A stretch of DNA of 64,000 nucleotides from Serinicoccus hydrothermalis. Its GTDB lineage: Bacteria; Actinomycetota; Actinomycetes; Actinomycetales; Dermatophilaceae. Where the stretch lies: positions 2,542,001 through 2,606,000 of the forward strand of contig NZ_CP014989.1 of the NCBI RefSeq assembly GCF_001685415.1. Direction: 5' to 3'. Positions within the stretch are counted from its first letter, which is position 1. Every line of letters begins with the position of its first letter. The position numbers and the translations under genes are program-made. Below are positions 1-64,000 of the stretch, piece after piece. The notes under the pieces were generated by a model. The model ran no database searches. It was not told the DNA's origin and saw nothing but the letters and a program-made list of their open reading frames with translations.

Positions 1-984
1 GTCGGGATGTTCTCCTTCGGCAAGGACAAGCAGACCGCGCGCGTGGCCGGCGAGTTCTACGTCAACGCGATCAACGTCATGCGCGGGGCGGAGGGCCTGT
101 CGACGTATGCCCCCATCGACGAGGCGGAGAAGTTCCGGATCGAGTACTGGGCGCTCGAGGAGGCCAAGCTGCAGCGGATGCCGAAGCCCAAGCCGCTGGC
201 CACCAGGGTCGCGCTCGTCACCGGTGGCGCCTCCGGCATCGGCAACGCCACCGCCCAGCGGCTCGCCGCCGAGGGCGCCTGCGTCGTCGTCGCCGACCTC
301 GACCTGGAGAAGGCGCAGGCGGCCGCCGCGGAGATCGGCGGGCCCGACGTCGCCGTGGGCGTGCAGGTCGACGTCTCCGACGCCGCCGCGGTGCAGGCCG
401 CGGTGGACGCGGCCGTGCTGGCCTTCGGCGGGCTCGACCTCGTGGTCAACAACGCCGGGCTCTCGCTGTCGAAGTCGCTGCTGGACACCACGGAGGCGGA
501 CTGGGACCGGCAGCACGACGTCATGGCCAAGGGCTCCTTCCTCGTCTCCCAGGCGGCGGCGCGGGTGCTCATCGACCAGCGGATGGGCGGCGACATCGTC
601 TACATCTCCTCGAAGAACTCGATCTTCGCCGGCCCCAACAACATCGCCTACTCCGCGACCAAGGCCGACCAGGCCCACCAGGTCCGGCTGCTGGCGGCGG
701 AGCTGGGCGCGCACGGGGTCCGCGTCAACGGCATCAACCCCGACGGCGTGGTCGCCGGGTCCGGCATCTTCGCCGGCGGGTGGGGCGCCAACCGGGCCGA
801 GGTCTACGGCGTCGAGGAGAAGGACCTGGGCGCGTTCTACGCCCAGCGCACCATCCTCAAGCAGGAGGTCCTGCCCGAGCACTGCGCGGCAGCGGTCTTC
901 GCGCTCGTCGGCCCCGACCTGCGGCAGACCACCGGGCTGCACGTGCCGGTCGACTCCGGGGTCGCCGCCGCGTTCCTGCGGTGA
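1..984 (+). CDS. Rhamnulose-1-phosphate aldolase/short-chain dehydrogenase, C-terminal part (5' truncated)
   Basis: The frame is open from the first base, so the gene starts before the window. The visible part carries a Rossmann short-chain dehydrogenase: glycine-rich TGGASGIG near residue 73 of the visible protein, NNAG, and the YSATK catalytic Tyr-Lys motif. The stretch before it, including MRGAEGLSTYAP and a Glu-rich helix, resembles the end of the class II aldolase half of bifunctional RhaD/lactaldehyde dehydrogenase proteins. The family cleaves L-rhamnulose-1-phosphate to DHAP and L-lactaldehyde and oxidises the aldehyde. The next gene, rhamnulokinase, starts 5 nt after the stop, which supports the assignment. 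A stand-alone SDR is the alternative; the aldolase half itself cannot be seen. Confidence 0.8.
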   Translation, partial: VGMFSFGKDKQTARVAGEFYVNAINVMRGAEGLSTYAPIDEAEKFRIEYWALEEAKLQRMPKPKPLATRVALVTGGASGIGNATAQRLAAEGACVVVADLDLEKAQAAAAEIGGPDVAVGVQVDVSDAAAVQAAVDAAVLAFGGLDLVVNNAGLSLSKSLLDTTEADWDRQHDVMAKGSFLVSQAAARVLIDQRMGGDIVYISSKNSIFAGPNNIAYSATKADQAHQVRLLAAELGAHGVRVNGINPDGVVAGSGIFAGGWGANRAEVYGVEEKDLGAFYAQRTILKQEVLPEHCAAAVFALVGPDLRQTTGLHVPVDSGVAAAFLR

Positions 985-989
985 GCGGT

Positions 990-2441
990 ATGCCGGAGGA
1001 GACCGGGACCGCCACCGTCGCCGCGGTCGACCTCGGCGCCAGCAGCGGCCGGGTCGTCCTCGCCCGGGTCGGGCCGGGGACGCTGGAGCTCACCGAGACC
1101 GGACGCTTCGACAACGGTCCGGTGCGCCTGCCGAGCGGGCTGCACTGGGACCTGCTCGCGCTTTATGCCGGGGTGCTGGAGGGCCTGCGCGAGGCCGGGC
1201 GGCAGCTGGCCGGGACCGGCGAGGACCTGGCGAGCATCGGCATCGACTCCTGGGCGGTGGACTACGCGCTGCTCGCCGGTGAGCGGGGCGTCGGGCTCAC
1301 CCATCACTACCGCGACGAGCGCCGTGGTGAGGTCGGTCCCGCACGCGTGCACGAGCAGATCTCCCGCGAGGAGCTCTACTCCCGGACCGGGCTGCAGTTC
1401 CTGCCGTTCAACACCGTCTACCAGCTCGCCGCGGAGGACAAGGGCGTGCTCGCGACCGCCGACCGACTGCTCCTCGTCCCCGACCTGCTGGCCTCCTGGC
1501 TGACCGGGGTGCAGGTGACCGAGAGCACCAACGCCTCCACCACCGGGCTGCTCGATCCCCGCACCGGTGCCTGGGACGGCGGGCTGATGGACCGGCTGGC
1601 GCTGCCCCGGACCCTCTTCACCGACCTCGTCGCGCCGGGGGAGCGCATCGGCTCGCTGACCCCCGAGGTGCAGGAGCAGACCGGCCTCGGCGAGGTCCCC
1701 GTCGTCGCCGTCGGGTCGCACGACACGGCCTCGGCGGTCGTCGGCGTGCCCCTGGCCGGTGAGGGAGCGGCATACCTCTCGCTGGGGACGTGGGGACTGG
1801 TGGGGCTGGAGCTGCCCGCGCCCGTGCTCACCGACGCGGCGCGCGAGGCGAACTTCACCAACGAGGGGGGTGTCGACGGCACGACCCGCTTCCTCACCAA
1901 CGTCATGGGCACCTGGATGCTCAGCGAGGCCCAGCGGGTGTGGGAGGAGTCCGGTGAGGCCTCCCAGCTCGCGGATCTCCTGGCCGCCGCCGCGGAGGTG
2001 CCCGTCGGCACCGTGCCGGTGATCGACGTGCAGGACCCGCGCTTCGCCCCGCCGGGCGACATGCCCGCGCGGATCGAGCAGTGGTGCGCCGAGCACGACG
2101 TGACGCCCCCGCAGGGCCGCGGCGCCGTCGTGCGCTGCATCCTCGTCAGCCTCGCCGCGGCCTACGCCCACGCGCTCGAGGACGCCGCCAGGCTCACCGA
2201 CCGGAGCATCTCGACCGTGCACGTCGTCGGCGGGCCGGCCCGCAACGAGCTGCTCTGCCAGGCGATCGCGGACGCCACGGGGTGCGAGGTCGTCGCCGGC
2301 CCGGTCGAGGCCACGGCCATCGGCAACGTGCTGGTGCAGGCCCGGGCCGCGGGGGTCGTGGGGCCGACCTTGTCCGATTTGCGTGCGGTCGTGCGTGAGA
2401 CCCAGGACCTGCGCACCTTCGCGCCTCACGGGCAGGGCTGA
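990..2441 (+). CDS. rhaB: Rhamnulokinase
   Basis: FGGY-family sugar kinase of 483 aa that phosphorylates L-rhamnulose in the cytoplasm. The N-terminal phosphate-binding motif AVDLGASSGRVVLAR, the GIDSWAVDYALL segment and the HYRDERR segment are typical of RhaB. The C-terminal half has the ATP-binding VVGGPARNELLCQAIADATG motif. The ATG at 990 lies 5 nt after the upstream stop; a GTG at 981 overlapping that stop is a possible alternative. No strong Shine-Dalgarno sequence is visible, so coupling to the upstream gene is likely. The start codon sits inside one copy of the GTATGCC word discussed in the findings. Confidence 0.9.
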   Translation: MPEETGTATVAAVDLGASSGRVVLARVGPGTLELTETGRFDNGPVRLPSGLHWDLLALYAGVLEGLREAGRQLAGTGEDLASIGIDSWAVDYALLAGERGVGLTHHYRDERRGEVGPARVHEQISREELYSRTGLQFLPFNTVYQLAAEDKGVLATADRLLLVPDLLASWLTGVQVTESTNASTTGLLDPRTGAWDGGLMDRLALPRTLFTDLVAPGERIGSLTPEVQEQTGLGEVPVVAVGSHDTASAVVGVPLAGEGAAYLSLGTWGLVGLELPAPVLTDAAREANFTNEGGVDGTTRFLTNVMGTWMLSEAQRVWEESGEASQLADLLAAAAEVPVGTVPVIDVQDPRFAPPGDMPARIEQWCAEHDVTPPQGRGAVVRCILVSLAAAYAHALEDAARLTDRSISTVHVVGGPARNELLCQAIADATGCEVVAGPVEATAIGNVLVQARAAGVVGPTLSDLRAVVRETQDLRTFAPHGQG

Positions 2442-2470
2442 CGCCGCCCGCGCCCTGCCGGACCGTCCCT

Positions 2471-2488
2471 GCCCCACCGCTTTGGGGC
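2471..2488. terminator. Short hairpin after rhaB
   Basis: GCCCCA and TGGGGC arms (6 bp) around a 6-nt loop, 30 nt after the rhaB stop. It has no T-run; it may end the rhamnose operon, but this is weak. Confidence 0.35.
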
Positions 2489-2496
2489 TCGAGCTC

Positions 2497-2513
2497 GTCT
2501 GAGATCCGAGACG
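2497..2513 (+). promoter_or_regulatory. Putative hut operator, copy 1 (upstream of hutH)
   Basis: GTCTGAGATCCGAGACG, an imperfect 16-bp inverted repeat. The same site with one change lies at 9026-9042 upstream of the second hut operon. In both places exactly 54 nt separate it from the chosen start codon. A shared repressor or activator of histidine utilisation is inferred; no regulator gene for it is evident in the window. Confidence 0.55.
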
Positions 2514-2567
2514 GTGAGGCCGCCGCAGGGGGTGACGCCGGCGCGGCAGACCGCTCCAATGGTCTCC

Positions 2568-4175
2568 ATGAGCCGTCTCCCCGAGCCTGACCTGCCCCGC
2601 GAGGTCGTCGTCACCGTCGGCCCGATGTCGCACGCCGAGGTCGTCGCCGTCGCCCGGCACGGCGCGCGCGTGAGCATCGCGGACGACGCCGTCGAGGGCA
2701 TCGCCGCGACCCGCCGCATCATCGAGGACCTGGCCGGTGACACCCAGCCGCACTACGGCATCTCGACCGGCTTCGGCGCGCTGGCCAACACCAGCATCCC
2801 CCCGGACAAGCGGGCGCAGCTGCAGCGCAGCCTGGTCCGCAGCCACGCGGCGGGATCCGGCCCGGAGGTCGAGCGCGAGGTCGTGCGTGCGCTCATGCTG
2901 CTGCGCCTGTCGACCCTCGCGACCGGCCGCACCGGGGTGCGGGTCGAGACGGCGCAGGCGTATGCCTCGCTCCTCAACGCCGGCATCACCCCCGTCGTGC
3001 GCGAGCACGGCAGCCTCGGCTGCTCCGGCGACCTCGCGCCGCTGGCCCACTGCGCCCTGGCCGTCATGGGCGAGGGCATGGTCCGGGTCGGCCCGGAGGC
3101 GGGCGCGGACCAGGAGGCCTGGCAGGCGTCCCCGCAGGAGCTCATCCCCGCCGGCGAGGCGCTGGGCCGAGCCGGGATCGCCCCGGTCGAGCTGGCCGAG
3201 AAGGAGGGCCTGGCCCTCATCAACGGCACCGACGGCATGCTCGGCATGCTCGTGCTCGCCCTGCACGACCTCGACACGCTGCTCACCACCGCCGACGTCG
3301 CCGCCGCGATGAGCGTCGAGGGCCTGCTCGGCACCGACGACGTCTTCGCCGCCGACCTGCACGACCTCCGGCCGCACCCCGGCCAGGCGCGCTCGGCGCA
3401 GAACCTGCGAGACCTCATGTCCGACAGCGCGATCCGCGAGTCGCACCGCACCGAGGCGTGCACCCGCGTGCAGGACGCATACTCGCTGCGCTGCTCGCCC
3501 CAGGTCCACGGATCGGCCCGCGACACCTGCGGGTATGCCCGCACCGTCGCCGACCGCGAGCTCGCCGCCGCCGTCGACAACCCGGTCGTGACGCGGGACG
3601 GACGGGTCGAGAGCAACGGCAACTTCCACGGCGCGCCCGTCGCCCACGTGCTCGACTTCCTCGCGATCGTCGCCGCCGACGTGGCGAGCATCAGCGAGCG
3701 GCGCACCGACCGCTTCCTCGACGTCGCCCGCAGCCACGGGCTGCCGCCCTTCCTCGCCGACGACCCCGGGACCGACAGCGGGCACATGATCGCGCAGTAC
3801 ACCCAGGCCGCGCTGGTCAGCGAGCTCAAGCGGCTGGCCGCCCCGGCGAGCGTGGACTCCATACCCTCCTCCGCGATGCAGGAGGACCACGTGAGCATGG
3901 GGTGGGGGGCCGCCCGCAAGCTGCGCCGCGCCGTCGACGGGCTGACCCGCGTCGTCGCGGTCGAGGTGCTCACCGCCGCACGCGCCCTCGACCTGCGCGC
4001 GCCGCTCACCCCGGCCCCCGCGACGGCCGCCGTCGTGGCGCTGCTGCGCGGGTCCGGCGTCGAGGGCCCCGGCCCGGACCGCCACCTCAGCCCCGAGATC
4101 GAGACCGTCGTCGACCTCGTCGCGGACGGCCGCGTCCGGGACGCCGCCGAGAGGGTCACGGGCCTGCTCCACTGA
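2568..4175 (+). CDS. hutH: Histidine ammonia-lyase
   Basis: Converts L-histidine to trans-urocanate and ammonia, the first step of histidine degradation. The protein of 535 aa has the MIO-forming segment [14 protein letters not shown], with Cys-Ser-Gly where many homologues have Ala-Ser-Gly; I recall Cys at this position in Streptomyces enzymes as well. Other family blocks are [12 protein letters not shown] near the N-terminus, [14 protein letters not shown] and DNPVV. I chose ATG 2568 because it makes the distance to the putative operator identical to that in the second hut operon; ATG 2559 and GTG 2514 are in-frame alternatives. hutU follows 85 nt downstream. Confidence 0.93.
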
Positions 4176-4211
4176 CGACCGGACATACCGGACGTCCGGT
4201 ATGTCCGGTCG
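4176..4211. repeat. 36-nt perfect palindrome between hutH and hutU
   Basis: A perfect, loop-free palindrome centred on GACGTC (4191-4196), starting CGACCGGACATACC and ending with its complement. It begins right after the hutH stop. It shares the GACCGGACA core with the intragenic repeats at 11070, 47944, 48155 and 61044. It could act as an operator, an attenuating hairpin, or an inserted palindromic element. Confidence 0.6.
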
Positions 4212-4260
4212 GAGAACGACCGACAGACACACACGCAAGAACGAGTCGAAGGAGACCACC

Positions 4261-5919
4261 ATGGAAGGCGCCCGCCCCGTGCGCGCACCGCGCGGCACGA
4301 AGCTCACCGCCCGCTCCTGGGCCACCGAGGCCCCGATGCGGATGCTCATGAACAACCTCGACCCCGAGGTCGCCGAGCGCCCGGACGACCTGGTGGTCTA
4401 CGGCGGCACGGGCCGCGCCGCACGCGACTGGCGCAGCTTCGACGCCATGGTCCGCACCCTCACCGACCTGCGCGAGGACGAGACCATGCTGGTCCAGTCC
4501 GGCCGCCCGGTGGGCGTCATGCAGACCCACGAGTGGGCGCCCCGCGTGCTCATCGCCAACTCCAACCTCGTCGGCGACTGGGCGACCTGGCCCGAGTTCC
4601 GGCGGCTCGAGCAGCTCGGCCTGACGATGTACGGCCAGATGACCGCCGGGTCCTGGATCTACATCGGCACCCAGGGCATCCTGCAGGGCACCTACGAGAC
4701 CTTCGCCGCGGTCGCCGCCAAGAAGTTCGACGGCAGCCTGGCCGGCACCCTCACCCTCACCGGCGGCTGCGGCGGCATGGGCGGTGCCCAGCCGCTCGCG
4801 GTCACCCTCAACGGCGGGGTATGCCTGGTCGTCGACGTCGACGAGGCGCGCCTGCGTCGGCGGGTCAAGAGCCGCTACCTGGACGAGGTCGCCGACTCCC
4901 TCGACGCGGGCGTGGAGCGCGCGCTGGCGGCCAAGGGGGCGCGCGAGGCCGTCTCGATCGGCGTCGTGGGCAACGCCGCCGAGGTCTTCCCCGAGCTGCT
5001 GCGCCGCGGCGTCGACATCGACATCGTCACCGACCAGACCTCCGCGCACGACCCGCTGTCCTACCTGCCGACGGGGATCGACCTCGCCGACTGGCACGAC
5101 TACGCGGACAAGAAGCCGGAGGAGTTCACCGACCGGGCGCAGGAGTCGATGGCCCGGCACGTCGAGGCGATGGTCGGCTTCATGGACGCCGGGGCCGAGG
5201 TCTTCGACTACGGCAACAGCATCCGCGACGAGGCCCGCCAGGGCGGCTACGACCGGGCCTTCGAGTTCCCCGGGTTCGTCCCGGCATACATCCGGCCGCT
5301 GTTCTGCGAGGGCAAGGGGCCCTTCCGCTGGGCCGCGCTCTCGGGCGACGAGAAGGACATCGCCGCCACCGACCAGGCCGTCCTCGACCTCTTCCCCGAC
5401 AACGAGCACCTGCACACGTGGATCCGGGGCGCGCAGGAGAAGGTCTCCTTCGAGGGGCTGCCGGCGCGGATCTGCTGGCTCGGCTACGGCGAGCGCGACA
5501 AGGCCGGGGTGCGCTTCAACGACATGGTGGCCTCCGGCGAGGTCAGCGCCCCGATCGTCATCGGCCGCGACCACCTCGACTGCGGCTCGGTCGCCAGCCC
5601 CTACCGGGAGACCGAGGCCATGGCGGACGGGTCGGACGCGATCGCCGACTGGCCGCTGCTCAACGCGATGGTCAACACCGCGTCCGGGGCGTCCTGGGTG
5701 TCGCTGCACCACGGCGGCGGCGTCGGCATCGGCCGGTCGCTGCACGCCGGCCAGGTCAGCGTCGCCGACGGCACCGACCTGGCCCGCCAGAAGCTCGAGC
5801 GGGTCCTCACCAACGATCCGGGCATGGGCGTCATCCGGCACGTCGACGCCGGCTACGACCGCGCCGACGAGGTCGCCGCCGAGCGCGGCGTCCGGGTCCC
5901 GATGCGCGAGGGCGACTGA
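4261..5919 (+). CDS. hutU: Urocanate hydratase
   Basis: Second step of histidine degradation: urocanate plus water to 4-imidazolone-5-propionate, using tightly bound NAD+ as electrophile. At 552 aa it has the expected length. Diagnostic blocks are [13 protein letters not shown], the [16 protein letters not shown] glycine-rich NAD region, [14 protein letters not shown], the [16 protein letters not shown] segment, and [16 protein letters not shown], which holds the conserved cysteine region. The start is fixed by a good ribosome-binding site (GAAGGAGA about 8 nt upstream of ATG 4261). It lies in the same direction as hutH and is probably cotranscribed, unless the palindrome at 4176 separates them. 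Confidence 0.95.
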
Positions 5920-5926
5920 GTGCATA

Positions 5927-5984
5927 CCCGAATTCGACCTCTCGAAACGTCGCCATGGCGAGCAAAGCAGTAGTCGAAAACGGG
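5927..5984. repeat. 58-bp palindromic intergenic repeat, copy A
   Basis: Symmetric about 5955/5956: central perfect palindrome TCGCCATGGCGA (5950-5961) and outer arms CCCGAATTCGAC / GTCGAAAACGGG, which pair except for two positions. Related copies lie at 44154-44211 and 44227-44284. It starts 7 nt after hutU and ends 28 nt before the transporter gene. It is markedly more AT-rich than its surroundings. Confidence 0.8.
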
Positions 5985-6012
5985 CAGAGACACATCCGGC
6001 AGAGAGAGGACC

Positions 6013-7344
6013 ATGAGTGACATGAGCGCCCAGACCCGTTCCGAGGAGGTCCCGGACACCGCCGCCCCGATGTGGAAGTTCTTCGTCCTGTCGGCGATCG
6101 GCGTCTTCATGTTCTTCGTGCCGATCACGATCGGGGAGCGGAGCACCATCCCGCTGGACCACATCGTGTCGTGGCTGCGCGAGGCGATCCCCGGCGTCCT
6201 GCCCTGGTATGCCCTCGCGCTCATCCTCGCGGGCGCGATCTACCCCTGGGTCACCGGGTCGTGGCGGCGGAGCACCACCGACGCCGTCTTCGCCGTGGCC
6301 CGCGTCATCGGGCTGGTCGTCGGGGTGATGCTCGTCCTCGGCGTCGGCCCGGACTGGCTCTTCGCCGACGACATCGGCCCGTTCCTGCTCAACGCGCTGG
6401 TCATCCCGGTGGGGCTGCTCGTCCCGATCGGTGCGGTCTTCCTGGCGCTGCTCGTGGGCTACGGGCTCATGGAGTTCATCGGCGTCCTCGCCCGCCCGCT
6501 CATGCGCCCGGTCTTCCGCACGCCGGGCCGCTCGGCGATCGACGCGGTCGCCAGCTTCGTCGGCTCCTACTCCCTGGCCCTGCTCATCACCAACCGGGTC
6601 TACCTCGACGGGAAGTACACGCGTCGCGAGGCCATGGTCATCGCGACCGGCTTCTCCACCGTGTCGGCGACCTTCATGATCGTCGTCGCGAGCGCGCTGG
6701 ACCTCATGCAGCACTGGAGCCTCTACTTCTGGTCCACCCTGCTCATCACCTTCGCCGTCACCGCGATCACCGTGTGGATCCCGCCGCTGTCGCGGGTGCC
6801 GGACGAGACCGTCCCCGGCGTCGAGCACCAGCCGGAGCATCCCGTCGAGGGCGGCCGGTTCGCCACCGCGTGGCGGGAGGCCCGGCATACCGTCGCCGCG
6901 GACCCCGGCCTGCTGCGGACGGTCTGGTCCACCTTCCTCGACGGGCTCAAGATGGCCATGGCGATCCTGCCGAGCATCCTGTCGATCGGGCTGCTGGGCC
7001 TGGTGCTGGCGGAGTTCACGCCGGTCTTCGACTGGCTCGGCTACGTTTTCTACCCCATCACCTGGGCGCTGCAGATCCCCGAGCCGCTGCTCGTCGCCAA
7101 GGCCGCGGCGCTCGGCGTCTCGGAGATGTTCCTGCCGGCCGCGCTCGTCGCGGAGTCTGCGATGTCGGTGAAGTACGTCGTCGCCGTGGTCAGCGTCAGC
7201 CAGATCATCTTCTTCTCGGCGATGGTGCCCTCCCTCGTGGGCACGCAGATCCCGGTGTCGATCCCGCGGCTGCTCGTCATCTGGTTCGAGCGGGTATGCC
7301 TGAGCCTGGTCCTCGCGATCCCCGTGGGGCTGCTGCTGTTCTGA
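6013..7344 (+). CDS. YjiH-family membrane protein (nucleoside-recognition/Gate domain), putative hut-linked transporter
   Basis: A 443-aa integral membrane protein with about ten hydrophobic segments. The N-terminal part (WKFFVLSAIGVFMFFVPITIG) matches the YjiH family, and two Gate-type repeats follow (around residues 150-240 and 320-443). Its position directly after hutU, in the same direction, suggests uptake of histidine or urocanate, or export of a by-product; the substrate is inference. The start ATG 6013 follows AGAGAGGA at a suitable spacing; a second ATG is three codons later. The upstream gap contains the palindromic repeat of copy A. Confidence 0.75.
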   Translation: MSDMSAQTRSEEVPDTAAPMWKFFVLSAIGVFMFFVPITIGERSTIPLDHIVSWLREAIPGVLPWYALALILAGAIYPWVTGSWRRSTTDAVFAVARVIGLVVGVMLVLGVGPDWLFADDIGPFLLNALVIPVGLLVPIGAVFLALLVGYGLMEFIGVLARPLMRPVFRTPGRSAIDAVASFVGSYSLALLITNRVYLDGKYTRREAMVIATGFSTVSATFMIVVASALDLMQHWSLYFWSTLLITFAVTAITVWIPPLSRVPDETVPGVEHQPEHPVEGGRFATAWREARHTVAADPGLLRTVWSTFLDGLKMAMAILPSILSIGLLGLVLAEFTPVFDWLGYVFYPITWALQIPEPLLVAKAAALGVSEMFLPAALVAESAMSVKYVVAVVSVSQIIFFSAMVPSLVGTQIPVSIPRLLVIWFERVCLSLVLAIPVGLLLF

Positions 7345-7368
7345 GGCGCGGCCGGCGTGGGCCGTGGG

Positions 7369-7374
7369 TACGTT
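7369..7374 (+). promoter_or_regulatory. -10 box of leaderless promoter
   Basis: TACGTT, 6 nt before ATG 7381; this spacing places the transcription start at or next to the start codon. Confidence 0.5.
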
Positions 7375-7380
7375 CGCAGC

Positions 7381-7803
7381 ATGGGCAACGTCGCAGTGCA
7401 GCGCCTCGGCGCCGAGGAGTTCATCTCGTTCACGACCTTCCGCCGCACCGGTGAGCCGGTGCCGACCCCGGTCTGGGTGGTGCCGCTGCGCGACGGTGAG
7501 CGGATCGGCTTCTACACGACCATGGGCACCGGCAAGACCAAGCGGCTGCGGCATACCTCGCGGGTCACGGTGCAGCCCTGCGAGCGGCGAGGCACCCCCA
7601 AGCCCGGCACCGAGCCGGTCGAGGGGACCGCCGAGATGGTGCAGGGCGGGGCCGACTTCGACGAGGTCAGGGCCGCGGTGCGCGCGAAGTACGGCTGGCA
7701 GACGCGGGTCTTCCGCCTGGTCGGCAAGCTCACCCAGCGCGGCAAGGGGCTGACCTACGGCGACACGGTCGTGCTCGTCACCCCGGGGGTCCTGCCCGGC
7801 TGA
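7381..7803 (+). CDS. PPOX-class F420/flavin-dependent oxidoreductase-like protein
   Basis: A small split-barrel protein of 140 aa in the pyridoxamine-5'-phosphate-oxidase-like group. The family-like pattern is seen in ISFTTFRRTGEPVPTPVWVV, the strand GERIGFYTTMGTGKTKRLRHTSRVTVQPC with its basic cofactor-binding turn, and the following FEGTAE-like strand (VEGTAEMV). Members of this actinobacterial branch often bind F420 and reduce or retain small molecules, but the substrate is unknown here. The ATG at 7381 is preferred over in-frame starts further upstream because a TANNNT -10 box lies 6 nt before it, so the message would be leaderless. Confidence 0.75.
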   Translation: MGNVAVQRLGAEEFISFTTFRRTGEPVPTPVWVVPLRDGERIGFYTTMGTGKTKRLRHTSRVTVQPCERRGTPKPGTEPVEGTAEMVQGGADFDEVRAAVRAKYGWQTRVFRLVGKLTQRGKGLTYGDTVVLVTPGVLPG

Positions 7804-7872
7804 CCTGTGGACGACGCCGGTGTGGGTCGGCCCGGACCGGCATGCTGGACGTCATGACGCGGGAGGGGCACG

Positions 7873-8424
7873 ATGGAGAGCATGAGCATGACCGAGGTCG
7901 GCATCTACACGGTCGAGGACCTGTATGCCTACCGCGAGCAGCGGGACGACATGACGATCCAGCTCATCGAGGGTGAGCTGGTCGTGTCGCCCGGACCCAG
8001 CATCATCCACCAGGCGGTGAGCGGGGAGCTCTTCGCCCTCCTGCGGGCCGCCTGCCCGCCTCACCTGCGCGTGCTCACCGCACCGCTGGACCTGAGGGCA
8101 GGGGAGCGCAGCATGATCCAGCCCGACCTCATGGTCATCCCGCGCGAGATCCGCGAGGGCGGTCAGGTCGAGGTGCCGCCGGTGCTGGCGGTCGAGATCC
8201 TCTCGCCGTCCAGCCGTCGGGCCGATCTCGTCGCCAAGCCGGACGTGCTCGCCCGGTTCGGGTGCCGGCACTACTGGGTCGTGGACCCGGAGGCGCCGGG
8301 GATACGCGTCTACCGTCTCGTGGGTGGCGCCTACGAGTCGGGCGAGGTCGTCATGGGAGCGGCGACCTTCGAGGTGCGCGAGCCGTTCGAGGTGTCCTTC
8401 CGGCTCTCCGACCTCACCCGGTGA
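7873..8424 (+). CDS. Uma2-family (DUF820) putative restriction-endonuclease-fold protein
   Basis: A 183-aa protein of the Uma2 family. It has IQLIEGELVVSPGPSIIHQ near the N-terminus, IQPDLMVIPRE and PPVLAVEILSPSSRRADLVAKPDVLARFGCRHYWVVDP; the last keeps the PD-(D/E)XK-like core seen across the family (D in QPDL, E in VEIL, K in the following helix). The biological function of Uma2 proteins is not settled. A GGGAGGGG ribosome-binding site precedes ATG 7873. The 3' end overlaps the convergent deacylase gene by 11 nt. Confidence 0.8.
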   Translation: MESMSMTEVGIYTVEDLYAYREQRDDMTIQLIEGELVVSPGPSIIHQAVSGELFALLRAACPPHLRVLTAPLDLRAGERSMIQPDLMVIPREIREGGQVEVPPVLAVEILSPSSRRADLVAKPDVLARFGCRHYWVVDPEAPGIRVYRLVGGAYESGEVVMGAATFEVREPFEVSFRLSDLTR

Positions 8425-8881
8425 CGTCGGCGACCCGGGCGTCGAGCGCGGCCAGGGCCGCCTCGGCGTCGACGGTCACCGCGACGCCGTGCGCGCCGGC
8501 CCCGAGCGAGATCCGGCGGCCCGGCTCGCCGGTCAGGCTCTCGTCGGCGACGACCGGCCACGCGGTCGTCGAGCCGAAGGGCGTGATCGTGCCGCGCTCG
8601 TAGCCGGTCGCCTCCTTGGCCGTGGCGGCGTCCGGCATCGAGAGCCGGCTGACGCCGAGCAGCGCTCGGAGCTTGGGCCAGGCGATCTCCCGGTCACCCG
8701 GCACGAGCACGAAGAGGTGGTCACCGTCGCCGCGCCGCACCACCATCGTCTTGACGATGTCCCGCGGCTGCACCCCGCGCACCCGGGCCGCCTCCTCGAG
8801 GCTGCCGACGCGCCCGTGGCGGGTGACGGCATAGGCCAGCCCGGCCGCCTCGACCGCCGCCAGCGCGCGTTCCTCGCTCAT
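8414..8881 (-). CDS. YbaK/EbsC-family aminoacyl-tRNA deacylase
   Basis: Single-domain trans-editing protein of 155 aa, expected to hydrolyse misacylated tRNA (for example Cys- or Ala-tRNAPro) in the cytoplasm. Family features are VKTMVVRRGDGDHLFVLVPGDREIAWPKLRALLG with the catalytic Lys in the VKTM block, the helix with SRLSMPDAATAKEATGYERGTITPFG, and the closing SLGAGAHGVAVTV strand. I chose the ATG at 8881 because a TACCCT -10 box lies 6 nt upstream, giving a leaderless message; the frame stays open further upstream. It converges on the Uma2 gene. Confidence 0.85.
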   Translation of the reverse strand: MSEERALAAVEAAGLAYAVTRHGRVGSLEEAARVRGVQPRDIVKTMVVRRGDGDHLFVLVPGDREIAWPKLRALLGVSRLSMPDAATAKEATGYERGTITPFGSTTAWPVVADESLTGEPGRRISLGAGAHGVAVTVDAEAALAALDARVADVTG

Positions 8882-8887
8882 GGGACG

Positions 8888-8893
8888 AGGGTA
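8888..8893 (-). promoter_or_regulatory. -10 box of leaderless promoter
   Basis: TACCCT on the minus strand, 6 nt before the ATG at 8881. It overlaps a copy of the GTATGCC word. The rest of 8894-9025 holds C/G-rich imperfect hairpins and no gene that I can support. Confidence 0.5.
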
Positions 8894-9025
8894 TGCCCCA
8901 CGCATCTTGGCCTCCCCCGCACTTCGTCCCACGGCCCCCGCCCTGCAGCGTGGGGGAGGTGAGCGAAGCGTGGGGCTGTCGTGGGGGCGCGGGGCCGCGG
9001 AGGAAGGGGGGCGGCGAGGTGGCTG

Positions 9026-9042
9026 GTCTGGGATCCGAGACG
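9026..9042 (+). promoter_or_regulatory. Putative hut operator, copy 2 (upstream of M20-hutF-hutI)
   Basis: GTCTGGGATCCGAGACG; 7 of 8 positions of the 16-bp inverted repeat pair. It differs by one base from the site at 2497-2513 and has the same 54-nt distance to its start codon. Confidence 0.55.
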
Positions 9043-9084
9043 CCTAGGACGCCTGCGGCCTGTCCGCGACGCCGGACCCCGCCC

Positions 9085-9090
9085 TAGGGT
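9085..9090 (+). promoter_or_regulatory. -10 box of leaderless promoter
   Basis: TAGGGT, 6 nt before GTG 9097; the putative operator lies 42 nt further upstream. Confidence 0.6.
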
Positions 9091-9096
9091 CGGGGC

Positions 9097-10350
9097 GTGA
9101 GCACCGCAGCCGCCCTCGCCGCCTTCGACCGCATGTGGGCCGACCTCGACCCGGTCGGCCGGGTCGGCAGCGGCGGCTACCGCCGCTTCGCCTGGACCCG
9201 GGAGGACGCCACGCTGCGCGAGTGGTTCGCCGGGGAGGCGGCGGCGCGTGGCCTCGACGTTGTCGAGGACCGGGTCGGCAACCAGTGGGCGTGGTGGTGG
9301 GACGGCCCGGGGAGCGTGGACGACGCGGTGCGGGCGGGGCATACCGGCCTCGTCATCGGCTCGCACCTGGACTCGGTGCCGGACGGCGGCGCCTTCGACG
9401 GGCCGCTCGGGGTGGTCAGCTCGTTCGCCGCGCTCGACCTGCTCCGCGCGGGCGGGGTCGCGCCGTCCCGGCCGGTCGCCGTGGCCAACTTCGTCGACGA
9501 GGAGGGGGCGCGCTTCGGGATCGCCTGCGCGGGCTCCCGGGTGCTCACCGGGGCGCTGCCCGCCGACCGGGCGCGGGCGCTCACCGACGGCGACGGCGTG
9601 ACGTATGCCGAGGCGCTCGCCGCAGCCGGCCGCGACCCCGAGGCCCTGGGCCGGGACGAGGAGACGCTGGCGCGCGTCGGCGCCTTCGTCGAGCTGCACG
9701 TCGAGCAGGGCCGGGCGCTGGTCGACCTCGACGCTCCCGTCGCGGTGGCCAGCGACATCTGGCCGCACGGGCGGTGGCGCTTCGACTTCCCCGGCGAGGC
9801 CAACCACGCCGGGACCACCCGGCTCGAGGACCGGCGCGACGCGATGCTCGGGTATGCCGACCTCGTCCTGGCAGCCCGGGCCGGTGCCACCGATCGCGGC
9901 TGCGTCGCCACCGTCGGCAAGGTGGCCGTCACCCCGGGCGGGGTCAACGCGATCCCCTCGCACGTCACCGGCTGGCTGGACGCGCGCGGGCCGGAGGAGG
10001 CGCAGGTCGAGGCGCTCGTCGCCGACCTCGAGGGACGGGCCGGGCAGCACGGCGCCGAGGTCGTCCGGGAGTCCTGGACCCCGACCACCCGCTTCGACGC
10101 CGCCCTGGCCGACCGGCTGCGCGCCGTGCTGGGCAGCAGCGACGAGCTGAGCGTGCCGGTGCTCGGCACCGGCGCCGGGCACGACGCCGGCATCCTCGCG
10201 GGAGCGGGCATACCGACCGCGATGCTCTTCGTGCGCAACCCGACCGGGGTCTCGCACAGCCCGGCCGAGCACGCCGAGACGCCCGACTGCCACGCCGGCG
10301 TCGAGGCCCTCGCGGCGTGCGTGGCCGACCTCGCGGCGGGGCAGCCGTGA
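9097..10350 (+). CDS. M20-family amidohydrolase (allantoate amidohydrolase-like), probable N-formylglutamate hydrolase of the hut operon
   Basis: Zn-dependent amidohydrolase of 417 aa in the allantoate/N-carbamoyl-amino-acid hydrolase group. Metal-site motifs are visible: GSHLDSVPDGGAFDGPLGV, the VNFxDEEG-type block (VANFVDEEGARFG), FVELHVEQG, and a C-terminal AGHDAG segment; the ANHAGTTR block belongs to the dimerisation domain. It is first in an operon with hutF and hutI, overlapping hutF by GTGA. The operon has no recognisable N-formylglutamate amidohydrolase (HutG), so I infer this enzyme performs that last step, giving glutamate and formate; similar gene orders occur in Streptomyces hut loci. 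Allantoate as substrate is not supported by the neighbours. Confidence 0.8.
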   Translation: MSTAAALAAFDRMWADLDPVGRVGSGGYRRFAWTREDATLREWFAGEAAARGLDVVEDRVGNQWAWWWDGPGSVDDAVRAGHTGLVIGSHLDSVPDGGAFDGPLGVVSSFAALDLLRAGGVAPSRPVAVANFVDEEGARFGIACAGSRVLTGALPADRARALTDGDGVTYAEALAAAGRDPEALGRDEETLARVGAFVELHVEQGRALVDLDAPVAVASDIWPHGRWRFDFPGEANHAGTTRLEDRRDAMLGYADLVLAARAGATDRGCVATVGKVAVTPGGVNAIPSHVTGWLDARGPEEAQVEALVADLEGRAGQHGAEVVRESWTPTTRFDAALADRLRAVLGSSDELSVPVLGTGAGHDAGILAGAGIPTAMLFVRNPTGVSHSPAEHAETPDCHAGVEALAACVADLAAGQP

Positions 10351-11804
10351 GCACGACCTTCCACGCCGCCCACGCCCACCTGCCCACCGGTGTCACCGCC
10401 GACGTGCGCATCGCCGTCGAGGACGGTCGGATCACCGCGGTGGGCGAGGGCATACCCGCGGCCGAGGGCGACCACCGCCTCCCCGGGATCGTGCTCCCCG
10501 GACTGGCGAACGCGCACAGCCACGCCTTCCACCGGGCGCTGCGCGGGCGGACGCACGGCGGTGGCGGGACGTTCTGGACCTGGCGCGAGACGATGTATGC
10601 CGTCGCCGCCCGGCTCGACCCGGACCGCTACCTCGCCCTGGCCCGCGCGACCTATGCCGAGATGGCGCTCGCGGGCATCACCGCCGTGGGCGAGTTCCAC
10701 TACCTGCACCACGGGCCGGGCGGGAAGCGCTACATGGACCCCAACGTCATGGGGAAGGCGCTCGTCGAGGCGGCCGCCGAGGCCGGGATCCGGCTGACGC
10801 TGCTGGACACCTGCTACCTCGCCGGGGGACTCGACGGCGCGGGGCACACCGAGCTGGAGGGCACGCAGCTGCGCTTCGGCGACGGCGACGCGCAGACCTG
10901 GGCGCTGCGGGTCGAGGACCTGCGCGACCACACCGACGGCGGACCGGAGCACGTGCGGGTCGGTGCCGCGATCCACTCGGTGCGGGCCGTGCCCCGCGAC
11001 CAGCTCTCGACCGTGGCCTCGTGGGCACGCACAGCAACCCCCACCCCCGACCGGACACCCCTTCTCACCCCCGACCGGACACCCCTTCCGTCCGCAAATT
11101 CGCGGACGGAAGGGGTGTCCGGTCGGGAGGTGGCTGGGCGGCGTGGGCCGGCTGGGCGGCCGGTGCACGTGCACCTGTCCGAGCAGCCCGCCGAGAACGA
11201 CGCCTGCCTCGCCGCGCACGGCCTCACCCCGACCGGGCTGCTGGAGGCCGAGGGGGTGCTCGGGCCCGACCTGTCCGCCGTCCACGCCACCCACCTCACC
11301 GAGCGCGACGTCGCGCTGCTCGGGCAGCACCGGTCCACCGCCTGCTTCTGCCCCACCACGGAGCGCGACCTCGCGGACGGCATCGGCCCGGGGCGGGCGC
11401 TGCGCGACGCGGGAGCCCGGCTGTCGCTCGGCTCGGACCAGCACGCGGTCGTCGACCTGCTGGAGGAGGCCCGGGCGCTGGAGATGCACGAGCGGTTGGC
11501 GAGCCTCGAGCGGGGCCGCTTCGCCCCCGCCGACCTGCTGGCCGCGGCCACCGCGCACGAGAGCATCGGCTGGCCGGACGCCGGCCGGATCGAGGTCGGT
11601 GCCCGCGCCGACCTCGTCGCGGTGCGCGACGACACGGTCCGCACGGCCGGCTGCGACCCGGCCCAGGTCGTGCTCGCCGCGAGCGCTGCCGACGTCGACA
11701 CCGTGGTGACCGACGGGCGGGTCGTCGTGCAGGACGGGCGGCACCGGCTCGGCGACGTCGGCCGGCTGCTCGCAGGCGCCATCCACCCGCTCCTGAGCGA
11801 CTGA
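10347..11804 (+). CDS. hutF: Formimidoylglutamate deiminase, with an inserted repeat-encoded segment
   Basis: Amidohydrolase-superfamily enzyme that deiminates N-formimino-L-glutamate to N-formylglutamate. At 485 aa it is somewhat longer than the roughly 450 aa usual for HutF. Metal ligands and family blocks are visible: LPGLANAHSHAFHRALRGR, GEFHYLHH, VHLSEQPAEN, VHATHLTERD and SLGSDQHAVVDLLEEAR. Between HSVRAVPRDQLSTVASWA and GRPVHVHLSEQ lies a low-complexity segment of about 40 residues (TPTPDRTPLL and RTEGVSGRE) encoded by the palindromic repeat at 11046-11127; it is in frame and the flanking motifs are intact. The GTG start overlaps the stop of the M20 gene; hutI follows after 24 nt. Confidence 0.9.
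   Translation: MSTTFHAAHAHLPTGVTADVRIAVEDGRITAVGEGIPAAEGDHRLPGIVLPGLANAHSHAFHRALRGRTHGGGGTFWTWRETMYAVAARLDPDRYLALARATYAEMALAGITAVGEFHYLHHGPGGKRYMDPNVMGKALVEAAAEAGIRLTLLDTCYLAGGLDGAGHTELEGTQLRFGDGDAQTWALRVEDLRDHTDGGPEHVRVGAAIHSVRAVPRDQLSTVASWARTATPTPDRTPLLTPDRTPLPSANSRTEGVSGREVAGRRGPAGRPVHVHLSEQPAENDACLAAHGLTPTGLLEAEGVLGPDLSAVHATHLTERDVALLGQHRSTACFCPTTERDLADGIGPGRALRDAGARLSLGSDQHAVVDLLEEARALEMHERLASLERGRFAPADLLAAATAHESIGWPDAGRIEVGARADLVAVRDDTVRTAGCDPAQVVLAASAADVDTVVTDGRVVVQDGRHRLGDVGRLLAGAIHPLLSD
11046..11127. repeat. Intragenic palindromic repeat inside hutF
   Basis: Arms of 26 nt (11070-11095 and 11102-11127) pair perfectly around a 6-nt A/T-rich loop at 11096-11101. A partial direct copy of the left arm precedes it at 11046-11063. 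The arm starts CCCGACCGGACACCCC. Arms of the same sequence recur singly in the E2 gene (47944-47969, 24 of 26 identical; 48155-48180, 25 of 26) and more diverged in the aminotransferase gene (61044-61069, 20 of 26). Confidence 0.85.
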
Positions 11805-11828
11805 CCCCGGCACGAGAGGATCGAGCCC

Positions 11829-13040
11829 ATGAGCATGCTCATCACCGGCATCCGCGAGCTGGTCACCTGCGACGACACCGTCGAGAACGCGCGCGGGAGG
11901 ACCAACGCGGACCTGACCCGCGGCCTCGGTGTCGTGCCCGACGCCGCGGTCGTCATCGGCGGCGGGAGCGAGGACTCGGCGCCTGCCGTGGAGTGGATCG
12001 GGCCGGCCGACCAGGCGCCCGCCGCGGACTGGGCGATCGACCTCGGCGGCAAGGCGGTCCTGCCCGGTTTCGTCGACAGCCACGCCCACCTCGTCTTCGC
12101 CGGCGACCGGTCGGCGGAGTTCGCCGCCCGGATGACCGGGCAGCCCTACGACGGCGGCGGCATCGCCCTCACCATGGCGGCCACCCGCGAGGCGGGCGAC
12201 GCCGAGCTGCGCGACCTGCTCGCCAAGCGGGTCGGGGAGATGCGCAGCCAGGGCACGACCACCGTGGAGATCAAGAGCGGCTACGGCCTCGACGTCGAGC
12301 ACGAGGTCCGGGCGCTGCGGCTGGCCCGCGAGGTCACCCCCGAGACCACCTTCCTCGGCGCCCACGTCGTCCCGCCGGACCGGCGTGGCGCCGGCGGGCG
12401 GGAGGCATACCTCGACCTCGTCTGCGGCGAGATGCTCGCCGCCTGCGCGCCGTACGCCCGCTGGGTCGACGTCTTCTGCGAACCGGCCAGCGCCCACGCC
12501 TTCGACGGCGAGGAGTCGCGCCGCGTGCTCGAGGCCGGGCGGGACGCCGGGCTGGAGCTGCGGGTGCACGGCAACCAGCTCGGGCACGGCCCCGGTGTCC
12601 AGCTGGCCGTCGAGCTCGGCGCGGCGAGCGTCGACCACTGCACCTACCTCAGCGACGAGGACGTCGAGGCGCTCGCCGGGAGCGGCACCGTGGCCACCCT
12701 GCTGCCGGGTGTGGAGTTCTCCACCCGGCAGCCCTACCCCGACGCGCGCCGGCTCTTCGACGCGGGCGTGGACGTGGCCCTCGCCACCGACTGCAACCCC
12801 GGCACGTGCAGCTCCTCCTCGATGCCGCTCATGATCGCGCTCGCGGTCCGCGAGATGGGGATGACGCCGGCGGAGGCGCTGCGCGCGGCCACCGTCGGCG
12901 GGGCGCGGGCGCTGCGCCGCGACGACGTGGGGCGGATCCGCGTCGGGCAGCGGGCGGACCTCGCCGTCGTGGACGCCCCGAGCGTGCTGCACATCCCCTA
13001 CCGCGTCGGGGTGCCGATCGTGCGCGCGCTGGAGGTCTGA
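11829..13040 (+). CDS. hutI: Imidazolonepropionase
   Basis: Opens the imidazolone ring of 4-imidazolone-5-propionate to give N-formimino-L-glutamate, the third step of the pathway. It is an amidohydrolase-fold protein of 403 aa, the usual length. Metal-binding and substrate motifs include [38 protein letters not shown], the [10 protein letters not shown] block and TDCNPGT. The start is ATG 11829, with GAGAGGA upstream. It is the last gene of the second hut operon; about 75 nt downstream begins the insertion-sequence cluster, so no native terminator can be recognised with confidence. Confidence 0.95.
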
Positions 13041-13189
13041 ACCCGAGCCGGCGCCTCCGACCACGGACGGACGCAGGACGCGACCGCGGTATGACGCGGC
13101 CCGGCCCTCCGCGGCCTAGACGGTATGGAGTGACCGCTCGGGTTGACTGAGGGGTTGCGGGCCGGGGCCTCGCTCACAAGATTCGTGGG

Positions 13190-14335
13190 TTGCCGGGCAG
13201 GGGCCGCCTGCTCGGCCTATCCGACAAGTGTGGGAGGCCCCGGGTGTTTACCGAGCGTACGAGTGTTGGGTTGGACGTGCACGCTCGCTCGGTCGCGGCA
13301 GCAGCGATCGATAGCGACACGGGCGAGTTGATCCAGGCGAGGTTGTCGCCGTCCAAGGAACAGATCACGCACTGGGTTCAGGCTCTGCCTGGGCCGGTCG
13401 CGGTGACATATGAGGCCGGCCCGACGGGTTTCGACCTGTGCCGGGCACTGATGGCGGTCGGCGTCCGGTGCGAGGTCGCCGCCCCCTCGAAGGTGCAACG
13501 CCCGTCCGGGGATCGGGTCAAGACCGACGCCAAGGACGCGGTCCACCTGGCCCGGCTGCTGCGGATGGATGAGATCACTCCGGTGGCGGTCCCCTCGGTC
13601 GATCAAGAAGCCGCCCGGGACCTGGTCCGTGCTCGGGAAGACGCCCGTGGGGACCTGATGCGGACCCGGCACCGCCTGTCCAAACTGCTGCTACGCCACG
13701 GGATCGTCTACTCCGGCGGGGCGGCGTGGACCGGTCGACACGATGCGTGGCTACGCACCTCGGCACTACCGCAGCTAACGTCGGCGGCGACCCGGTTGAC
13801 GTTCGACTCCGACTACGAGGCGGTCCGGGGCACGCTCGCCCGGCGAGACCGTCTCGATGCCCACATCACGCAGCTGGCCGCGGACAGCGAGTTTACCCCG
13901 GTGGTGCACCGACTGGGGTGCCTGCGCGGCATCAGCACCCTGACCGGGTTCGCTCTGGCCGTGGAGATCGGGGACTGGCACCGGTTCACCGGCAACACCA
14001 TCGGCTCCTTCGTCGGACTCGTCCCCTCTGAGCACTCCTCCGGTCAGTCCCGGTCCCAGGGGTCGATCACCAAGACCGGGAACACCCATGTGCGCCGGTT
14101 GCTGGTCGAAGCGGCCTGGCATCACCGGGCCCGCTACCGGATCGGTAAGACCATGCGGGACCGGTGGGACCAGGCCCCGGCAGGTGCCCGGGCACGCGGC
14201 GATGTCGGCAACCGGCGACTGCACGCCCGGTGGGTGAACTTCCTGGAGCGACGCAAGAAGCCGACCATCGCCAACGTCGCTGTCGCCCGCGAGCTCGCCG
14301 GCTGGTGCTGGTCCCTGGCGGTGATGGACGACTGA
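13190..14335 (+). CDS. IS110-family transposase, left copy
   Basis: DEDD-type recombinase of up to 381 aa. The N-terminal RuvC-like domain shows SVGLDVHARSVAAAAID (first Asp), VTYEAGPTGFDLCRAL (Glu) and KTDAKDAVHLARLLR (the Asp pair). The C-terminal IS116/IS110/IS902 domain has LRGISTLTGFALAVEIGD and the conserved serine region GLVPSEHSSGQSRSQGSITKTGN. GTG 13244, just before the RuvC-like block, is an alternative start that removes a basic N-terminal tail. The protein is identical to the inverted copy at 16013-17158 and appears intact, with no frameshift. Confidence 0.9.
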   Translation: MPGRGRLLGLSDKCGRPRVFTERTSVGLDVHARSVAAAAIDSDTGELIQARLSPSKEQITHWVQALPGPVAVTYEAGPTGFDLCRALMAVGVRCEVAAPSKVQRPSGDRVKTDAKDAVHLARLLRMDEITPVAVPSVDQEAARDLVRAREDARGDLMRTRHRLSKLLLRHGIVYSGGAAWTGRHDAWLRTSALPQLTSAATRLTFDSDYEAVRGTLARRDRLDAHITQLAADSEFTPVVHRLGCLRGISTLTGFALAVEIGDWHRFTGNTIGSFVGLVPSEHSSGQSRSQGSITKTGNTHVRRLLVEAAWHHRARYRIGKTMRDRWDQAPAGARARGDVGNRRLHARWVNFLERRKKPTIANVAVARELAGWCWSLAVMDD

Positions 14336-14628
14336 ACCCCACAGTCTGCTGAGTCGAGCCACGGTGGCTGGAAGCAGCGCGTGGAGCGACCCGCGGAACA
14401 CCTATGGGCAGTCAGCCCATGCTGGCCACGCCCGTTCCTAGACACGCGGTCCCGCTCCTTGCCGAACCACCGTCCTGCGGTACCCAACCCGCGCATATCA
14501 GTCAGACCGCGCGTCGCCAACGACACGCTCACCGCCCATCGGCACGACACAGCACGAGGCGCCCGCCCCGATCGCTACGGGACGGGCGCCTCACCCTGCC
14601 ACTTGACAAGAGATCACTCCATATCAGG
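14336..14628 (+). ncRNA. Non-coding 3' end of IS110 element, candidate bridge RNA region (left copy)
   Basis: About 290 nt without a credible gene between transposase stop and element end. It contains a strong hairpin at 14556-14592 (15-bp stem with one mismatch, loop ATCGCTA) and a TTGACA at 14603-14608 near the end. In characterised IS110-family elements a non-coding end encodes a structured bridge RNA that guides recombination, and in IS1111-type members it is the 3' end. That this region encodes such an RNA is inference. Confidence 0.45.
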
Positions 14629-15719
14629 TGTACTCGGCCGTCAGGTTGGTGACAGTCGGCTGGTCGGTGGGAGTCCGCCGAGCGCGCTGTGGCGTCGTTC
14701 AGTGTTGTAGGACTCCAGCCAGGGCGCAAGCGCGTCCCGCCGGGCCTGGTTGCTGGTGAAGGCGTGCCGGTAGGCCCACTCGGTCTGCAGGGTGCGGTTG
14801 AACCGTTCGACCTTGCCGTTCTGCCAGGGGCAGTGTGGCTTGATGAACTTCTGCCGGGCGCCGATGGCGGCGATGGCGTCGAGGAACGCGCGTCCGTGCC
14901 GGTAGGCCAAGGCGTTGTCGGTCATCACCCGCTCGATGCGGGTGATGCCGTGGCCGGCGAAGTAGGCCGCCGCGCGGGTTAGGAAACCGGCGCAGGTGTG
15001 GTCCTTCTCGTCGTCGTGGATCTCGGAGTAGGCCAGCCGGGAGTGGTCATCGACCATCGAGTGCACGTAGTCGTAGCCGATCTTGGCCCGCCGGTTCTTG
15101 TCCGCCGTCGTGGCGGCGCGGCCGTGGGCGCGCCACCCGCCACCGTCGGGGATCTTGCCGATCTTCTTGACGTCGACGTGCACCAGCTCCCCGGGGCCGT
15201 CGCGCTCGTACCGGGTCGCCGTGACCTTGGAAGAGCGGATCACCTGCCCGGTCATCGGGTCCAAGCAGGCCAGGTAGGCCACCCCGGCGCGGCGCAGCAC
15301 CCGGGACACGGTGCGCGGGGCCAGCCCGAGCTCACCAGCGATCCAGTCCTGCCCACGGCGGTGCTCACGGCGGCAGGCCAGGATCTGCTGCTCGACATGG
15401 GACGGGGTGCGGCCGGGACAGGTACGTGGCCGGCTGGAGCGCTCACCCAGCCCGGCGATGCCGTGCTGGTCGTAGCGGGCCAGCCACCGGTGGGCGCACT
15501 GGCGCGAGATGCCCATCGCCTTGGCGGCATGGGCCACGGCCCACCCCTGCTCACGGACCCGCTGCACCAGCAGCAGGCGGCCATGGACGGTCAGACGGGC
15601 ATTAGCGTGGGGCATGAGGACCTCCGGGTTGCGGGCAGTGACTCTCGACAAGCCACACCCCACCCGGAGGTCCTCCTCACGTCAACACCCCACTGTCACC
15701 AACCTCCCGGCCGGGTACA
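14629..15719 (-). mobile_element. IS481-family element
   Basis: 1,091 bp, bounded by 28-nt terminal inverted repeats (14629-14656 and 15692-15719) matching at 25 of 28 positions, beginning TGTAC and ending TTGGTGACAGT. The flanks are ATATCAGG on the left and its reverse complement on the right, because the element lies at the symmetry axis of two inverted IS110 copies; no direct target duplication is seen. Confidence 0.85.
14641..15615 (-). CDS. IS481-family transposase
   Basis: A 324-aa DDE transposase. The N-terminal helix-turn-helix region runs RLTVHGRLLLVQRVREQGWAVAHAAKAMGISRQCAHRW and is followed by a second basic HTH (RRGQDWIAGELGLAPRTVSRVLRR). The rve catalytic core has HVDVKKIG (Asp), MTDNALAYR (Asp) and the NGKVERFNRTLQTEW block (Glu). 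The C-terminal YNTERRHSALGGLPP motif is typical of the family. I placed the start at ATG 15615; the frame extends 16 codons further upstream. The stop codon lies inside the left terminal repeat. The gene looks intact. Confidence 0.92.
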   Translation of the reverse strand: MPHANARLTVHGRLLLVQRVREQGWAVAHAAKAMGISRQCAHRWLARYDQHGIAGLGERSSRPRTCPGRTPSHVEQQILACRREHRRGQDWIAGELGLAPRTVSRVLRRAGVAYLACLDPMTGQVIRSSKVTATRYERDGPGELVHVDVKKIGKIPDGGGWRAHGRAATTADKNRRAKIGYDYVHSMVDDHSRLAYSEIHDDEKDHTCAGFLTRAAAYFAGHGITRIERVMTDNALAYRHGRAFLDAIAAIGARQKFIKPHCPWQNGKVERFNRTLQTEWAYRHAFTSNQARRDALAPWLESYNTERRHSALGGLPPTSRLSPT

Positions 15720-16012
15720 CCTGATATGGAGTGATCTCTTGTCAAGTGGCAGGGTGAGGCGCCCGTCCCGTAGCGATCGGGGCGGGCGCCTCGTGCTGTG
15801 TCGTGCCGATGGGCGGTGAGCGTGTCGTTGGCGACGCGCGGTCTGACTGATATGCGCGGGTTGGGTACCGCAGGACGGTGGTTCGGCAAGGAGCGGGACC
15901 GCGTGTCTAGGAACGGGCGTGGCCAGCATGGGCTGACTGCCCATAGGTGTTCCGCGGGTCGCTCCACGCGCTGCTTCCAGCCACCGTGGCTCGACTCAGC
16001 AGACTGTGGGGT
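15720..16012 (-). ncRNA. Non-coding 3' end of IS110 element, candidate bridge RNA region (right copy)
   Basis: Mirror image of 14336-14628, with the same hairpin at 15756-15792. The same reservations apply: the RNA is inferred from the family, not seen. Confidence 0.4.
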
Positions 16013-17158
16013 TCAGTCGTCCATCACCGCCAGGGACCAGCACCAGCCGGCGAGCTCGCGGGCGACAGCGACGTTGGCGATGGTCGGCTTCTTGCGTCGC
16101 TCCAGGAAGTTCACCCACCGGGCGTGCAGTCGCCGGTTGCCGACATCGCCGCGTGCCCGGGCACCTGCCGGGGCCTGGTCCCACCGGTCCCGCATGGTCT
16201 TACCGATCCGGTAGCGGGCCCGGTGATGCCAGGCCGCTTCGACCAGCAACCGGCGCACATGGGTGTTCCCGGTCTTGGTGATCGACCCCTGGGACCGGGA
16301 CTGACCGGAGGAGTGCTCAGAGGGGACGAGTCCGACGAAGGAGCCGATGGTGTTGCCGGTGAACCGGTGCCAGTCCCCGATCTCCACGGCCAGAGCGAAC
16401 CCGGTCAGGGTGCTGATGCCGCGCAGGCACCCCAGTCGGTGCACCACCGGGGTAAACTCGCTGTCCGCGGCCAGCTGCGTGATGTGGGCATCGAGACGGT
16501 CTCGCCGGGCGAGCGTGCCCCGGACCGCCTCGTAGTCGGAGTCGAACGTCAACCGGGTCGCCGCCGACGTTAGCTGCGGTAGTGCCGAGGTGCGTAGCCA
16601 CGCATCGTGTCGACCGGTCCACGCCGCCCCGCCGGAGTAGACGATCCCGTGGCGTAGCAGCAGTTTGGACAGGCGGTGCCGGGTCCGCATCAGGTCCCCA
16701 CGGGCGTCTTCCCGAGCACGGACCAGGTCCCGGGCGGCTTCTTGATCGACCGAGGGGACCGCCACCGGAGTGATCTCATCCATCCGCAGCAGCCGGGCCA
16801 GGTGGACCGCGTCCTTGGCGTCGGTCTTGACCCGATCCCCGGACGGGCGTTGCACCTTCGAGGGGGCGGCGACCTCGCACCGGACGCCGACCGCCATCAG
16901 TGCCCGGCACAGGTCGAAACCCGTCGGGCCGGCCTCATATGTCACCGCGACCGGCCCAGGCAGAGCCTGAACCCAGTGCGTGATCTGTTCCTTGGACGGC
17001 GACAACCTCGCCTGGATCAACTCGCCCGTGTCGCTATCGATCGCTGCTGCCGCGACCGAGCGAGCGTGCACGTCCAACCCAACACTCGTACGCTCGGTAA
17101 ACACCCGGGGCCTCCCACACTTGTCGGATAGGCCGAGCAGGCGGCCCCTGCCCGGCAA
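16013..17158 (-). CDS. IS110-family transposase, right copy
   Basis: Protein identical over all 381 residues to the left copy (13190-14335), with the same DEDD residues and serine motif, encoded on the opposite strand. Complete identity suggests recent duplication or ongoing conversion between the arms. Confidence 0.9.
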   Translation of the reverse strand: MPGRGRLLGLSDKCGRPRVFTERTSVGLDVHARSVAAAAIDSDTGELIQARLSPSKEQITHWVQALPGPVAVTYEAGPTGFDLCRALMAVGVRCEVAAPSKVQRPSGDRVKTDAKDAVHLARLLRMDEITPVAVPSVDQEAARDLVRAREDARGDLMRTRHRLSKLLLRHGIVYSGGAAWTGRHDAWLRTSALPQLTSAATRLTFDSDYEAVRGTLARRDRLDAHITQLAADSEFTPVVHRLGCLRGISTLTGFALAVEIGDWHRFTGNTIGSFVGLVPSEHSSGQSRSQGSITKTGNTHVRRLLVEAAWHHRARYRIGKTMRDRWDQAPAGARARGDVGNRRLHARWVNFLERRKKPTIANVAVARELAGWCWSLAVMDD

Positions 17159-17229
17159 CCCACGAATCTTGTGAGCGAGGCCCCGGCCCGCAACCCCTCA
17201 GTCAACCCGAGCGGTCACTCCATACCGTC

Positions 17230-17235
17230 TAGGGT
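17230..17235 (+). promoter_or_regulatory. -10 box of sensor kinase gene at the IS junction
   Basis: TAGGGT, 7 nt before GTG 17243. The left flank of the IS compound ends CCTAG and the right flank begins CTAGGGT, so the original site probably read CCTAGGGT and the insertion separated the -10 box from its upstream promoter sequence. Confidence 0.6.
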
Positions 17236-17242
17236 CGACCTC

Positions 17243-18583
17243 GTGAGCGAGATGGTGCGGGAGGCCCGCGAGCAGGTGGCCGGTGCGTGGCGCCGGGCGC
17301 GCGCCGTGCCCTGGCTGCTCGACGCCGCGCTCGTCGGCGCCCTGCTGCTCTTCGTGCTCGTCACCGGCGCCGGGCTGGCCGGGCCGGGTTACGTGCTCGT
17401 CAGCCTGGTGCAGATCGTGCCGCTGCTGTGGCGCCGCAGCCACCCGCTCACCGCGGCCCTGGCGGTCGCGGGCGGCTGCCTGCTGCAGGTCGTGCTCCTG
17501 GACCGGCCCGTCCCGGCGAACGTCGCCGTGCTCCTCGCGGTCTACAGCGCGGCGGGGTTCGGCAGCCGCCGCACCTCGCGGATCGTCCTCGGGGTCGGGC
17601 TGGTGGGTGCCGTCCTCGCGGGGCTGGACTGGGCGGCGTCGATCTACGACGGGCTCGGCTACTTCCTCGCCGTCGCCTCGGTGCAGACGGGTTTCATGGC
17701 CTGCTTCGTCGGTGTCGCCTGGGCGCTGGGTGACGTGATGCGTCGCCGCCGGGAGGTGGTCTCCCGGCTGCAGGCGCAGAACCGGGCGCTGGCGCGCGAC
17801 CAGGCGCAGCGCGAGCGGCTCGCCGCCCAGGACGAGCGGGCCACCATCGCGCGGGAGATGCACGACGTCGTCGCGCACTCCCTGGCGGTGGTCGTCGTGC
17901 AGGCGGACGGCGGGCTGTATGCCGCCCGGCAGGCGCTCGCGCGCGGGACCGACCTCGACGCCGACCGGTCGCGGGCCGCGCTGGAGCAGGCCGCCACGAC
18001 CCTGGAGACGTTGGCGCAGACGGCACGGGCCTCCCTCGCGGACACCCGGCGCCTCGTGGGGGTGCTGCGCGACCCGGGGTCGGACCCGGACTACGCGCCG
18101 CTGCAGGGGCTGGCGCACCTGGAGGAGCTGGTGCAGCGGGTCCGCGCCTCGGGGGTCGACGTCGCCGCGCACGTGCGGGGCGAGGTGGGTGACCTGTCGG
18201 CGGACGTGGACCTGGCGGCCTACCGGGTGGTCCAGGAGGCCCTGACCAACGCCATGAAGCACGCCGGCCCGGACGCCTCGGTGGACGTCGACGTCCTGCG
18301 CACCCCGGGCGTCCTCATGGTCCGGGTCACCGACGACGGACTGGGGGCGGCCGAGCAGCCGCTCGACGGCGAGGGCAACGGGCTGCCCGGTATGCGTGAG
18401 CGCGTGGAGGTGCTCGGCGGCACGGTCCATGCCGGGCCGCGACGGCGTCGCGGCTGGGAGGTCGTGGCGACCCTCCCGCTCGCCGCGGCCCCCGCCACGG
18501 CGACCCCCACCACCGCGACGGAGGACCGACCGGGCGCCGCCGTGGCGCCGGGCGGAGGGCATACCCCAGGAGACGGCAGATGA
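17243..18583 (+). CDS. NarL-type sensor histidine kinase
   Basis: Membrane histidine kinase of about 446 aa. Four to five hydrophobic segments fill residues 20-165, followed by a short coiled segment. The HisKA_3 phosphoacceptor motif is DERATIAREMHDVVAHSLAVVVVQADGG, and the HATPase_c domain has YRVVQEALTNAMKHA (N box) and TDDGLGA / NGLPGMRERVEVLGG (G boxes). The C-terminal tail is Ala/Thr/Pro-rich. It overlaps the response regulator by ATGA. The frame stays open back into the IS110 arm, but GTG 17243 fits the leaderless -10 box; ATG 17252 is an alternative. Stimulus unknown; the adjacent ABC exporter suggests control of envelope stress or drug export. Confidence 0.88.
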   Translation: MSEMVREAREQVAGAWRRARAVPWLLDAALVGALLLFVLVTGAGLAGPGYVLVSLVQIVPLLWRRSHPLTAALAVAGGCLLQVVLLDRPVPANVAVLLAVYSAAGFGSRRTSRIVLGVGLVGAVLAGLDWAASIYDGLGYFLAVASVQTGFMACFVGVAWALGDVMRRRREVVSRLQAQNRALARDQAQRERLAAQDERATIAREMHDVVAHSLAVVVVQADGGLYAARQALARGTDLDADRSRAALEQAATTLETLAQTARASLADTRRLVGVLRDPGSDPDYAPLQGLAHLEELVQRVRASGVDVAAHVRGEVGDLSADVDLAAYRVVQEALTNAMKHAGPDASVDVDVLRTPGVLMVRVTDDGLGAAEQPLDGEGNGLPGMRERVEVLGGTVHAGPRRRRGWEVVATLPLAAAPATATPTTATEDRPGAAVAPGGGHTPGDGR

Positions 18584-19287
18584 CCGACGCACCCACCCGG
18601 CTCTTCCTCGTCGACGACCAGGAGCTGGTGCGCGCCGGCTTCCGCATGGTCCTCGACGCGCAGGACGACATGACCGTCGTCGGCGAGGCGGGCGACGGGG
18701 TGCGGGCGATCGAGGCAGTCGCGCAGACCCGGCCGGACGTCGTGCTCATGGACATCCGGATGCCGCGGATGGACGGGGTCGAGACCACGCGCCGGCTGCT
18801 CCAGGGGGCTCCCGCCGGCCAGAGCCCCAGGGTGCTGGTGCTGACGACCTTCGACCTCGACGAGTACGTCTTCGCCGCGCTGCGTGCGGGGGCTTCGGGC
18901 TTCCTGCTCAAGGACGCCGGGCCGGCCGAGCTCCTGGCGGCCATCCGGGCGGTGCACCAGGGCGACGCCGCGATGGCCCCCTCGACGACCCGACGGCTGC
19001 TCGAACGCTTCGTGCCCGACCTGCCCGACGCGCGGGCGGAGGACGCGGCGGCGAACCGGCGCCGTGCCGCCGCCGGACGGCTGGACGTCCTCACCGAGCG
19101 GGAGCGCGAGGTGCTCGAGGCCGTGGGTCGGGGCCTGACCAACACCGAGATCGCCGCCGAGCTCTACCTCGCCGAGGCGACCGTCAAGACCCACATCGGC
19201 CGGGTCCTGCACAAGCTCGACCTGCGCGACCGTGTGCAGATGGTCATCACCGCCTACGAGACGGGCCTCGTCGGCCGCCCAGGCTGA
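18580..19287 (+). CDS. NarL/FixJ-type response regulator
   Basis: A 235-aa cytoplasmic DNA-binding regulator paired with the kinase upstream. The receiver domain has the acidic pocket LVDDQ, the phosphoacceptor Asp in VVLMDIRMPRMDG, the conserved Thr in VLVLTTFD and Lys in FLLKDAGPAEL. The C-terminal LuxR-type HTH reads LTEREREVLEAVGRGLTNTEIA and ends in a recognition helix with TVKTHIGRVLHKL. The most likely target is the ABC exporter operon that starts 113 nt downstream. Confidence 0.92.
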   Translation: MTDAPTRLFLVDDQELVRAGFRMVLDAQDDMTVVGEAGDGVRAIEAVAQTRPDVVLMDIRMPRMDGVETTRRLLQGAPAGQSPRVLVLTTFDLDEYVFAALRAGASGFLLKDAGPAELLAAIRAVHQGDAAMAPSTTRRLLERFVPDLPDARAEDAAANRRRAAAGRLDVLTEREREVLEAVGRGLTNTEIAAELYLAEATVKTHIGRVLHKLDLRDRVQMVITAYETGLVGRPG

Positions 19288-19301
19288 CCGGACGTCCGCC
19301 C

Positions 19302-19317
19302 GACCGGGCGCCCGGTC
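19302..19317. terminator. GC-rich palindrome after the response regulator
   Basis: GACCGGGCGCCCGGTC, a perfect 16-nt palindrome 14 nt after the stop. It could be a hairpin terminator or an operator for the ABC genes; no T-run follows. Confidence 0.4.
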
Positions 19318-19387
19318 ATACCTGGGGTGGACGTGGGAGAGGCCAGGTCGCGACCGGCGACTGATGTGGGCCGCGACCCGGGGTCCA

Positions 19388-19393
19388 TAGCGT
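19388..19393 (+). promoter_or_regulatory. -10 box of leaderless promoter
   Basis: TAGCGT, 7 nt before ATG 19401. Confidence 0.5.
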
Positions 19394-19400
19394 CGCCGGT

Positions 19401-20156
19401 ATGACGACCACAGCATCGCGCTCCACCGCCGCGCTCGCGGCCAGCGCCCTCGACCTGACCAAGACCTACGGCCGTGGGGAGGCCGCGGTGACCGCCCTGG
19501 ACGGCATCACCGTCGGCATCGACGCCGGCCGGTTCACCGCCATCATGGGGCCGAGCGGCTCGGGCAAGTCCACCCTCATGCACCTGCTCGCCGGACTCGA
19601 CACCCCCACGACGGGGCGGGTCCACCTCGGTGACCACGAGCTCACCGGGATGCGGGACGCGGCGCTGACCCGGCTGCGCCGCGACGCGGTCGGCTTCGTC
19701 TTCCAGGCCTTCAACCTGCTGCCCACCCTGACCGCCGCGCAGAACATCCGGCTCCCCCTGGAGCTGGCCGGACGTCGGGTGGACCCCGCGTGGGAGCGCA
19801 CGGTCGTCGACGGGCTGGGGCTTTCCGACCGGCTGGGGCACCGGCCGGGTCAGCTCTCCGGCGGGCAGCAGCAGCGGGTCGCCCTCGCGCGGGCCCTCAT
19901 GACGCGGCCGGAGGTGATCTTCGCCGACGAGCCCACCGGTGCCCTGGACTCCACGACGGGCGCCGAGGTGCTCGCCCTGCTCCGCCGCGCCGTCGACGAG
20001 TGGGGCCAGACCGTCGTCATGGTGACCCACGACCCCACCGCTGCCGCGGTCGCGGACCGGGTCCTGCTGCTGGCCGACGGCCGGCTGGCCGGCGAGATCC
20101 TCGAGCCGGACGCCGACGCCGTGCTCGCGGCCGTGCGCGACCTCGGGAGGGCCTGA
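19401..20156 (+). CDS. ABC transporter ATP-binding protein (MacB/LolD type)
   Basis: A 251-aa nucleotide-binding subunit. Walker A is [10 protein letters not shown], the Q-loop region [10 protein letters not shown], the signature [15 protein letters not shown], Walker [13 protein letters not shown], and the H-loop [19 protein letters not shown] is typical of the MacB/LolD group, whose partners are FtsX-like permeases such as the next gene. The genes overlap by one base, so they are translated together. It probably drives export or lipoprotein/peptide release; the substrate is not evident. Confidence 0.92.
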
Positions 20157-22645
20157 TGGCCGCGGCATACCTGACCTCGGGGCTGGCCTCGCGGGGCCGA
20201 CGCCTCCTCGCCGCCGCGGTGGCGATCGTCATCGGCGTCGCCTTCCTGGCGGCGAGCCTGATCGTGGTCCGGACCGCCCAGACCGCGCTCGAGGACGCGG
20301 TCGCCGCGGGCGTCCGCGACGCAGACCTCGTCGTCATGGGCGAGGACGGTCTCGCTCTGACCCCGGAGGAGTACGACGCGGTGGGCGACCTCGACGGCGT
20401 CACCGGGGTGGTCGGTGAGGGGGTCGCGACGGCCGAGACCGAGGACGGGTCCTTCGTCGTCGGCCTCAGCGTCCCGAGCGCCGGGACGACCCTGCTCGAG
20501 GGCCGGGTCCCGCAGGAGCGGGGCGAGATCGCCCTCAACCCTGCCGCGGTCGAGGGTGGTCTGGCCGTGGGGGACGAGGTCACGGTGCGCGCCTTCGACG
20601 AGGAGGGGCAGCCCGGTCGGGAGACGCAGCTCACCGCCGTGGGCGTCCTGCGCCCGGACGCCGGACCGGGAGGCATGTTCGGCGAGGGCTTCTACGCCGC
20701 CGACGCCACGCTGCGCGCGGTCGACCCGCTGCTGAGCTACCAGGCGCTCCAGCTCACGCTCGCCGACGGCGCCGACCAGGCCGCCGTGCGAGAGCAGGTC
20801 CTCGAGGCCGTGCCAGGCGGCAGCGTCATGACCGGGCCGGAGGCGGCGGAGGCACGGGTCGCCACGCTCACCGGCGGGACGCTCGTGCTCGGCGCGATGC
20901 TGCTCGGCTTCGGGGCGGTGGCGCTCGCGACCGCAGCCATCGTCATCGCCAACACCTTCACGATCACCCTCGCCCAGCGCACCGGCGAGCTGGCCCTGCT
21001 GCGCTGCGTCGGCGCGACCCGGGCGCAGGTGCGCCGGTCGGTCCTGCTCGAGGCCGCCCTGCTCGGGCTCGTGGCCTCGGCCGCCGGGGTCGCTCTCGGC
21101 ATCGGGGCGGCCGCCTTGCTGCTGGCCACGGGGCGCCGGATGGACATCGGCATCCCGCTGGGCACCGGCCTCAGCCTCGGCTGGACGGCGCTGCTCCTCC
21201 CGGTCCTGGTGGGTGTCGGGGTCACCGTTCTCGCGTCGCTGTGGCCGGCCCACCGGGCCACCCGCGTGTCACCGCTCGCCGCGCTGCGACCCGCGGACGG
21301 CGCCGCGTCGCCGGCCCGCGCCGGGGTCGTCCGCATCGGCCTCGGGCTGCTCCTGGTGGCCGGTGGCACCGGGCTGATGCTGGTCGGGGCCGGCTCGCGG
21401 GACGTGCTCCTCGGGGTGGCCGGCGGTCTCGTCTCTTTCGCGGGCGTCCTGGTGGCGAGCACGCTCATCGTGCCCGCGGCCGTGCGCGCCCTGGGCGTCG
21501 GGGCCCGGGTCGCCGGGGTGCCCGGCCGCCTCGCCGTCGACAACGCCGTCCGCAACCCCGGCCGCGCCGCCAGCACCAGCGCCGCCCTCCTCGTCGGCGT
21601 CACGCTCATCACGATGACGACGGTCGGTGCCGCGTCCGGCGAGCAGACGGCCCTCGGCGAGATCGACAAGGAGTATGCGATCGACCTGGTCGCGCAGGCG
21701 CCCCCCACGGACGCGTCGGGGGAGCGGCCGGTGAGCGGTGAGATCACCGCCCAGGACGCCTCCCGGATCGCCGAGGTCGAGGGGGTGGGGTCCGCGGTGC
21801 CGGTGCGGACGGCATACCTGACCGTGGGCGGGTCGCAGGTGGTCAGCCCGGCCCTCGCGCTGGACCGTCGGACGGCGGCGGAGGTGCTCCGCAGCGAGCA
21901 GCTCGTCGCGTCGGTGGGTCCCGGGATGCTCGGCATGGACGGCGTGGACATGTCGATGAGCGGCCTCGAGCCGGGGGACACCGTGCCCGTCGAGGGTGCC
22001 GGCGGCACCGGAGAGCTGACCGTGACCGAGCTCGGGCTCGGCGGCGGGCGGCTGGCGCTCGACCCGGCGGACCTGGACCGGCTCGCCGGCGAGGAGGCGC
22101 GCGAGGGCGCCGTGCTGGTCCGGCTGGACGAGGACGGCGACCTGGTGGGCGCGTTCGGCGAGATCACCGACATCGCCGAGGAGGGCGGCCTCATGGTCGA
22201 CGGGGCCGCCGCGCTGCGCGCGCAGGTCGTCCAGATCCTCGACGTGCTCGTGCTCATCGCCGCAGCCCTGCTGGGAGTCGGGGTGGTGATCGCCCTCGTC
22301 GGCATCGCCAACACGCTGTCGCTGTCGGTCATCGAGCGGCACCGCGAGCACGCGCTGCTGCGTGGGCTCGGCCTCACCCGCACCCAGATGCGGTCGATGC
22401 TGCTCGCCGAGGGGGTGCTGCTGGCGCTGGTCAGTGCGGGCCTGGGGCTCGCGCTGGGCATCGGGTATGCCGCGCTCGGGATCCAGACGATCCTCCCCGA
22501 GGACACGGCGGTGGCCGTGAGCGTGCCCTGGGAGCGGGTCGGCCTCATCCTCGGCGTCGCGCTGCTGGCCGGGGTGCTCGCCAGCGTCCTCCCGGCGCGG
22601 AGGGCCGCGCGGGTGAGCCCGGCCGAGGGGTTGGCCGCGGCGTAG
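20156..22645 (+). CDS. FtsX-like ABC transporter permease
   Basis: An 829-aa membrane protein with two FtsX-domain repeats. An N-terminal membrane helix ([24 protein letters not shown]) is followed by an extracytoplasmic MacB-like domain (about residues 40-230) and three helices with [26 protein letters not shown]. After a central hydrophobic region, a second extracytoplasmic domain leads to the last helices with [24 protein letters not shown]. This 10-helix layout is common in actinobacterial exporters. ATG 20156 overlaps the TGA of the ATPase gene. Confidence 0.9.
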
Positions 22646-22652
22646 ACCGGGT

Positions 22653-22678
22653 GGTGCGGCGCAGGGACTCGCCGCACC
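22653..22678. terminator. Hairpin terminator after ABC permease
   Basis: Arms GGTGCGGCG (22653-22661) and CGCCGCACC (22670-22678) with an 8-nt loop, 7 nt after the permease stop. Confidence 0.6.
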
Positions 22679-22717
22679 GCTCAGGGGGTGCTCGCCTCAG
22701 GGCGCGGGCAGACCCCC

Positions 22718-22753
22718 GAGGGCCGGCCGGGACGGGACACCCGGCCGGCCCTC
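22718..22753. terminator. Hairpin at end of convergent gene
   Basis: 13-bp arms GAGGGCCGGCCGG / CCGGCCGGCCCTC around a 10-nt loop. It overlaps the stop of the minus-strand gene at 22752 and lies between convergent units, so it may act in both directions. Confidence 0.6.
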
Positions 22754-23609
22754 ATGCCGTCCCCTCCCCGACGCGGGTCAGCTTGTAGTGGAGCCGGACG
22801 GCCCGTGCGGACCACAGGCGCAGGGCGTGGTCGGTCCGCAGCACCCCCTCGTCGTCGACGTAGACCCGGAAGCTCTCGTGGATCGGCACCCGTGCGGCGT
22901 GCGTGCCGGCCTCGTCCACGACGACGTAGGCGCCGTTCTCGCCGAACCTGCCCGCGGGGGAGCTCAGCTCGAGGTCGCCGCCGGGAAGGACGCGGGGCCG
23001 CAGGAAGACCTGCACGTTGCCCGACTCCAGCGGGAAGGTGACGTGGACGCTGGGACGCGTGCCGCCGGGGAGCAGACGGGTCGAGTAGCAGCCGCTGTAG
23101 ACGTACTCGCCCGTGGCGCGCAGCGTGCGCAGCCACGCGGCAGCGCGTTGCCGGCCCTGCTCGTCGGTGATGAGCGTGACCCGGCTGTCCATCCCCCGGG
23201 CGACGTCCAGCGGGCGGGTCGGCAGCGCGAGCTGCTGCACGCGGCGCCCGAAGAGCCGGGAGACGAGCTCGCCACCGGGCTGGAAGAGCGGGTTCCACTG
23301 GGTCCACACCTCCATCCGCCAGTCCGCGGTGTGCTCGTAGAAGTCCCGGACCTGCGGCCTCAGGTCGGCGGCGCGGAAGCCCGGCCCGTCCAGCGCGCCC
23401 ATGTCCGCCAGCAGCCCGGCCCCAGGACGCTCGACCGCCTCCCCGCCGTGCGCGGCGGCCGCCGCGCGCACCCAGGCGTCTCCGACGGTGGGGCCCACGC
23501 TCATGGGCGCGGCCAGCCACGACTCGGTGCCGGCGAGGTCCACCGGCCGACCGCTGACCCTCCAGAACCGCCGGGTCAGCCGGTCGAGGTTCGCCGTGGG
23601 CAGAGCCAT
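22752..23609 (-). CDS. Hypothetical protein (285 aa) downstream of recD
   Basis: I do not recognise the family. The protein is soluble-looking, without signal peptide or membrane segments, with many Trp, Tyr and Arg residues (RDFYEHTADWRMEVWTQWNP in the centre) and a C-terminal part rich in beta-strand-like stretches (RPSVHVTFPLESGNVQVFLRP, GAYVVVDEAGTHAARVPIHESFRVYVDDEG). It starts 4 nt after the recD stop, so it is probably translated with recBCD, but nothing shows a role in recombination. Start ATG 23609. Confidence 0.7.
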   Translation of the reverse strand: MALPTANLDRLTRRFWRVSGRPVDLAGTESWLAAPMSVGPTVGDAWVRAAAAAHGGEAVERPGAGLLADMGALDGPGFRAADLRPQVRDFYEHTADWRMEVWTQWNPLFQPGGELVSRLFGRRVQQLALPTRPLDVARGMDSRVTLITDEQGRQRAAAWLRTLRATGEYVYSGCYSTRLLPGGTRPSVHVTFPLESGNVQVFLRPRVLPGGDLELSSPAGRFGENGAYVVVDEAGTHAARVPIHESFRVYVDDEGVLRTDHALRLWSARAVRLHYKLTRVGEGTA

Positions 23610-23613
23610 GGGC

Positions 23614-25635
23614 TCACCGTGCCACAGCCGGGTCGTCGGCGCGTGGGTCGTCGACGCGTGGGTCGTCGGCGCGCGGGCCGGCGCCGAGACGCTGCCGCAG
23701 ACCGCTCGCCCGGACGACGCGACGCTGCACGGCCGCCCGCACCTCCTCCTCCGAGCCGACGACCCGGATCGACCTCTCGGCGCGGGTGACCGCGGTGTAG
23801 AACAGCTCGCGGGTCAGCAGCGGGCTGTCCAGCTCGGGCAGCAGCACGGTGATCGCCTCCGCCTGGCTGCCCTGCGCCTTGTGGATGGTCATCGCGTGCA
23901 TCGTCTCGACGTCGCCGAGGCGGGACGGCGTATACCTCTTGCGGCCTGCGGCCCCGTCGATCGCGGCCATCCGCACGGGGACCCCGGCCGAGGTCTGCGA
24001 GGCGACGACGACGCCGGTGTCGCCGTTGAGCACGCCGGTGGCGTAGTCGTTGGCGGTGACGAGCAGCGGGCGCCCGAGGTACATCGGCTCGTAGAGGTTC
24101 AGCCCGGTGTCCTCCGCGAGCCAGGTCTCGACGAGGTGGTTCCACCGGCGCACGCCGCGCTCGCCCTCGCGGTGCGCGCACAGCAGCCGGTGCCGGTGCA
24201 GGGCGCGCAGCGCGGCGTCGTCGTCGCCGCGCCGGGCGGCCTGCTGGATCTCCCGCGCCTGCCGGGTCAGCTGCTCCTGCAGGTATGCGCTCGCGTCCTC
24301 GTCGCGGACCCACTCCACCTCGGTGCCGCCCACCGAGAGGGCGCTCACCACGGCGTCCGCGTCGCCGACCCGCAGCGCCTGGGCCAGCGCTCCGATCGTC
24401 TCGCCGAAGCGGTGCACCGTGCGCAGCCGCGCCAGGGCCAGCGGGGCGGGGCCCGGTCCTGGGCTCTCCGCGGCATCGTCCGAGGCCTGCCCGGCCGCGC
24501 CGTCCTCGCCTGCCGCGTCCCCCTGGGCGTGGCCCTCCTCGCGCTCCGGCACGGCGGCGACGAGGTCGGCGAGGACGGCGCCCGCCTCCACCGAGACCAG
24601 CTGGTCGGCGTCGCCGACGAGGATGAGTCGGGCCGAGGGACGCAGCGCCTCCAGGAGCCGCGCCATGTGGGTCAGCGACACCATCGACGCCTCGTCGACG
24701 AGCACGACGTCGTGCGGCAGCCGGTTGCCGCGGTGGTGCCGGAACCGGCTGCGCGACCCGGGCCGCCATCCCAGCAACCGGTGCAGCGTGCGCGGCTCGA
24801 CGGTGCGCAGCCGCTGCACGACCTCGCGCCCCTCCTCGCTCACGGCCCGGGCCTCGATCTCGTCGAGCGCCCGGTCCACCGCGGCCTTCACCCGGGCCGC
24901 GGCCTTGCCGGTGGGCGCGGCCAGGCCGACCCGCAGCGGCTGCTCGCCGGCCTGCGCCGCCTGCTCGGCCAGCAGGGTGAGGACCCCGGCCACGGTGGTC
25001 GTCTTGCCGGTCCCCGGACCGCCGGTGATGACGCCGGTGCGCGAGCGGACGACGACATCCGCCGCGAGCCGCTGCTCGGCATACCCCGCGCCGGGGAAGA
25101 TGCGCTCCAGCCCGGCCTGCAGCACCTCCTCGTCCACCGCGGGGGGTCCGAGCTCGGCCCGGGCGCGCAGGTCGGCGACCACCTGGACCTCCTGGTGGTG
25201 GTAGCGCTGGAGGTAGACCAGGCCGGTCGTCCCCTCGACCACGAGCCCGCCCTCGCGGGCTAGCCGGCTGCCGGCGACGCTCGCGGTCCACGTCTGCGGG
25301 TCGGGCCACGGCAGGTCCGGGAGCGCCTGCGCCCCCTCGGTCGCGAGCGCGGCGAGGTCGACCGCCACCGACCCTGAGCGCACCGCCCTCGTGGCCACGG
25401 CCGCGGCGAGGAGGACCTCCGCGTCCTTCTCGCCCGCCGCCCGGGCCAGCCCGGTCGCCACGTGGACGTCGGCCGCGGTGAGCAGCCCGGCCCGGTTGAA
25501 GTCGCGCAGAGGGCCGGTGGCGGTCAGCGCCAGCCTCCGGTCGTGGTCGTCGACCCGCTCGAAGAGCTCGATCATCGGCGCCGCACGCTCCAGGACGTCC
25601 TCACCGGCCGCGATCGTCCTCGACCCCTCGCTCAC
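23614..25635 (-). CDS. recD: Exodeoxyribonuclease V alpha subunit (RecD)
   Basis: A 673-aa superfamily 1B 5'-3' helicase of the RecBCD complex. Walker A is TGGPGTGKTTTVAGVL and Walker B VVLVDEASMVSLTHMARLL; GDADQLVSVEAGAVLADL is motif III, and the C-terminal block MHAMTIHKAQGSQAEAITVLLP plus LFYTAVTRAERSIRVVG are the late helicase motifs. The first part (SEGSRTIAAG) forms the usual RecD N-terminal domain. The GTG start at 25635 overlaps the recB stop (GTGA). Order recC-recB-recD matches other actinobacterial recBCD loci. Confidence 0.92.
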   Translation of the reverse strand: MSEGSRTIAAGEDVLERAAPMIELFERVDDHDRRLALTATGPLRDFNRAGLLTAADVHVATGLARAAGEKDAEVLLAAAVATRAVRSGSVAVDLAALATEGAQALPDLPWPDPQTWTASVAGSRLAREGGLVVEGTTGLVYLQRYHHQEVQVVADLRARAELGPPAVDEEVLQAGLERIFPGAGYAEQRLAADVVVRSRTGVITGGPGTGKTTTVAGVLTLLAEQAAQAGEQPLRVGLAAPTGKAAARVKAAVDRALDEIEARAVSEEGREVVQRLRTVEPRTLHRLLGWRPGSRSRFRHHRGNRLPHDVVLVDEASMVSLTHMARLLEALRPSARLILVGDADQLVSVEAGAVLADLVAAVPEREEGHAQGDAAGEDGAAGQASDDAAESPGPGPAPLALARLRTVHRFGETIGALAQALRVGDADAVVSALSVGGTEVEWVRDEDASAYLQEQLTRQAREIQQAARRGDDDAALRALHRHRLLCAHREGERGVRRWNHLVETWLAEDTGLNLYEPMYLGRPLLVTANDYATGVLNGDTGVVVASQTSAGVPVRMAAIDGAAGRKRYTPSRLGDVETMHAMTIHKAQGSQAEAITVLLPELDSPLLTRELFYTAVTRAERSIRVVGSEEEVRAAVQRRVVRASGLRQRLGAGPRADDPRVDDPRADDPAVAR

Positions 25636-28600
25636 GAGCCCACCTCCACGTCGCGCCCCGCGCCGTCGAGCAGGTCGGACAGCCCGAGCACGAGGTCGAC
25701 CGGCGGGCGCCAGGAGAAGACGCCGCACGGCATACCGTCGACGACCGGGGTGTCCGGCCCGCACATCCCGCGGAGGTAGAGGTAGAGCACACCGCCCAGG
25801 TGCTGCTCCGGGTCGTAGCCGGCCAGGCGCCAGCGCAGGAAGCGGTGCGCCACGACGGCGTAGAGCAGCGCCTGCAGCGGGTAGGACGAGTGCCCCATCG
25901 CCTCGGCGAGCCGCTCGGGGCGGTAGTCGGCGGCGGTGAGCGCCTCCTCGGGGCTGCCGAGCCAGTTGGTCTTGTAGTCGGCCACGAGGAAGGTCTCCCC
26001 GCCTCCGCCGCCGACCCGCAGCACCACGTCGACCGACCCGGTGAGGTAGCCGCGCAGTTCCTGACCGGCGAGGTCGGGCGCCGCGTCGAGCACGTCGGCC
26101 CAGGCGCGCACCGGGTCCCCGGGCGGGAGGTGCTCCCGCAGCAGCGGGGCGAGGTCGCCCAGCACCGCCGCCTCGCCGGAGGGGCCCCGGCGCAGGTCAC
26201 CGCCTCCCAGCGGCAGCTCGAAGTCGAGCTCGCACAGCCGGTCGGCGGTGCCGATCCGCCGCAGCGTCGTCCCGCCGGCGAGCGGCCCGAGCGGGGTGTC
26301 GCAGACGGCGACCAGGGCGTCGACGAGCAGGTCCTCGCCGGCCTGGTCGAGCTCCACCGGCCACAGCACCTTCTGCTCGTGCAGGTGACGGGCCAGCTCG
26401 GCGTGCAGGTCGGCGGCCTGCGGGTCGGCGTGCTCGAGCACGGCGTGCACCAGCGAGCCGAAGGTCGCGCCCACGGGCAGCTCGGCCATGGGGGAGGGGA
26501 CCTCGGAGCCGGCGGGCGGCGCGACCGCGTCCAGCCCCGGCAGCGCCGGGGTGCTCTCGGCGACGGGGTCGGGGCCGGAGGGCTCGTCCTCGCGCCCGGT
26601 CAGGCCGACCTCCGGCTCGCTGCCGACACCGGCCACGCCGGGACCGCTCTCGGCCGGCGTGGACAGCGCGGTGTAGGACGTGCGCCGCCAGTCGTGGTCG
26701 ATGCGCCGCGACCACATGGCCAGGCGCAGCTCCGGCGCGGTCGGCCGCAGCGCCGGGGCCAGGTCGGTGGCCGGGTCGGCCCGCTCCAGCGCGAAGGCCC
26801 CCTGGTCGGCCCACCGGCGCAGGTGCTCGGTGGCGGCGTCGTCCTGACGCGGCACCCGCACCCGTTGCGGCACCTCGCCCTGCCCCGGCTCGCGGCCGAA
26901 GAGCACGCGGTGCAGCGCCGAGCTGCTGGCGTTGTTGACCGGCGCCCACCAGGTGACGACCTGGCTCTGGGCCCGGGTCATGGCGACGTAGAGCAGCCGT
27001 AGCGACTCCCCGGCGTCCTCTTCCTTGTGGCGCCGCACCGAGTCGGCCCAGCCGGGGTTGGCCGCGTGCTCCCCACCCACGTCGAGGCAGCGGGTGCGCT
27101 CGGGGGGCGACTCGTGGAAGAGCGGGATCGTCGGGGAGTCGCTGACCCACCGGTCGCCGAGGGAGGGGAGGTAGACGACGGGGTACTGCAGGCCCTTGCT
27201 CCCGTGGATCGTGGCGAGCTGCACCGCGGCGGCGTCGCTGTCCAGCCGACGGGTGCGCGCCCCGGCGCTCTGCGGGGCGTCCTGCGCCATCCCGGCGCGC
27301 AGCCACTCCAGCAGCGCGACGAGGCCGAGCTGGTCGCGCCGCGCGGTCTCGTGCAGCAGCTGGGCGACGTGCCGCAGGTCGGTGAGCGAGCGCTCGCCGC
27401 CGACCTGGCCCAGCACCCGGTCGGGCAGCCCCTGGATCGTCAGCAGCTCGAGCACGGCGGCGATGCCCTGGCGGGCGTAGACCCCCGCCAGCTCGCGACA
27501 GGTCTGCGCCAGCTCGTCCTCGAGCTCGGCGTCCGCCCGCTCGCCGCGCTCGCCGACCCGGGCGACGGCATACCCCAGCAGGTCGGTGAGCGCCGCCGCG
27601 CGCGTGAGCACGGGGCGGTGCGGCGCGACCATCGCCTCGAGCAGGGCGAGCCAGTCGTGCGCCGCGCGGCTGTGCAGCACGGTCGACCCGCCCGTGGTGA
27701 CAGCGGGTATGCCCAGCTCGGCCAGGGCGTCGCGCGCCGCGACGAGGTCCTTGCCGCGGTGCGCGAGGACGGCGACGTCGCGGGCCTGGACCGGGCGGCC
27801 CTCGAAGGTCGCGCCGGAGGCGAGCAGGGCGGCGACGTCGTGCGCCAGGTCGCGCGCGATCCACGGCCGCACCGTGGGCATCCGGCTGTCCCCGCCGAGG
27901 TGGTCGCGCAGCAGCACCTGGCGCAGCCGGACCGGTGCCGTGCTCGGCGCGCCGACGAGGCGCGAGCCCTCCCGGTCGGCCGTGACCGGGTGCACGAGGA
28001 TCTCCTCGTCGCCGAGCTGGGTGCCGGTGAGCATCGCCCCCAGCGCCTGCGTCACCCCGGGGTCGGAGCGGAAGTTGCGGGGCAGGGTGCGGCGGTCGGC
28101 GGCCGTCGCCGCCGCGGTGAGGTAGGTGGGGACGTCGCCGCCGCGGAAGGCGTAGATCGCCTGCTTCGGGTCGCCGATGAGCACCATCGCATGGGCGTGA
28201 CCGGAGAAGGCCCGCTCCAGCACGGACCACTGGATCGGGTCGGTGTCCTGGAACTCGTCGACGAGCACGACCCTCCACCGGCGCCGCATCCGCACGCGCG
28301 CCGGGGAGCTCGGCTCCTCCAGCGCCTCGGCGAGCTGGGTCAGCAGGTCGTTGTAGTGCATGACCTGCAGCCGCTGCTTGCGCAGCCCCAGCTCGTGGCG
28401 CACGGCATGGGCGAAGCGGACCCGTCGGTCCGGCACCGAGCGTGGCTCCGCCCCGTCCGGCCGCAGCTCGGCGTGGACGTCGTCGACCACCGTGCGGGCG
28501 ATCTGCAGCGCCTCGCGGCGGGAGAAGAAGGGCTCGTCCTCACGCTGGGCGAAGGCCCGCAGGTAGAGGTCGTCGACGACCTCGACGAGCAGCCGGTCCA

Positions 28601-29051
28601 GGTCGTCGACCAGCTCGGCGTCGGCGTCCGCCGTGCCCGCGACCCCGAGGCTGCGCAGCACCTGCTGGCAGAACTGGTGGGTGGTCGCGATCGTCGCGGC
28701 GTCGATGTCGGAGAGTGCGGTACGCAGGCGTCGCCGCCGCGCGGCCCGCTCCTCCTCGTCCACGTCCAGGAGCAGGGTCAGCAGCTCGTCGCGCTCCTGC
28801 GGCGGCGGGGGCTCGGTGAGCGCCCGCTCGGCGGCGACCAGCTGCTCGCGCACGCGGGCGCGCAGCTCCTGGCTGGCGGCCCGGCCGAAGGTGACGACGA
28901 GCATCTCCGGCAGGAGGACCACGCCCTCGGCGACGTAGCGGGTCACGAGCGCGGCGATCGTCCAGGTCTTGCCGGTGCCCGCGCTCGCCTCGAGCAGCAC
29001 CGTGCCCGTCGGCAGCGGGTCGGCGATGGAGAAGTGGGCCAGCGCCGTCAT
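25632..29051 (-). CDS. recB: Exodeoxyribonuclease V beta subunit (RecB)
   Basis: 1,139 aa: UvrD-type 3'-5' helicase plus C-terminal nuclease. Helicase motifs are LEASAGTGKTWTIAALVTRY (Walker A), VLVDEFQDTDPIQWSVLERAF (Walker B), IGDPKQAIYAFRGGD, LATIHGSKGLQYPVVYLP and LLYVAMTRAQSQVVTWW. The nuclease domain at the end has FLVADYKTNWLG, the DYK motif, and LQALLYAVVAHRFLRWRL. A linker of about 70 residues rich in Pro, Gly and Glu separates the two parts. ATG 29051 overlaps the recC stop (ATGA). The complex processes double-strand ends for recombination and degrades linear foreign DNA. Confidence 0.93.
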   Translation of the reverse strand: MTALAHFSIADPLPTGTVLLEASAGTGKTWTIAALVTRYVAEGVVLLPEMLVVTFGRAASQELRARVREQLVAAERALTEPPPPQERDELLTLLLDVDEEERAARRRRLRTALSDIDAATIATTHQFCQQVLRSLGVAGTADADAELVDDLDRLLVEVVDDLYLRAFAQREDEPFFSRREALQIARTVVDDVHAELRPDGAEPRSVPDRRVRFAHAVRHELGLRKQRLQVMHYNDLLTQLAEALEEPSSPARVRMRRRWRVVLVDEFQDTDPIQWSVLERAFSGHAHAMVLIGDPKQAIYAFRGGDVPTYLTAAATAADRRTLPRNFRSDPGVTQALGAMLTGTQLGDEEILVHPVTADREGSRLVGAPSTAPVRLRQVLLRDHLGGDSRMPTVRPWIARDLAHDVAALLASGATFEGRPVQARDVAVLAHRGKDLVAARDALAELGIPAVTTGGSTVLHSRAAHDWLALLEAMVAPHRPVLTRAAALTDLLGYAVARVGERGERADAELEDELAQTCRELAGVYARQGIAAVLELLTIQGLPDRVLGQVGGERSLTDLRHVAQLLHETARRDQLGLVALLEWLRAGMAQDAPQSAGARTRRLDSDAAAVQLATIHGSKGLQYPVVYLPSLGDRWVSDSPTIPLFHESPPERTRCLDVGGEHAANPGWADSVRRHKEEDAGESLRLLYVAMTRAQSQVVTWWAPVNNASSSALHRVLFGREPGQGEVPQRVRVPRQDDAATEHLRRWADQGAFALERADPATDLAPALRPTAPELRLAMWSRRIDHDWRRTSYTALSTPAESGPGVAGVGSEPEVGLTGREDEPSGPDPVAESTPALPGLDAVAPPAGSEVPSPMAELPVGATFGSLVHAVLEHADPQAADLHAELARHLHEQKVLWPVELDQAGEDLLVDALVAVCDTPLGPLAGGTTLRRIGTADRLCELDFELPLGGGDLRRGPSGEAAVLGDLAPLLREHLPPGDPVRAWADVLDAAPDLAGQELRGYLTGSVDVVLRVGGGGGETFLVADYKTNWLGSPEEALTAADYRPERLAEAMGHSSYPLQALLYAVVAHRFLRWRLAGYDPEQHLGGVLYLYLRGMCGPDTPVVDGMPCGVFSWRPPVDLVLGLSDLLDGAGRDVEVGS

Positions 29052-32000
29052 ACCCGCTCCTTGCGCTCGGCGTCGCCGCTCAGCACCGGGCCCCACACGC
29101 GCAGCGCGAGCTGGCCGAGCCGGTGCTCCACCCCGGGCGTCCACCGCTCGTCCTCGAGCGGCACGCCGAGGATCTCCTGCAGCGGGACCGCGCCGCCGTG
29201 GACGTAGGAGCGGCTCGGGTCGTCCTGCTCCTTGGGGAAGGCCTGGTCGAAGGTGTCGTCGGTGCGCCACTCGCGGACGGCGTCGAGCGTCGCGGCCCGG
29301 TCGTCGCCCGGACCACCGAGGTAGGACTCCGCCCAGCGCAGCGAGGTCTGGACCGGCAGTGGCAGCGGCTCGACCAGGCCCCGGTCACGCAGGTCCACGA
29401 GCTGGCCGAGGAGCTCGCGTGCGCGGGTGGGGTCGTGCGGGCCGTGGACGTAGTGGACCCCGCCCTGGTGCCTGCCCCAGCGCTGCCGCCCCAGGAGGTG
29501 GCTCGTGGCGTCGCCCCCGAGCGCGGCGGACAGCACGAGCGAGGTGATCCACGAGCGCAGCCGCTGCTTGGCCTTGACCGTCGAGAAAGTCGCGGTCACC
29601 GCGCGGTCGCCGACGAGCCCGGTGACGGTGCCGGTGAGCCGCCGGCCGCCGGGCAGGTCGAGGTCGACGTCGAGCGTGTCCCGCTCGAGCGGGACGCCCC
29701 AGCCGCCCTGGCCCAGGGCGGACCAGGTGGCCTCCGCCACCCGCTGGGCGTCCCGGGTGACGTCCTTCATCACCCCGGTGCCGAGGGCTCCGGGCGGCAG
29801 CTCGCCGCGCCACAGCTCGGCGTCGACGGTGGCGCCGGGGTCGCGCCCGGCGAGGACGGCGGCCAGCACCCGGTCGCCGACCGCCCACTTCTCCAGCCCG
29901 TCCAGCTCGACGGGTATGCCCTCGCTCGCCTCCTCCGGCACCTCCGGCAGGAGCAGCCCGAGTCGGTCCCGCAGGTAGGCCCGCGCCGGGTTGTCGAAGA
30001 AGCGCAGCAGCGCGTCCAGCTCCACCGGCTCGTCGGCGTCGGCACGCGGGGCCAGCGCCGTGTCCACGGGTCGCGGACGGGGCTCGCGCTCGCCCACCGC
30101 GGCGCGGCCCCCGCGCAGGGCGGCCGGGTCGTGGCTGAACGGATCGTCCTGCGGCAGCAGCGGCGGTATGCCCTCGCCCGCCGCGCCGAGGTTGCGCGGG
30201 TCGAAGGGCTGCAGCGGGTGGTGCGTGAGCACCCGGGAGACACCCGGGGACATCGGGTCGGCGGTGCGCCGCACCGTGTCGATCAGCTCCCCGAGGGGCA
30301 CGGCCGGGGGACGGGGGGCACCGGTGTGCTCGTCGAAGCCGGTGTAGGTCACGACGAGGGCGTCCCGGGCCGCCATGAGGGCGTCGAGCAGCAGCTGGCG
30401 GTCCTCGCTGCGCGGGTCGCGCTCGCCGGTCACCGAGCGTCGGGCGGTCGCGTCGTCGCCGTCGGCGGCGGTGGTGCGCGGGAAGACGCCGTCGTCCAGG
30501 CCCACCAGCGCGACCACGCGGTGCGGCACCGAGCGCATCGGCACCATGGTGCACACGGTGAGGGTGCCGGTCCGGAAGTTGGACCGGGTCGCGCGGCCCG
30601 CGGCCTGCTCGTCCAGCAGCGCGTGCACGTCGGAGAGCGCCAGCGTCGTCCCGGACGCCGTGCCCGCCGTGCCCGCGTCGGCGGCGGCTCCGGCGTGCCG
30701 GCGCACGAGGTCCAGCTCGCGCCGCAGCTGGGTGACCTGCCACCCCTCGGTGGGGCCGACATCGGCCAGACCCAGCACGCCCTCGTCCAGGCCGTCGGCC
30801 CACTCGCTCACCTGCTCTGCCCGGCGCAGCGCGCGCAGGGTCCGGCCGAGCCGGTCGACGAGCTCGCTCATCCGACCGGCGAGGTCGAGGTCACCGCTGT
30901 CGAGGTCGTCCAGGCCGAGCGTGGTGCCGAGGTGGTCGACCTCCTCGCCGTCGACGGCGGCGCCGACGAGCACCCGGGCCAGCCCCGCCTGCCAGGTGTT
31001 CTGGCTGAGACCCGCCAGGGCGTAGTCGGCACGGTGCTCCTCGTCCAGCCCCCAGCGGACGCCCACGGCGCCCACCCAGTCGCCGAGGCGTTCGAGGTCG
31101 TCGTCGTCGAGCCCGAAGCGACGGCGCACCGGGGCGCTGCGGGCGAGGTCGAGCACCTCGCCCGCCGTGAGCCGCCCCCCGGCGAGCTCGACGAGCCGGG
31201 CGGCCAGCGCGAGCAGCGGGTTGCCCTGGGTCGGGGCCCGGTCGGCCAGGCGCACCCGCAGCGAGTGCGCGGGGTGGGTAGCGGACGACCCGTGGTCGCC
31301 GTGCCCATTGCGGACGACCTCCCCGAGCCCGAACCCCGCGTGCACCAGCGGGGCGTAGGCGTCGATGTCCGGGCACATGACGAGGATGTCCCGGGGCTCG
31401 AGGGTCGGGTCGTCCTGGAGCAGGTCGGCGAGCACATCGCGCAGCACGTCGATCTGGCGGGCCTGGCCGTGGCAGGCGTGGACCTGCAGGCTGCGGTCGG
31501 TCGCCGGGACGTCGCGCTGCGCCACCTCCGGCGCCCCCGGGACGTGGTCGCGGGCCAGGTCGCCCTGGAGCAGGTGGAGCAACGTCGCCGACGACGGTGG
31601 CGGGTCCGGCGTCGCCGCCGGGGACGAGGCGTGCGGCACGAGCGCGAGGGTGCGCTGCAGCTCGCGGGCGTCCCGGCCCAGGCTCGCCAGCAGGGGGTGC
31701 TCCACCAGCAGGGCGGTGTCGTCCTCGTCCCGCGGCACGGGGCCCGGCGCCACCTCCGGTGCCAGGCGCTCCCACGCGGCGGGCGAGGCCTGCGGCAGCC
31801 AGAGGTGGACGTCGCGGTGCTCGGCCAGCGCCGAGAGCACCTCGACCTCGCTGCGCGCGATCCGGGTGTGCCCGAAGAGGGACAGCCGCCCGGGCAGCAC
31901 CAGCCCCGGCAGGTCCGGCCCCCGCTCGCCGGAGCGCAGCGCCGCGACCACTCGCGCGTGGCGCACGTCCGGCGGTTCGGCGTCGACGACCTCGAGCACC

Positions 32001-32557
32001 CGGCGCCAGAGCGGCGGCTGCCAGGCGAGGTCCTCCTCGACCTGCCCGCCGAGCCCGTCCCCGTCCCCGCCCTCGCGCCAGTCGGTGATCATCGCCGGGC
32101 GGGAGGCGGCATACCCGGAGAAGAGCACGGCCAGCCGCCGGGCGACGGCGTAACGCCGCCCCCGCCGCAGCTGCGCCTCCTCGCTGCTCTCCGCGCCGCT
32201 GCCCAGGTGCCGCGCGAGCGTGTCGGCCCAGCGCTCGCCCAGGCTCGTGTCGATCGCCTGCAGCACCGGCCACACCAGCCGGTCCGGGTGCCACGGGTCG
32301 TCGCGGTCGATGCCCAGCACCAGCGAGACCAGCGAGTGCGGGGTGAGGAAGCGGATGCCCGCGCAGACGCCGTCGTGGCCGGTCGTCCCCGCACCGAGCG
32401 TGTGCGACAGCCGCTGCGCCAGCCACCGCTCGACCCCCTTGGCCGGCACGGCCACGACCTCCTCGGCGAACGGATCGGGCAGCGGGTCGGCGAGCAGCCC
32501 GGCGAGCCCCTCCGCCAGGGCCGCGGTGCTCACGTCCCGATGCACGACCAACGTCAC
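29048..32557 (-). CDS. recC: Exodeoxyribonuclease V gamma subunit (RecC)
   Basis: About 1,169 aa. RecC resembles an inactivated helicase and recognises Chi sites in the family. The start region LVVHRDVSTAALAEGLAGLLADPLPDPFAEEVVAVPAKGVERWLAQRLS is characteristic, as are the LSLFGHTRIARSEVEVLSAL, CPDIDAYAPLV and VCTMVPMRSVPHRVVALVGLDDGVFPR blocks; no intact Walker A is present. I chose GTG 32557 because TAAGGT lies 7 nt upstream; the frame continues 13 codons further. It heads the recC-recB-recD operon, divergent from the methylene-THF reductase gene. Confidence 0.92.
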   Translation of the reverse strand: MTLVVHRDVSTAALAEGLAGLLADPLPDPFAEEVVAVPAKGVERWLAQRLSHTLGAGTTGHDGVCAGIRFLTPHSLVSLVLGIDRDDPWHPDRLVWPVLQAIDTSLGERWADTLARHLGSGAESSEEAQLRRGRRYAVARRLAVLFSGYAASRPAMITDWREGGDGDGLGGQVEEDLAWQPPLWRRVLEVVDAEPPDVRHARVVAALRSGERGPDLPGLVLPGRLSLFGHTRIARSEVEVLSALAEHRDVHLWLPQASPAAWERLAPEVAPGPVPRDEDDTALLVEHPLLASLGRDARELQRTLALVPHASSPAATPDPPPSSATLLHLLQGDLARDHVPGAPEVAQRDVPATDRSLQVHACHGQARQIDVLRDVLADLLQDDPTLEPRDILVMCPDIDAYAPLVHAGFGLGEVVRNGHGDHGSSATHPAHSLRVRLADRAPTQGNPLLALAARLVELAGGRLTAGEVLDLARSAPVRRRFGLDDDDLERLGDWVGAVGVRWGLDEEHRADYALAGLSQNTWQAGLARVLVGAAVDGEEVDHLGTTLGLDDLDSGDLDLAGRMSELVDRLGRTLRALRRAEQVSEWADGLDEGVLGLADVGPTEGWQVTQLRRELDLVRRHAGAAADAGTAGTASGTTLALSDVHALLDEQAAGRATRSNFRTGTLTVCTMVPMRSVPHRVVALVGLDDGVFPRTTAADGDDATARRSVTGERDPRSEDRQLLLDALMAARDALVVTYTGFDEHTGAPRPPAVPLGELIDTVRRTADPMSPGVSRVLTHHPLQPFDPRNLGAAGEGIPPLLPQDDPFSHDPAALRGGRAAVGEREPRPRPVDTALAPRADADEPVELDALLRFFDNPARAYLRDRLGLLLPEVPEEASEGIPVELDGLEKWAVGDRVLAAVLAGRDPGATVDAELWRGELPPGALGTGVMKDVTRDAQRVAEATWSALGQGGWGVPLERDTLDVDLDLPGGRRLTGTVTGLVGDRAVTATFSTVKAKQRLRSWITSLVLSAALGGDATSHLLGRQRWGRHQGGVHYVHGPHDPTRARELLGQLVDLRDRGLVEPLPLPVQTSLRWAESYLGGPGDDRAATLDAVREWRTDDTFDQAFPKEQDDPSRSYVHGGAVPLQEILGVPLEDERWTPGVEHRLGQLALRVWGPVLSGDAERKERV

Positions 32558-32564
32558 GCGCTCG

Positions 32565-32570
32565 ACCTTA
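32565..32570 (-). promoter_or_regulatory. -10 box of leaderless recC promoter
   Basis: TAAGGT on the minus strand, 7 nt before GTG 32557. Confidence 0.55.
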
Positions 32571-32657
32571 ACCGCGCCCGCCGACAGGCCACGCACGCCG
32601 TCGATCCGCCCAGGTGACCCGCCGGGCGGACCCTTGTCAGCGAGGGCACGTGACTTC

Positions 32658-32663
32658 TAGGCT
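32658..32663 (+). promoter_or_regulatory. -10 box upstream of leader ORF and methylene-THF reductase
   Basis: TAGGCT, 6 nt before an ATG at 32670 that opens a six-codon ORF rather than the reductase gene itself. Confidence 0.45.
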
Positions 32664-32669
32664 GTGCGT

Positions 32670-32690
32670 ATGGCGAGGCACGTTGCATGA
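32670..32690 (+). CDS. Possible six-codon leader ORF (MARHVA)
   Basis: ATG 32670 sits at the leaderless distance from TAGGCT and reads six codons to a TGA at 32688-32690. The stop overlaps both candidate ATG codons of the reductase gene (32687 and 32690), so re-initiation after the leader would couple the two. It may instead be fortuitous. Confidence 0.35.
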   Translation: MARHVA

Positions 32691-32698
32691 TGGGCAAC
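32682..32698. promoter_or_regulatory. Putative IclR-type operator at the reductase start
   Basis: GTTGC-N7-GCAAC with perfect 5-bp arms, covering the reductase start codons. The same 17-bp pattern covers the start codon of the IclR gene (33620-33636), and a one-mismatch version lies at 39787-39803. Confidence 0.55.
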
Positions 32699-33553
32699 AC
32701 GTACCCCTCGGTGGTGCTGGAGCGGCTGCTGCGGGGGGCGCGGCTGGAGATCCTGCCCACGGCCTCCGTGGCCGACCAGGTGTATGCCCACGTGGAGCCC
32801 GGGCGGACGCTCACCGTGACCGCGTCGCCGGCCAAGGGGCTCGAGGCGACCCTGGCGCTCACCGAGGAGCTGGCGGCGTACTACCACGTCGTCCCGCACC
32901 TGGCGGCCCGCATGGTCGAGCGCGCGGCGCTGCCCGATCTTGTCGCGCGCCTGAGCGCGGCCGGCATCACCGAGATCTTCGTCCCGGGCGGTGACGCCGA
33001 GCCGACGGAGGAGACCTTCAGCAGCGCCCTCGACCTGCTCATCGAGCTCGACGCGATGGGCTCGCCCTTCTCCGGCGTCGGGATCACCGGCTACCCCGAG
33101 TCCCACCCGGGCATCGACGACGACGTGGTCGTGCAGTCGATGTGGGACAAGCGCCGCTACGCCACCTCCGTCGTCTCGAACATGTCCTTCGACGACGACC
33201 TCGTCGGGCAGTGGCTGGAGCGGGTGCGTCGGCGCGGTGTCGAGCTTCCGGTCTGGGTGGGGGTGCCCGGGCCCGTCGACCCCGCCAAGCTGCTGCGGAT
33301 GGCGAGCACGATCGGGGTCGGCGACTCGATGCGCTTCCTGCGCAAGCAGCGGGGCGTCTTCACCCGGATGGTCATGCCGGGCTTCTCCACCACCCGCTTC
33401 GCGCACCGTATGGCGGTGCTCGGCACCGCGGACCGGCTCGGCATCGCGGGGCTGCACCTCTACACCTTCAACCAGATCGCCCAGACCGAGGGCTGGCGCC
33501 GCACCCAGCTGTCGAAGGTGGCGGAGCTGCGCGACCCGGCGGCCGGGACGTGA
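32687..33553 (+). CDS. Methylenetetrahydrofolate reductase family protein
   Basis: A 288-aa FAD-dependent TIM-barrel protein of the MTHFR superfamily. Family-like blocks are TASPAKGLEATLALTEEL near the N-terminus, FVPGGDAEPTEETFSSALDLLIEL (the conserved GGD region), GVGITGYPESHPG, and the closing GLHLYTFNQI segment. It is shorter and more divergent than housekeeping MetF. Lying beside an IclR regulator and a DmdA-like THF demethylase, it probably oxidises 5-methyl-THF from demethylation back to 5,10-methylene-THF, as metF does in the ligM and dmd systems; this direction is inference. Start ATG 32687 or 32690. Confidence 0.82.
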   Translation: MMGNTYPSVVLERLLRGARLEILPTASVADQVYAHVEPGRTLTVTASPAKGLEATLALTEELAAYYHVVPHLAARMVERAALPDLVARLSAAGITEIFVPGGDAEPTEETFSSALDLLIELDAMGSPFSGVGITGYPESHPGIDDDVVVQSMWDKRRYATSVVSNMSFDDDLVGQWLERVRRRGVELPVWVGVPGPVDPAKLLRMASTIGVGDSMRFLRKQRGVFTRMVMPGFSTTRFAHRMAVLGTADRLGIAGLHLYTFNQIAQTEGWRRTQLSKVAELRDPAAGT

Positions 33554-33615
33554 GAGGCTGGAGCGCGGCCTGCGCCGCACGGGGTGTCTCAGGTTGCGCT
33601 GTCGCGCATGGCGCA

Positions 33616-33621
33616 TAGGGT
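33616..33621 (+). promoter_or_regulatory. -10 box of leaderless iclR-type promoter
   Basis: TAGGGT, 6 nt before ATG 33628; it overlaps the palindromic operator at 33620-33636, which would allow autoregulation. Confidence 0.6.
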
Positions 33622-33636
33622 TGCGGCATGCGCAAC
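33620..33636. promoter_or_regulatory. Putative autoregulatory operator of the IclR regulator
   Basis: GTTGC-GGCATGC-GCAAC, perfect 5-bp arms with a 7-bp spacer, covering the predicted transcription and translation start of the regulator gene. Confidence 0.6.
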
Positions 33637-34428
33637 GACGACGACAGCAACGGTGCCAGCGTCCAGTCCGTCGACCGTGCCCTGACGATCCTGGAGATCC
33701 TGGCCAAGGTCGGGGAGGCGGGGATCGGCGAGGTCGCGACGACGCTGGGAGTGCACAAGTCCACCGCCAGCCGCCTCGTCTCCACGCTCGCCGCCCACGA
33801 TCTCGTCGAGCTCACCGGTGAGCGCGGTCGGGCCCGGCTCGGGGTCGGCGTCCTGCGCCTGGCCGGGTCGACCAGCGCCCGCCTGGACCTCGTGCAGGAG
33901 GCGCGCCCCGTCTGCCAGGAGCTCGCGGCGGAGACCAACGAGACCGTCAACATCGCCGTGCTCGGTGGGCGCTCCGCGCTCTACATCGACCAGGTCATCG
34001 GCCCGTCCACGATCACCTCGCACAACTGGGTCGGCCAGCACATCCCGCTGCACGCGACGAGCAACGGCCGGGTCCTCGTCAGCGAGCTGTCACCTCGCGA
34101 GCGTCGCGCCACCTGGGGCGAGCTCACGGCATACACCGAGGGCACGGTCACCGACCCGGACGAGCTGGACCGGCTCGTCGACGCCGCCCGGGAGCGCGGG
34201 TGTGCCGTCGTCCGGGACGAGCTCGACGTCGGGCTGACGGCGGTGGCCGCCCCGGTGCGCAACGCCCACGGCGAGATCTGCGCCTCGATGAGCGTCTCCG
34301 GGCCGAGCTTCCGGATGGACCCCGAGCGGGTCGAGGAGGTGGTGCCGGTCCTCGTGGCCGCTGCCGCCGAGGTGTCCTCCCGGCTCGGCTGGCACCAGGA
34401 GCCGGTCGGCCTGACCGCCGCCACCTGA
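33628..34428 (+). CDS. IclR-family transcriptional regulator of the demethylation genes
   Basis: A 266-aa regulator. The N-terminal winged helix runs VQSVDRALTILEILAKVGEAGIGEVATTLGVHKSTASRLVSTLAAHDLVE, and the IclR effector domain contains NETVNIAVLGGRSALYIDQV, PLHATSNGRVLVSEL and the AAPVRNAHGEICASMSVSGPSFR block. It is flanked by the methylene-THF reductase and the convergent DmdA-like gene. The repeated GTTGC-type sites at these promoters make it the likely regulator of the whole set, including the dimethylglycine dehydrogenase-like operon 5 kb away. The effector is probably the methylated substrate or an intermediate (inference). Confidence 0.88.
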   Translation: MRNDDDSNGASVQSVDRALTILEILAKVGEAGIGEVATTLGVHKSTASRLVSTLAAHDLVELTGERGRARLGVGVLRLAGSTSARLDLVQEARPVCQELAAETNETVNIAVLGGRSALYIDQVIGPSTITSHNWVGQHIPLHATSNGRVLVSELSPRERRATWGELTAYTEGTVTDPDELDRLVDAARERGCAVVRDELDVGLTAVAAPVRNAHGEICASMSVSGPSFRMDPERVEEVVPVLVAAAAEVSSRLGWHQEPVGLTAAT

Positions 34429-34442
34429 GCATCCCGGACGCG

Positions 34443-34480
34443 CACCGGGGCCCGACCGTCGCTGCGGTCGGGCCCCGGTG
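34443..34480. terminator. Strong bidirectional terminator hairpin
   Basis: A 16-bp perfect stem (arms CACCGGGGCCCGACCG and complement) with a 6-nt TCGCTG loop, between the convergent IclR gene and DmdA-like gene. Confidence 0.8.
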
Positions 34481-34501
34481 ACGTCTCGGCGAGCGGCCGG
34501 C

Positions 34502-35869
34502 TCAGAAGGACTGCTGGCCCTCCTTGAGCACCTCGCGGGTGTTCGGGTTGACCGAGGGACGGAACGGCACGTCGACGATCGTCGCGTCGACCGGCTCACC
34601 GGGGGTGTCGGCATACTGCTCCGGCAGCCACACCCGCACCTGCGTCCCGACCCCGCTCATCCCCCACGGGACGTAGCCCAGGGCGATGTTGGTCTCGAGC
34701 TCGGGGGAGTACCACGGCGAGGTGAGGTAGCCGACCGGGTCGTCCGAGTCCGCCGTGCTGACCAGCCAGAAGTCCGGGGCGTAGTCGGTGATCGGCTTCC
34801 CGCCGAGCCGCAGCCCGACGAGCATGAGCTCGAACGGCGGCGAGCCGGCCTCGAGCTGCTCCCGCTGCGCCTCGAGCGCGGCCTTGCCGATGTAGTCCTC
34901 CTCCTTGAGGCGCGGCACCTGGTAGGCCAGGTTGGTCTGCAGCGGCGAGGTCTCGGAGTCCATGTCCTGGCCCCAGGAGAGGATCCCGGCCTGCACCCGG
35001 CGCGGGTGCGCAGGGGCGATGACGCGCAGGTTGTGCGCCTCGCCGGCCTCGAGGACGGCGTTCCACATCTCCTCGGCGTGCAGCGTCGCGTCGTAGAGGT
35101 AGATCTCGTAGCCCTTCTCCCCGGTGAAGCCGGTCTGGGAGACGATGACCGGCAGCCCCGCGACCTCCGCCGCGGCGAGTCCGTAGTTGGGGATCTCGGA
35201 GACCACCGGACCGATGAGGTCGCGCATGAGCGCCTCGGACTTCGGGCCCTGGATCTGCACCGGGCAGACGTCGATCTCGTCGATGGTGACGTCATACCCC
35301 TTGCTGATGTTGACCCCCTGGAGCCAGAACATCAGGCTCGAGTCGGACAGGCTGAACCAGAACTCGTCCTCGCTGATCCGCAGGAGCACCGGGTCGTTGA
35401 GGATCCCGCCCGCCTCGTTGCACAGGATGACGTAGCGCGCGTGCATCGGGGTGATGGTCTTGGCCTGGCGGGTGATGACGTAGTTGACGAAGTCCTCCGC
35501 GTCCGGGCCCTTGACCTGGATCTGCCGCTCCACGGCGACGTTCCACAGGGTGACGTCGTTGACGACGGACTTGTGCTCGGCCAGCGGCCCGCCCTCCTCC
35601 ATGGAGAGGTAGCCGCGCGGGTGGTAGACCCGGTTGTAGACCTCGGCGCGCCAGACGCCGGCCTCGACCGAGAGGTGCCAGTAGGGCGACTTGCGGATGC
35701 GGGTCGAGATGAGCAGCTCGACCGGGGTGGGCCCGGTCTGGCGCAGGTTGACGGGGACGGAGCGCCCCTGCTGCACCGTCGGGTGGTTGTGGTTGGTGGG
35801 GGCCGTGTCCGGGGCCGTGGCCCCCGCCGACTGGTCCTGGGTCTGGGTGGAGATCGGGGTTGCCGCCAT
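34502..35869 (-). CDS. DmdA-like, tetrahydrofolate-dependent demethylase (GcvT family)
   Basis: A 455-aa aminomethyltransferase-fold protein. The blocks NVAVERQIQVKGPDAEDFV, NDPVLLRISEDEFWFSLSDS, PVQIQGPKSEALMRDLIG, the GFTGEKGYEIYLYD segment and RRVQAGILSWGQDM align well from memory with DMSP demethylase DmdA and its relatives. Such enzymes move a methyl group to THF, giving 5-methyl-THF, which matches the nearby MTHFR-family gene. The substrate is not shown: DMSP, a betaine or another N-, O- or S-methyl compound is possible. An N-terminal extension of about 35 residues is Thr/Gln-rich. Ribosome-binding site AGGAGGGCG precedes the ATG. Confidence 0.78.
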   Translation of the reverse strand: MAATPISTQTQDQSAGATAPDTAPTNHNHPTVQQGRSVPVNLRQTGPTPVELLISTRIRKSPYWHLSVEAGVWRAEVYNRVYHPRGYLSMEEGGPLAEHKSVVNDVTLWNVAVERQIQVKGPDAEDFVNYVITRQAKTITPMHARYVILCNEAGGILNDPVLLRISEDEFWFSLSDSSLMFWLQGVNISKGYDVTIDEIDVCPVQIQGPKSEALMRDLIGPVVSEIPNYGLAAAEVAGLPVIVSQTGFTGEKGYEIYLYDATLHAEEMWNAVLEAGEAHNLRVIAPAHPRRVQAGILSWGQDMDSETSPLQTNLAYQVPRLKEEDYIGKAALEAQREQLEAGSPPFELMLVGLRLGGKPITDYAPDFWLVSTADSDDPVGYLTSPWYSPELETNIALGYVPWGMSGVGTQVRVWLPEQYADTPGEPVDATIVDVPFRPSVNPNTREVLKEGQQSF

Positions 35870-35944
35870 GGGCGTCGCCCTCCTGTCGTGCGGGGCCGAT
35901 CCTGTGACCGGCCGAACGGTGGGCTGGTTTCCAGCGTGCTTCGG

Positions 35945-35974
35945 ACGCTACACCGCGCGTCTCGCCTGATGCAA
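35945..35974 (-). promoter_or_regulatory. Promoter of the DmdA-like gene
   Basis: On the minus strand, TTGCAT (35969-35974) and TAGCGT (35945-35950) are 18 nt apart. The -35 element and a second TTGCG (35990-35994) resemble half-sites of the GTTGC operator in the same orientation, 20 nt apart, so the regulator could bind just at or upstream of -35. Confidence 0.45.
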
Positions 35975-36027
35975 TGGTCTTCGTCATACGCAACACGGCG
36001 TGTCGCGGGTGTGGTCCGGTCCGGCGC

Positions 36028-36594
36028 TCAGGACTGCTGCTCGGAGGACCAGTCCGGGTCGCGGCCGAGGCGGGCGAGCAGCCGATCGGTCGGGGAGGCG
36101 TCGTCGGAGACCTCGAGCGGCGGGGCGCAGATCCCCGCGCTGTAGAGCGCCTCCCCCCAGCCGTCGGCCGTGGCGGTCAAGGCCGCGGCCTGCTCCTCGT
36201 CCACCGACCACGGCTGACCCGTGGCGCGGGCGACGTCGGAGGCGTGGATGACGAGATCCCAGCCGTAGAAGTCGGCCATCGTGGCTCCGAGGGTCGTCGG
36301 ACCGAAGTAGCCGTCGTACTCCCGCTCTGCGACTCCGTCCTGCAGGAGGATGTCGCAGGCCTGCTCTGCGTGCTCGGCCCATGCCCGTCCGGGGTCGCCG
36401 AGGTCGGGCGCCAGCCCGAGATCGAATCCCTGCTGCCCGAGGAAGTCGCGCTGCGTCTCGATGACGTGGGCCACGACGTCGCGCGCGCTCCACCCCGCGC
36501 ACGGCGAGGAGGCGTCCCAGCGGCCCTCCACGCCGCGGACGACGAGGGTGAACTGTGCGGCGCGGTCGGCGAAACTCTGTGCTGTGTGGTTCAT
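36028..36594 (-). CDS. TIGR03086-type DinB/mycothiol-dependent maleylpyruvate isomerase-like protein
   Basis: A 188-aa four-helix-bundle protein of the actinobacterial DinB-like group. It has the typical start (AAQFTLVVRGVEGRWDASSPCAGWSARDVVAHVIETQRDFLG) with the conserved SPC-GWSARDVVAHV motif and metal-ligand histidine, and the DLVIHASDVARATGQPWSVDEE block. Many relatives are putative mycothiol-dependent metalloenzymes of unknown substrate. It is divergent from the AraC-type gene with a 51-nt gap, so the two may be co-regulated. Confidence 0.82.
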   Translation of the reverse strand: MNHTAQSFADRAAQFTLVVRGVEGRWDASSPCAGWSARDVVAHVIETQRDFLGQQGFDLGLAPDLGDPGRAWAEHAEQACDILLQDGVAEREYDGYFGPTTLGATMADFYGWDLVIHASDVARATGQPWSVDEEQAAALTATADGWGEALYSAGICAPPLEVSDDASPTDRLLARLGRDPDWSSEQQS

Positions 36595-36632
36595 GCAGCC
36601 ACGATGGCGCGACCGTGGGTGCCGCCTCTTGT

Positions 36633-36638
36633 CATAAT
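36633..36638 (+). promoter_or_regulatory. -10 box of leaderless promoter
   Basis: CATAAT, 7 nt before ATG 36646. Confidence 0.5.
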
Positions 36639-36645
36639 CCGACAC

Positions 36646-37488
36646 ATGCCAGCCGAGGAGGGTCGCGCGCGCCTCCCCGACCCGGTCGACCGTGCGCACC
36701 TGACGGGCGTCAGCCGGCCCTCGCCACCGATCCATCGCTACATGCCCTCGCCCCACCTGCGCGACCTGGTGGAGCGCTACTGGATCCCGGTGTGGTCGCT
36801 GCCCGAGCCGTCGACGCAGAGCACGCTGCAGCACCCGGTCTGCCTCGTCGTCGTCAGCAACACGTATGCCCGCTTCTACGGCGTCGTCCGCGGCCGGTCG
36901 TCGGTGACGCTCGAGGGCGACGGCTGGGCTGTCGGGACGATGCTCACCCCGGCCGCCGGGCGGCTGGTCCTGGGCCGCTCGGTCGCGTCCGTGACCGACA
37001 CGCACCTCGACCTGGGGCAGCTGCCGGGGACGGACGCGGACGCGCTCGTGGCGCAGATCCGTCGTGCGATGGCGGACGACCCCGGTTCGCCGCGCGCGCA
37101 CACTGACGCCGTCGTGGCGACCGAGCGGTGGCTGACGGCATACCTGCCCGTCGACGACGCCGGCCTCCTCGTCAACGACCTCGTGGCCTGGGTGCGGGAC
37201 CACCCGGAGGTGACGCGGGTCGACGAGCTCGCACGGAGGGCGGGGCTGGGGGAGCGGGCGCTGCAGCGGCTCGTCGAGCAGCGCGTCGGCCTCAGCCCCA
37301 AGTGGCTCATCCAACGGCGGCGGCTGCACGACGCGGTCGTCGCGCTCAAGGCCGGGGTCGGACCCGGGGCTCTCGCGGACCTCTCGATCCGGCTCGGGTA
37401 TGCCGACCAGGCCCACTTCACCCGCGACTTCCGGGCCGTCACCGGGTTGACCCCGGGCGAGTTCGCGAGGGACCAACTGGTGCGCTGA
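36646..37488 (+). CDS. AraC-family transcriptional regulator
   Basis: A 280-aa regulator with an N-terminal sensing region (about residues 30-150, starting IHRYMPSPHLRDLVERYWIPVW) and a C-terminal AraC HTH: RVDELARRAGLGERALQRLVEQRVGLSPKWLIQRRRLHDAV is the first helix-turn-helix and LADLSIRLGYADQAHFTRDFRAVTGLTPGEF the second. This domain order, with DUF6597-like N-terminus, is common in actinobacteria. It is divergent from the DinB-like gene, which is the likeliest target. The start is ATG 36646, at leaderless distance from CATAAT; the open frame extends much further upstream without support. Confidence 0.88.
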   Translation: MPAEEGRARLPDPVDRAHLTGVSRPSPPIHRYMPSPHLRDLVERYWIPVWSLPEPSTQSTLQHPVCLVVVSNTYARFYGVVRGRSSVTLEGDGWAVGTMLTPAAGRLVLGRSVASVTDTHLDLGQLPGTDADALVAQIRRAMADDPGSPRAHTDAVVATERWLTAYLPVDDAGLLVNDLVAWVRDHPEVTRVDELARRAGLGERALQRLVEQRVGLSPKWLIQRRRLHDAVVALKAGVGPGALADLSIRLGYADQAHFTRDFRAVTGLTPGEFARDQLVR

Positions 37489-37530
37489 GGGCGTCGGCGA
37501 TGAACGCTCACCTGTGTCGGACCCGAGGCG

Positions 37531-37536
37531 TAGCGT
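37531..37536 (+). promoter_or_regulatory. -10 box of leaderless promoter
   Basis: TAGCGT, 6 nt before ATG 37543. Confidence 0.5.
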
Positions 37537-37542
37537 CGGGTC

Positions 37543-37911
37543 ATGGATGCCGAAGAAGTGGTCCCCCGGCTGGTCGAGACGATCGATGGCCACCGGTGGG
37601 AGGACCTGCCCGACCTGCTGGCGCCGGGCTTCACCAGCCGCCTCGTGCATACCGACGAGACCTTCGACCGGGACGCCTGGGTCCGGCTCAACGCGGACTA
37701 CCCCGGGTTCGAGCGGATGGAGCTCGAGGACCTCGTCGCGGACGGGGGCCGCGCGGCGTGCCGGGCGCACGTCACCGGTGTGGTCGAGGGGCGGACGGCC
37801 CACTTCGAGGTGGCGATGTTCGTGACCGTGGCCGAGGGGGTGATCCAGGAGATGACCGAGGTCTGGGCCGACCTCGACGGCGTCGCCCCCGAGGGCACCC
37901 GGCCCTCGTGA
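37543..37911 (+). CDS. NTF2/SnoaL-like fold protein
   Basis: A 122-aa protein with the cone-shaped NTF2-like pattern: an N-terminal helix (VPRLVETIDGHRWEDLPDLLAPGFTSRLVH), the DADYPGFERMELEDLVADGG segment, and strands RAACRAHVTGVVEGRTAHFEVAMFVTVAEGVIQEMTEVW. Such proteins are small isomerases, hydrolases or ligand-binding proteins; the function here is unknown. It stands alone with its own -10 box and is followed, 97 nt later, by the YCII gene. Confidence 0.75.
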   Translation: MDAEEVVPRLVETIDGHRWEDLPDLLAPGFTSRLVHTDETFDRDAWVRLNADYPGFERMELEDLVADGGRAACRAHVTGVVEGRTAHFEVAMFVTVAEGVIQEMTEVWADLDGVAPEGTRPS

Positions 37912-38008
37912 GAAGCGGATCGGCCCGTCGATGTCGAGAAGCGGGATAGCGCCCCGACGTCCAGGGTGAGCGTCGGCATCCGCCGGTGCCACGACGAGAA
38001 GGAGCACC

Positions 38009-38401
38009 ATGAAGTACGTCATCCTCATCCAGTCCAACCCCCAGCCCTGGGGCCACCCCACCAGCGACTATCTCCCGGCGTACCAGGACCAGACGCAGGA
38101 GGAGCGGGACCGCGGCAACGCCGACTTCGACGCGATGCTCAGGCAGCTCAGCGAGCGGGGCGAGCTGCTCGGGGGTGAGGCGCTGGGCGACCCGGCCACC
38201 TCGCGGCTGTTCCGCTGGGCGGATGGTGAGCGGGTGATCACCGACGGACCGTATGCCGAGGGCAAGGAGCACCTGGCCGGCTTCTTCCTCATCGACGTCG
38301 AGAGCCAGGAACGCGCCGAGGAGGTGGCCACGGCGTTCAGCGGACCCGGGGAGACGGTGGAGCTGCGGCCGGCCATGGGTGGTGGTGGCGACGCCGACTG
38401 A
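38009..38401 (+). CDS. YCII/DGPF-domain protein, partner of ECF sigma factor
   Basis: A 130-aa ferredoxin-like-fold protein. It begins MKYVILIQSN and contains the diagnostic VITDGPYAEGKEHLAGFFLIDV block (DGPF motif with DGPY here). Genes of this type are the standard neighbours of ECF42-group sigma factors, and here the sigma gene overlaps its 3' end. Its molecular role is not established. ATG 38009 follows GAAGGAGCACC, a clear ribosome-binding site. Confidence 0.85.
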   Translation: MKYVILIQSNPQPWGHPTSDYLPAYQDQTQEERDRGNADFDAMLRQLSERGELLGGEALGDPATSRLFRWADGERVITDGPYAEGKEHLAGFFLIDVESQERAEEVATAFSGPGETVELRPAMGGGGDAD

Positions 38402-39641
38402 TCCTGACGCGAAGACCTACGAGCAGGTCTGGCGCGCGGAGCGGCGGCACGTGCTCGCCGCTCTCGCGCGCCGGCACGGCGATCCGGCCGACTGTGAGGA
38501 CGCCGTGCAACAGGCGTTGCTCGCCGCGGCGGAGCAGTGGCCGCGCGAGGGTATGCCGCAGAGCCCGCGGGCCTGGCTCGTGCGGGTCGCCTCGCGTCGT
38601 CTCATCGACCAGGTCCGTGCCGACGAGGCCCGACGGCGGCGCGAGGAGGTGGTCGAGCAGCAGGAGCGCGCCCTGCACGGCGGGGCGAGCCGGCCCGACC
38701 CGCCGTCCGAGCACGAGCCCACAGCGGTCGCCGACGACACGCTCGAGCTCATGCTGCGGTGCTGCCACCCGGCGATCTCCCCGTCCTCGCGGGTCGCGCT
38801 CACCCTGCGCGCCGTCGGTGGGTTGACCACCCGTGAGATCGCCGCCGGCTTCCTCGTCCCCGAGGCGACCATGGCGCAGCGGATCAGCCGCGCCCGCGCC
38901 ACGCTGGCCGGTGACGGTGCGCGGTTCGGGAGCCCCGACACGGAGGAGCTGGCCGAGCGCCTGGCCGCCGTCCGCCACGTGGTGTCGGTGATCTTCACCG
39001 AGGGCCATCAGCGATCGTCAGGGGACACGGTGGTGGACGAGGCGTTCGCCGACGAAGCGATCCGGCTGGCGCGGGTCCTGCGCGCCGCCGATCCCGACGA
39101 CCCGGAGAGCAGCGGCCTGCTCGCCCTGCTGCTGCTCACCCACGCCCGAGCTGCCGCCCGTGCCGACCACGCCGGCGACCTCGTGCCGCTGGAGCAGCAG
39201 GACCGCACGCGCTGGGACTGCGCACTCATCGCCGAGGGTGTGCGGCTCCTCGAGGAGTGCCTGCCCGCCGGGGAGGTTGGGCCGTTCCAGCTGCAGGCGG
39301 CCGTGGCTGCCGTCCATGCCGAGGCCGCCTGTCCGCAGGAGACCGACTGGCCGCAGATCCTCGTCCTCTACCGCATGCTCGACCGGGTGGCGCCGGCGCC
39401 CGCCACCACCCTGGCGCTGGCGGGTGCCACCGCCGAGGTCGAGGGGGCGGCAGCGGGCCTGGAGGTCCTGGGCCGGATCCAGGACGAGCGGTGGCACCGG
39501 CCGTACGCGGTCCGGGGCCACCTGCTGCGGCGACTGGGCGATGAGCAGGGGGCGAGAGAGGCCTTCGCGACCGCGGCACGGCTCACGTGCAGTGTCCCGG
39601 AGCAGCGCTACCTGCACCGGCTCGTCCGGGAGCCGGGGTAG
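38385..39641 (+). CDS. ECF42-type RNA polymerase sigma factor with C-terminal extension
   Basis: About 418 aa, twice the length of a simple ECF sigma. Region 2 is YEQVWRAERRHVLAALARRHGDPADCEDAVQQALLAAAEQWP...PRAWLVRVASRRLIDQVRADEARRR, and region 4 is SRVALTLRAVGGLTTREIAAGFLVPEATMAQRISRARATL. The remaining ~200 residues form the TPR-like helical extension of this group (for example LLALLLLTHARAAARADHAGDLVPLEQQDRTRWD and LGRIQDERWHRPYAVRGHLLRRLGD), thought to control activity without an anti-sigma factor. GTG codons at 38379, 38382 and 38385 are all possible starts. The YCII partner gene overlaps. Confidence 0.88.
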   Translation: MATPTDPDAKTYEQVWRAERRHVLAALARRHGDPADCEDAVQQALLAAAEQWPREGMPQSPRAWLVRVASRRLIDQVRADEARRRREEVVEQQERALHGGASRPDPPSEHEPTAVADDTLELMLRCCHPAISPSSRVALTLRAVGGLTTREIAAGFLVPEATMAQRISRARATLAGDGARFGSPDTEELAERLAAVRHVVSVIFTEGHQRSSGDTVVDEAFADEAIRLARVLRAADPDDPESSGLLALLLLTHARAAARADHAGDLVPLEQQDRTRWDCALIAEGVRLLEECLPAGEVGPFQLQAAVAAVHAEAACPQETDWPQILVLYRMLDRVAPAPATTLALAGATAEVEGAAAGLEVLGRIQDERWHRPYAVRGHLLRRLGDEQGAREAFATAARLTCSVPEQRYLHRLVREPG

Positions 39642-39737
39642 AGGGGGCGTCCCGCACCCACCGGCGTGCACGACAGGGGTGCGCGAGGGCATACCCGCAG
39701 GTCGCCGGTGAAAGTGCACGCCGGGCGGCGCGAACGC

Positions 39738-39803
39738 TTGACACCCTTGCTGAGACGGATGAGACTTATTGCACCATACGCGCCGCGTTGCATATTACGC
39801 ACC
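39738..39803 (+). promoter_or_regulatory. Promoter with tandem putative operators, dimethylglycine dehydrogenase-like operon
   Basis: TTGACA at 39738-39743 is followed after 17 nt by a weak -10 (GAGACT, 39761-39766). Two sites of the form TTGC-N6-CGC overlap and follow it: ATTGC-N7-GCGCC at 39768-39784 and GTTGC-N7-GCACC at 39787-39803, 19 bp apart (about two helical turns). The second differs by one base from the GTTGC-N7-GCAAC operators at the IclR and reductase genes. Position downstream of -10 suggests repression. Confidence 0.5.
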
Positions 39804-39817
39804 AACGAAGGGTGAGC

Positions 39818-42403
39818 ATGAGCACCACATCCCTCCCTGCCCGCTGCGACGTCCTGGTCATCGGGGCCGGCATCGTCGGCAACTCGCTGGTCCACCACCT
39901 GGCCGAGCTCGGGTGGACCGACATCGTCCAGATCGACAAGGGCCCGCTGCCCAACCCAGGAGGGTCGACCGGGCACGCGTCCAACTTCATCTTCCCCGTG
40001 GACCACAGCCGCGAGATCACAGACCTGACCCTGGACTCGATGCGGCAGTACGAGGAGATGGGAGTGCTCACCACCTCCGGCGGCATCGAGGTCGCCCGCA
40101 CCGAGGAGCGGATGGAGGAGCTGCGGCGGCGCATGAGCTCGGCCAGGGCGTGGGGCATCGAGTCGCGGCTCGTCACCCCCGAGGAGATCGCCGAGATGGT
40201 GCCGTTCCTCGACCCCTCCGTCGTCGTCGGCGGCTTCTACACCCCGAGCGTCGGCGTCGTCGACTCGCTGCGCGCGGGCACGATCATGCGGGAGAAGGCT
40301 CAGGACAAGGGCGTCCTCACGACCGTCCCCAACGTCGAGGTCACCGGCATGACGGTCACCGACGGACGGATCTGCGCGGTGCAGACCGACAAGGGCGAGA
40401 TCGAGGCCCCCGTCGTCGTCATCGCCTGCGGCGTCTGGAGCCCGCGGCTGGCGCGCATGGCCGGCGCGCACATCCCGCTCACACCGGCGGTGCACCAGAT
40501 GATCTCCGTCGGCCCCTGCGAGCAGCTCGCCGACAAGCCCGGCGAGATCAGCTTCCCCATCATCCGCGACATGGACACCTTCTGCTACGAGCGCCAGCAC
40601 GGCTCGGACATGGAGGTCGGCTCCTACGCCCACCGCGCGATCCTGCACGAGCCGGACGAGATCCCCTCCATCGCCCAGGCCAAGCTGTCCCCGACCGAGA
40701 TGCCCTTCACCGAGGACGACTTCGACCCCCAGCTGGAGCAGGCGCTCGAGCTCATGCCCGAGCTGCTCGGCGACGAGCGCGCCGAGATCCGGTATGCCAT
40801 CAACGGCCTGCTCTCGCTCACCCCGGACGGCGCGCCCGTCCTCGGCGAGACGCCCGAGGTCACGGGCCTGTGGAGCTGCGCCGCGGTGTGGATCAAGGAG
40901 GGTCCGGGCGTCGGGCGCGCGGTCGCCGAGTGGATGACCCACGGCATACCCGAGATCGACCTGGGCCACAGCGACATCGCGCGCTTCTACCCCCACCAGC
41001 GCACCCGCGCCCACATCCGCGCCCGCACCAGCGAGGCCTTCAACAAGACCTACGGCATCGTCCACCCGGGCGAGCAGTGGGCCAGCTCGCGCCCGGTGCG
41101 GAAGTCGCCGATGCACGAGAGCCAGAAGGCGCTCGGCGCCGAGTTCTTCGAGGCCGTGGGCTGGGAGCGCCCGCAGTGGTATGCCTCCAACGAGCCGCTG
41201 CTCGAGGAGTTCGGCGACGCGGTGATGCCGCGCGAGAACGAGTGGGACTCGCGCTGGTGGTCACCGATCATCAACGCCGAGCACCTCGCGATGCGCGCCC
41301 GCGGCGGGATCGTGGACCTCAGCGCCTTCGCGATGTTCGACATCGTCGGGCCCGCCGCGCTGGACGCGGTGCAGCGGATCATCGTCGCCCAGGCCGACGT
41401 CGCGATCGGGCGGGTCGTCTACACGCCCGTGCTCGACGAGCAGGGCGGCTTCCGCTCCGACCTCACCGTCATGCGGCTCGCGCACGACCGCTTCCGCGTC
41501 GTCACCGGCGGCGCGCACGGCATGGTCGACGCCAAGTGGTTCGCCGACCACCTGCCGGACGGGGCCTCGCTGGTCGACCTGACCTCGGCATACACGACGA
41601 TCGGGGTCTGGGGTCCGCGCGCCGGCGACGTCCTCGCGAAGCTCACCGACGACGACCTCTCGCCCGAGACGTTCACGTTCGGCACCTGCCGGCTCATCGA
41701 GGTCGGCGAGCTGTCCGTCCTCGCCTCGCGCATCTCCTACGTCGGCGAGTTCGGCTTCGAGCTGTATGCCCCGATCGAGACCGGTGCGGCGCTCTGGGAC
41801 CGGCTCATCGAGGCGGGCCGCGAGCACGGCGTCGTGCCCGTCGGGATCGGGGTCTACACCGCGACCGGCCGGATCGAGAAGGGCTACCGCGCCTACGGCG
41901 CCGAGCTCGACTCCGAGCGGACCCTCGCCGAGACCGGCATGCAGCGCGCCAAGATCAAGGACGCCGACTTCATCGGCAAGGAGGCGGTCACGGCGCAGGC
42001 GCAGGAGGAGCCCCAGGCCGTGCTGTGCGCGCTGACCGTCGACGACCACACCTCCGCGAGCGGGGTGAAGCGCTACATGCTCGGCGGCGAGCCGATCCTC
42101 ACCCGCGAGGGCGAGCAGCTCACCGACGGCCACGGCCACCACCCCTACGTCACCTCCGCGGCCTCGGCGCCGAGCCTGGGCAGGCACGTGCTCATGGCCT
42201 TCCTGCCCCCCGAGCAGGCGGTCGTCGGGACCGGGCTGGCGGTGTCCTACATGGAGGAGCTCTACCCCGTCACCGTGGCGAGCGTCGACGCGACGCCGCT
42301 GCTCGACCCGGACAACCTGCGGGTCAAGAACCGCTACGACGAGCTCGAGCCGGAGGCCGCCGGCGGTGCCGTCGCGCAGGAGCCGGTGGGGGTGGCCGGA
42401 TGA
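39818..42403 (+). CDS. Dimethylglycine/sarcosine dehydrogenase-like FAD protein with GcvT domain
   Basis: 861 aa in four parts: N-terminal FAD-binding oxidase domain with CDVLVIGAGIVGNSLVHHLAELGW (dinucleotide fold), the FAO_M linker region around residues 370-425 (ARFYPHQRTRAHIRAR), a GCV_T folate domain (SAFAMFDIVGPAALDAVQRI, GGFRSDLTVMRLAHDRFRVV) and the C-terminal barrel. The family demethylates dimethylglycine or sarcosine, passing formaldehyde to THF as 5,10-methylene-THF. The usual GTTWHAAGL attachment segment reads GSTGHASNF, so the substrate may differ. It overlaps etfB by ATGA, so electrons probably go to ETF, not O2. Confidence 0.85.
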   Translation: MSTTSLPARCDVLVIGAGIVGNSLVHHLAELGWTDIVQIDKGPLPNPGGSTGHASNFIFPVDHSREITDLTLDSMRQYEEMGVLTTSGGIEVARTEERMEELRRRMSSARAWGIESRLVTPEEIAEMVPFLDPSVVVGGFYTPSVGVVDSLRAGTIMREKAQDKGVLTTVPNVEVTGMTVTDGRICAVQTDKGEIEAPVVVIACGVWSPRLARMAGAHIPLTPAVHQMISVGPCEQLADKPGEISFPIIRDMDTFCYERQHGSDMEVGSYAHRAILHEPDEIPSIAQAKLSPTEMPFTEDDFDPQLEQALELMPELLGDERAEIRYAINGLLSLTPDGAPVLGETPEVTGLWSCAAVWIKEGPGVGRAVAEWMTHGIPEIDLGHSDIARFYPHQRTRAHIRARTSEAFNKTYGIVHPGEQWASSRPVRKSPMHESQKALGAEFFEAVGWERPQWYASNEPLLEEFGDAVMPRENEWDSRWWSPIINAEHLAMRARGGIVDLSAFAMFDIVGPAALDAVQRIIVAQADVAIGRVVYTPVLDEQGGFRSDLTVMRLAHDRFRVVTGGAHGMVDAKWFADHLPDGASLVDLTSAYTTIGVWGPRAGDVLAKLTDDDLSPETFTFGTCRLIEVGELSVLASRISYVGEFGFELYAPIETGAALWDRLIEAGREHGVVPVGIGVYTATGRIEKGYRAYGAELDSERTLAETGMQRAKIKDADFIGKEAVTAQAQEEPQAVLCALTVDDHTSASGVKRYMLGGEPILTREGEQLTDGHGHHPYVTSAASAPSLGRHVLMAFLPPEQAVVGTGLAVSYMEELYPVTVASVDATPLLDPDNLRVKNRYDELEPEAAGGAVAQEPVGVAG

Positions 42404-43170
42404 CCGACGTGCTGGTCTGCGTCAAGCGGGTGCCCGACACCTCCGGCGAGGTCGTCCTCACCGCCGACGGCGGCGGCGTCGACGGGCGGTATGCCGGGTG
42501 GACGATGAGCGCGCACGAGGAGTGCGCGGTCGAGATCGCGGCCGGGATCGCCGGTGACACGGGCGGCTCGGTCACGGTGCTGACGCTCGGCGACGAGGAC
42601 AGCGTCGAGCAGCTGCGCTCGGCGCTCGCCGTCGGCGCGAACGACGCGGTGCGGATCGACGCCACGGCCGACGACTACGGCCCGGCCGACGTGGCGGGCG
42701 CGATCGCCGAGGTGGTCCGCGGCCGTGAGGCGGGCGGCGAGGGCTACGGCGTCGTCCTGCTCGGCAACGACGCCGCGGACACCGGGGACCACCAGGTCGG
42801 GATCCGGCTCGCCCACCTGCTGGACCGGCCCGTCGTGGCGGGGGCGCAGGAGGTGATGGCGAGCGGCGACCGGCTGGAGGTGCGCGTCGGGACCCCGGCG
42901 GGGACCGAGATCTACGACCTCCCGGTGCCGGCCGTGCTCACCGTCCTCGAGGGCGGCGTCGAGCCGCGCTACCCCAACATCAGCGGCCGGATGAAGGCCA
43001 AGAAGGCGCAGGTCGAGGTGGTCGAGCCCGGCGCCGCGCCGCAGGGATCGGGACGGCTCGGCCTGCGGGTCCTGCCGCCGCCGGAGAGCAACGTCGAGAT
43101 GCTCGGCGAGGGGCCGGCCGCCGCGCCGCGCCTGGTCGCCGTGCTGCGGGAGATCGGAGTCGTGCGATGA
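42400..43170 (+). CDS. etfB: Electron transfer flavoprotein beta subunit
   Basis: 256 aa, AMP-binding subunit of ETF. It opens with the typical MTDVLVCVKRVPDTSGEVVL and has the ETF-beta signature-like region VEPRYPNISGRMKAKKAQVE near residue 190. Wedged between the flavoprotein dehydrogenase and etfA with ATGA overlaps on both sides, it is likely a dedicated electron acceptor for this dehydrogenase rather than the housekeeping ETF of fatty acid oxidation. Confidence 0.92.
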   Translation: MTDVLVCVKRVPDTSGEVVLTADGGGVDGRYAGWTMSAHEECAVEIAAGIAGDTGGSVTVLTLGDEDSVEQLRSALAVGANDAVRIDATADDYGPADVAGAIAEVVRGREAGGEGYGVVLLGNDAADTGDHQVGIRLAHLLDRPVVAGAQEVMASGDRLEVRVGTPAGTEIYDLPVPAVLTVLEGGVEPRYPNISGRMKAKKAQVEVVEPGAAPQGSGRLGLRVLPPPESNVEMLGEGPAAAPRLVAVLREIGVVR

Positions 43171-44144
43171 GCGTGCTGGTGGTCGTGGAGCCGGACGAGA
43201 GCGGGAACGGGCTGTCGGTCGTCTCGCAGGAGACCCTGACCTTCGCGCGCCAGCTGCCGGGGGAGGGTGTCGACGCCGTCTTCGTCGGCTCCGTCGGTGA
43301 CCCCGACGAGGCGGCGCTCGCCCAGTGCCGTGAGCACGGCGTGGGCACCGTCCACGTCACCGACGACGCACGGCTGGAGCGGTATGCCGCCCGCGCCTGG
43401 GCCCAGGTCGTGGAGACGGCCGCGGAGACCGGCGGTGCGGCATACCTCGTGGCGGGCGGGACCCCGCGAGGCAACGAGGTGCTGGCCCACGTCGCGGCCG
43501 CGCGCGGCGTGCCGATGCCGTGCAACGTCGTCGCCGTCGTGCAGGACGAGCCGCTGGAGGTGGAGCGCCAGGTCGTCGGTGGTGCCGTGCTGGAGCGGGT
43601 CGCGCTGGGTGGCGGTGGTGGCCTCGCGGTCGCCTCGGTCGCCGGCCACGCCGTCGCGCCGGAGCCGGCGGGGGAGCCGGGCGAGGCGCGCGTCGAGCGG
43701 GTCGAGGCGCAGATCGGCGACTCCGACCTCGCCGCCCAGGTGGTGCGGGTCGAGGAGCGCGAGGGTGGCGACACCTCCGCGCTGACCGGCGCGGACGTCG
43801 TCGTCGGTGCCGGCCGCGGCGTGGGCGGTGCCGACCAGTTCGCCGACGTCGAGCAGCTCGCCAGCCGGCTCGGCGGGGCGGTCGGGGTGTCCCGGGTCGT
43901 CACGAGCCTCGGCTGGCGTCCGCACCACGAGCAGGTGGGGCAGACCGGCAGCCGGATCTCGCCGGACCTCTACCTCGCGTGCGGCATCAGCGGCGCCATC
44001 CAGCACTGGGCGGGTTGCAGCTCGAGCCGGACGATCATCGCGGTCAACACCGACGCCGAGGCCCCCATGGTGACCAAGGCCCGGTATGCCGTCATCGGCG
44101 ACATGCACGAGATCATCCCCGCCGTGCTCGAGGAGCTCGGCTGA
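43167..44144 (+). CDS. etfA: Electron transfer flavoprotein alpha subunit
   Basis: 325 aa. The C-terminal FAD-binding domain is clear: ADVVVGAGRGVGGADQFADVEQLASRLGGAVGVSRVVTSLGWRPHHEQVGQTG, then ISPDLYLACGISGAIQHWAGCSSSRTIIAVNTDAEAPM, the family signature. The N-terminal domain is more divergent, as usual. It ends the operon; tandem palindromic repeats (44154-44284) follow immediately and could stabilise the mRNA end or stop transcription. Confidence 0.93.
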   Translation: MSVLVVVEPDESGNGLSVVSQETLTFARQLPGEGVDAVFVGSVGDPDEAALAQCREHGVGTVHVTDDARLERYAARAWAQVVETAAETGGAAYLVAGGTPRGNEVLAHVAAARGVPMPCNVVAVVQDEPLEVERQVVGGAVLERVALGGGGGLAVASVAGHAVAPEPAGEPGEARVERVEAQIGDSDLAAQVVRVEEREGGDTSALTGADVVVGAGRGVGGADQFADVEQLASRLGGAVGVSRVVTSLGWRPHHEQVGQTGSRISPDLYLACGISGAIQHWAGCSSSRTIIAVNTDAEAPMVTKARYAVIGDMHEIIPAVLEELG

Positions 44145-44153
44145 CCCCTCCCG

Positions 44154-44211
44154 CACGTTTTCGACATCTCGAATCGTCGCCATGGCGAACAAACCAGAGG
44201 TCGAATTCGGG
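44154..44211. repeat. 58-bp palindromic intergenic repeat, copy B1
   Basis: Symmetric about 44182/44183 with central TCGCCATGGCGA (44177-44188) and outer arms CACGTTTTCGAC / GTCGAATTCGGG. Relative to copy A the outer arms are exchanged while the inner part keeps its orientation. Confidence 0.8.
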
Positions 44212-44226
44212 CAGCCCGGGGTCTCG

Positions 44227-44284
44227 CACGTTTTCGACTACTCGAATCGTCGCCATGGCGAGCAAAGCAGAGGTCGAATTCGGG
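44227..44284. repeat. 58-bp palindromic intergenic repeat, copy B2
   Basis: Second tandem copy, 73 bp after B1, symmetric about 44255/44256. The inner half (GCAAAGCAG after the central palindrome) matches copy A more closely than B1. From here to 44355 there is no gene, only GC-rich sequence before the convergent phosphotransferase gene. Confidence 0.8.
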
Positions 44285-44355
44285 CGGCGCGGGTGCCGGA
44301 GGCGACAGGCCCGGGCTCCCGCGGTGAGGGCCCCGGCGGTCGGGGTCCCCGCCCG

Positions 44356-45288
44356 TCAGGGGGCGAGCAGGTCGGCGGAGCCCAGCCAGCGCTCGCCCTC
44401 GTCGAGGTAGCCGAGCCGGTGCAGCCATACCCCGGTGCAGACCCGCTCGACGAAGGCCCAGGCGTCCACCCGGTCCGCCTCCAGCCGCAGCCGCGCGCCG
44501 ACCCGGTCCACCTGAGCCCGGTGCCAGGCCCGCACAGCCGCCGCGGGCTCGGTCCGCGCCAGCGCCTCCAGCTCGGCCATGAGGTCGCGCAGCGCCACGC
44601 CGGCGTCGTACTCCCGCTCGCAGAGGAAGCCGTCGGGGTCGATGAAGGCGTACCCCGAGCCCGGCCGCTGCAGCACGTTGAGGCTGTGCGCGTCGCCGTG
44701 CACGACGACCCGGTCGGTCGAAGGATCGGCGACCAGGTCGCGCGCGAGGGTGGCGGCGTGGTCGAAGGCGCGGGTATGCCCGTCCACCCACCCGCCCTCG
44801 GCGACCTCGGTCTCGACGATGGCGAGCAGCTGGCTGGCCTTCTCGCCGAGCTGCTCGTCGTGCGCGACCGACAGCGGCAGCTCCCAGGCGGGCTCCAGCA
44901 GCCCGACGAGGACCTCGACCTGCGCGAGGCCGTCGGGGACGGTGCGGGCGAGGGAGGGCCCGAGCCGTTCGAGGAGCGCCGAGCCGATCTCCTCGGCGTG
45001 GTCGAGCACCCGGCAGTAGCCGCGCCCGTCGGCGGCGGCCATCACCCGCACCTGCTGGCCGAGGTCGGTGCCGGCGTCGTCGAACTTCACGGCGGCGGGC
45101 AGGTCGCCCCGCCGCACCTCCAACACCGGCAGCCCGACCCCGTCGAGGTGCGCCTGCTCGATGACCAGGCCCCACCGGTCCACGGTGCGGGCCAGCACGT
45201 CGGGGAAGGCGTCGAGGAGGGGAGCGGCCCAGTCCTGGTCGGCCCAGGGTCGGGCACGGGCGAGCGCCACCACCTCCGACTGCTCCAC
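44356..45288 (-). CDS. Aminoglycoside phosphotransferase-family kinase-like protein
   Basis: A 310-aa protein of the APH/choline-kinase-like fold. The catalytic loop is VVVHGDAHSLNVLQR (Brenner motif HGDxxxxN) and the Mg-binding segment is YAFIDPDGFLCEREYD, with Asp where DxD is expected. The N-terminal half, including AAVKFDDAGTDLGQQVRVMAAADGRGYCRVLDH, forms the nucleotide-binding lobe. Substrates of such proteins range from aminoglycosides to homoserine and sugars; resistance is not implied. The GTG at 45288 is chosen by fit to the fold; the frame extends upstream over the neighbouring promoter region. Confidence 0.8.
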   Translation of the reverse strand: MEQSEVVALARARPWADQDWAAPLLDAFPDVLARTVDRWGLVIEQAHLDGVGLPVLEVRRGDLPAAVKFDDAGTDLGQQVRVMAAADGRGYCRVLDHAEEIGSALLERLGPSLARTVPDGLAQVEVLVGLLEPAWELPLSVAHDEQLGEKASQLLAIVETEVAEGGWVDGHTRAFDHAATLARDLVADPSTDRVVVHGDAHSLNVLQRPGSGYAFIDPDGFLCEREYDAGVALRDLMAELEALARTEPAAAVRAWHRAQVDRVGARLRLEADRVDAWAFVERVCTGVWLHRLGYLDEGERWLGSADLLAP

Positions 45289-45311
45289 GCCTCGATCGTG
45301 CCAGACGCCGC

Positions 45312-45321
45312 ACCTTAGACT
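45312..45321. promoter_or_regulatory. Overlapping divergent -10 boxes
   Basis: TAGACT on the plus strand (45316-45321) lies 7 nt before GTG 45329. On the minus strand TAAGGT (45312-45317) precedes the phosphotransferase gene by 23 nt. The two boxes share TA, so the divergent promoters probably exclude each other. Confidence 0.5.
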
Positions 45322-45328
45322 CCCGGGT

Positions 45329-47191
45329 GTGCCTCTCCCCGCCCGCCGCGCTCGACCGCGCCCGCTCGCGCGCCTGCGCGCGACGGCGGCGACGCTGCTG
45401 GCCGGGGCGCTGCTGCTGGCCGGGGGACCTGCGAGCGCGCTGACCGGCGACGAGGACGACCTCGGCGCCCGCGCCCTGCGGGAGGACGGCTGGAGCGAGC
45501 CCCACGCGGACCTCGAGGACGTCACGCGCAGCGGGCCGGTGGTCCCGACGAGCCCGCCGATCACCAACGTCACGCAGATGACGCCGTCCTACTACGCGGA
45601 CGGCTGCCACGTCTTCCGCAGCGGCACCACGGTGCTGCCGGGCTGCGTCTACGGCGACGTCGACAGCGAGGTCGAGGTGGCGGTCCTCGGGTCCTCGAAG
45701 GTCGGGCAGTACTTCCCGGCGCTCGAGGAGATCGCGCTGCGCGAGGGCTGGCGGCTGCGGATGTACACCAAGCTCGCCTGCTCCTTCACCGACGAGCCGG
45801 AGCCGACCTACCCCGAGTGCGACGCCTACAAGGCCGACCTGCGCGAGCACCTGGCGGAGCACCCGCCGGACCTCGTCATCACCGGGGGGATGCGCCAGGA
45901 CGTCGCCGACGGCTACACGCGCACCTGGACCTGGCTGCGCGGGCTGGGTGTCGAGGAGGTCGTGGCGCTCTGGGACTCGCCCGGTCCCACCGGCGGCAAC
46001 CCCGCCGCCTGCGTCGCCCAGGCGATCGAGGAGGGCGAGAGCCTGAGCTCGTGCGCGGTCTGGCTGCTGGACCAGCACAGCGGCAACCCCTCGATGCGCG
46101 AGGCCGCGGCCCAGGTGCACGGGGCCTCCTTCGTCGACCTCCGCGACTGGGTATGCCCCAGCACCCACCTCGATCCCCGGTGCCCCGCCGTCGTCGGGCG
46201 CGCCCAGCTCTACGGCAGCGGCTCGCACCTCGTCCCCTCCTACACCGCCACCCTGACCGACCCCCTCCACCAGCGGCTGCACGAGGCCGGGATCGCGGCA
46301 TACCGTCCCTCGGTGGACCGGGTCGGGGGCGCGGACCGGTATGCCACCGCCGCGCTGCTCGCGCGCGACGCCGCGCCCGGTGGCCGGGTCTTCCTCACCA
46401 GCGGCGCCGACTTCCCGGACGCGCTCGCCGCGGCGGCCAAGGCGGGCGCCCAGGACGAGGTCGTGCTGCTGACCCGTGGGGCGTCGCTGCCGTCGGTGAC
46501 CCGCGAGGCCCTCCTCGAGCTCGAGCCCTCCCAGGTGCTCGTCGTCGGTGGCGAGGAGGCCGTGCCGCAGAGCGTTCTCGAGGAGGTCGCCGAGCTGGCG
46601 CCGGCGGAGCGGGTCGCCGGGAGCGGCCGCTACGAGACGGCCGCGGCGCTCGCGGAGGTGGCGCCGGTCGTGCGCGGCGAGGTGGTCTACGTCGCGACCG
46701 GCGAGGCCTTCCCGGACGCGCTCGCCGCTGCCGCGCAGGCCGGTCAGGCGTCGGCGCCGATCCTGCTCGTGCGCCACGACGAGGTGCCGGTGGCCACCGA
46801 GTACGCGCTGGACGCGCTCGACCCGGAGCGGGTGGTCGTCGTCGGCGGCGAGGCTGCCATCTCGGGGGACGTCCTCGAGGACCTGCGGCGGCTCGCTCCC
46901 GATGTGGGACGCGTCGGCGGGTCGGACCGGTATGCCACGGCGGCACTGCTCGCCGACGGCGCGCAGGAGGTGCTGCACGTGGGCTCGGGACTGTCCTTCG
47001 CCGACGCCCTCGCCGCGGCGCCGGTCGCGGCCGCGGCGGACGGGGCCGTGCTGCTCACCGAGGCGGATCGGGTGCCGGCGGCGACCAGCCAGGCGTTGCA
47101 ACGGCTCGCGCCGGAGCGGGTCGTGCTCACCGGGGGAGCCGGCGTGGTCGGCGAGGACGTGCGGCGGGCGTTGCTGCGGCTCGCCTCCTGA
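45329..47191 (+). CDS. Secreted SGNH-like protein with three cell-wall-binding repeats (CWB2)
   Basis: 620 aa. A signal peptide is visible (ARRARPRPLARLRATAATLLAGALLLAGGPASA). Residues ~100-330 resemble the SGNH hydrolase-like domain found on OafA acyltransferases: VEVAVLGSSKVGQYFPALEEIA (Ser in the GSS motif), DLVITGGMRQD, and a late DLRDWVCP-type segment. Residues ~330-620 hold three CWB2 repeats, each opening with RVGGADRYATAALLA, RVAGSGRYETAAALA or RVGGSDRYATAALLA. It is probably anchored to the wall and may modify or bind a surface polysaccharide. A TAGACT -10 box 7 nt before GTG 45329 decides the start. Confidence 0.85.
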   Translation: MPLPARRARPRPLARLRATAATLLAGALLLAGGPASALTGDEDDLGARALREDGWSEPHADLEDVTRSGPVVPTSPPITNVTQMTPSYYADGCHVFRSGTTVLPGCVYGDVDSEVEVAVLGSSKVGQYFPALEEIALREGWRLRMYTKLACSFTDEPEPTYPECDAYKADLREHLAEHPPDLVITGGMRQDVADGYTRTWTWLRGLGVEEVVALWDSPGPTGGNPAACVAQAIEEGESLSSCAVWLLDQHSGNPSMREAAAQVHGASFVDLRDWVCPSTHLDPRCPAVVGRAQLYGSGSHLVPSYTATLTDPLHQRLHEAGIAAYRPSVDRVGGADRYATAALLARDAAPGGRVFLTSGADFPDALAAAAKAGAQDEVVLLTRGASLPSVTREALLELEPSQVLVVGGEEAVPQSVLEEVAELAPAERVAGSGRYETAAALAEVAPVVRGEVVYVATGEAFPDALAAAAQAGQASAPILLVRHDEVPVATEYALDALDPERVVVVGGEAAISGDVLEDLRRLAPDVGRVGGSDRYATAALLADGAQEVLHVGSGLSFADALAAAPVAAAADGAVLLTEADRVPAATSQALQRLAPERVVLTGGAGVVGEDVRRALLRLAS

Positions 47192-47203
47192 GGGTCGGGG
47201 CTC

Positions 47204-47227
47204 GGCCGGGACGACCAGCCCCCGGCC
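47204..47227. terminator. Hairpin between convergent genes
   Basis: Arms GGCCGGG (47204-47210) and CCCGGCC (47221-47227) with a 10-nt loop, directly abutting the stop codon of the E2 gene. Confidence 0.5.
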
Positions 47228-48613
47228 TCAGAGGTCGGCGAGCAGGGCCGCCGGCTGCTCCACGCAGTCGGCGACGAGGCGCAGGAACCCGCCCGCCGTC
47301 CCGCCGTCACACACGCGGTGGTCGAAGGTGAAGGACAGCTGCGTCACCTTGCGCAGCTTCACCTTGCCCCGGTGCGCCCACGGCTTGTCGACGATCCGGC
47401 CGACGCCCAGCATCGCGGCCTCGGGGTGGTTGATGATCGGCGTGGAGCCGTCGACACCGAAGACCCCGTAGTTGTTGAGCGTGAACGTGCCTCCGGTCAG
47501 CTCGGCGGGGGAGAGCTTGCCGTCCCGGGCGCGGACCGTGAGCTCGCGCAGCACGGCGGCCAGCTCGGTGGTCGTCATCGCGTCGGCACCGTGCACGACC
47601 GGCACCACGAGCCCGCGCGGGCTCTGCGCCGCGAAGCCGAGGTTGACCGCGCCGTGGTGGACGATCTCGCCGGCCTCGGTGTCGACCGAGGAGTTGAGGG
47701 CGGGGTAGGCTCGCAGCCCGGCCACGGTGATCCGGGCCAGCAGCGGCAGCACGCCGATGCCCGCGTCGGGCCGGGCCGCCTTGAGCGCGTCCTTGGCCTT
47801 CATGAGCCGGGTGGCGTCGACGTCGACCCAGGTCGTGGCGTCGGGGATCTCGCGGCGCGAGGTCGAGAGCCGCTCCACCATGAGCCGCTGCACACCCTGG
47901 ATCGGGATGCGCCGCTCCTCGCCGCCTGCCGACCTGCCCTCCTCCCGACCGGACAGGCCTTCCGTCCGCCCCTTCTGCCGCGACACATCGGGCGTTCGGT
48001 CGCCCGCGGAGGCGAGGTATGCCGTGAGGTCGGCCTTGCGGACCACGCCGGTCGGGCCGGGGGGCACGTCCGCGACGTCGACGCCCTCGTCGGCGGCGAG
48101 CCGGCGGACCAGCGGGGAGATCACGCGCACGGCCACTGGTGTGTCCGATCCGGCGCGGACGGAAGGGGTGTCCGGTCGTGCCGAGGCCGTCGCGCGACGG
48201 CGGCGGCCGCCCGGGCGGGAGCGCCGGGCGGGCTCCTCGCCCGCGCCGTAGCCGATGAGCGGCCGCTCGGGCTCGTCCTCGGGCAGCTCGGCCCCGGCGC
48301 GCTCCTCCTCGCGGTACTGCTCGCCCCCGGCACCCGCCGTGCCGTCCGTCACCGCCACACCGGGTCCGGCGACGACGTCGCCGCCGATGGTGATGAGCGG
48401 CTCGCCGACGGGCAGCACCTGGCCGGCCTCGGCGTGCACCTGCGCGACGGTGCCGGCATACGGGCACGGCACGGACACCGCGGCCTTGGCCGTCTCGACG
48501 GTGACGACCTCCTGGTCGACGACGACCTCGTCACCCGCGGCCACGTGCCACTCGACGATCTCGGCCTCGGTCAGCCCCTCGCCCAGGTCGGGCAGCCGGA
48601 AGACCTGCGTCAT
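47228..48613 (-). CDS. bkdC: Dihydrolipoyl acyltransferase (E2), branched-chain 2-oxoacid dehydrogenase type
   Basis: 461 aa: one lipoyl domain with the modified Lys in VETAKAAVSVPCPYAG (residues ~40-55), a peripheral subunit-binding domain (SPLVRRLAADEGVDVADVPPGPTGVVRKADL) and the acyltransferase domain with active site FDHRVCDGGTAGGFL. Both inter-domain linkers contain peptides encoded by arms of the palindromic repeat also found in hutF: PDTPSVRAG before the binding domain and RTEGLSGREEG after it. ATG overlaps the E1 beta stop (ATGA). No E3 gene is present; complexes usually borrow the common lipoamide dehydrogenase. Confidence 0.9.
   Translation of the reverse strand: MTQVFRLPDLGEGLTEAEIVEWHVAAGDEVVVDQEVVTVETAKAAVSVPCPYAGTVAQVHAEAGQVLPVGEPLITIGGDVVAGPGVAVTDGTAGAGGEQYREEERAGAELPEDEPERPLIGYGAGEEPARRSRPGGRRRRATASARPDTPSVRAGSDTPVAVRVISPLVRRLAADEGVDVADVPPGPTGVVRKADLTAYLASAGDRTPDVSRQKGRTEGLSGREEGRSAGGEERRIPIQGVQRLMVERLSTSRREIPDATTWVDVDATRLMKAKDALKAARPDAGIGVLPLLARITVAGLRAYPALNSSVDTEAGEIVHHGAVNLGFAAQSPRGLVVPVVHGADAMTTTELAAVLRELTVRARDGKLSPAELTGGTFTLNNYGVFGVDGSTPIINHPEAAMLGVGRIVDKPWAHRGKVKLRKVTQLSFTFDHRVCDGGTAGGFLRLVADCVEQPAALLADL
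47944..47969. repeat. Palindromic-repeat arm in E2 linker (C-terminal side)
   Basis: 26 nt, identical at 24 positions to the left arm of the hutF palindrome (11070-11095); the gene reads it on the opposite strand as RTEGLSGRE. Confidence 0.75.
48155..48180. repeat. Palindromic-repeat arm in E2 linker (N-terminal side)
   Basis: 26 nt, identical at 25 positions to the right arm of the hutF palindrome (11102-11127). A decayed partner, GTGTGTCCGATCC, precedes it at about 48140. The gene reads it as RPDTPSVRAG. Confidence 0.78.
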
Positions 48614-49635
48614 GCCGACACCTCCGCCGGGGTATGCGTGTGGTCCGGCTCGTCGTCCCACTGCAGCCGGGCGATGGTGTCGAGGATGCGGTCCACCCCG
48701 GGCAGGTGCGTGTGCTCCAGCTTGGGCGGCGGGTAGGGGATGTCCAGCCCGCTGACCCGCAGCACCGGCGCGGCCAGGGAGTGGAAGCAGCGTTCCTGCA
48801 CGCGGGCGGCGATCTCGGCGCCCATCCCCGCGAAGCTCTGCGCCTCGGCGAGCACGACGGCCCGGCCGGTCTTGCGCACCGAGGCCTCGACGGTGGCGTC
48901 GTCGAAGGGCACGAGCGAGCGCAGGTCGATCACCTCGACGTCCCAGTCCTCCTCGGCCGCGGCGACCTCGGCCGCTTTGAGCGCGGACGGCAGCTGCGGT
49001 CCGTAGGTGATGAGCGTGACGTCGGCCCCCTCGCGCCGCACCGCGGCCTGCCCGATCGGCTCGGTGCTCGTGGGCAGCTCGAGGTCGGCCTTGGTGTAGT
49101 ACTGGCTCTTCGGCTCCATGAAGACGACCGGGTCGTCGGAGGCGATGGACTCGCGCAGCAGCGAGTAGGCGTCGGCCGGCGTCGCGGGGGTGACGACGTG
49201 CAGCCCCGGGGTGTGGACGTAGTAGCCCTCGGAGGAGTCGCAGTGGTGCTCGACGCCGCCGATGCCCCCGGCATACGGGATCCGGATGACCAGCGGCATC
49301 GGCAGCGCGCCGCGGGTCCGGTTGCGCATCTTGGCGATGTGCGAGGTGACCTGCTCGAAGGCGGGGTAGCCGAAGGCGTCGAACTGCATCTCGACGACCG
49401 GGCGGAAGCCCTGCATCGCCAGCCCGACGGCGAAGCCGGCGATCCCGGCCTCGGCGAGCGGGGTGTCGATGCACCGGTCCTCGCCGAAATCCCTGGTCAG
49501 CCCGTCGGTGATGCGGAAGACGCCGCCGAGCGCGCCGACGTCCTCGCCCATGACGAGCACGTCGTCGTCCTCGGTCAGCGCGTCGCGCAGCGCGGTGTTG
49601 AGCGCCTTGGCGTAGGTGATCTTGCTCGTCGACAT
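48610..49635 (-). CDS. bkdB: 2-oxoacid dehydrogenase E1 beta subunit
   Basis: 341 aa transketolase-like subunit. It begins STSKITYAKALNTALRDALTEDDDVLVMGEDVG, has the cation-binding block GALPMPLVIRIPYAGGIGGVEHHCDSSEGYYVH, and the C-terminal transketolase_C domain with AVVLAEAQSFAGMGAEIAARVQE. With the E1 alpha subunit it decarboxylates branched-chain 2-oxoacids using thiamine diphosphate. One-base overlap with the E1 alpha stop and ATGA overlap with E2 make translation coupled. Confidence 0.92.
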   Translation of the reverse strand: MSTSKITYAKALNTALRDALTEDDDVLVMGEDVGALGGVFRITDGLTRDFGEDRCIDTPLAEAGIAGFAVGLAMQGFRPVVEMQFDAFGYPAFEQVTSHIAKMRNRTRGALPMPLVIRIPYAGGIGGVEHHCDSSEGYYVHTPGLHVVTPATPADAYSLLRESIASDDPVVFMEPKSQYYTKADLELPTSTEPIGQAAVRREGADVTLITYGPQLPSALKAAEVAAAEEDWDVEVIDLRSLVPFDDATVEASVRKTGRAVVLAEAQSFAGMGAEIAARVQERCFHSLAAPVLRVSGLDIPYPPPKLEHTHLPGVDRILDTIARLQWDDEPDHTHTPAEVSA

Positions 49636-50774
49636 CACTGCGCGTCCTTCTCGTCGTTGCTTCCGTGCGCCGCCGTCGCGGTGCCCGCCAGCTCGGCGCG
49701 CACCAGCTCGCGCTGCTCGCGCAGCTGCGGCGTGGGCTCGGCATACACGTGGTCGAAGAGCTCCAGCGGCTCCACGATGCTCTCGGCGTTCATGCGCGTC
49801 CGCAGGTCGGCGGCCATGGCCTCGGCCTCGGCGCGGACCTCCTCGATCCGCGCGTCGTCGAGGTGCCCCTGCTCCACGAGGTATGCCTGGAGCCGGACGA
49901 TCGGGTCCTGCCCGGTCCACCCGTCGACCTCGTCCTTGGTGCGGTAGCGGGTGGCGTCGTCGGCGTTGGTGTGCGCCTCCATGCGGTAGGTGTGCGCCTC
50001 GACGAGCACCGGGCCGTGGCCGGCGCGGGCGTGGGCATACGCCTCGCGCATGACCGCGAGCACCGCGGCCGGGTCGTTGCCGTCGACCTGCTCGCTGCGC
50101 ACGCCGTAGCCGACCCCCTTGTAGGCGAGGGCGGGCGCCTTGGTCTGCTTCGCGAGCGGGACGGAGATGGCGTACTTGTTGTTCTGCACGAGGAAGACCG
50201 CGGGGGCCTCGAAGACGGCGGCGAAGTTGAGGCCCTCGTGGAAGTCGCCCTCGCTCGTGGCGCCGTCGCCGATGAGGCAGAGCGCCAGCGCGTCGGTGCC
50301 GCGGCGGGCCAGGCCGTGGGCGGCGCCGGCGGCGTGCACCGCCTGGGTGGCGAGCGGCGTGCACTGCGGGGCGGTGCGGGTGGCCTGCGGGTCGTAGCCG
50401 CAGTGCCAGTCGCCGCGCAGGAGCGTCAGCACCTCCATCGGGTCGATGCCGTGGGTGACCAAGGACATCGAGTCGCGGTAGGTGGGGAAGAGCCAGTCCC
50501 CCTCGGCCAGCGCGAGCACCGGCGCGACCTGGCAGGCGTCCTGGCCGCGCGAGCTCGGGTAGACCGCGAGGCGCCCCTGCTTCGTCAGCGCGGTGGCCTG
50601 CGTGTCGAAGCGGCGGCCGACGACCATGGCGCGCCAGACCGCGAGGAGGTCCTCGGGGTTGGGCATCGCGTAGCCGCGCTCGCGGGCCTGCTCGCTCGGC
50701 TCCACGGCGGTGCCGTCGGCGGCGATCAGCTGCACCGGCTCGGGGCAGGGAAGCAGGTCGGTGATCTCACTCAT
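49635..50774 (-). CDS. bkdA: 2-oxoacid dehydrogenase E1 alpha subunit
   Basis: 379 aa. The thiamine-diphosphate motif is ALCLIGDGATSEGDFHEGLNFAAVFEAPAVFLVQNNKYAISVP (GDG...NN), preceded by YPSSRGQDACQVAPVLALAEGDWLFPTYRD. The phosphorylation-loop-like YRMEAHTNADDATRYR segment follows. The branched-chain type is supported by the SRGQ and YAISVP variants and by the divergent Lrp-family regulator, the common arrangement of bkd operons; a pyruvate-specific enzyme cannot be excluded. Start ATG 50774 with GAGTCCTCGGG... upstream and no strong ribosome-binding site. Confidence 0.9.
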   Translation of the reverse strand: MSEITDLLPCPEPVQLIAADGTAVEPSEQARERGYAMPNPEDLLAVWRAMVVGRRFDTQATALTKQGRLAVYPSSRGQDACQVAPVLALAEGDWLFPTYRDSMSLVTHGIDPMEVLTLLRGDWHCGYDPQATRTAPQCTPLATQAVHAAGAAHGLARRGTDALALCLIGDGATSEGDFHEGLNFAAVFEAPAVFLVQNNKYAISVPLAKQTKAPALAYKGVGYGVRSEQVDGNDPAAVLAVMREAYAHARAGHGPVLVEAHTYRMEAHTNADDATRYRTKDEVDGWTGQDPIVRLQAYLVEQGHLDDARIEEVRAEAEAMAADLRTRMNAESIVEPLELFDHVYAEPTPQLREQRELVRAELAGTATAAHGSNDEKDAQ

Positions 50775-50871
50775 CGTCGAGTCCTCGGGTCTCACGGTTG
50801 GACGTCTGTCGCCCATCTTCCCGCGTGGGTGCACAGGCGGACCACTCCTGCGCCTGAGTCCAGACATATGG

Positions 50872-50877
50872 CACGAT
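50872..50877 (+). promoter_or_regulatory. -10 box of leaderless promoter
   Basis: CACGAT, 6 nt before ATG 50884; weaker than the others because the first base is C. The 109-nt divergent gap (50775-50883) probably also holds the Lrp site for the bkd operon. Confidence 0.4.
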
Positions 50878-50883
50878 CGAGGT

Positions 50884-51378
50884 ATGTCTGAGGACCGATC
50901 GTCCGGTGACCGGCCCGGCGGTGCGCGGCCGGCCGGACAGGTGGCGGCGGACCTGGACGACACCGACCGCGCGATCGTCGCCGAGCTGCGTCGGGACGGC
51001 CGGCTGTCCGTGCGCGCGCTCGCCGAACGGGTCCACATCAGCCGGGCGACGGCATACACCCGGCTGGAGCGGTTGCACCGGGACAAGGTGATCACCGGGT
51101 ATGCCGCGCAGGTCGACCCCGACAAGCTCGGCCTGGCGACCGCGGCCTACGTGTCGGTCTCGATCGAGCAGGGGAGCTGGCGGGAGGTGCTCGACGCCCT
51201 CGAGGTGCTGCCGGGGGTGGAGCGGGTGGCGCTCGTGGGGGCGGAGTTCGACATGCTCGTGGAGGTGCGGGCACGCGACAACCACGAGCTGCGCGACGTC
51301 GTGCTCGGGCGGATCCAGGGGGTGCCGGGGGTCCGCGCCACCCGGACCTGGCTGATCTTCGAGGAGTGGGAGCGCTGA
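50884..51378 (+). CDS. Lrp/AsnC-family regulator, probable BkdR
   Basis: A 164-aa regulator: N-terminal HTH DDTDRAIVAELRRDGRLSVRALAERVHISRATAYTRLERLHRDKVITGY and a C-terminal RAM ligand-binding domain (TAAYVSVSIEQGSWREVLDAL, ERVALVGAEFDMLVEVRARDNHELRDVVL, GVRATRTWLIF). Divergent orientation to bkdABC suggests that it senses branched-chain amino acids or their oxoacids and controls that operon. The first 20 residues are a flexible Gly/Ala/Pro-rich extension. Confidence 0.88.
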   Translation: MSEDRSSGDRPGGARPAGQVAADLDDTDRAIVAELRRDGRLSVRALAERVHISRATAYTRLERLHRDKVITGYAAQVDPDKLGLATAAYVSVSIEQGSWREVLDALEVLPGVERVALVGAEFDMLVEVRARDNHELRDVVLGRIQGVPGVRATRTWLIFEEWER

Positions 51379-51414
51379 CCGCCGCCCCCACCGTGGTCAC
51401 TTCCCGGGCAGGGC

Positions 51415-52065
51415 TCAGAGCGAGGCGGCGGCGAGCTTGACGCCGAAGCCGACGAAGACCGTGCCGACGAGCCCGGTCAGGCCGCCCGAGGTGCGGCGGT
51501 GCCGGCTGAAACCGCGGGCGAGCGCGGTGCCGCCCACGATGAGCAGACCGAGGTAGATCATGCTCAATACCTGCATCGTCGTCGCGAGCACGAGGAAGTC
51601 GAGCAGTGGCCGGGCCGAGTCCGGGCGGAGGAACTGCACGAAGAAGGCGACGAAGAACAGGATGGCCTTGGGGTTGAGCAGGCTCAGCACCAGCGCCGTG
51701 AGGAAGGAGCCGCCGCGCCGGGGCGGGGCCACCGTCTCCTCCGCCGTCGCGGGCTGCTGCTGGCCGAAGGCGGCGATGCCGGCCCGCACCAGGCGGAAGC
51801 CGATCCAGGCGAGGTAGGCCGCGCCGAGGTACTTCACGACGCTGAAGACCACGGGGTTGCCCTGCAGCAGCGAGGCGGCGCCGAGGAAGGTGAGCCCCAT
51901 GAGCACCGAGTCGCCCACGAAGACACCCAGGGCGGCGGCCCAGCCGCGGCGGACCCCGTTGCGGGCCGCCTCGGAGACCACGAACATGGAGTTCGGCCCG
52001 GGCAGCAGGACGATGAGCAGCGCGGCGACGAAAAACGTCCCGTAGTCAGGGATCCCCAGGAGCAC
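51415..52065 (-). CDS. LysE-family amino-acid exporter
   Basis: A 216-aa membrane protein with six hydrophobic segments. The N-terminal block FFVAALLIVLLPGPNSMFVVSEAARNGVRRGWAAALGVFVGD is the LysE/RhtB signature, and the LSLLNPKAILFFVAFFVQF block is also conserved. It resembles the LeuE-like branch; export of leucine or other neutral amino acids is plausible beside a branched-chain degradation operon but not shown. The GTG start at 52065 has TACCCT 6 nt upstream. Confidence 0.88.
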   Translation of the reverse strand: MLLGIPDYGTFFVAALLIVLLPGPNSMFVVSEAARNGVRRGWAAALGVFVGDSVLMGLTFLGAASLLQGNPVVFSVVKYLGAAYLAWIGFRLVRAGIAAFGQQQPATAEETVAPPRRGGSFLTALVLSLLNPKAILFFVAFFVQFLRPDSARPLLDFLVLATTMQVLSMIYLGLLIVGGTALARGFSRHRRTSGGLTGLVGTVFVGFGVKLAAASL

Positions 52066-52071
52066 AGGACC

Positions 52072-52077
52072 AGGGTA
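52072..52077 (-). promoter_or_regulatory. -10 box of leaderless promoter
   Basis: TACCCT on the minus strand, 6 nt before GTG 52065. Confidence 0.5.
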
Positions 52078-52121
52078 GGCGGGGGTGGCTCGAGGGGGAA
52101 GTCTCTGTTCGGGCAGGTGGC

Positions 52122-52514
52122 CTATCCAGGAAGCGGCCCCACCCTGAGGTGCCGAGCCCGGGCCACGGACGCCAGACGCAGGTCCAGAGTGCCGAGCATC
52201 GACCCGGACTGCAGCGCGGTGTGCAGGGCGCAGCAGTCCGGCAACTTCAGCCCTGTCGTCGAGCGCAGTGTCGCGAGCCGCAGCGGCTCGCCGTCGTCCC
52301 GGTCCGCGACCTGGACACCGATCGCGCGCAGGTCATCGAGCAGCTCCTGACCGCGACCCGTCGCCACGGCACCCACCAGCACCTCGGTCACGGTCAGGGA
52401 ATGCATGAGGAAGGGCTCGTGGGCGTGGTCCCGGAGAAAGGTGGAGACGGCGAGGTGGTGCTGCTCGCTGGGCTCGAGATGGGCGATCACCAGGCTGGCG
52501 TCGAGCGTGATCAT
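52122..52514 (-). CDS. PIN-domain toxin (VapC-like ribonuclease)
   Basis: 130 aa. The PIN-domain acidic residues are visible: Asp in MITLDASLVIAHL, Glu in LTVTEVLVGAV, Asp in KLPDCCALHTA and the C-terminal TLDLRLASVA. VapC proteins are Mg-dependent ribonucleases that cleave tRNA or rRNA when freed from antitoxin. Its ATG overlaps the antitoxin stop by ATGA, the usual layout with the antitoxin first. Confidence 0.88.
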   Translation of the reverse strand: MITLDASLVIAHLEPSEQHHLAVSTFLRDHAHEPFLMHSLTVTEVLVGAVATGRGQELLDDLRAIGVQVADRDDGEPLRLATLRSTTGLKLPDCCALHTALQSGSMLGTLDLRLASVARARHLRVGPLPG

Positions 52515-52774
52515 GCCGGCCAGTCGTCGCGCAGGTCGCTCAGGTAGCCGTCGGCGAAGGCATCGGCGTACTTCCCCGCCGTGTCACCGATCGCCGCGAG
52601 CCGTCGCCCTGTCTCCTCGTCGTGGCCCTCGGCGAGGGTCAGGCCGCCTGCCGTCACCAGTCGGACGAGGAGTCGGGAGCGCGGCTCGTCGGGCCAGCGA
52701 CGGGCGGCGAGGTCGAGCGCTCGCGCGACCTCGGGGGTCTCGGTGACCTGGTGTCGTGGGCGCGTCGTCGGCAT
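52511..52774 (-). CDS. VapB-like antitoxin
   Basis: About 87 aa (89 if ATG 52780 is used). It has an N-terminal ETPEVARALDLAARRWPDEPRSRLLVRLV helical region and an acidic C-terminus (YADAFADGYLSDLRDDWPA) likely to wrap the toxin. I do not see a clear ribbon-helix-helix signature, so the subfamily is open. TACACT lies 6 nt before the ATG at 52774. A perfect inverted repeat just upstream (52787-52804) is a likely autoregulatory operator. Confidence 0.75.
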   Translation of the reverse strand: MPTTRPRHQVTETPEVARALDLAARRWPDEPRSRLLVRLVTAGGLTLAEGHDEETGRRLAAIGDTAGKYADAFADGYLSDLRDDWPA

Positions 52775-52780
52775 TCGCAT

Positions 52781-52786
52781 AGTGTA
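52781..52786 (-). promoter_or_regulatory. -10 box of the toxin-antitoxin promoter
   Basis: TACACT on the minus strand, 6 nt before ATG 52774, immediately next to the inverted repeat. Confidence 0.5.
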
Positions 52787-52804
52787 CCACTTTCCTATAA
52801 GTGG
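52787..52804. promoter_or_regulatory. Inverted repeat operator of the toxin-antitoxin operon
   Basis: CCACTT-TCCTAT-AAGTGG: perfect 6-bp arms with a 6-bp spacer abutting the -10 box. The local AT richness contrasts with the flanks. Confidence 0.6.
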
Positions 52805-52937
52805 GTCACCTGCTGGCGAGGGTCGTAGTCCCAAGGCGCAGGCCTGGCGGCACGAGGAATAGTCCGGCTCCTCGGACGTTGACCTGCCCAGGCCCGATTC
52901 GGGCACCTCGACCCCACACCTCACGGAGGAGATGGTC

Positions 52938-53870
52938 ATGCGCGCAGCCAGCTACGACACCTACGGCGGCCCCGAGGTCCTCACCGTCGGTGAGCTGCCC
53001 GACCCGCCGGTCGGCCCCGACACGGTCCTCGTGCGGGCCCGCGCGACCAGCGTCAACCCGGTGGACTGGAAGGTCCGGGAGGGCTACCTGCAGGGCGCCT
53101 TCCCCCACCACCTGCCGATCGTCCCGGGCTGGGACGTCGCCGGTGTCGTCGAGGCCGTGGGGCCGGCCGTGCGCACCGGGCTGCAGGTCGGGGACGAGGT
53201 ATGGGGCTACGTCCGCCGCGACGACGTCCACGCCGGGACGGCCGCAGAGCTCGTTCCCGCCCCCGAGCGCACCGTCTCGCTCAAGCCCGCCGGACTGAGC
53301 TTCGAGGAGGCGGCCTCGGTGCCGCTCGCCGGTCTCACGGCATACCAGGCGCTGACCGAGGCCCTGGCCGTGGGCGAGGGGGACCGCGTGCTCGTGCACG
53401 CGGCGTCCGGCGGTGTCGGCCAGTTCGCCGTCCAGATCGCCCGCTCCCTGGGCGCCGAGGTCATCGGCACCGCCTCGCCGGCCCACCACGACCTCGTGCG
53501 CGAGCTCGGGGCGACCCACGTCCTCGACCACGGAGCCGGGCCGGTCGGCGAGCAGCTCGGCACCGTCGGCGGACCTGTGGACGCCGTCCTCGACCTCGTC
53601 GGCGGCGACGCGATGGCGGACGTCTCGGCGCAGGTCAAGGACACCGCCCGGGTCGCCTCGGTCATCGATGCCGAGCAGATGGGCCAGATCGGGGGGCGCT
53701 ACGTCTTCGTCCGTCCCGAGCGCGCGCACCTCGACGCGCTCGCCGAGCTCGTGGACCGCGGCGAGCTGCGGGTCACCGTGGCTGCCACCTTCGACCTCGA
53801 CCAGATCGCCGACGCGCACCGTCTGTCCCAGGAGGGCAGCCCGGGCGGCAAGATCGCCGTGCGCATCTGA
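52938..53870 (+). CDS. NADPH:quinone reductase-like medium-chain dehydrogenase
   Basis: A 310-aa zinc-independent MDR protein. The N-terminal GroES-like part has VRARATSVNPVDWKVREGYLQG and PGWDVAGVVEAVG; the Rossmann part has GDRVLVHAASGGVGQFAVQIARSLGAEVIGTAS. It lacks the zinc-ligand cysteines, which fits QOR-type enzymes acting on quinones or enones. The ATG at 52938 has GGAGGA 7 nt upstream and is preferred to the ATG at 52932. Confidence 0.88.
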   Translation: MRAASYDTYGGPEVLTVGELPDPPVGPDTVLVRARATSVNPVDWKVREGYLQGAFPHHLPIVPGWDVAGVVEAVGPAVRTGLQVGDEVWGYVRRDDVHAGTAAELVPAPERTVSLKPAGLSFEEAASVPLAGLTAYQALTEALAVGEGDRVLVHAASGGVGQFAVQIARSLGAEVIGTASPAHHDLVRELGATHVLDHGAGPVGEQLGTVGGPVDAVLDLVGGDAMADVSAQVKDTARVASVIDAEQMGQIGGRYVFVRPERAHLDALAELVDRGELRVTVAATFDLDQIADAHRLSQEGSPGGKIAVRI

Positions 53871-53884
53871 GGCGTCTTCCGCCG

Positions 53885-54730
53885 TCAGGAGGGCGACGGG
53901 GCGCGGCGGTGCTCGTCACCGAAGCCCGGGTGCAGGTCCGGTGGGCCAGATGTGCCCTCGGGGTTGAAGCGGTATCCGACGCTCCGGACGGTCTCCACCA
54001 TCTCGCCGGCCCCGTGGGCGCGAAGCTTCCGCCGCAGGCGGCTGACACGCGACTCCAGGGCTCTGCGGCTGATCGTCTGCTCCTGCAGCTCGATGGCCAG
54101 GGTCCCTCGGGTCACGAAGACCCCGGGCCTCCCGGTGAGTGTCAGGAGCAGGTCGAACTCGGCCCGGGTGAGATCCACCTGCTGCGTGCCCAGGTGGACC
54201 GAGCGGGACTCGGGATCGATGTGCAGACGCGGGACGGAGGGGGCGGGCTCGATCAGCCACCCGCTGGCGTGGCGGAGCAGTGCCTCCAGCCTGGCCGCGA
54301 GGATCCGCACCGGAGTGGAGGAGCTCACGACGTCCTGGGCACCGCGCTCGAGCAGGGTCGCCTCGAAATGAGGCGTCAGGTCGTCGACCACCACCATCGT
54401 GGCCACCCTGAACTCCTCGAGCCAGCGTTGGGCGTCGAGGAGGTCGGCCGAGACCGGCCCCCCGAGCACGATCGCCGCCCCGGGCCGGTGGTGGTTCAGG
54501 AGCCCGCGGAGCGCCTCGAAATCGATGACCTCCGCCTGGGCCTGGCGGCGCTGGAGCAGCTCCTGGCTGCGTCGCACTTCGGCCGGACCGGCACCCACCG
54601 GGATGAGCCAGACCATAAATTCCAGGTTCATGCGCGACGTGGGGGACGCCATCACTGCCACGGGCGGTCTCCGAGCTGGACGTTGTCGCCGACGAGCAGG
54701 AGCGTTCTCCGCGACAGCGCCGCCCAGCAC
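53885..54730 (-). CDS. OmpR/PhoB-type winged-helix regulator with degenerate receiver
   Basis: Up to 281 aa. The C-terminal domain (about residues 165-260) is a PhoB-type winged helix: VDLTRAEFDLLLTLTGRPGVFVTRGTLAIELQ...SRRALESRVSRLRRKL...VETVRSVGYRF. The N-terminal half looks receiver-like (AAIVLGGPVSADLLDAQRWLEEFRVATMVVVDD) but has no obvious phosphoacceptor Asp context or conserved Lys. No sensor kinase is adjacent. GTG 54730 follows GAAGG by 6 nt; ATG 54652 or 54631 would remove a basic N-terminal tail. Confidence 0.75.
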   Translation of the reverse strand: MLGGAVAENAPARRRQRPARRPPVAVMASPTSRMNLEFMVWLIPVGAGPAEVRRSQELLQRRQAQAEVIDFEALRGLLNHHRPGAAIVLGGPVSADLLDAQRWLEEFRVATMVVVDDLTPHFEATLLERGAQDVVSSSTPVRILAARLEALLRHASGWLIEPAPSVPRLHIDPESRSVHLGTQQVDLTRAEFDLLLTLTGRPGVFVTRGTLAIELQEQTISRRALESRVSRLRRKLRAHGAGEMVETVRSVGYRFNPEGTSGPPDLHPGFGDEHRRAPSPS

Positions 54731-54818
54731 CGTGAGCCTTCAGTGGCCACCGCCCCCATCGACATCCTCTCTCACCGCCGTGCCCCGACGGCGTCGAGGC
54801 CCCGGCAAACCTGCAAGT

Positions 54819-54848
54819 AGAGTAAAGAAGACGTAAAGAAAAGGTCAA
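54819..54848 (-). promoter_or_regulatory. Promoter upstream of winged-helix regulator
   Basis: Minus-strand TTGACC (54843-54848) and TACTCT (54819-54824) separated by 18 nt, with a direct repeat CTTTACGTCTT / CTTTACTCTA around them. The remainder of the 54731-55072 gap holds no supported gene. Confidence 0.5.
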
Positions 54849-55072
54849 GAGAGGGTTAGGGCGGATGGGTGCTCAGGGGGTCCTCGCCATCATCTTCGGG
54901 TGCCCGCCGAGCTGACACCGCTTCGGGGCCCGCAGGTCTCCGCGGCACCTCCGACCGCGTACAGACGTCGACGCTTGCCGCTCCGTCAGCAGGGGAGCGG
55001 GGCAACACCTTCGCGCGCAACCGAGATGCGGGCTCTGGGAGAGGTCGAGCGCGCCGCCACCACCTTCTCGGT

Positions 55073-57214
55073 TCAGGGCTGGAGGAGCACCTCGCGCAGC
55101 TCCGGTGCCAGGAACTCGGAGTAGCGTGCCGTGAGGTGGTTGCCATCGGCGCGAACCGGGATGTCGTCGACGAACGCCGGACACAACCCGTCTGATCGAC
55201 AGAACCAGTCGCGAGTTGAGACATAGCGCGCGCCCTCTGTGGCTTGCGCAGCCCCAAGCTCAGCCTCACTCTGGAGGGTCCAGTTCTCGCCGATCGTCGA
55301 GGTGCAGGAACTCGGCCCGTTGAACCTGGTGACGCATCCCTGGAGGTTGACGCCTTCGGGGGGCGGAGCAAGCACGACGACATCCCGTTCTGGGGCCACG
55401 AGCCGCTTCAAGGTGCGCTCGGTGGCGGTTCGCCACTCGAGCACGGCGCCGCGCTCCGTAGCGCTGGAGGTCAGCCGACCCAGAGAATTCTCGGCGCTGG
55501 ACAGTACGACGAGATCGGGGGAGTAGTCATCAACCTTCTCGTTGCTCCAGTCCTGAAACGTCTGGCATCTTCCCGCGAAGTCGGCAGCTCCTCCCAAGTC
55601 ACTCACAGACGCAGCGACTGCCGGGCACTGGCCCATGGTGATGAGGACCACCTCGTAGTCCGCGTCACTCAGAGCCTCACGTATGCCAGCCATCCAGCTG
55701 ATGGCGACCGAGTCGCCAAGGACGACGGCGGTCTTACTCGCTGGTCCCTCATAGGTACATCTTTCGAGATCGGCGTCGGACACGTCGATGCAACCATCCT
55801 GCGTCCATTCTGGTGCCTTCGAGTCTTCGAGGTTCTCGAGGGGGACAGCGAACTGCGGCCAGTCTGTCCGCTCCAGGGCGATACTGATCTGCTGCTCAAT
55901 ACTCTGCGGTGCCTCTTCGGCCTGCTCGTGTTCCTCCGCGGGCCGATCCAGGGTGGCTGCCGACGTCGCCGGCGTGACGTCTGGCCACGCATGTAGAACG
56001 GATGCGTACGCAGCCCCTCCGGTCAGGGGGAAAAGGATGGCAAGGACCGTAGTCTGAATCTTGAAGCGGCGGCGTCGCGCGGCGTTACCGATTCTCCGAC
56101 GGGCCGCGGGGGTCAGCCAGGCAGACCGCCGGATGGGGTCTTCGACAAGGTGGTAGCTCAGTGACGCAAGGACAAGTGACAGGGCTAGGGCTGTCAAAAC
56201 GTAGGGTAAAGAACCCTCGCGGATAAATGGTTGAAGAAAAACGACTACGGGCCAGTGCCACAGGTAGAGAGAGAATGAAATGCGGCCCAGGTAGCGAGCT
56301 GGACGATTCGTCAGCAAAGAGTTCAGGCCATCACTGGGTGCCCCGATCCCACTCGCAACGATGAGAAGCGTGCCAGCGACGGGAAGGAGGGCCCAAGGTC
56401 CGGGAAAGTCCCAGTCGGGAGTGAGCATGAGGCCAGCGGCGATGATGATGCCGAGGCCGAGGTGGCTTGCCCAGAGGTGTACTCGCGGGTCGCGTGTCCG
56501 AAAACGTGAAGCGGCCACCGCCAGCAACCCGCCGAGACCCAACTCCCAGGCGCGGGTGAAGGTGGAGAAGTAGGCTGTGGAAGGACTTTGTAGTGTTTCT
56601 ACCATGGCCCAGGCCAGCGAGGCGGCTGTCACCATGCTGAGAACGATGAAAACCCGTCGGCGACCCATCTCGGAGCGGCGACGTCCTCCTAGCGAGAGGG
56701 CACCGAGCATGAGGAGCGGCCAAACGAAATAGAACTGTTCCTCGACCGCGAGTGACCAATAGTGCTGTAGAGGCGAGACTGCGCGATCGGCGGCAAAGTA
56801 GTCTTGGCCCACCAAGATGAAACGCCAATTCGCAGAGAAGAAGGTCGCGTACACCGCGTCCATCATGATCTGGTTGAGTCGCGGACCCAGGAACACAAGG
56901 TAGGACGTGGCCGCGGTCGCAGCAATGACCAGCATGGACATGGGGAAAATTCGCTTGACCCGCCTGGCATAGAAAGCGCGAAAAGAGATGCCCCCGGTGC
57001 GCTCGAACTCCTTCAGAAGAAGTCCAGTGATGAGGAATCCGGAAAGGACGAAGAAGACGTCGACGCCGATAAAACCGCCCTTGGGCCACCCAATGACGTG
57101 GTCGAGCAGGACCAGGACGACTGCCAGGGCACGAAGGCCCTCTAGGTCGGTGCGGAACCGAGTCGTCGCCGAAGCTCTAGCCGTCGCCGCCGTCGCACCT
57201 GTGTCTGGTCTCAT
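55073..57214 (-). CDS. OafA/YrhL-type acyltransferase with SGNH domain
   Basis: 713 aa. The N-terminal acyltransferase-3 domain has about ten membrane helices and the signatures FRTDLEGLRALAVVLVLLDH, GGFIGVDVFFVLSGFLITGLLLKEFERTG, and HYWSLAVEEQFYFVWPLLML. After a soluble linker (Glu-rich, ~residues 405-440) the C-terminal SGNH domain follows: TAVVLGDSVAISWMAGI (GDS) and DNIPVRADGNHLTARYSEFL-like ending with the D...H pair. The protein probably transfers acetyl or similar groups to an extracellular polysaccharide or peptidoglycan. GC content is visibly lower than in flanking regions. Confidence 0.9.
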   Translation of the reverse strand: MRPDTGATAATARASATTRFRTDLEGLRALAVVLVLLDHVIGWPKGGFIGVDVFFVLSGFLITGLLLKEFERTGGISFRAFYARRVKRIFPMSMLVIAATAATSYLVFLGPRLNQIMMDAVYATFFSANWRFILVGQDYFAADRAVSPLQHYWSLAVEEQFYFVWPLLMLGALSLGGRRRSEMGRRRVFIVLSMVTAASLAWAMVETLQSPSTAYFSTFTRAWELGLGGLLAVAASRFRTRDPRVHLWASHLGLGIIIAAGLMLTPDWDFPGPWALLPVAGTLLIVASGIGAPSDGLNSLLTNRPARYLGRISFSLYLWHWPVVVFLQPFIREGSLPYVLTALALSLVLASLSYHLVEDPIRRSAWLTPAARRRIGNAARRRRFKIQTTVLAILFPLTGGAAYASVLHAWPDVTPATSAATLDRPAEEHEQAEEAPQSIEQQISIALERTDWPQFAVPLENLEDSKAPEWTQDGCIDVSDADLERCTYEGPASKTAVVLGDSVAISWMAGIREALSDADYEVVLITMGQCPAVAASVSDLGGAADFAGRCQTFQDWSNEKVDDYSPDLVVLSSAENSLGRLTSSATERGAVLEWRTATERTLKRLVAPERDVVVLAPPPEGVNLQGCVTRFNGPSSCTSTIGENWTLQSEAELGAAQATEGARYVSTRDWFCRSDGLCPAFVDDIPVRADGNHLTARYSEFLAPELREVLLQP

Positions 57215-57277
57215 GGGAATGACTGCTGCTTTCGCTGAAGATGGATCCTGAGGACGACCGGAGGGGAGGGCCAGGCC

Positions 57278-58693
57278 CTACTGAACCTGGAGGGAATGGG
57301 TGTCGTGGTGCGTGGGTGGCGACTCGGTGGGCGCCGTTCTGTTGGGCGTCCTGATCGAAGGAAGGGCATGACGCTGCGCGCGCTGGTAGGAGGTGGTCGA
57401 GCAGTAGTTGAAGATGACCCCGAGTAGCGGCGCGCCGCTGTTCTCCAGGGCAGCGGCACTCTGGCCGACCTCTCGCCGCGTGGTGGCCCGACGGTCAACT
57501 CTGATAACAAAGAGCGTGCCGGTGCACATCTGAGACAGGATGGCGCCCTCCGTCGCAGGGATAAGTGGCGGAGTGTCGAGGATGACGACGTCGTAGGTGG
57601 TCTCCAGCTCGCGGATGACAGGCAGGGTTGATTCCCGTGCGAGTAGATCTGCGGGATTGGGGGGTGCCGAACCAGCAAGGATGACGTCGAAACCATGGCG
57701 AGAGCGAACGGTGACCGAGTCGAGGTCAGCGACACCGACGAGCACGTCGGTCAGTCCCATGGTCTCGGCGAGTCCGAGACGTTGCGCGGCACTGGGGTGA
57801 CGAAGGTCGGCCTCGACGTAGCACACCCTGTGGCCTGCGTTGGCCTGCGCTGCAGCCAAGCTGAGTGCGATGGCTGTCCTTCCATCGTCCCGACGTGCGG
57901 ACGTGATGACGAAGGAACGACCACCTCGGGGAAGAGTGAGGAACTGCAGCCCCGTTCGGAGTTGTCGGATGGACTCGGAGCACACCGCACTTTCGAACAG
58001 ATCCCCGGGATCGCAAGCGGCTTCGTCTAGCGGCACATGGGCGAGGATGGGGGTTGCTAGCAGCTCTTGCACTTCTGCCTCGGTCCTGACGCGCCGGTCT
58101 GCCACACGCCGAATGAGAGCGTAGGAGACGCCTACGGCACTCCCGACGAGAAGGCCGAGGAAAAGGTTGAGGAATGGTCGCGGACTGGCGGGACGGCCCG
58201 GCTGTGTGGCTGACTGAATGACGGTGGCCTCGATGACGGAGGAGCCGTCAGCTCGTTGAGGATCCAGCGAAGCGGAGACCTCCTGAAAACGTGCTGCGAC
58301 CGCGTTCGCCAACTCCATGGCCTCTGCCGAATCATCGGACCGAGCGGTGATCTCGATGACGACGGTCTCCTCGACCACGAGCGTGGAGATGTCCGAAGAG
58401 AGATCCGGGACGGTGGTGTCCAGGTCCAAGTCATCGATGACTGCTTGGAGCACGAGACCGGAGTTCATGGTCTGGGCGTACGAGTCCATACGATCCATGA
58501 CGTAGGCAGAGCTCTGCAGCAGTTCAGCGCTGCTGGTGCCGCCTTGCTGCGCAACGAAGATCTCTGAGGTGGCTTCGTAGACTCGCTCAGTAGCCAAAGT
58601 GACACTGGACGCGACGATGCCACCGACCAGGGTCGCCGCAAGTATGGAGAACCATCGAGCTCGCAATGCGATATATGTCGTGCTTGTCTGCAT
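57278..58693 (-). CDS. Wzz-type chain-length regulator fused to BY-kinase-like domain
   Basis: 471 aa. The N-terminal Wzz part spans two membrane helices (SILAATLVGGIVASSVTLATERVYEATSEIFVA and FLNLFLGLLVGSAVGVSYALIRRVADRRVRTEAEV). The C-terminal CapB-like domain has Walker B DVVILDTPPLIPATEGAILS but a degenerate Walker A, SARRDDGRTAIALS, with Arg in place of the catalytic Lys and Asp for the first Gly, and VEADLR for the usual VDADLR. The C-terminal tail has no tyrosine cluster. It may act as a non-phosphorylating copolymerase for exopolysaccharide. Start at ATG 58693. Confidence 0.85.
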   Translation of the reverse strand: MQTSTTYIALRARWFSILAATLVGGIVASSVTLATERVYEATSEIFVAQQGGTSSAELLQSSAYVMDRMDSYAQTMNSGLVLQAVIDDLDLDTTVPDLSSDISTLVVEETVVIEITARSDDSAEAMELANAVAARFQEVSASLDPQRADGSSVIEATVIQSATQPGRPASPRPFLNLFLGLLVGSAVGVSYALIRRVADRRVRTEAEVQELLATPILAHVPLDEAACDPGDLFESAVCSESIRQLRTGLQFLTLPRGGRSFVITSARRDDGRTAIALSLAAAQANAGHRVCYVEADLRHPSAAQRLGLAETMGLTDVLVGVADLDSVTVRSRHGFDVILAGSAPPNPADLLARESTLPVIRELETTYDVVILDTPPLIPATEGAILSQMCTGTLFVIRVDRRATTRREVGQSAAALENSGAPLLGVIFNYCSTTSYQRAQRHALPSIRTPNRTAPTESPPTHHDTHSLQVQ

Positions 58694-58792
58694 ACAGCCT
58701 CCACGGACGGCTTCTGTCCCCCTTCCCCAAGGGCGACCACGTGGAAGACTACCCCTGTGAGCCGTCACCTGTAACCATGACCTCTGATCTCT

Positions 58793-59989
58793 TTACTGGA
58801 GCCAGTGCTGCTCCGGCAGGGCGTGGGAGAGGAAGTGGCTCATCGCCTGCGTGTAGGCGTAGGCGCCGGTCTGGCCGAACACCACGACGTCGCCGGGCCG
58901 CAGGTCCTCCGGCAGGTCGCCGGTGCCGACGCGGTCCAGCGAGGTGCACAGCGGTCCCGCGAGCGTCGTCGTCGTCCGTTCCCCGCTCAGGACCCCCTCG
59001 CCGGGGCGCACCGCCAGGGTCGGGAACGACTGCCCGGTCAGCAGCGGCCGCAACAGGTGGTTGATGCCGCCCTCGAGCATGACGAAGCGCTCGCCGCGGG
59101 AGACCTTGGTGCGCACGACCCGAGCGGCGTAGACGCCGGTGGGTCCGGAGAGCCAGCGGCCGGGCTCGAGCAACAGCTCGCCGGTGAACCAGTCGTTCTC
59201 GCCGAGGATGCGCCCGAGGCCCGCACCGACCGCCCGGACGTCGAGGTTGGGCTCGGTCAGGGCATACCGGATCCCGAGACCGCCGCCGAGGTCGACGAGG
59301 TCGAGCTCGCGGCCCAGCAGCTCCTGCAGCCGTCGCCCGATGCGCAGCGCCGTCCGGTGGTTGGCCAGCAGCCGCCCGGCGTCCAGCTCGTTGCTGGCCG
59401 AGAAGACCTGGAGCCCGCGGATCTCGACCCGGTCGAAGCGCGCGGCCTCGGTCACGAAGGCCTCCAGCACCTCCTCGTCCACCCCGAACGCGCTGGGCCC
59501 GACACCACCGATGATGCTCGCCACCTCGGACACACCCCCGGCGGGGTTGACCCGGACGTTGACCGCCAGCGGGGTCTCGCCGGTGTGCAGGGCGTGCAGC
59601 CGCTCGACGTCCTCGATGCCATCGACCTGGACGCGGGCCCCGGCGAAGAGGGCGGCCTGCAGGTCGCGCTCGGTCTTGGCGGGGCCGGCGAAGACCATGC
59701 CGGCGCCGGTGCCGCCGGCGGCCAGCGCGGCCGACACCTCACCGGCGCTCGCGCAGTCGAACCACGCGCCCCGGCCGGCGAAGGCCTCGAGCAGGGGCAA
59801 CCCGGGGTTGGACTTCACGGCATACGCCAGGCGGACCCGCGCGGGAAGGGCGGCGCGGAGCCGGTCGAAGCGCTCGCGTGCCGCCGCCAGGTCGTAGGCG
59901 AAGAACGGGCCAGGGTGCGAGGTGGCCAGCTCGTCGAGCCTCGCCTCGTCGAAGGCGAAGAGGTCAGTCGTCGCAGCGGTCAAGATCAT
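58793..59989 (-). CDS. PLP-dependent (fold type III) amino acid decarboxylase
   Basis: 398 aa. PLP Lys is in LAYAVKSNPGLPLLEAF; CASAGEVSAAL, DLGGGLGIRY and EPGRWLSGPTGVY are the other family blocks, and GPLCTSLDRVG holds the second-subunit Cys. It resembles diaminopimelate decarboxylase but the C-terminal GAY motif continues to FLSHALPEQ rather than the YNxRPR pattern of LysA, a feature I associate with the BtrK and exosortase-linked decarboxylases. Last gene of the dap-like operon; a DAP-related substrate is likely, but LysA function is doubtful. ATG 59989 overlaps the aminotransferase stop (ATGA). Confidence 0.8.
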   Translation of the reverse strand: MILTAATTDLFAFDEARLDELATSHPGPFFAYDLAAARERFDRLRAALPARVRLAYAVKSNPGLPLLEAFAGRGAWFDCASAGEVSAALAAGGTGAGMVFAGPAKTERDLQAALFAGARVQVDGIEDVERLHALHTGETPLAVNVRVNPAGGVSEVASIIGGVGPSAFGVDEEVLEAFVTEAARFDRVEIRGLQVFSASNELDAGRLLANHRTALRIGRRLQELLGRELDLVDLGGGLGIRYALTEPNLDVRAVGAGLGRILGENDWFTGELLLEPGRWLSGPTGVYAARVVRTKVSRGERFVMLEGGINHLLRPLLTGQSFPTLAVRPGEGVLSGERTTTTLAGPLCTSLDRVGTGDLPEDLRPGDVVVFGQTGAYAYTQAMSHFLSHALPEQHWLQ

Positions 59990-61182
59990 GCCTTCCACCA
60001 GGGCGCCAGGCGCCGGAGTCCTTCCTCGAGCGCGTCCACCGGACCACCCAGGCTCACGCGGAGGAAACCCGCTCCTCGCGGTCCGAAGGCGGTCCCGGGG
60101 ATCGTCGTCACCCCGGCCTCGTCGCGCAGGCGCAGGGCGAACGCCTCGGTGACAGCAGGGTCGTCGCGCGAGGTGGAGTCGTCGTCGAGGTCGTGGGGCA
60201 GGGCGAGCCAGAGGTAGAACCCGGCCCTCGTCGCCGTTCTGGACATGGGAATGTGGTGCCCGTCGCCCAGAAAGCTATGTCCAGAAGTGAGGAGCTGGGG
60301 GGCGACCCGGTCGACCGTCCCCCAGCGCACCCGGATCTGCTCGCGGGCTGCGGGTAGCACGTCCCCGGCCGCGCCCAGCAGCCCCAGCGCGGCAGCCTGC
60401 GAAAGTCGCGAGGGGGCCGTCGTCATCGCGTTGTGCACCAGCCGTGCCGAAGCGAGCATTTCGGGGTCCCCGAGCGCCCAGCCGATCCGCAGCCCCGGGG
60501 CGGCGAAGGCCTTGCTCATCGAGCTGAGCACGACCCCCGCCGCGCTCACGTCCCGCAGCGACGCGGGGCGCCGGTCGGCCCACAGCTCGGCATACACCTC
60601 GTCGCTGACGAGCAGCACCCCGCGCTCGGCGCAGGCCTCGGCGACCCGCGACAGGGCTTGCGCCGAGGCGAGCCCGCCGGTCGGGTTCGCCGGGTGGTTG
60701 AGCACGACGATCGAGGTATGCGGCTGCTCGCCCAGCAGGGCGACCAGCGCCTCGGCGTCGAGGTCTCCGCTGGCGGCGAGGGGGTAGCCGACGGGCGTCG
60801 CGCCGCACAGCCGGGCGAGGGTGGGGTAGGCGACGAAGCCGGGGTCGGGCACGAGCACGGCCGATCCGGGCTCGGCATAAGCCTGGAAGAGCGCGAAGAG
60901 CGCCGCCTGGCTGCCGGCGGTGACCATGACCCCGTCCGGACCGACCGTGTCCGCACCGCGGGCCTGGGCGTAGCCGGCGATCGCGTCCACCAGCGCCGGG
61001 TCGGAGGTGTTGGGCCCGTAGGACAGGTCGACCGAGCCCTCGTCCGGACGCACGGCCTGTCCGGTCGGCAGCGGCCACCCGGGCTCGCCGAGCCCGAGGT
61101 TGATCGCGTCCGGCGGGGCGCCGAGCGACATGCGTCGGATGGGTGACAGGCCCTGGCCCGCCACCCTGGAGGCCGTCCTCAC
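59986..61182 (-). CDS. Aminotransferase class I/II (DapC-like) with two repeat-encoded inserts
   Basis: 398 aa PLP enzyme of fold type I. The substrate/cofactor blocks are [41 protein letters not shown], the PLP-Lys segment [16 protein letters not shown], and [21 protein letters not shown] near the end. Position between dapD and the decarboxylase suggests N-succinyl-2-amino-6-oxopimelate transamination. Two unusual segments interrupt it: [11 protein letters not shown] (residues ~38-48), encoded by a repeat arm shared with hutF, and [15 protein letters not shown] (~298-312), encoded by another inverted repeat. GTG 61182 overlaps the dapD stop (GTGA). Confidence 0.83.
60237..60286. repeat. Intragenic inverted repeat in aminotransferase gene
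   Basis: TTCTGGACAT (60237-60246) and ATGTCCAGAA (60277-60286), perfect 10-bp arms around 30 nt; the interval is less GC-rich than the gene and encodes the extra loop [15 protein letters not shown]. Confidence 0.7.
61044..61069. repeat. Palindromic-repeat arm in aminotransferase gene
   Basis: 26 nt matching the right arm of the hutF palindrome at 20 positions, including the whole TGTCCGGTCGG core; read by the gene as PTGQAVRP. Confidence 0.55.
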
Positions 61183-62024
61183 CGCAGCGACTCCTCGAGC
61201 GCCGTCGAGGCGTCGGTGGAGTCGTCGCGGTACTTCACGATCACCGGGGCGTAGAGCGAGAGCCCGAGGACGTCGGCGTAGTCACCGCGCGCCGGGCGGG
61301 AGCCGGGCACGACGACGGCGCGCTCGGGCACCTCGCCGCGCAGCTCCCGCTGGTCGACCAGGTCGTAGATCGTCGTCCCCGCGGTCAGCGCGACGCCCGG
61401 TGCCAGCACGGCACCGCGACGCACGACCACGCCCTCGTAGAGCCCGCACTGCGCCCCGACGAAGACGTCGTCCTCGACGACGACCGGGCGGGCACCGACC
61501 GGCTCCAGCACGCCACCCAGCTGCACAGCCGTGGACAGGTGCACCCGCTCGCCCACCTGCGCGCACGACCCGACGAGCACGTGGCTGTCGACCATCGAGC
61601 CGGCGCCGACATACCCGCCGACGTTGACATAGCTCGGCGGCATGACGACCACCCCGGGCGCGAGGTGCGCGCCGCGCCGGACGGAGGTCCCGCCCGGCAC
61701 GAGGCGTATGCCGTCGCCCGCCGTGATCCGGCGCGCCGGCACGAGCGACTTGTCGACGCTGCCGCCCGGCCAGTCGAGCTCGACGGTCTCGCTGAGCCGG
61801 AAGGCGGCGAGGATGCCCCGCTTGACCCAGCCGTGCGCGACCCAGCTGCCGTCCTCGGCGCGGCGGGCGGCCCGGATCGAGCCGTCCTCCAGCCCGGCGA
61901 GCAGCTCCTCCACGTGCTGGATCGTCGGGTCGATGTCGCTGCCCTCGGCGAAGACCTGGCGCAGCGAGGTGCCGTGGGTCGTGTCCTGCGGAGTCATGGA
62001 CTCCATGGTGCCGACGGTGCTCAC
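61179..62024 (-). CDS. dapD: Tetrahydrodipicolinate N-succinyltransferase (E. coli-type DapD)
   Basis: 281 aa. Uses succinyl-CoA to succinylate tetrahydrodipicolinate. The N-terminal part ([42 protein letters not shown]) matches the short enterobacterial type rather than the longer mycobacterial DapD. The left-handed beta-helix hexapeptide repeats run through [41 protein letters not shown] and [34 protein letters not shown] 62024 overlaps the dapA stop; ATG 62006 is an alternative. An enterobacterial-type DapD in an actinobacterium suggests a second, perhaps horizontally acquired, pathway. Confidence 0.9.
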
Positions 62025-63043
62025 GACGCCAGCGCCGAGGTGTCGTGCGGTACGGCGACCCACTCCGGTAGTCGGCCGATCGACGCCGAGCCGCTGCGGC
62101 GGGAGGTCTGCAGGTCGGCGAGGGCGGTCTGGACCTGCGACCAGGTGTCCGGCTCGGCGGGGGAGAGCGGCAGTCGTACCTGTGCGGTGGCCAGCCCGAG
62201 GCACGCCAGCGCCGCCTTGACCGGCACCGGGTTGGTCTCGACGAACATCGCTGCCATCGTCGGCGCCAGCAGCGCAGCGCTCTCGCGAGCGAGGGGCAGA
62301 TCGCCGGCCATCGCGGCGTGCACGAGGCGCCGGGTCTCGGTCGGCACCACGTTGGCGCACACCGAGACGAGCCCCTGCGCGCCGACGGCGATGCCGGCCA
62401 GCGCGAGGTCGTCGTCCCCGGCGAGCACTGCACGGCCCTGCGGCGCCTCCTGGCACATCCGGGCGACCTGGCGCAGGTCGCCCGAGCTCTCCTTGATCGC
62501 GACGACCTGGTCGATCTCCCAGATCGCCCGCAGCGCCGCGGGAGTGATGTTGCAGCCGGTGCGCCCGGGCACGTTGTAGGCGATGATCGGCAGCCCAGGC
62601 GCCGCGTCGGCGACGGCGCGGTAGTGCGCCACCAGGCCACTGACCTGGGGCTTGTTGTAGAACGGCGTGACGACGAGCAGGGCGTCGGCACCAGCGGCCG
62701 CAGCCTGCCCGGCGAGCTCGCAGGTGCGCTCGGTGTCGTTGTGCCCGACCCCCACGACGACCGGGATGCGGCGGTCGTCGCGGCGGGCCAGCTCGACGGC
62801 CTGGCGCACCAGCGCGTGCCGCTCGACGTCGGTGATCGTGGCGGCCTCGCCGGTCGAGCCGAGCACGACGAGCCAGTCCACCCCGTGCCCCTCGACGAGC
62901 ACGTGCTCGACAAGACGGCCGAACGCCTCGTGGTCGACAGCGGGCTTTCGTGCCCCGCCCACGGCGTCGGTCCCGGTCGTGAACGGCGTCGCCAGGGCGA
63001 CGCCGAGACCGGTGAACGGTGCTGCGGTGAGGCTGGTGCTCAT
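62021..63043 (-). CDS. dapA: 4-hydroxy-tetrahydrodipicolinate synthase (DapA)
   Basis: 340 aa TIM-barrel lyase. The pyruvate Schiff-base enzyme motifs are [49 protein letters not shown], the catalytic Tyr in [16 protein letters not shown] and the Lys in [12 protein letters not shown]-terminal extension of about 40 residues (after [23 protein letters not shown]) is longer than usual. ATG 63043 overlaps the dapB stop by ATGA. It condenses pyruvate and aspartate semialdehyde. Confidence 0.93.
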
Positions 63044-63741
63044 GCTGTCTCCTTGAGGTGGTCCTCGGCGAGGTCGTCGAGGGTGTACAGGCCCGGTCCG
63101 GGCCGGTCGGTGAGCCAGAGGGCCGCGGTGAGGGCCCCGGCGGCGAAGAGGTCGCGGTCGTGCGCGGTGTGCCGCAGCGTGATCGTCTCGGTGGGGGAGG
63201 CGAGGGTGACCTCGTGGTCACCCACCACCTCGCCCAGGCGGAGGCTCGTGGTCTGGACGTCCCCGACGGGGGCGCCGGCCGCGTCGGCCAGGACGTCCCG
63301 GAGCGCGAGCGCGGTGCCGCTGGGAGCGTCGACCTTGTGCCGGTGGTGGGTCTCGGTGACCGCGAGGTCGACCGGTATGCCCTCTGCCCGGTGCGCGGCG
63401 GCATACCCCCCGAGAAGGCGGCTGACCCGGCGGGCGAGGGCCACGCCGAGCGAGAAGTTCGGCGCGACGAGGACCCGCACGCCGAGCTCCCGGTCGAGCA
63501 GGACGGTGTCGAAGCCGGTCGCGCCGACGACGAGGTCGGTGCCGGTGCGCTGCGCCCAGTCGAGGTGGGCGGCGACGGCGGACCCCGTGCTCACGTCGAT
63601 CGCGACGTCCACGGCCTCCCTGGGCTCCGGGTCGCTGCTGCCGACCGCCCAGCGCACGTCGACGTCCTCGCGGAGGTCGGCGAGCCGCCGGACCGCCGAG
63701 CCGAGGCGTCCGGTGCCGAAGAGTCCGATGCGGGTGGGCAC
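63040..63741 (-). CDS. dapB: 4-hydroxy-tetrahydrodipicolinate reductase (DapB)
   Basis: 233 aa. The NAD(P)-binding fold starts [19 protein letters not shown], the [33 protein letters not shown] region is the cofactor clamp, and [18 protein letters not shown] is the substrate-binding catalytic motif with His-His and Lys. It is shorter than typical DapB, with a reduced N-terminal half. First gene of the operon dapB-dapA-dapD-aminotransferase-decarboxylase. GTG 63741 is 6 nt after a CATACT -10 box; the frame extends 12 codons further upstream. Confidence 0.88.
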
Positions 63742-63747
63742 CGGTCG

Positions 63748-63753
63748 AGTATG
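63748..63753 (-). promoter_or_regulatory. -10 box of leaderless dap operon promoter
   Basis: CATACT on the minus strand, 6 nt before GTG 63741. The remaining gap to 63917 shows no gene. Confidence 0.5.
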
Positions 63754-63917
63754 TCGAGGGTCCGGAAGCTCTCGCAAGCGCTGTTTCCGCAGGTCAGGGC
63801 ACCTGTCCTGTCATCACACCACTTCACCGCAAGATGTCCTGCCTGGCTCCGGGCGCGCTCGCCGTCCTCCCGCCGCGCCGCACAAAGTTGGTACGCCGCG
63901 CGGCCCTCAGGGAGGGG

Positions 63918-64000
63918 TCAGGGCTGCACGAGGCCCGTCTTGTACGCCAGGGCGACGAGCTGGGCGCGCTCGGAGCTGCCGGTCTTCATGAGCAAACGGG
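63918..64000 (-). CDS. LuxR/NarL-type regulator, C-terminal end only (runs off the window)
   Basis: The minus strand reads RLLMKTGSSERAQLVALAYK... to a TGA at 63918-63920, with the ending TGLVQP. This is the last helix of a LuxR-type helix-turn-helix, closely like the end of the response regulator at 18580-19287 (QMVITAYETGLVGRP). The gene's start and any receiver domain lie beyond position 64000. Confidence 0.75.
   Translation of the reverse strand, partial: RLLMKTGSSERAQLVALAYKTGLVQP

Follow-up and report, generated by a model that had tools for sequence, protein, structure and literature searches.

A dispersed, lineage-restricted repeat in and behind genes of Serinicoccus, read as a REP/BIME-like family tolerated in proteins

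REPs of the GTAG and CGTC classes are known from eight phyla, in which they form dimers and clusters behind genes, and in several species they occur inside genes as well; those of the CGTC class have no dedicated transposase and include RPE-4 and RPE-6 as well as, under the name CGTC-1, the dRS3 repeats of Neisseria (Di Nocera et al. 2013, PMC3733652). The phylum Actinobacteria is absent from the text of this paper (0 occurrences of the word). The repeat analyzed here resembles REPs and BIMEs in its short units with a conserved head and a variable rest, its dimers and clusters, its position behind genes, its copies inside genes, and its species-specific families, and it resembles the CGTC class in that no dedicated transposase (PF01797) was found. 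It differs from them in a head that is neither GTAG nor CGTC, in the frequency of direct arrays, and in its actinobacterial host. With the Rickettsia palindromic elements, compared by behavior and not by sequence, it shares in-frame palindromic inserts in unrelated proteins, while host and the arrays of 22- to 33-nt units are different; with Neisseria dRS3, compared by description and not by sequence, it shares short palindromic units mostly found in large clusters, while tag and host are different. The likeness to Rickettsia proposed in an initial sequence-only reading of this DNA is apt, but the precedent is wider, as it includes the GTAG and CGTC REPs within genes of several species (PMC3733652).

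The window, i.e., the whole stretch of 64,000 nucleotides that was analyzed, corresponds to positions 2542001-2606000 of a contig of 3597394 bases, which is the genome as searched (G000). The following features are referred to below:

4176-4211, no strand: perfect 36-bp palindrome formed by two convergent GACCGGACATAC heads, immediately 3′ of the upstream gene's stop codon
10347-11804, plus strand: hutF, formimidoylglutamate deiminase, with a three-unit cluster (gene call, Pfam, alignments; start codon approximate)
11049-11070, plus strand: first unit, GACCGGACACCCCTTCTCACCC, degenerate with 3 mismatches, read DRTPLLTP
11070-11095, plus strand: unit forming the left arm of the hairpin, read DRTPLPSA
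11102-11127, minus strand: unit forming the right arm of the hairpin, read RTEGVSGR
47228-48613, minus strand: E2 component of a 2-oxoacid dehydrogenase complex with lipoyl, E3-binding, and catalytic domains (gene call, Pfam)
47944-47968, plus strand: unit in E2 linker 2, antisense, read RTEGLSGR, 2 mismatches
48156-48180, minus strand: unit in E2 linker 1, sense, read RPDTPSVR, 1 mismatch
61045-61066, minus strand: sequence resembling the unit in an aminotransferase gene, excluded from the copies

The sequences reported earlier in hutF, in E2, and between genes were located again by search. The hutF hairpin (11070-11127) and its partial direct copy correspond to the three units given above, the single arms in both E2 linkers were found with 1 and 2 mismatches, and the intergenic palindrome, which had been said to share the core, proved to be perfect and built of two convergent heads. 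What does not stand is the palindrome as the unit: the countable unit is an arm of 22-33 nt, which occurs singly, in direct arrays (mostly with a period of 31-34 nt), and in convergent pairs. It has a head that is conserved, GACCGGACA, and a tail of greater variability whose last letters, GTCCG, are complementary to a portion of the head. Within the window, the 25-nt arm has 4 matches at up to 3 mismatches (0.00 expected), and the head has 8 (1.58 expected). A whole-genome search, which had been proposed as a check, returned many further copies, with 40 matches to the arm at up to 3 mismatches in 3.6 Mb (22 forward and 18 reverse; 0 for the reversed control) and 76 matches to the generalized unit GACCGGACANNCCTTNNGTCCG (2 for the control).

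The repeat is real, genome-wide, and restricted to its lineage. At 2 mismatches, 66 matches were found in the own genome, 32 in the sister genome G021, 5 in G016, and 1 each in G001 and G006, with none in 19 of 23 same-genus genomes and 0-2 per genome for the reversed control. An exact search for the head in 31 genomes of the genus yielded 134 matches in G016, 30 in the own genome, 8 in G048, and 5 in G021, with 1 each in four others and none in the remaining 23. G021 shares the unit, and the other carriers, G016 and G048, have variants of it. In a sample of 297 genomes from the order, in which the genus is represented only by the own genome and G048, a search at 1 mismatch gave 49 matches in the own genome and a single match in each of 4 of the 296 others.

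In stretches fetched around the genome matches, 80 sites (up to 4 mismatches) were grouped into 43 clusters, 21 of which lie in genes called with a simple codon-usage caller, 4 overlap gene ends, and 18 lie between genes. After 5 in-gene matches had been set aside (the aminotransferase match and four others, each with 3-4 mismatches), 16 convincing in-gene clusters in 13 genes were retained, including one at 1504923 with 2 mismatches and no Pfam domain, which may be due to chance. Besides HutF and E2, the carriers include a CydDC-like transporter (a name that is ours and not the library's, given for two ABC_tran stretches with a membrane domain), an ABC ATPase, an AMP-binding enzyme, an enoyl-CoA hydratase, a MobA-like transferase, a maltokinase/branching-enzyme reading frame, and a GT28-like protein. 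The earlier observation that the repeat is translated in different frames and on both strands extends to the whole genome, where all three frames in both orientations are present, antisense frame 2 being represented by one copy only. Of 13 unit strings, 11, including the common unit, are free of stops in all six frames; the two others, both from G016, contain stops in 2 frames and 1 frame, respectively.

Comparison with several relatives covers 4 of the 13 genes, namely HutF, the CydDC-like transporter, the ABC ATPase, and E2, and judging by these alignments the unit lies in variable segments, with most relatives lacking it there. For HutF, the Pfam scan identified Amidohydro_1, with HutF_N slightly below the cut-off, and matches were obtained from Serinicoccus and Ornithinimicrobium. 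The locus was readable in 23 of 28 cases (the own genome, G021, and 21 others; nothing readable came from G005, G048, G023, G012, and G018), and among the 22 besides the own, a match at up to 4 mismatches was found in G015 only, which may be due to chance. The alignment with homologs suggested earlier places the unit in a variable segment, absent from most relatives. In the nearest relative, G021 (87%), the loop is shorter by 90 nt; the site there retains TCCGGTCG, so that a loss in G021 is possible. The length of the loop varies greatly among species, those without the unit included, and in the AlphaFold model residues 231-268, located between a helix and a strand, have a pLDDT below 50.

The two E2 units are convergent, and among the 17 of 26 loci that were readable they were found in G000 and G021 only, with one ACCGGACA in G004 lying within a different unit. 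Linker lengths vary here as well, also in species without the unit. The E2 linkers of other species hold repeats of their own, with units of similar head in G001, G004, and G016, all of which have the forward direction in linker 1 and the opposite one in linker 2 (read by eye for G016); the repeats of G049 seemingly run in one direction, contrary to this convergence. The CydDC-like gene carries two three-unit clusters, the first of which is absent from G017 and G021, with other sequence at this place in G048 and G010, while the second is absent from G017 and G048 (the frames extracted from G021 and G010 stop earlier). The same CydDC-like gene also contains, at positions 11150-11220 of locus L259, an in-frame palindrome of another kind (arms TGGTGCAGGAACGGTGCTGCG), and comparable sites exist in G017 and G010. 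For the ABC ATPase, five genomes have a nearly identical core and different tails, with the units present in G000 and G021 and absent from G017 and G010; the tail in G048 reads PTGQAF and PTGQAV, which fits the variant unit of that genome. None of the four genes compared showed the same peptide encoded by unrelated DNA.

The initial reading had counted three unrelated genes in the window, of which hutF and E2 stand and the aminotransferase does not, leaving two. Serinicoccus chungangensis (L187) has the same DNA, the same peptide PTGQAVRP, and the same context as the stretch at 61045-61066, and no other unit match was found in its genome (G045) at 2 mismatches. The stretch is therefore probably not an insertion and was set aside as a repeat copy; most simply, to go by this comparison, it would be shared coding sequence that resembles the unit, the alternative being an old shared copy. 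In its main point, a dispersed palindromic repeat in loops and linkers of unrelated genes, the earlier proposal is borne out, with termini to be added to the sites and relatives mostly without the unit.

Between genes, 13 of the 18 clusters lie at most 32 nt from the 3′ end of a gene, and 3 lie between divergent genes. The palindrome at 4176-4211 follows a gene with a Lyase_aromatic domain, taken as hutH; it should be noted that the called start codon of urocanase (window position 4201) is inside this palindrome, so the true start may be located downstream. Neighboring units in opposite orientation are mostly convergent, with 12 convergent vs. 2 divergent pairs in G000, 4 vs. 0 in G021, 10 vs. 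2 in G016, and, read by eye, 2 vs. 1 in G004 and 2 vs. 0 in G001, in sum 30 vs. 5 for the five genomes (binomial 1.1e-5); an array of G004 in L365 diverges, contrary to this rule. Direct neighbors are more frequent still (17 direct vs. 12 convergent in G000, where they make up 17 of 31, and 13 vs. 4 in G021). Neighboring units are more alike than random ones (0.70 vs. 0.51), direct and convergent ones equally, and a constraint on convergent arms as hairpins was rejected, as their likeness is no greater than that between direct neighbors. Alignment of orthologous stretches of G000 and G021 shows gain or loss of unit-sized pieces between the sister species, since a gap of 27-44 nt appears beside units in 11 of 14 aligned pairs (seven in G021 and four in G000). 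As one such case, L162 and L175 differ by a 42-nt duplication in an apparent protein N-terminus.

Folding the arms as RNA, another check that had been proposed, gave -67.1 kcal/mol (z -12.2) for the hutF pair (11066-11131), while the fold of a single unit is weak, with a 5-bp stem and a 9-nt loop. No covariation was found in this stem, and a single-unit RNA structure was rejected. An Rfam scan of two loci gave no match at the gathering threshold.

Other species of the genus have different units with a similar head (~SACCGRNC) and a period of 22 or 32-33, mostly converging, some of which occupy the same E2 linkers. For the main unit of G004, 26 matches at 3 mismatches, several arrays among them, were found in a 400-kb sample (control 5), many of the single matches in genes possibly being due to chance. 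The E2 unit of G001 has 13 matches at 5 mismatches in a 308-kb sample (control 1) with only two arrays, E2 and one other, and that of G004 has 13 (control 2), most of which lie in E2 itself or are distant matches. A further family of G001 with a 29-nt period is without this head (18 matches, control 2). In a filtered survey of tandem repeats in five genomes, the head was present in 18 of 24 arrays with a period of 22 or 31-34 vs. 1 of 33 arrays with other periods (Fisher 7e-9), head and periods having been chosen after part of the data had been seen. For G002 and G011, samples uninspected beforehand except for their E2 linkers, the corresponding values are 7 of 8 vs. 1 of 17 (Fisher 0.00013). 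The head is only approximate because G001 arrays beginning with CGACCGACG escape the pattern. The family is thus probably part of a larger superfamily in this genus, whose architecture is similar and whose tails differ among related species. More tentatively, though as a possibility that we take seriously, this could be a third REP-like superfamily, with head ~SACCGRNC, period 22 or 32-33, and species-specific tails, that extends across a whole actinobacterial genus; E2 linkers and ABC ATPase tails would hold each species' variant, as if unit families had replaced one another genome-wide, moved or homogenized by something other than a Y1 transposase. An array of G004-like units with a 32-nt period was also observed inside a called MFS transporter gene (L444, 17082-17177), where the reading frame changes from one unit to the next, since a period of 32 is not divisible by 3.

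Set against the described classes (PMC3733652), the conserved unpaired end is a GAC before the stem in place of an unpaired GTAG or of a CGTC, TGTC, or CCTC end, and CGTC is confined to the 3′ arm of the stem in some variants. CGTC REPs have stems of 8-9 bp, loops of 4-5, and negligible HT dimers, whereas here the stem has 5 bp and the loop 9 nt, and direct neighbors account for 17 of 31 in G000. GTAG REPs go together with a Y1 tyrosine transposase (RAYT) in the genome; PF01797 had 0 matches in 23 genomes, the own included, and 0 in 3 further carriers, in a search that covers G016, G021, and G048 and that was positive in 5 of 14 reference genomes. RAYT was therefore rejected as the mover. In a broad sense the family is REP-like, with many short units, mainly behind genes, in dimers and clusters, single-unit palindromy being weak, and it acts in the manner of RPEs, being in frame in unrelated proteins and absent from orthologs (HutF, CydDC-like, ABC ATPase), with the E2 and ABC ATPase units common to G021. 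The best reading is a REP/BIME-like superfamily of an actinobacterial genus that is tolerated in proteins. As intragenic REPs have been published (PMC3733652), it is of a known kind, here more widespread than initially seen; a search of open-licence papers found no description of this repeat.

The combination of no Y1 transposase, no covariation in single units, and neighbors that are alike in either orientation favors local duplication plus dispersal, and we consider it likely that the arm is the unit of a REP/BIME-like family that was dispersed, then duplicated locally, and is tolerated in proteins. Copies would arise by a dispersal step, with transposition or copying as the probable source, after which tandem and inverted duplication would act locally. 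They would persist, presumably as near-neutral sequence, where harm is small, i.e., directly 3′ of stop codons and in the loops, linkers, and tails of proteins, and entry into genes would be eased by the common unit being free of stops in six frames. At gene ends, they may act in RNA. Against this reading stand the negative search for PF01797 and the lack of covariation in the stem of the single unit; no target-site duplication was noticed, short of a systematic search, and many unit sites are common to G000 and G021, so that insertions need not be recent. The earlier term "selfish" is not upheld, as no mobilizing enzyme (PF01797) was found and no insertion was caught in the act. Compatible with the preferred reading, and a serious rival if a rather unlikely one, is a binding site for a DNA-binding protein, with arrays selected for cooperative, helically phased binding. 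Head and GTCCG are strongly conserved and show no pairing covariation, which would suit such a site, as would array periods that cluster at 22, 32-34, and 42-43 (at 10.5 bp, the concentration R is 0.76 for n = 55, and 0.59 with p 0.00035 for n = 25 when each period is kept once per genome). However, with R at 0.74 for 10 to 11 bp and still 0.69 for 9.5 and 11.5, the value of 10.5 does not stand out; periods of 26-27, 35, and 37 occur too, the list was compiled by hand and includes some in-gene arrays, 22 and 33 may be mere unit lengths, and a location inside and behind genes is odd for a regulator.

That convergent pairs are terminators or 3′-end stabilizers, spread by their usefulness behind genes, would explain very stable hairpins directly 3′ of stop codons, but direct neighbors exceed convergent ones in G000 and G021, the likeness between convergent arms does not exceed that between direct neighbors, and copies in mid-gene are left unexplained, which makes this explanation distinctly unlikely. 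We regard as similarly improbable a miniature element of a non-Y1 transposase with the heads as inward-facing ends: the convergent orientation, several G016 arrays with inward arms around a core, and the IS110 and IS481 transposase genes in the window speak for it, whereas single units are frequent, and the stretches read showed no element that is bounded by these heads and contains a transposase gene. Ordinary slippage in low-complexity linkers could account for the local unit-sized gains and losses, yet one unit in unrelated genes and intergenic sites, nearly absent from the sampled genomes of the order, already contradicts it for the dispersed copies, and it is hardly tenable. Should the REP/BIME-like reading be right, Actinobacteria would join the hosts of protein-invading REP-like DNA, and a natural comparative experiment would be at hand, with about thirty related genomes, different unit families, and some shared protein sites. 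The units would then show where proteins tolerate new segments, and they would raise the question of what moves or homogenizes REP-like units without a REP transposase.

Several other repeats were seen alongside. Two inward-arm arrays of G016 (L244 and L245) have cores that share CGCTGACGTTGACGTCAA and perhaps represent a larger mobile unit. At window positions 13115-17233, an IS481-like transposase gene is enclosed by a 1548-bp stretch that is present twice in inverted orientation (99.7% identity) and carries an IS110-family transposase gene (one copy scanned). A second family of arrays (unit ~GACCGGCCGCACGGTTTGCG, convergent) lies between convergent genes at positions 8140-8330 of L263, with dozens of match rows listed in G048. 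A long near-perfect hairpin around CACTCCTAC and GAGGAACA is located behind a gene at positions 2286-2360 of L259, with similar places in G048 and G021. Finally, the 8-mer GGTATGCC occurs 48 times in the window on both strands (e.g., at 987, 3532, and 48016; 1.8 expected) and 228 times in 400 kb of the own genome (117 plus, 111 minus; 8.8 expected), in all gene frames. It is not enriched in 72 loci mostly from other genera (2 vs. 5.0), while the four sister genomes sampled are enriched (39-129 vs. 7-8); its density is reminiscent of DNA-uptake or HIP1-like words.
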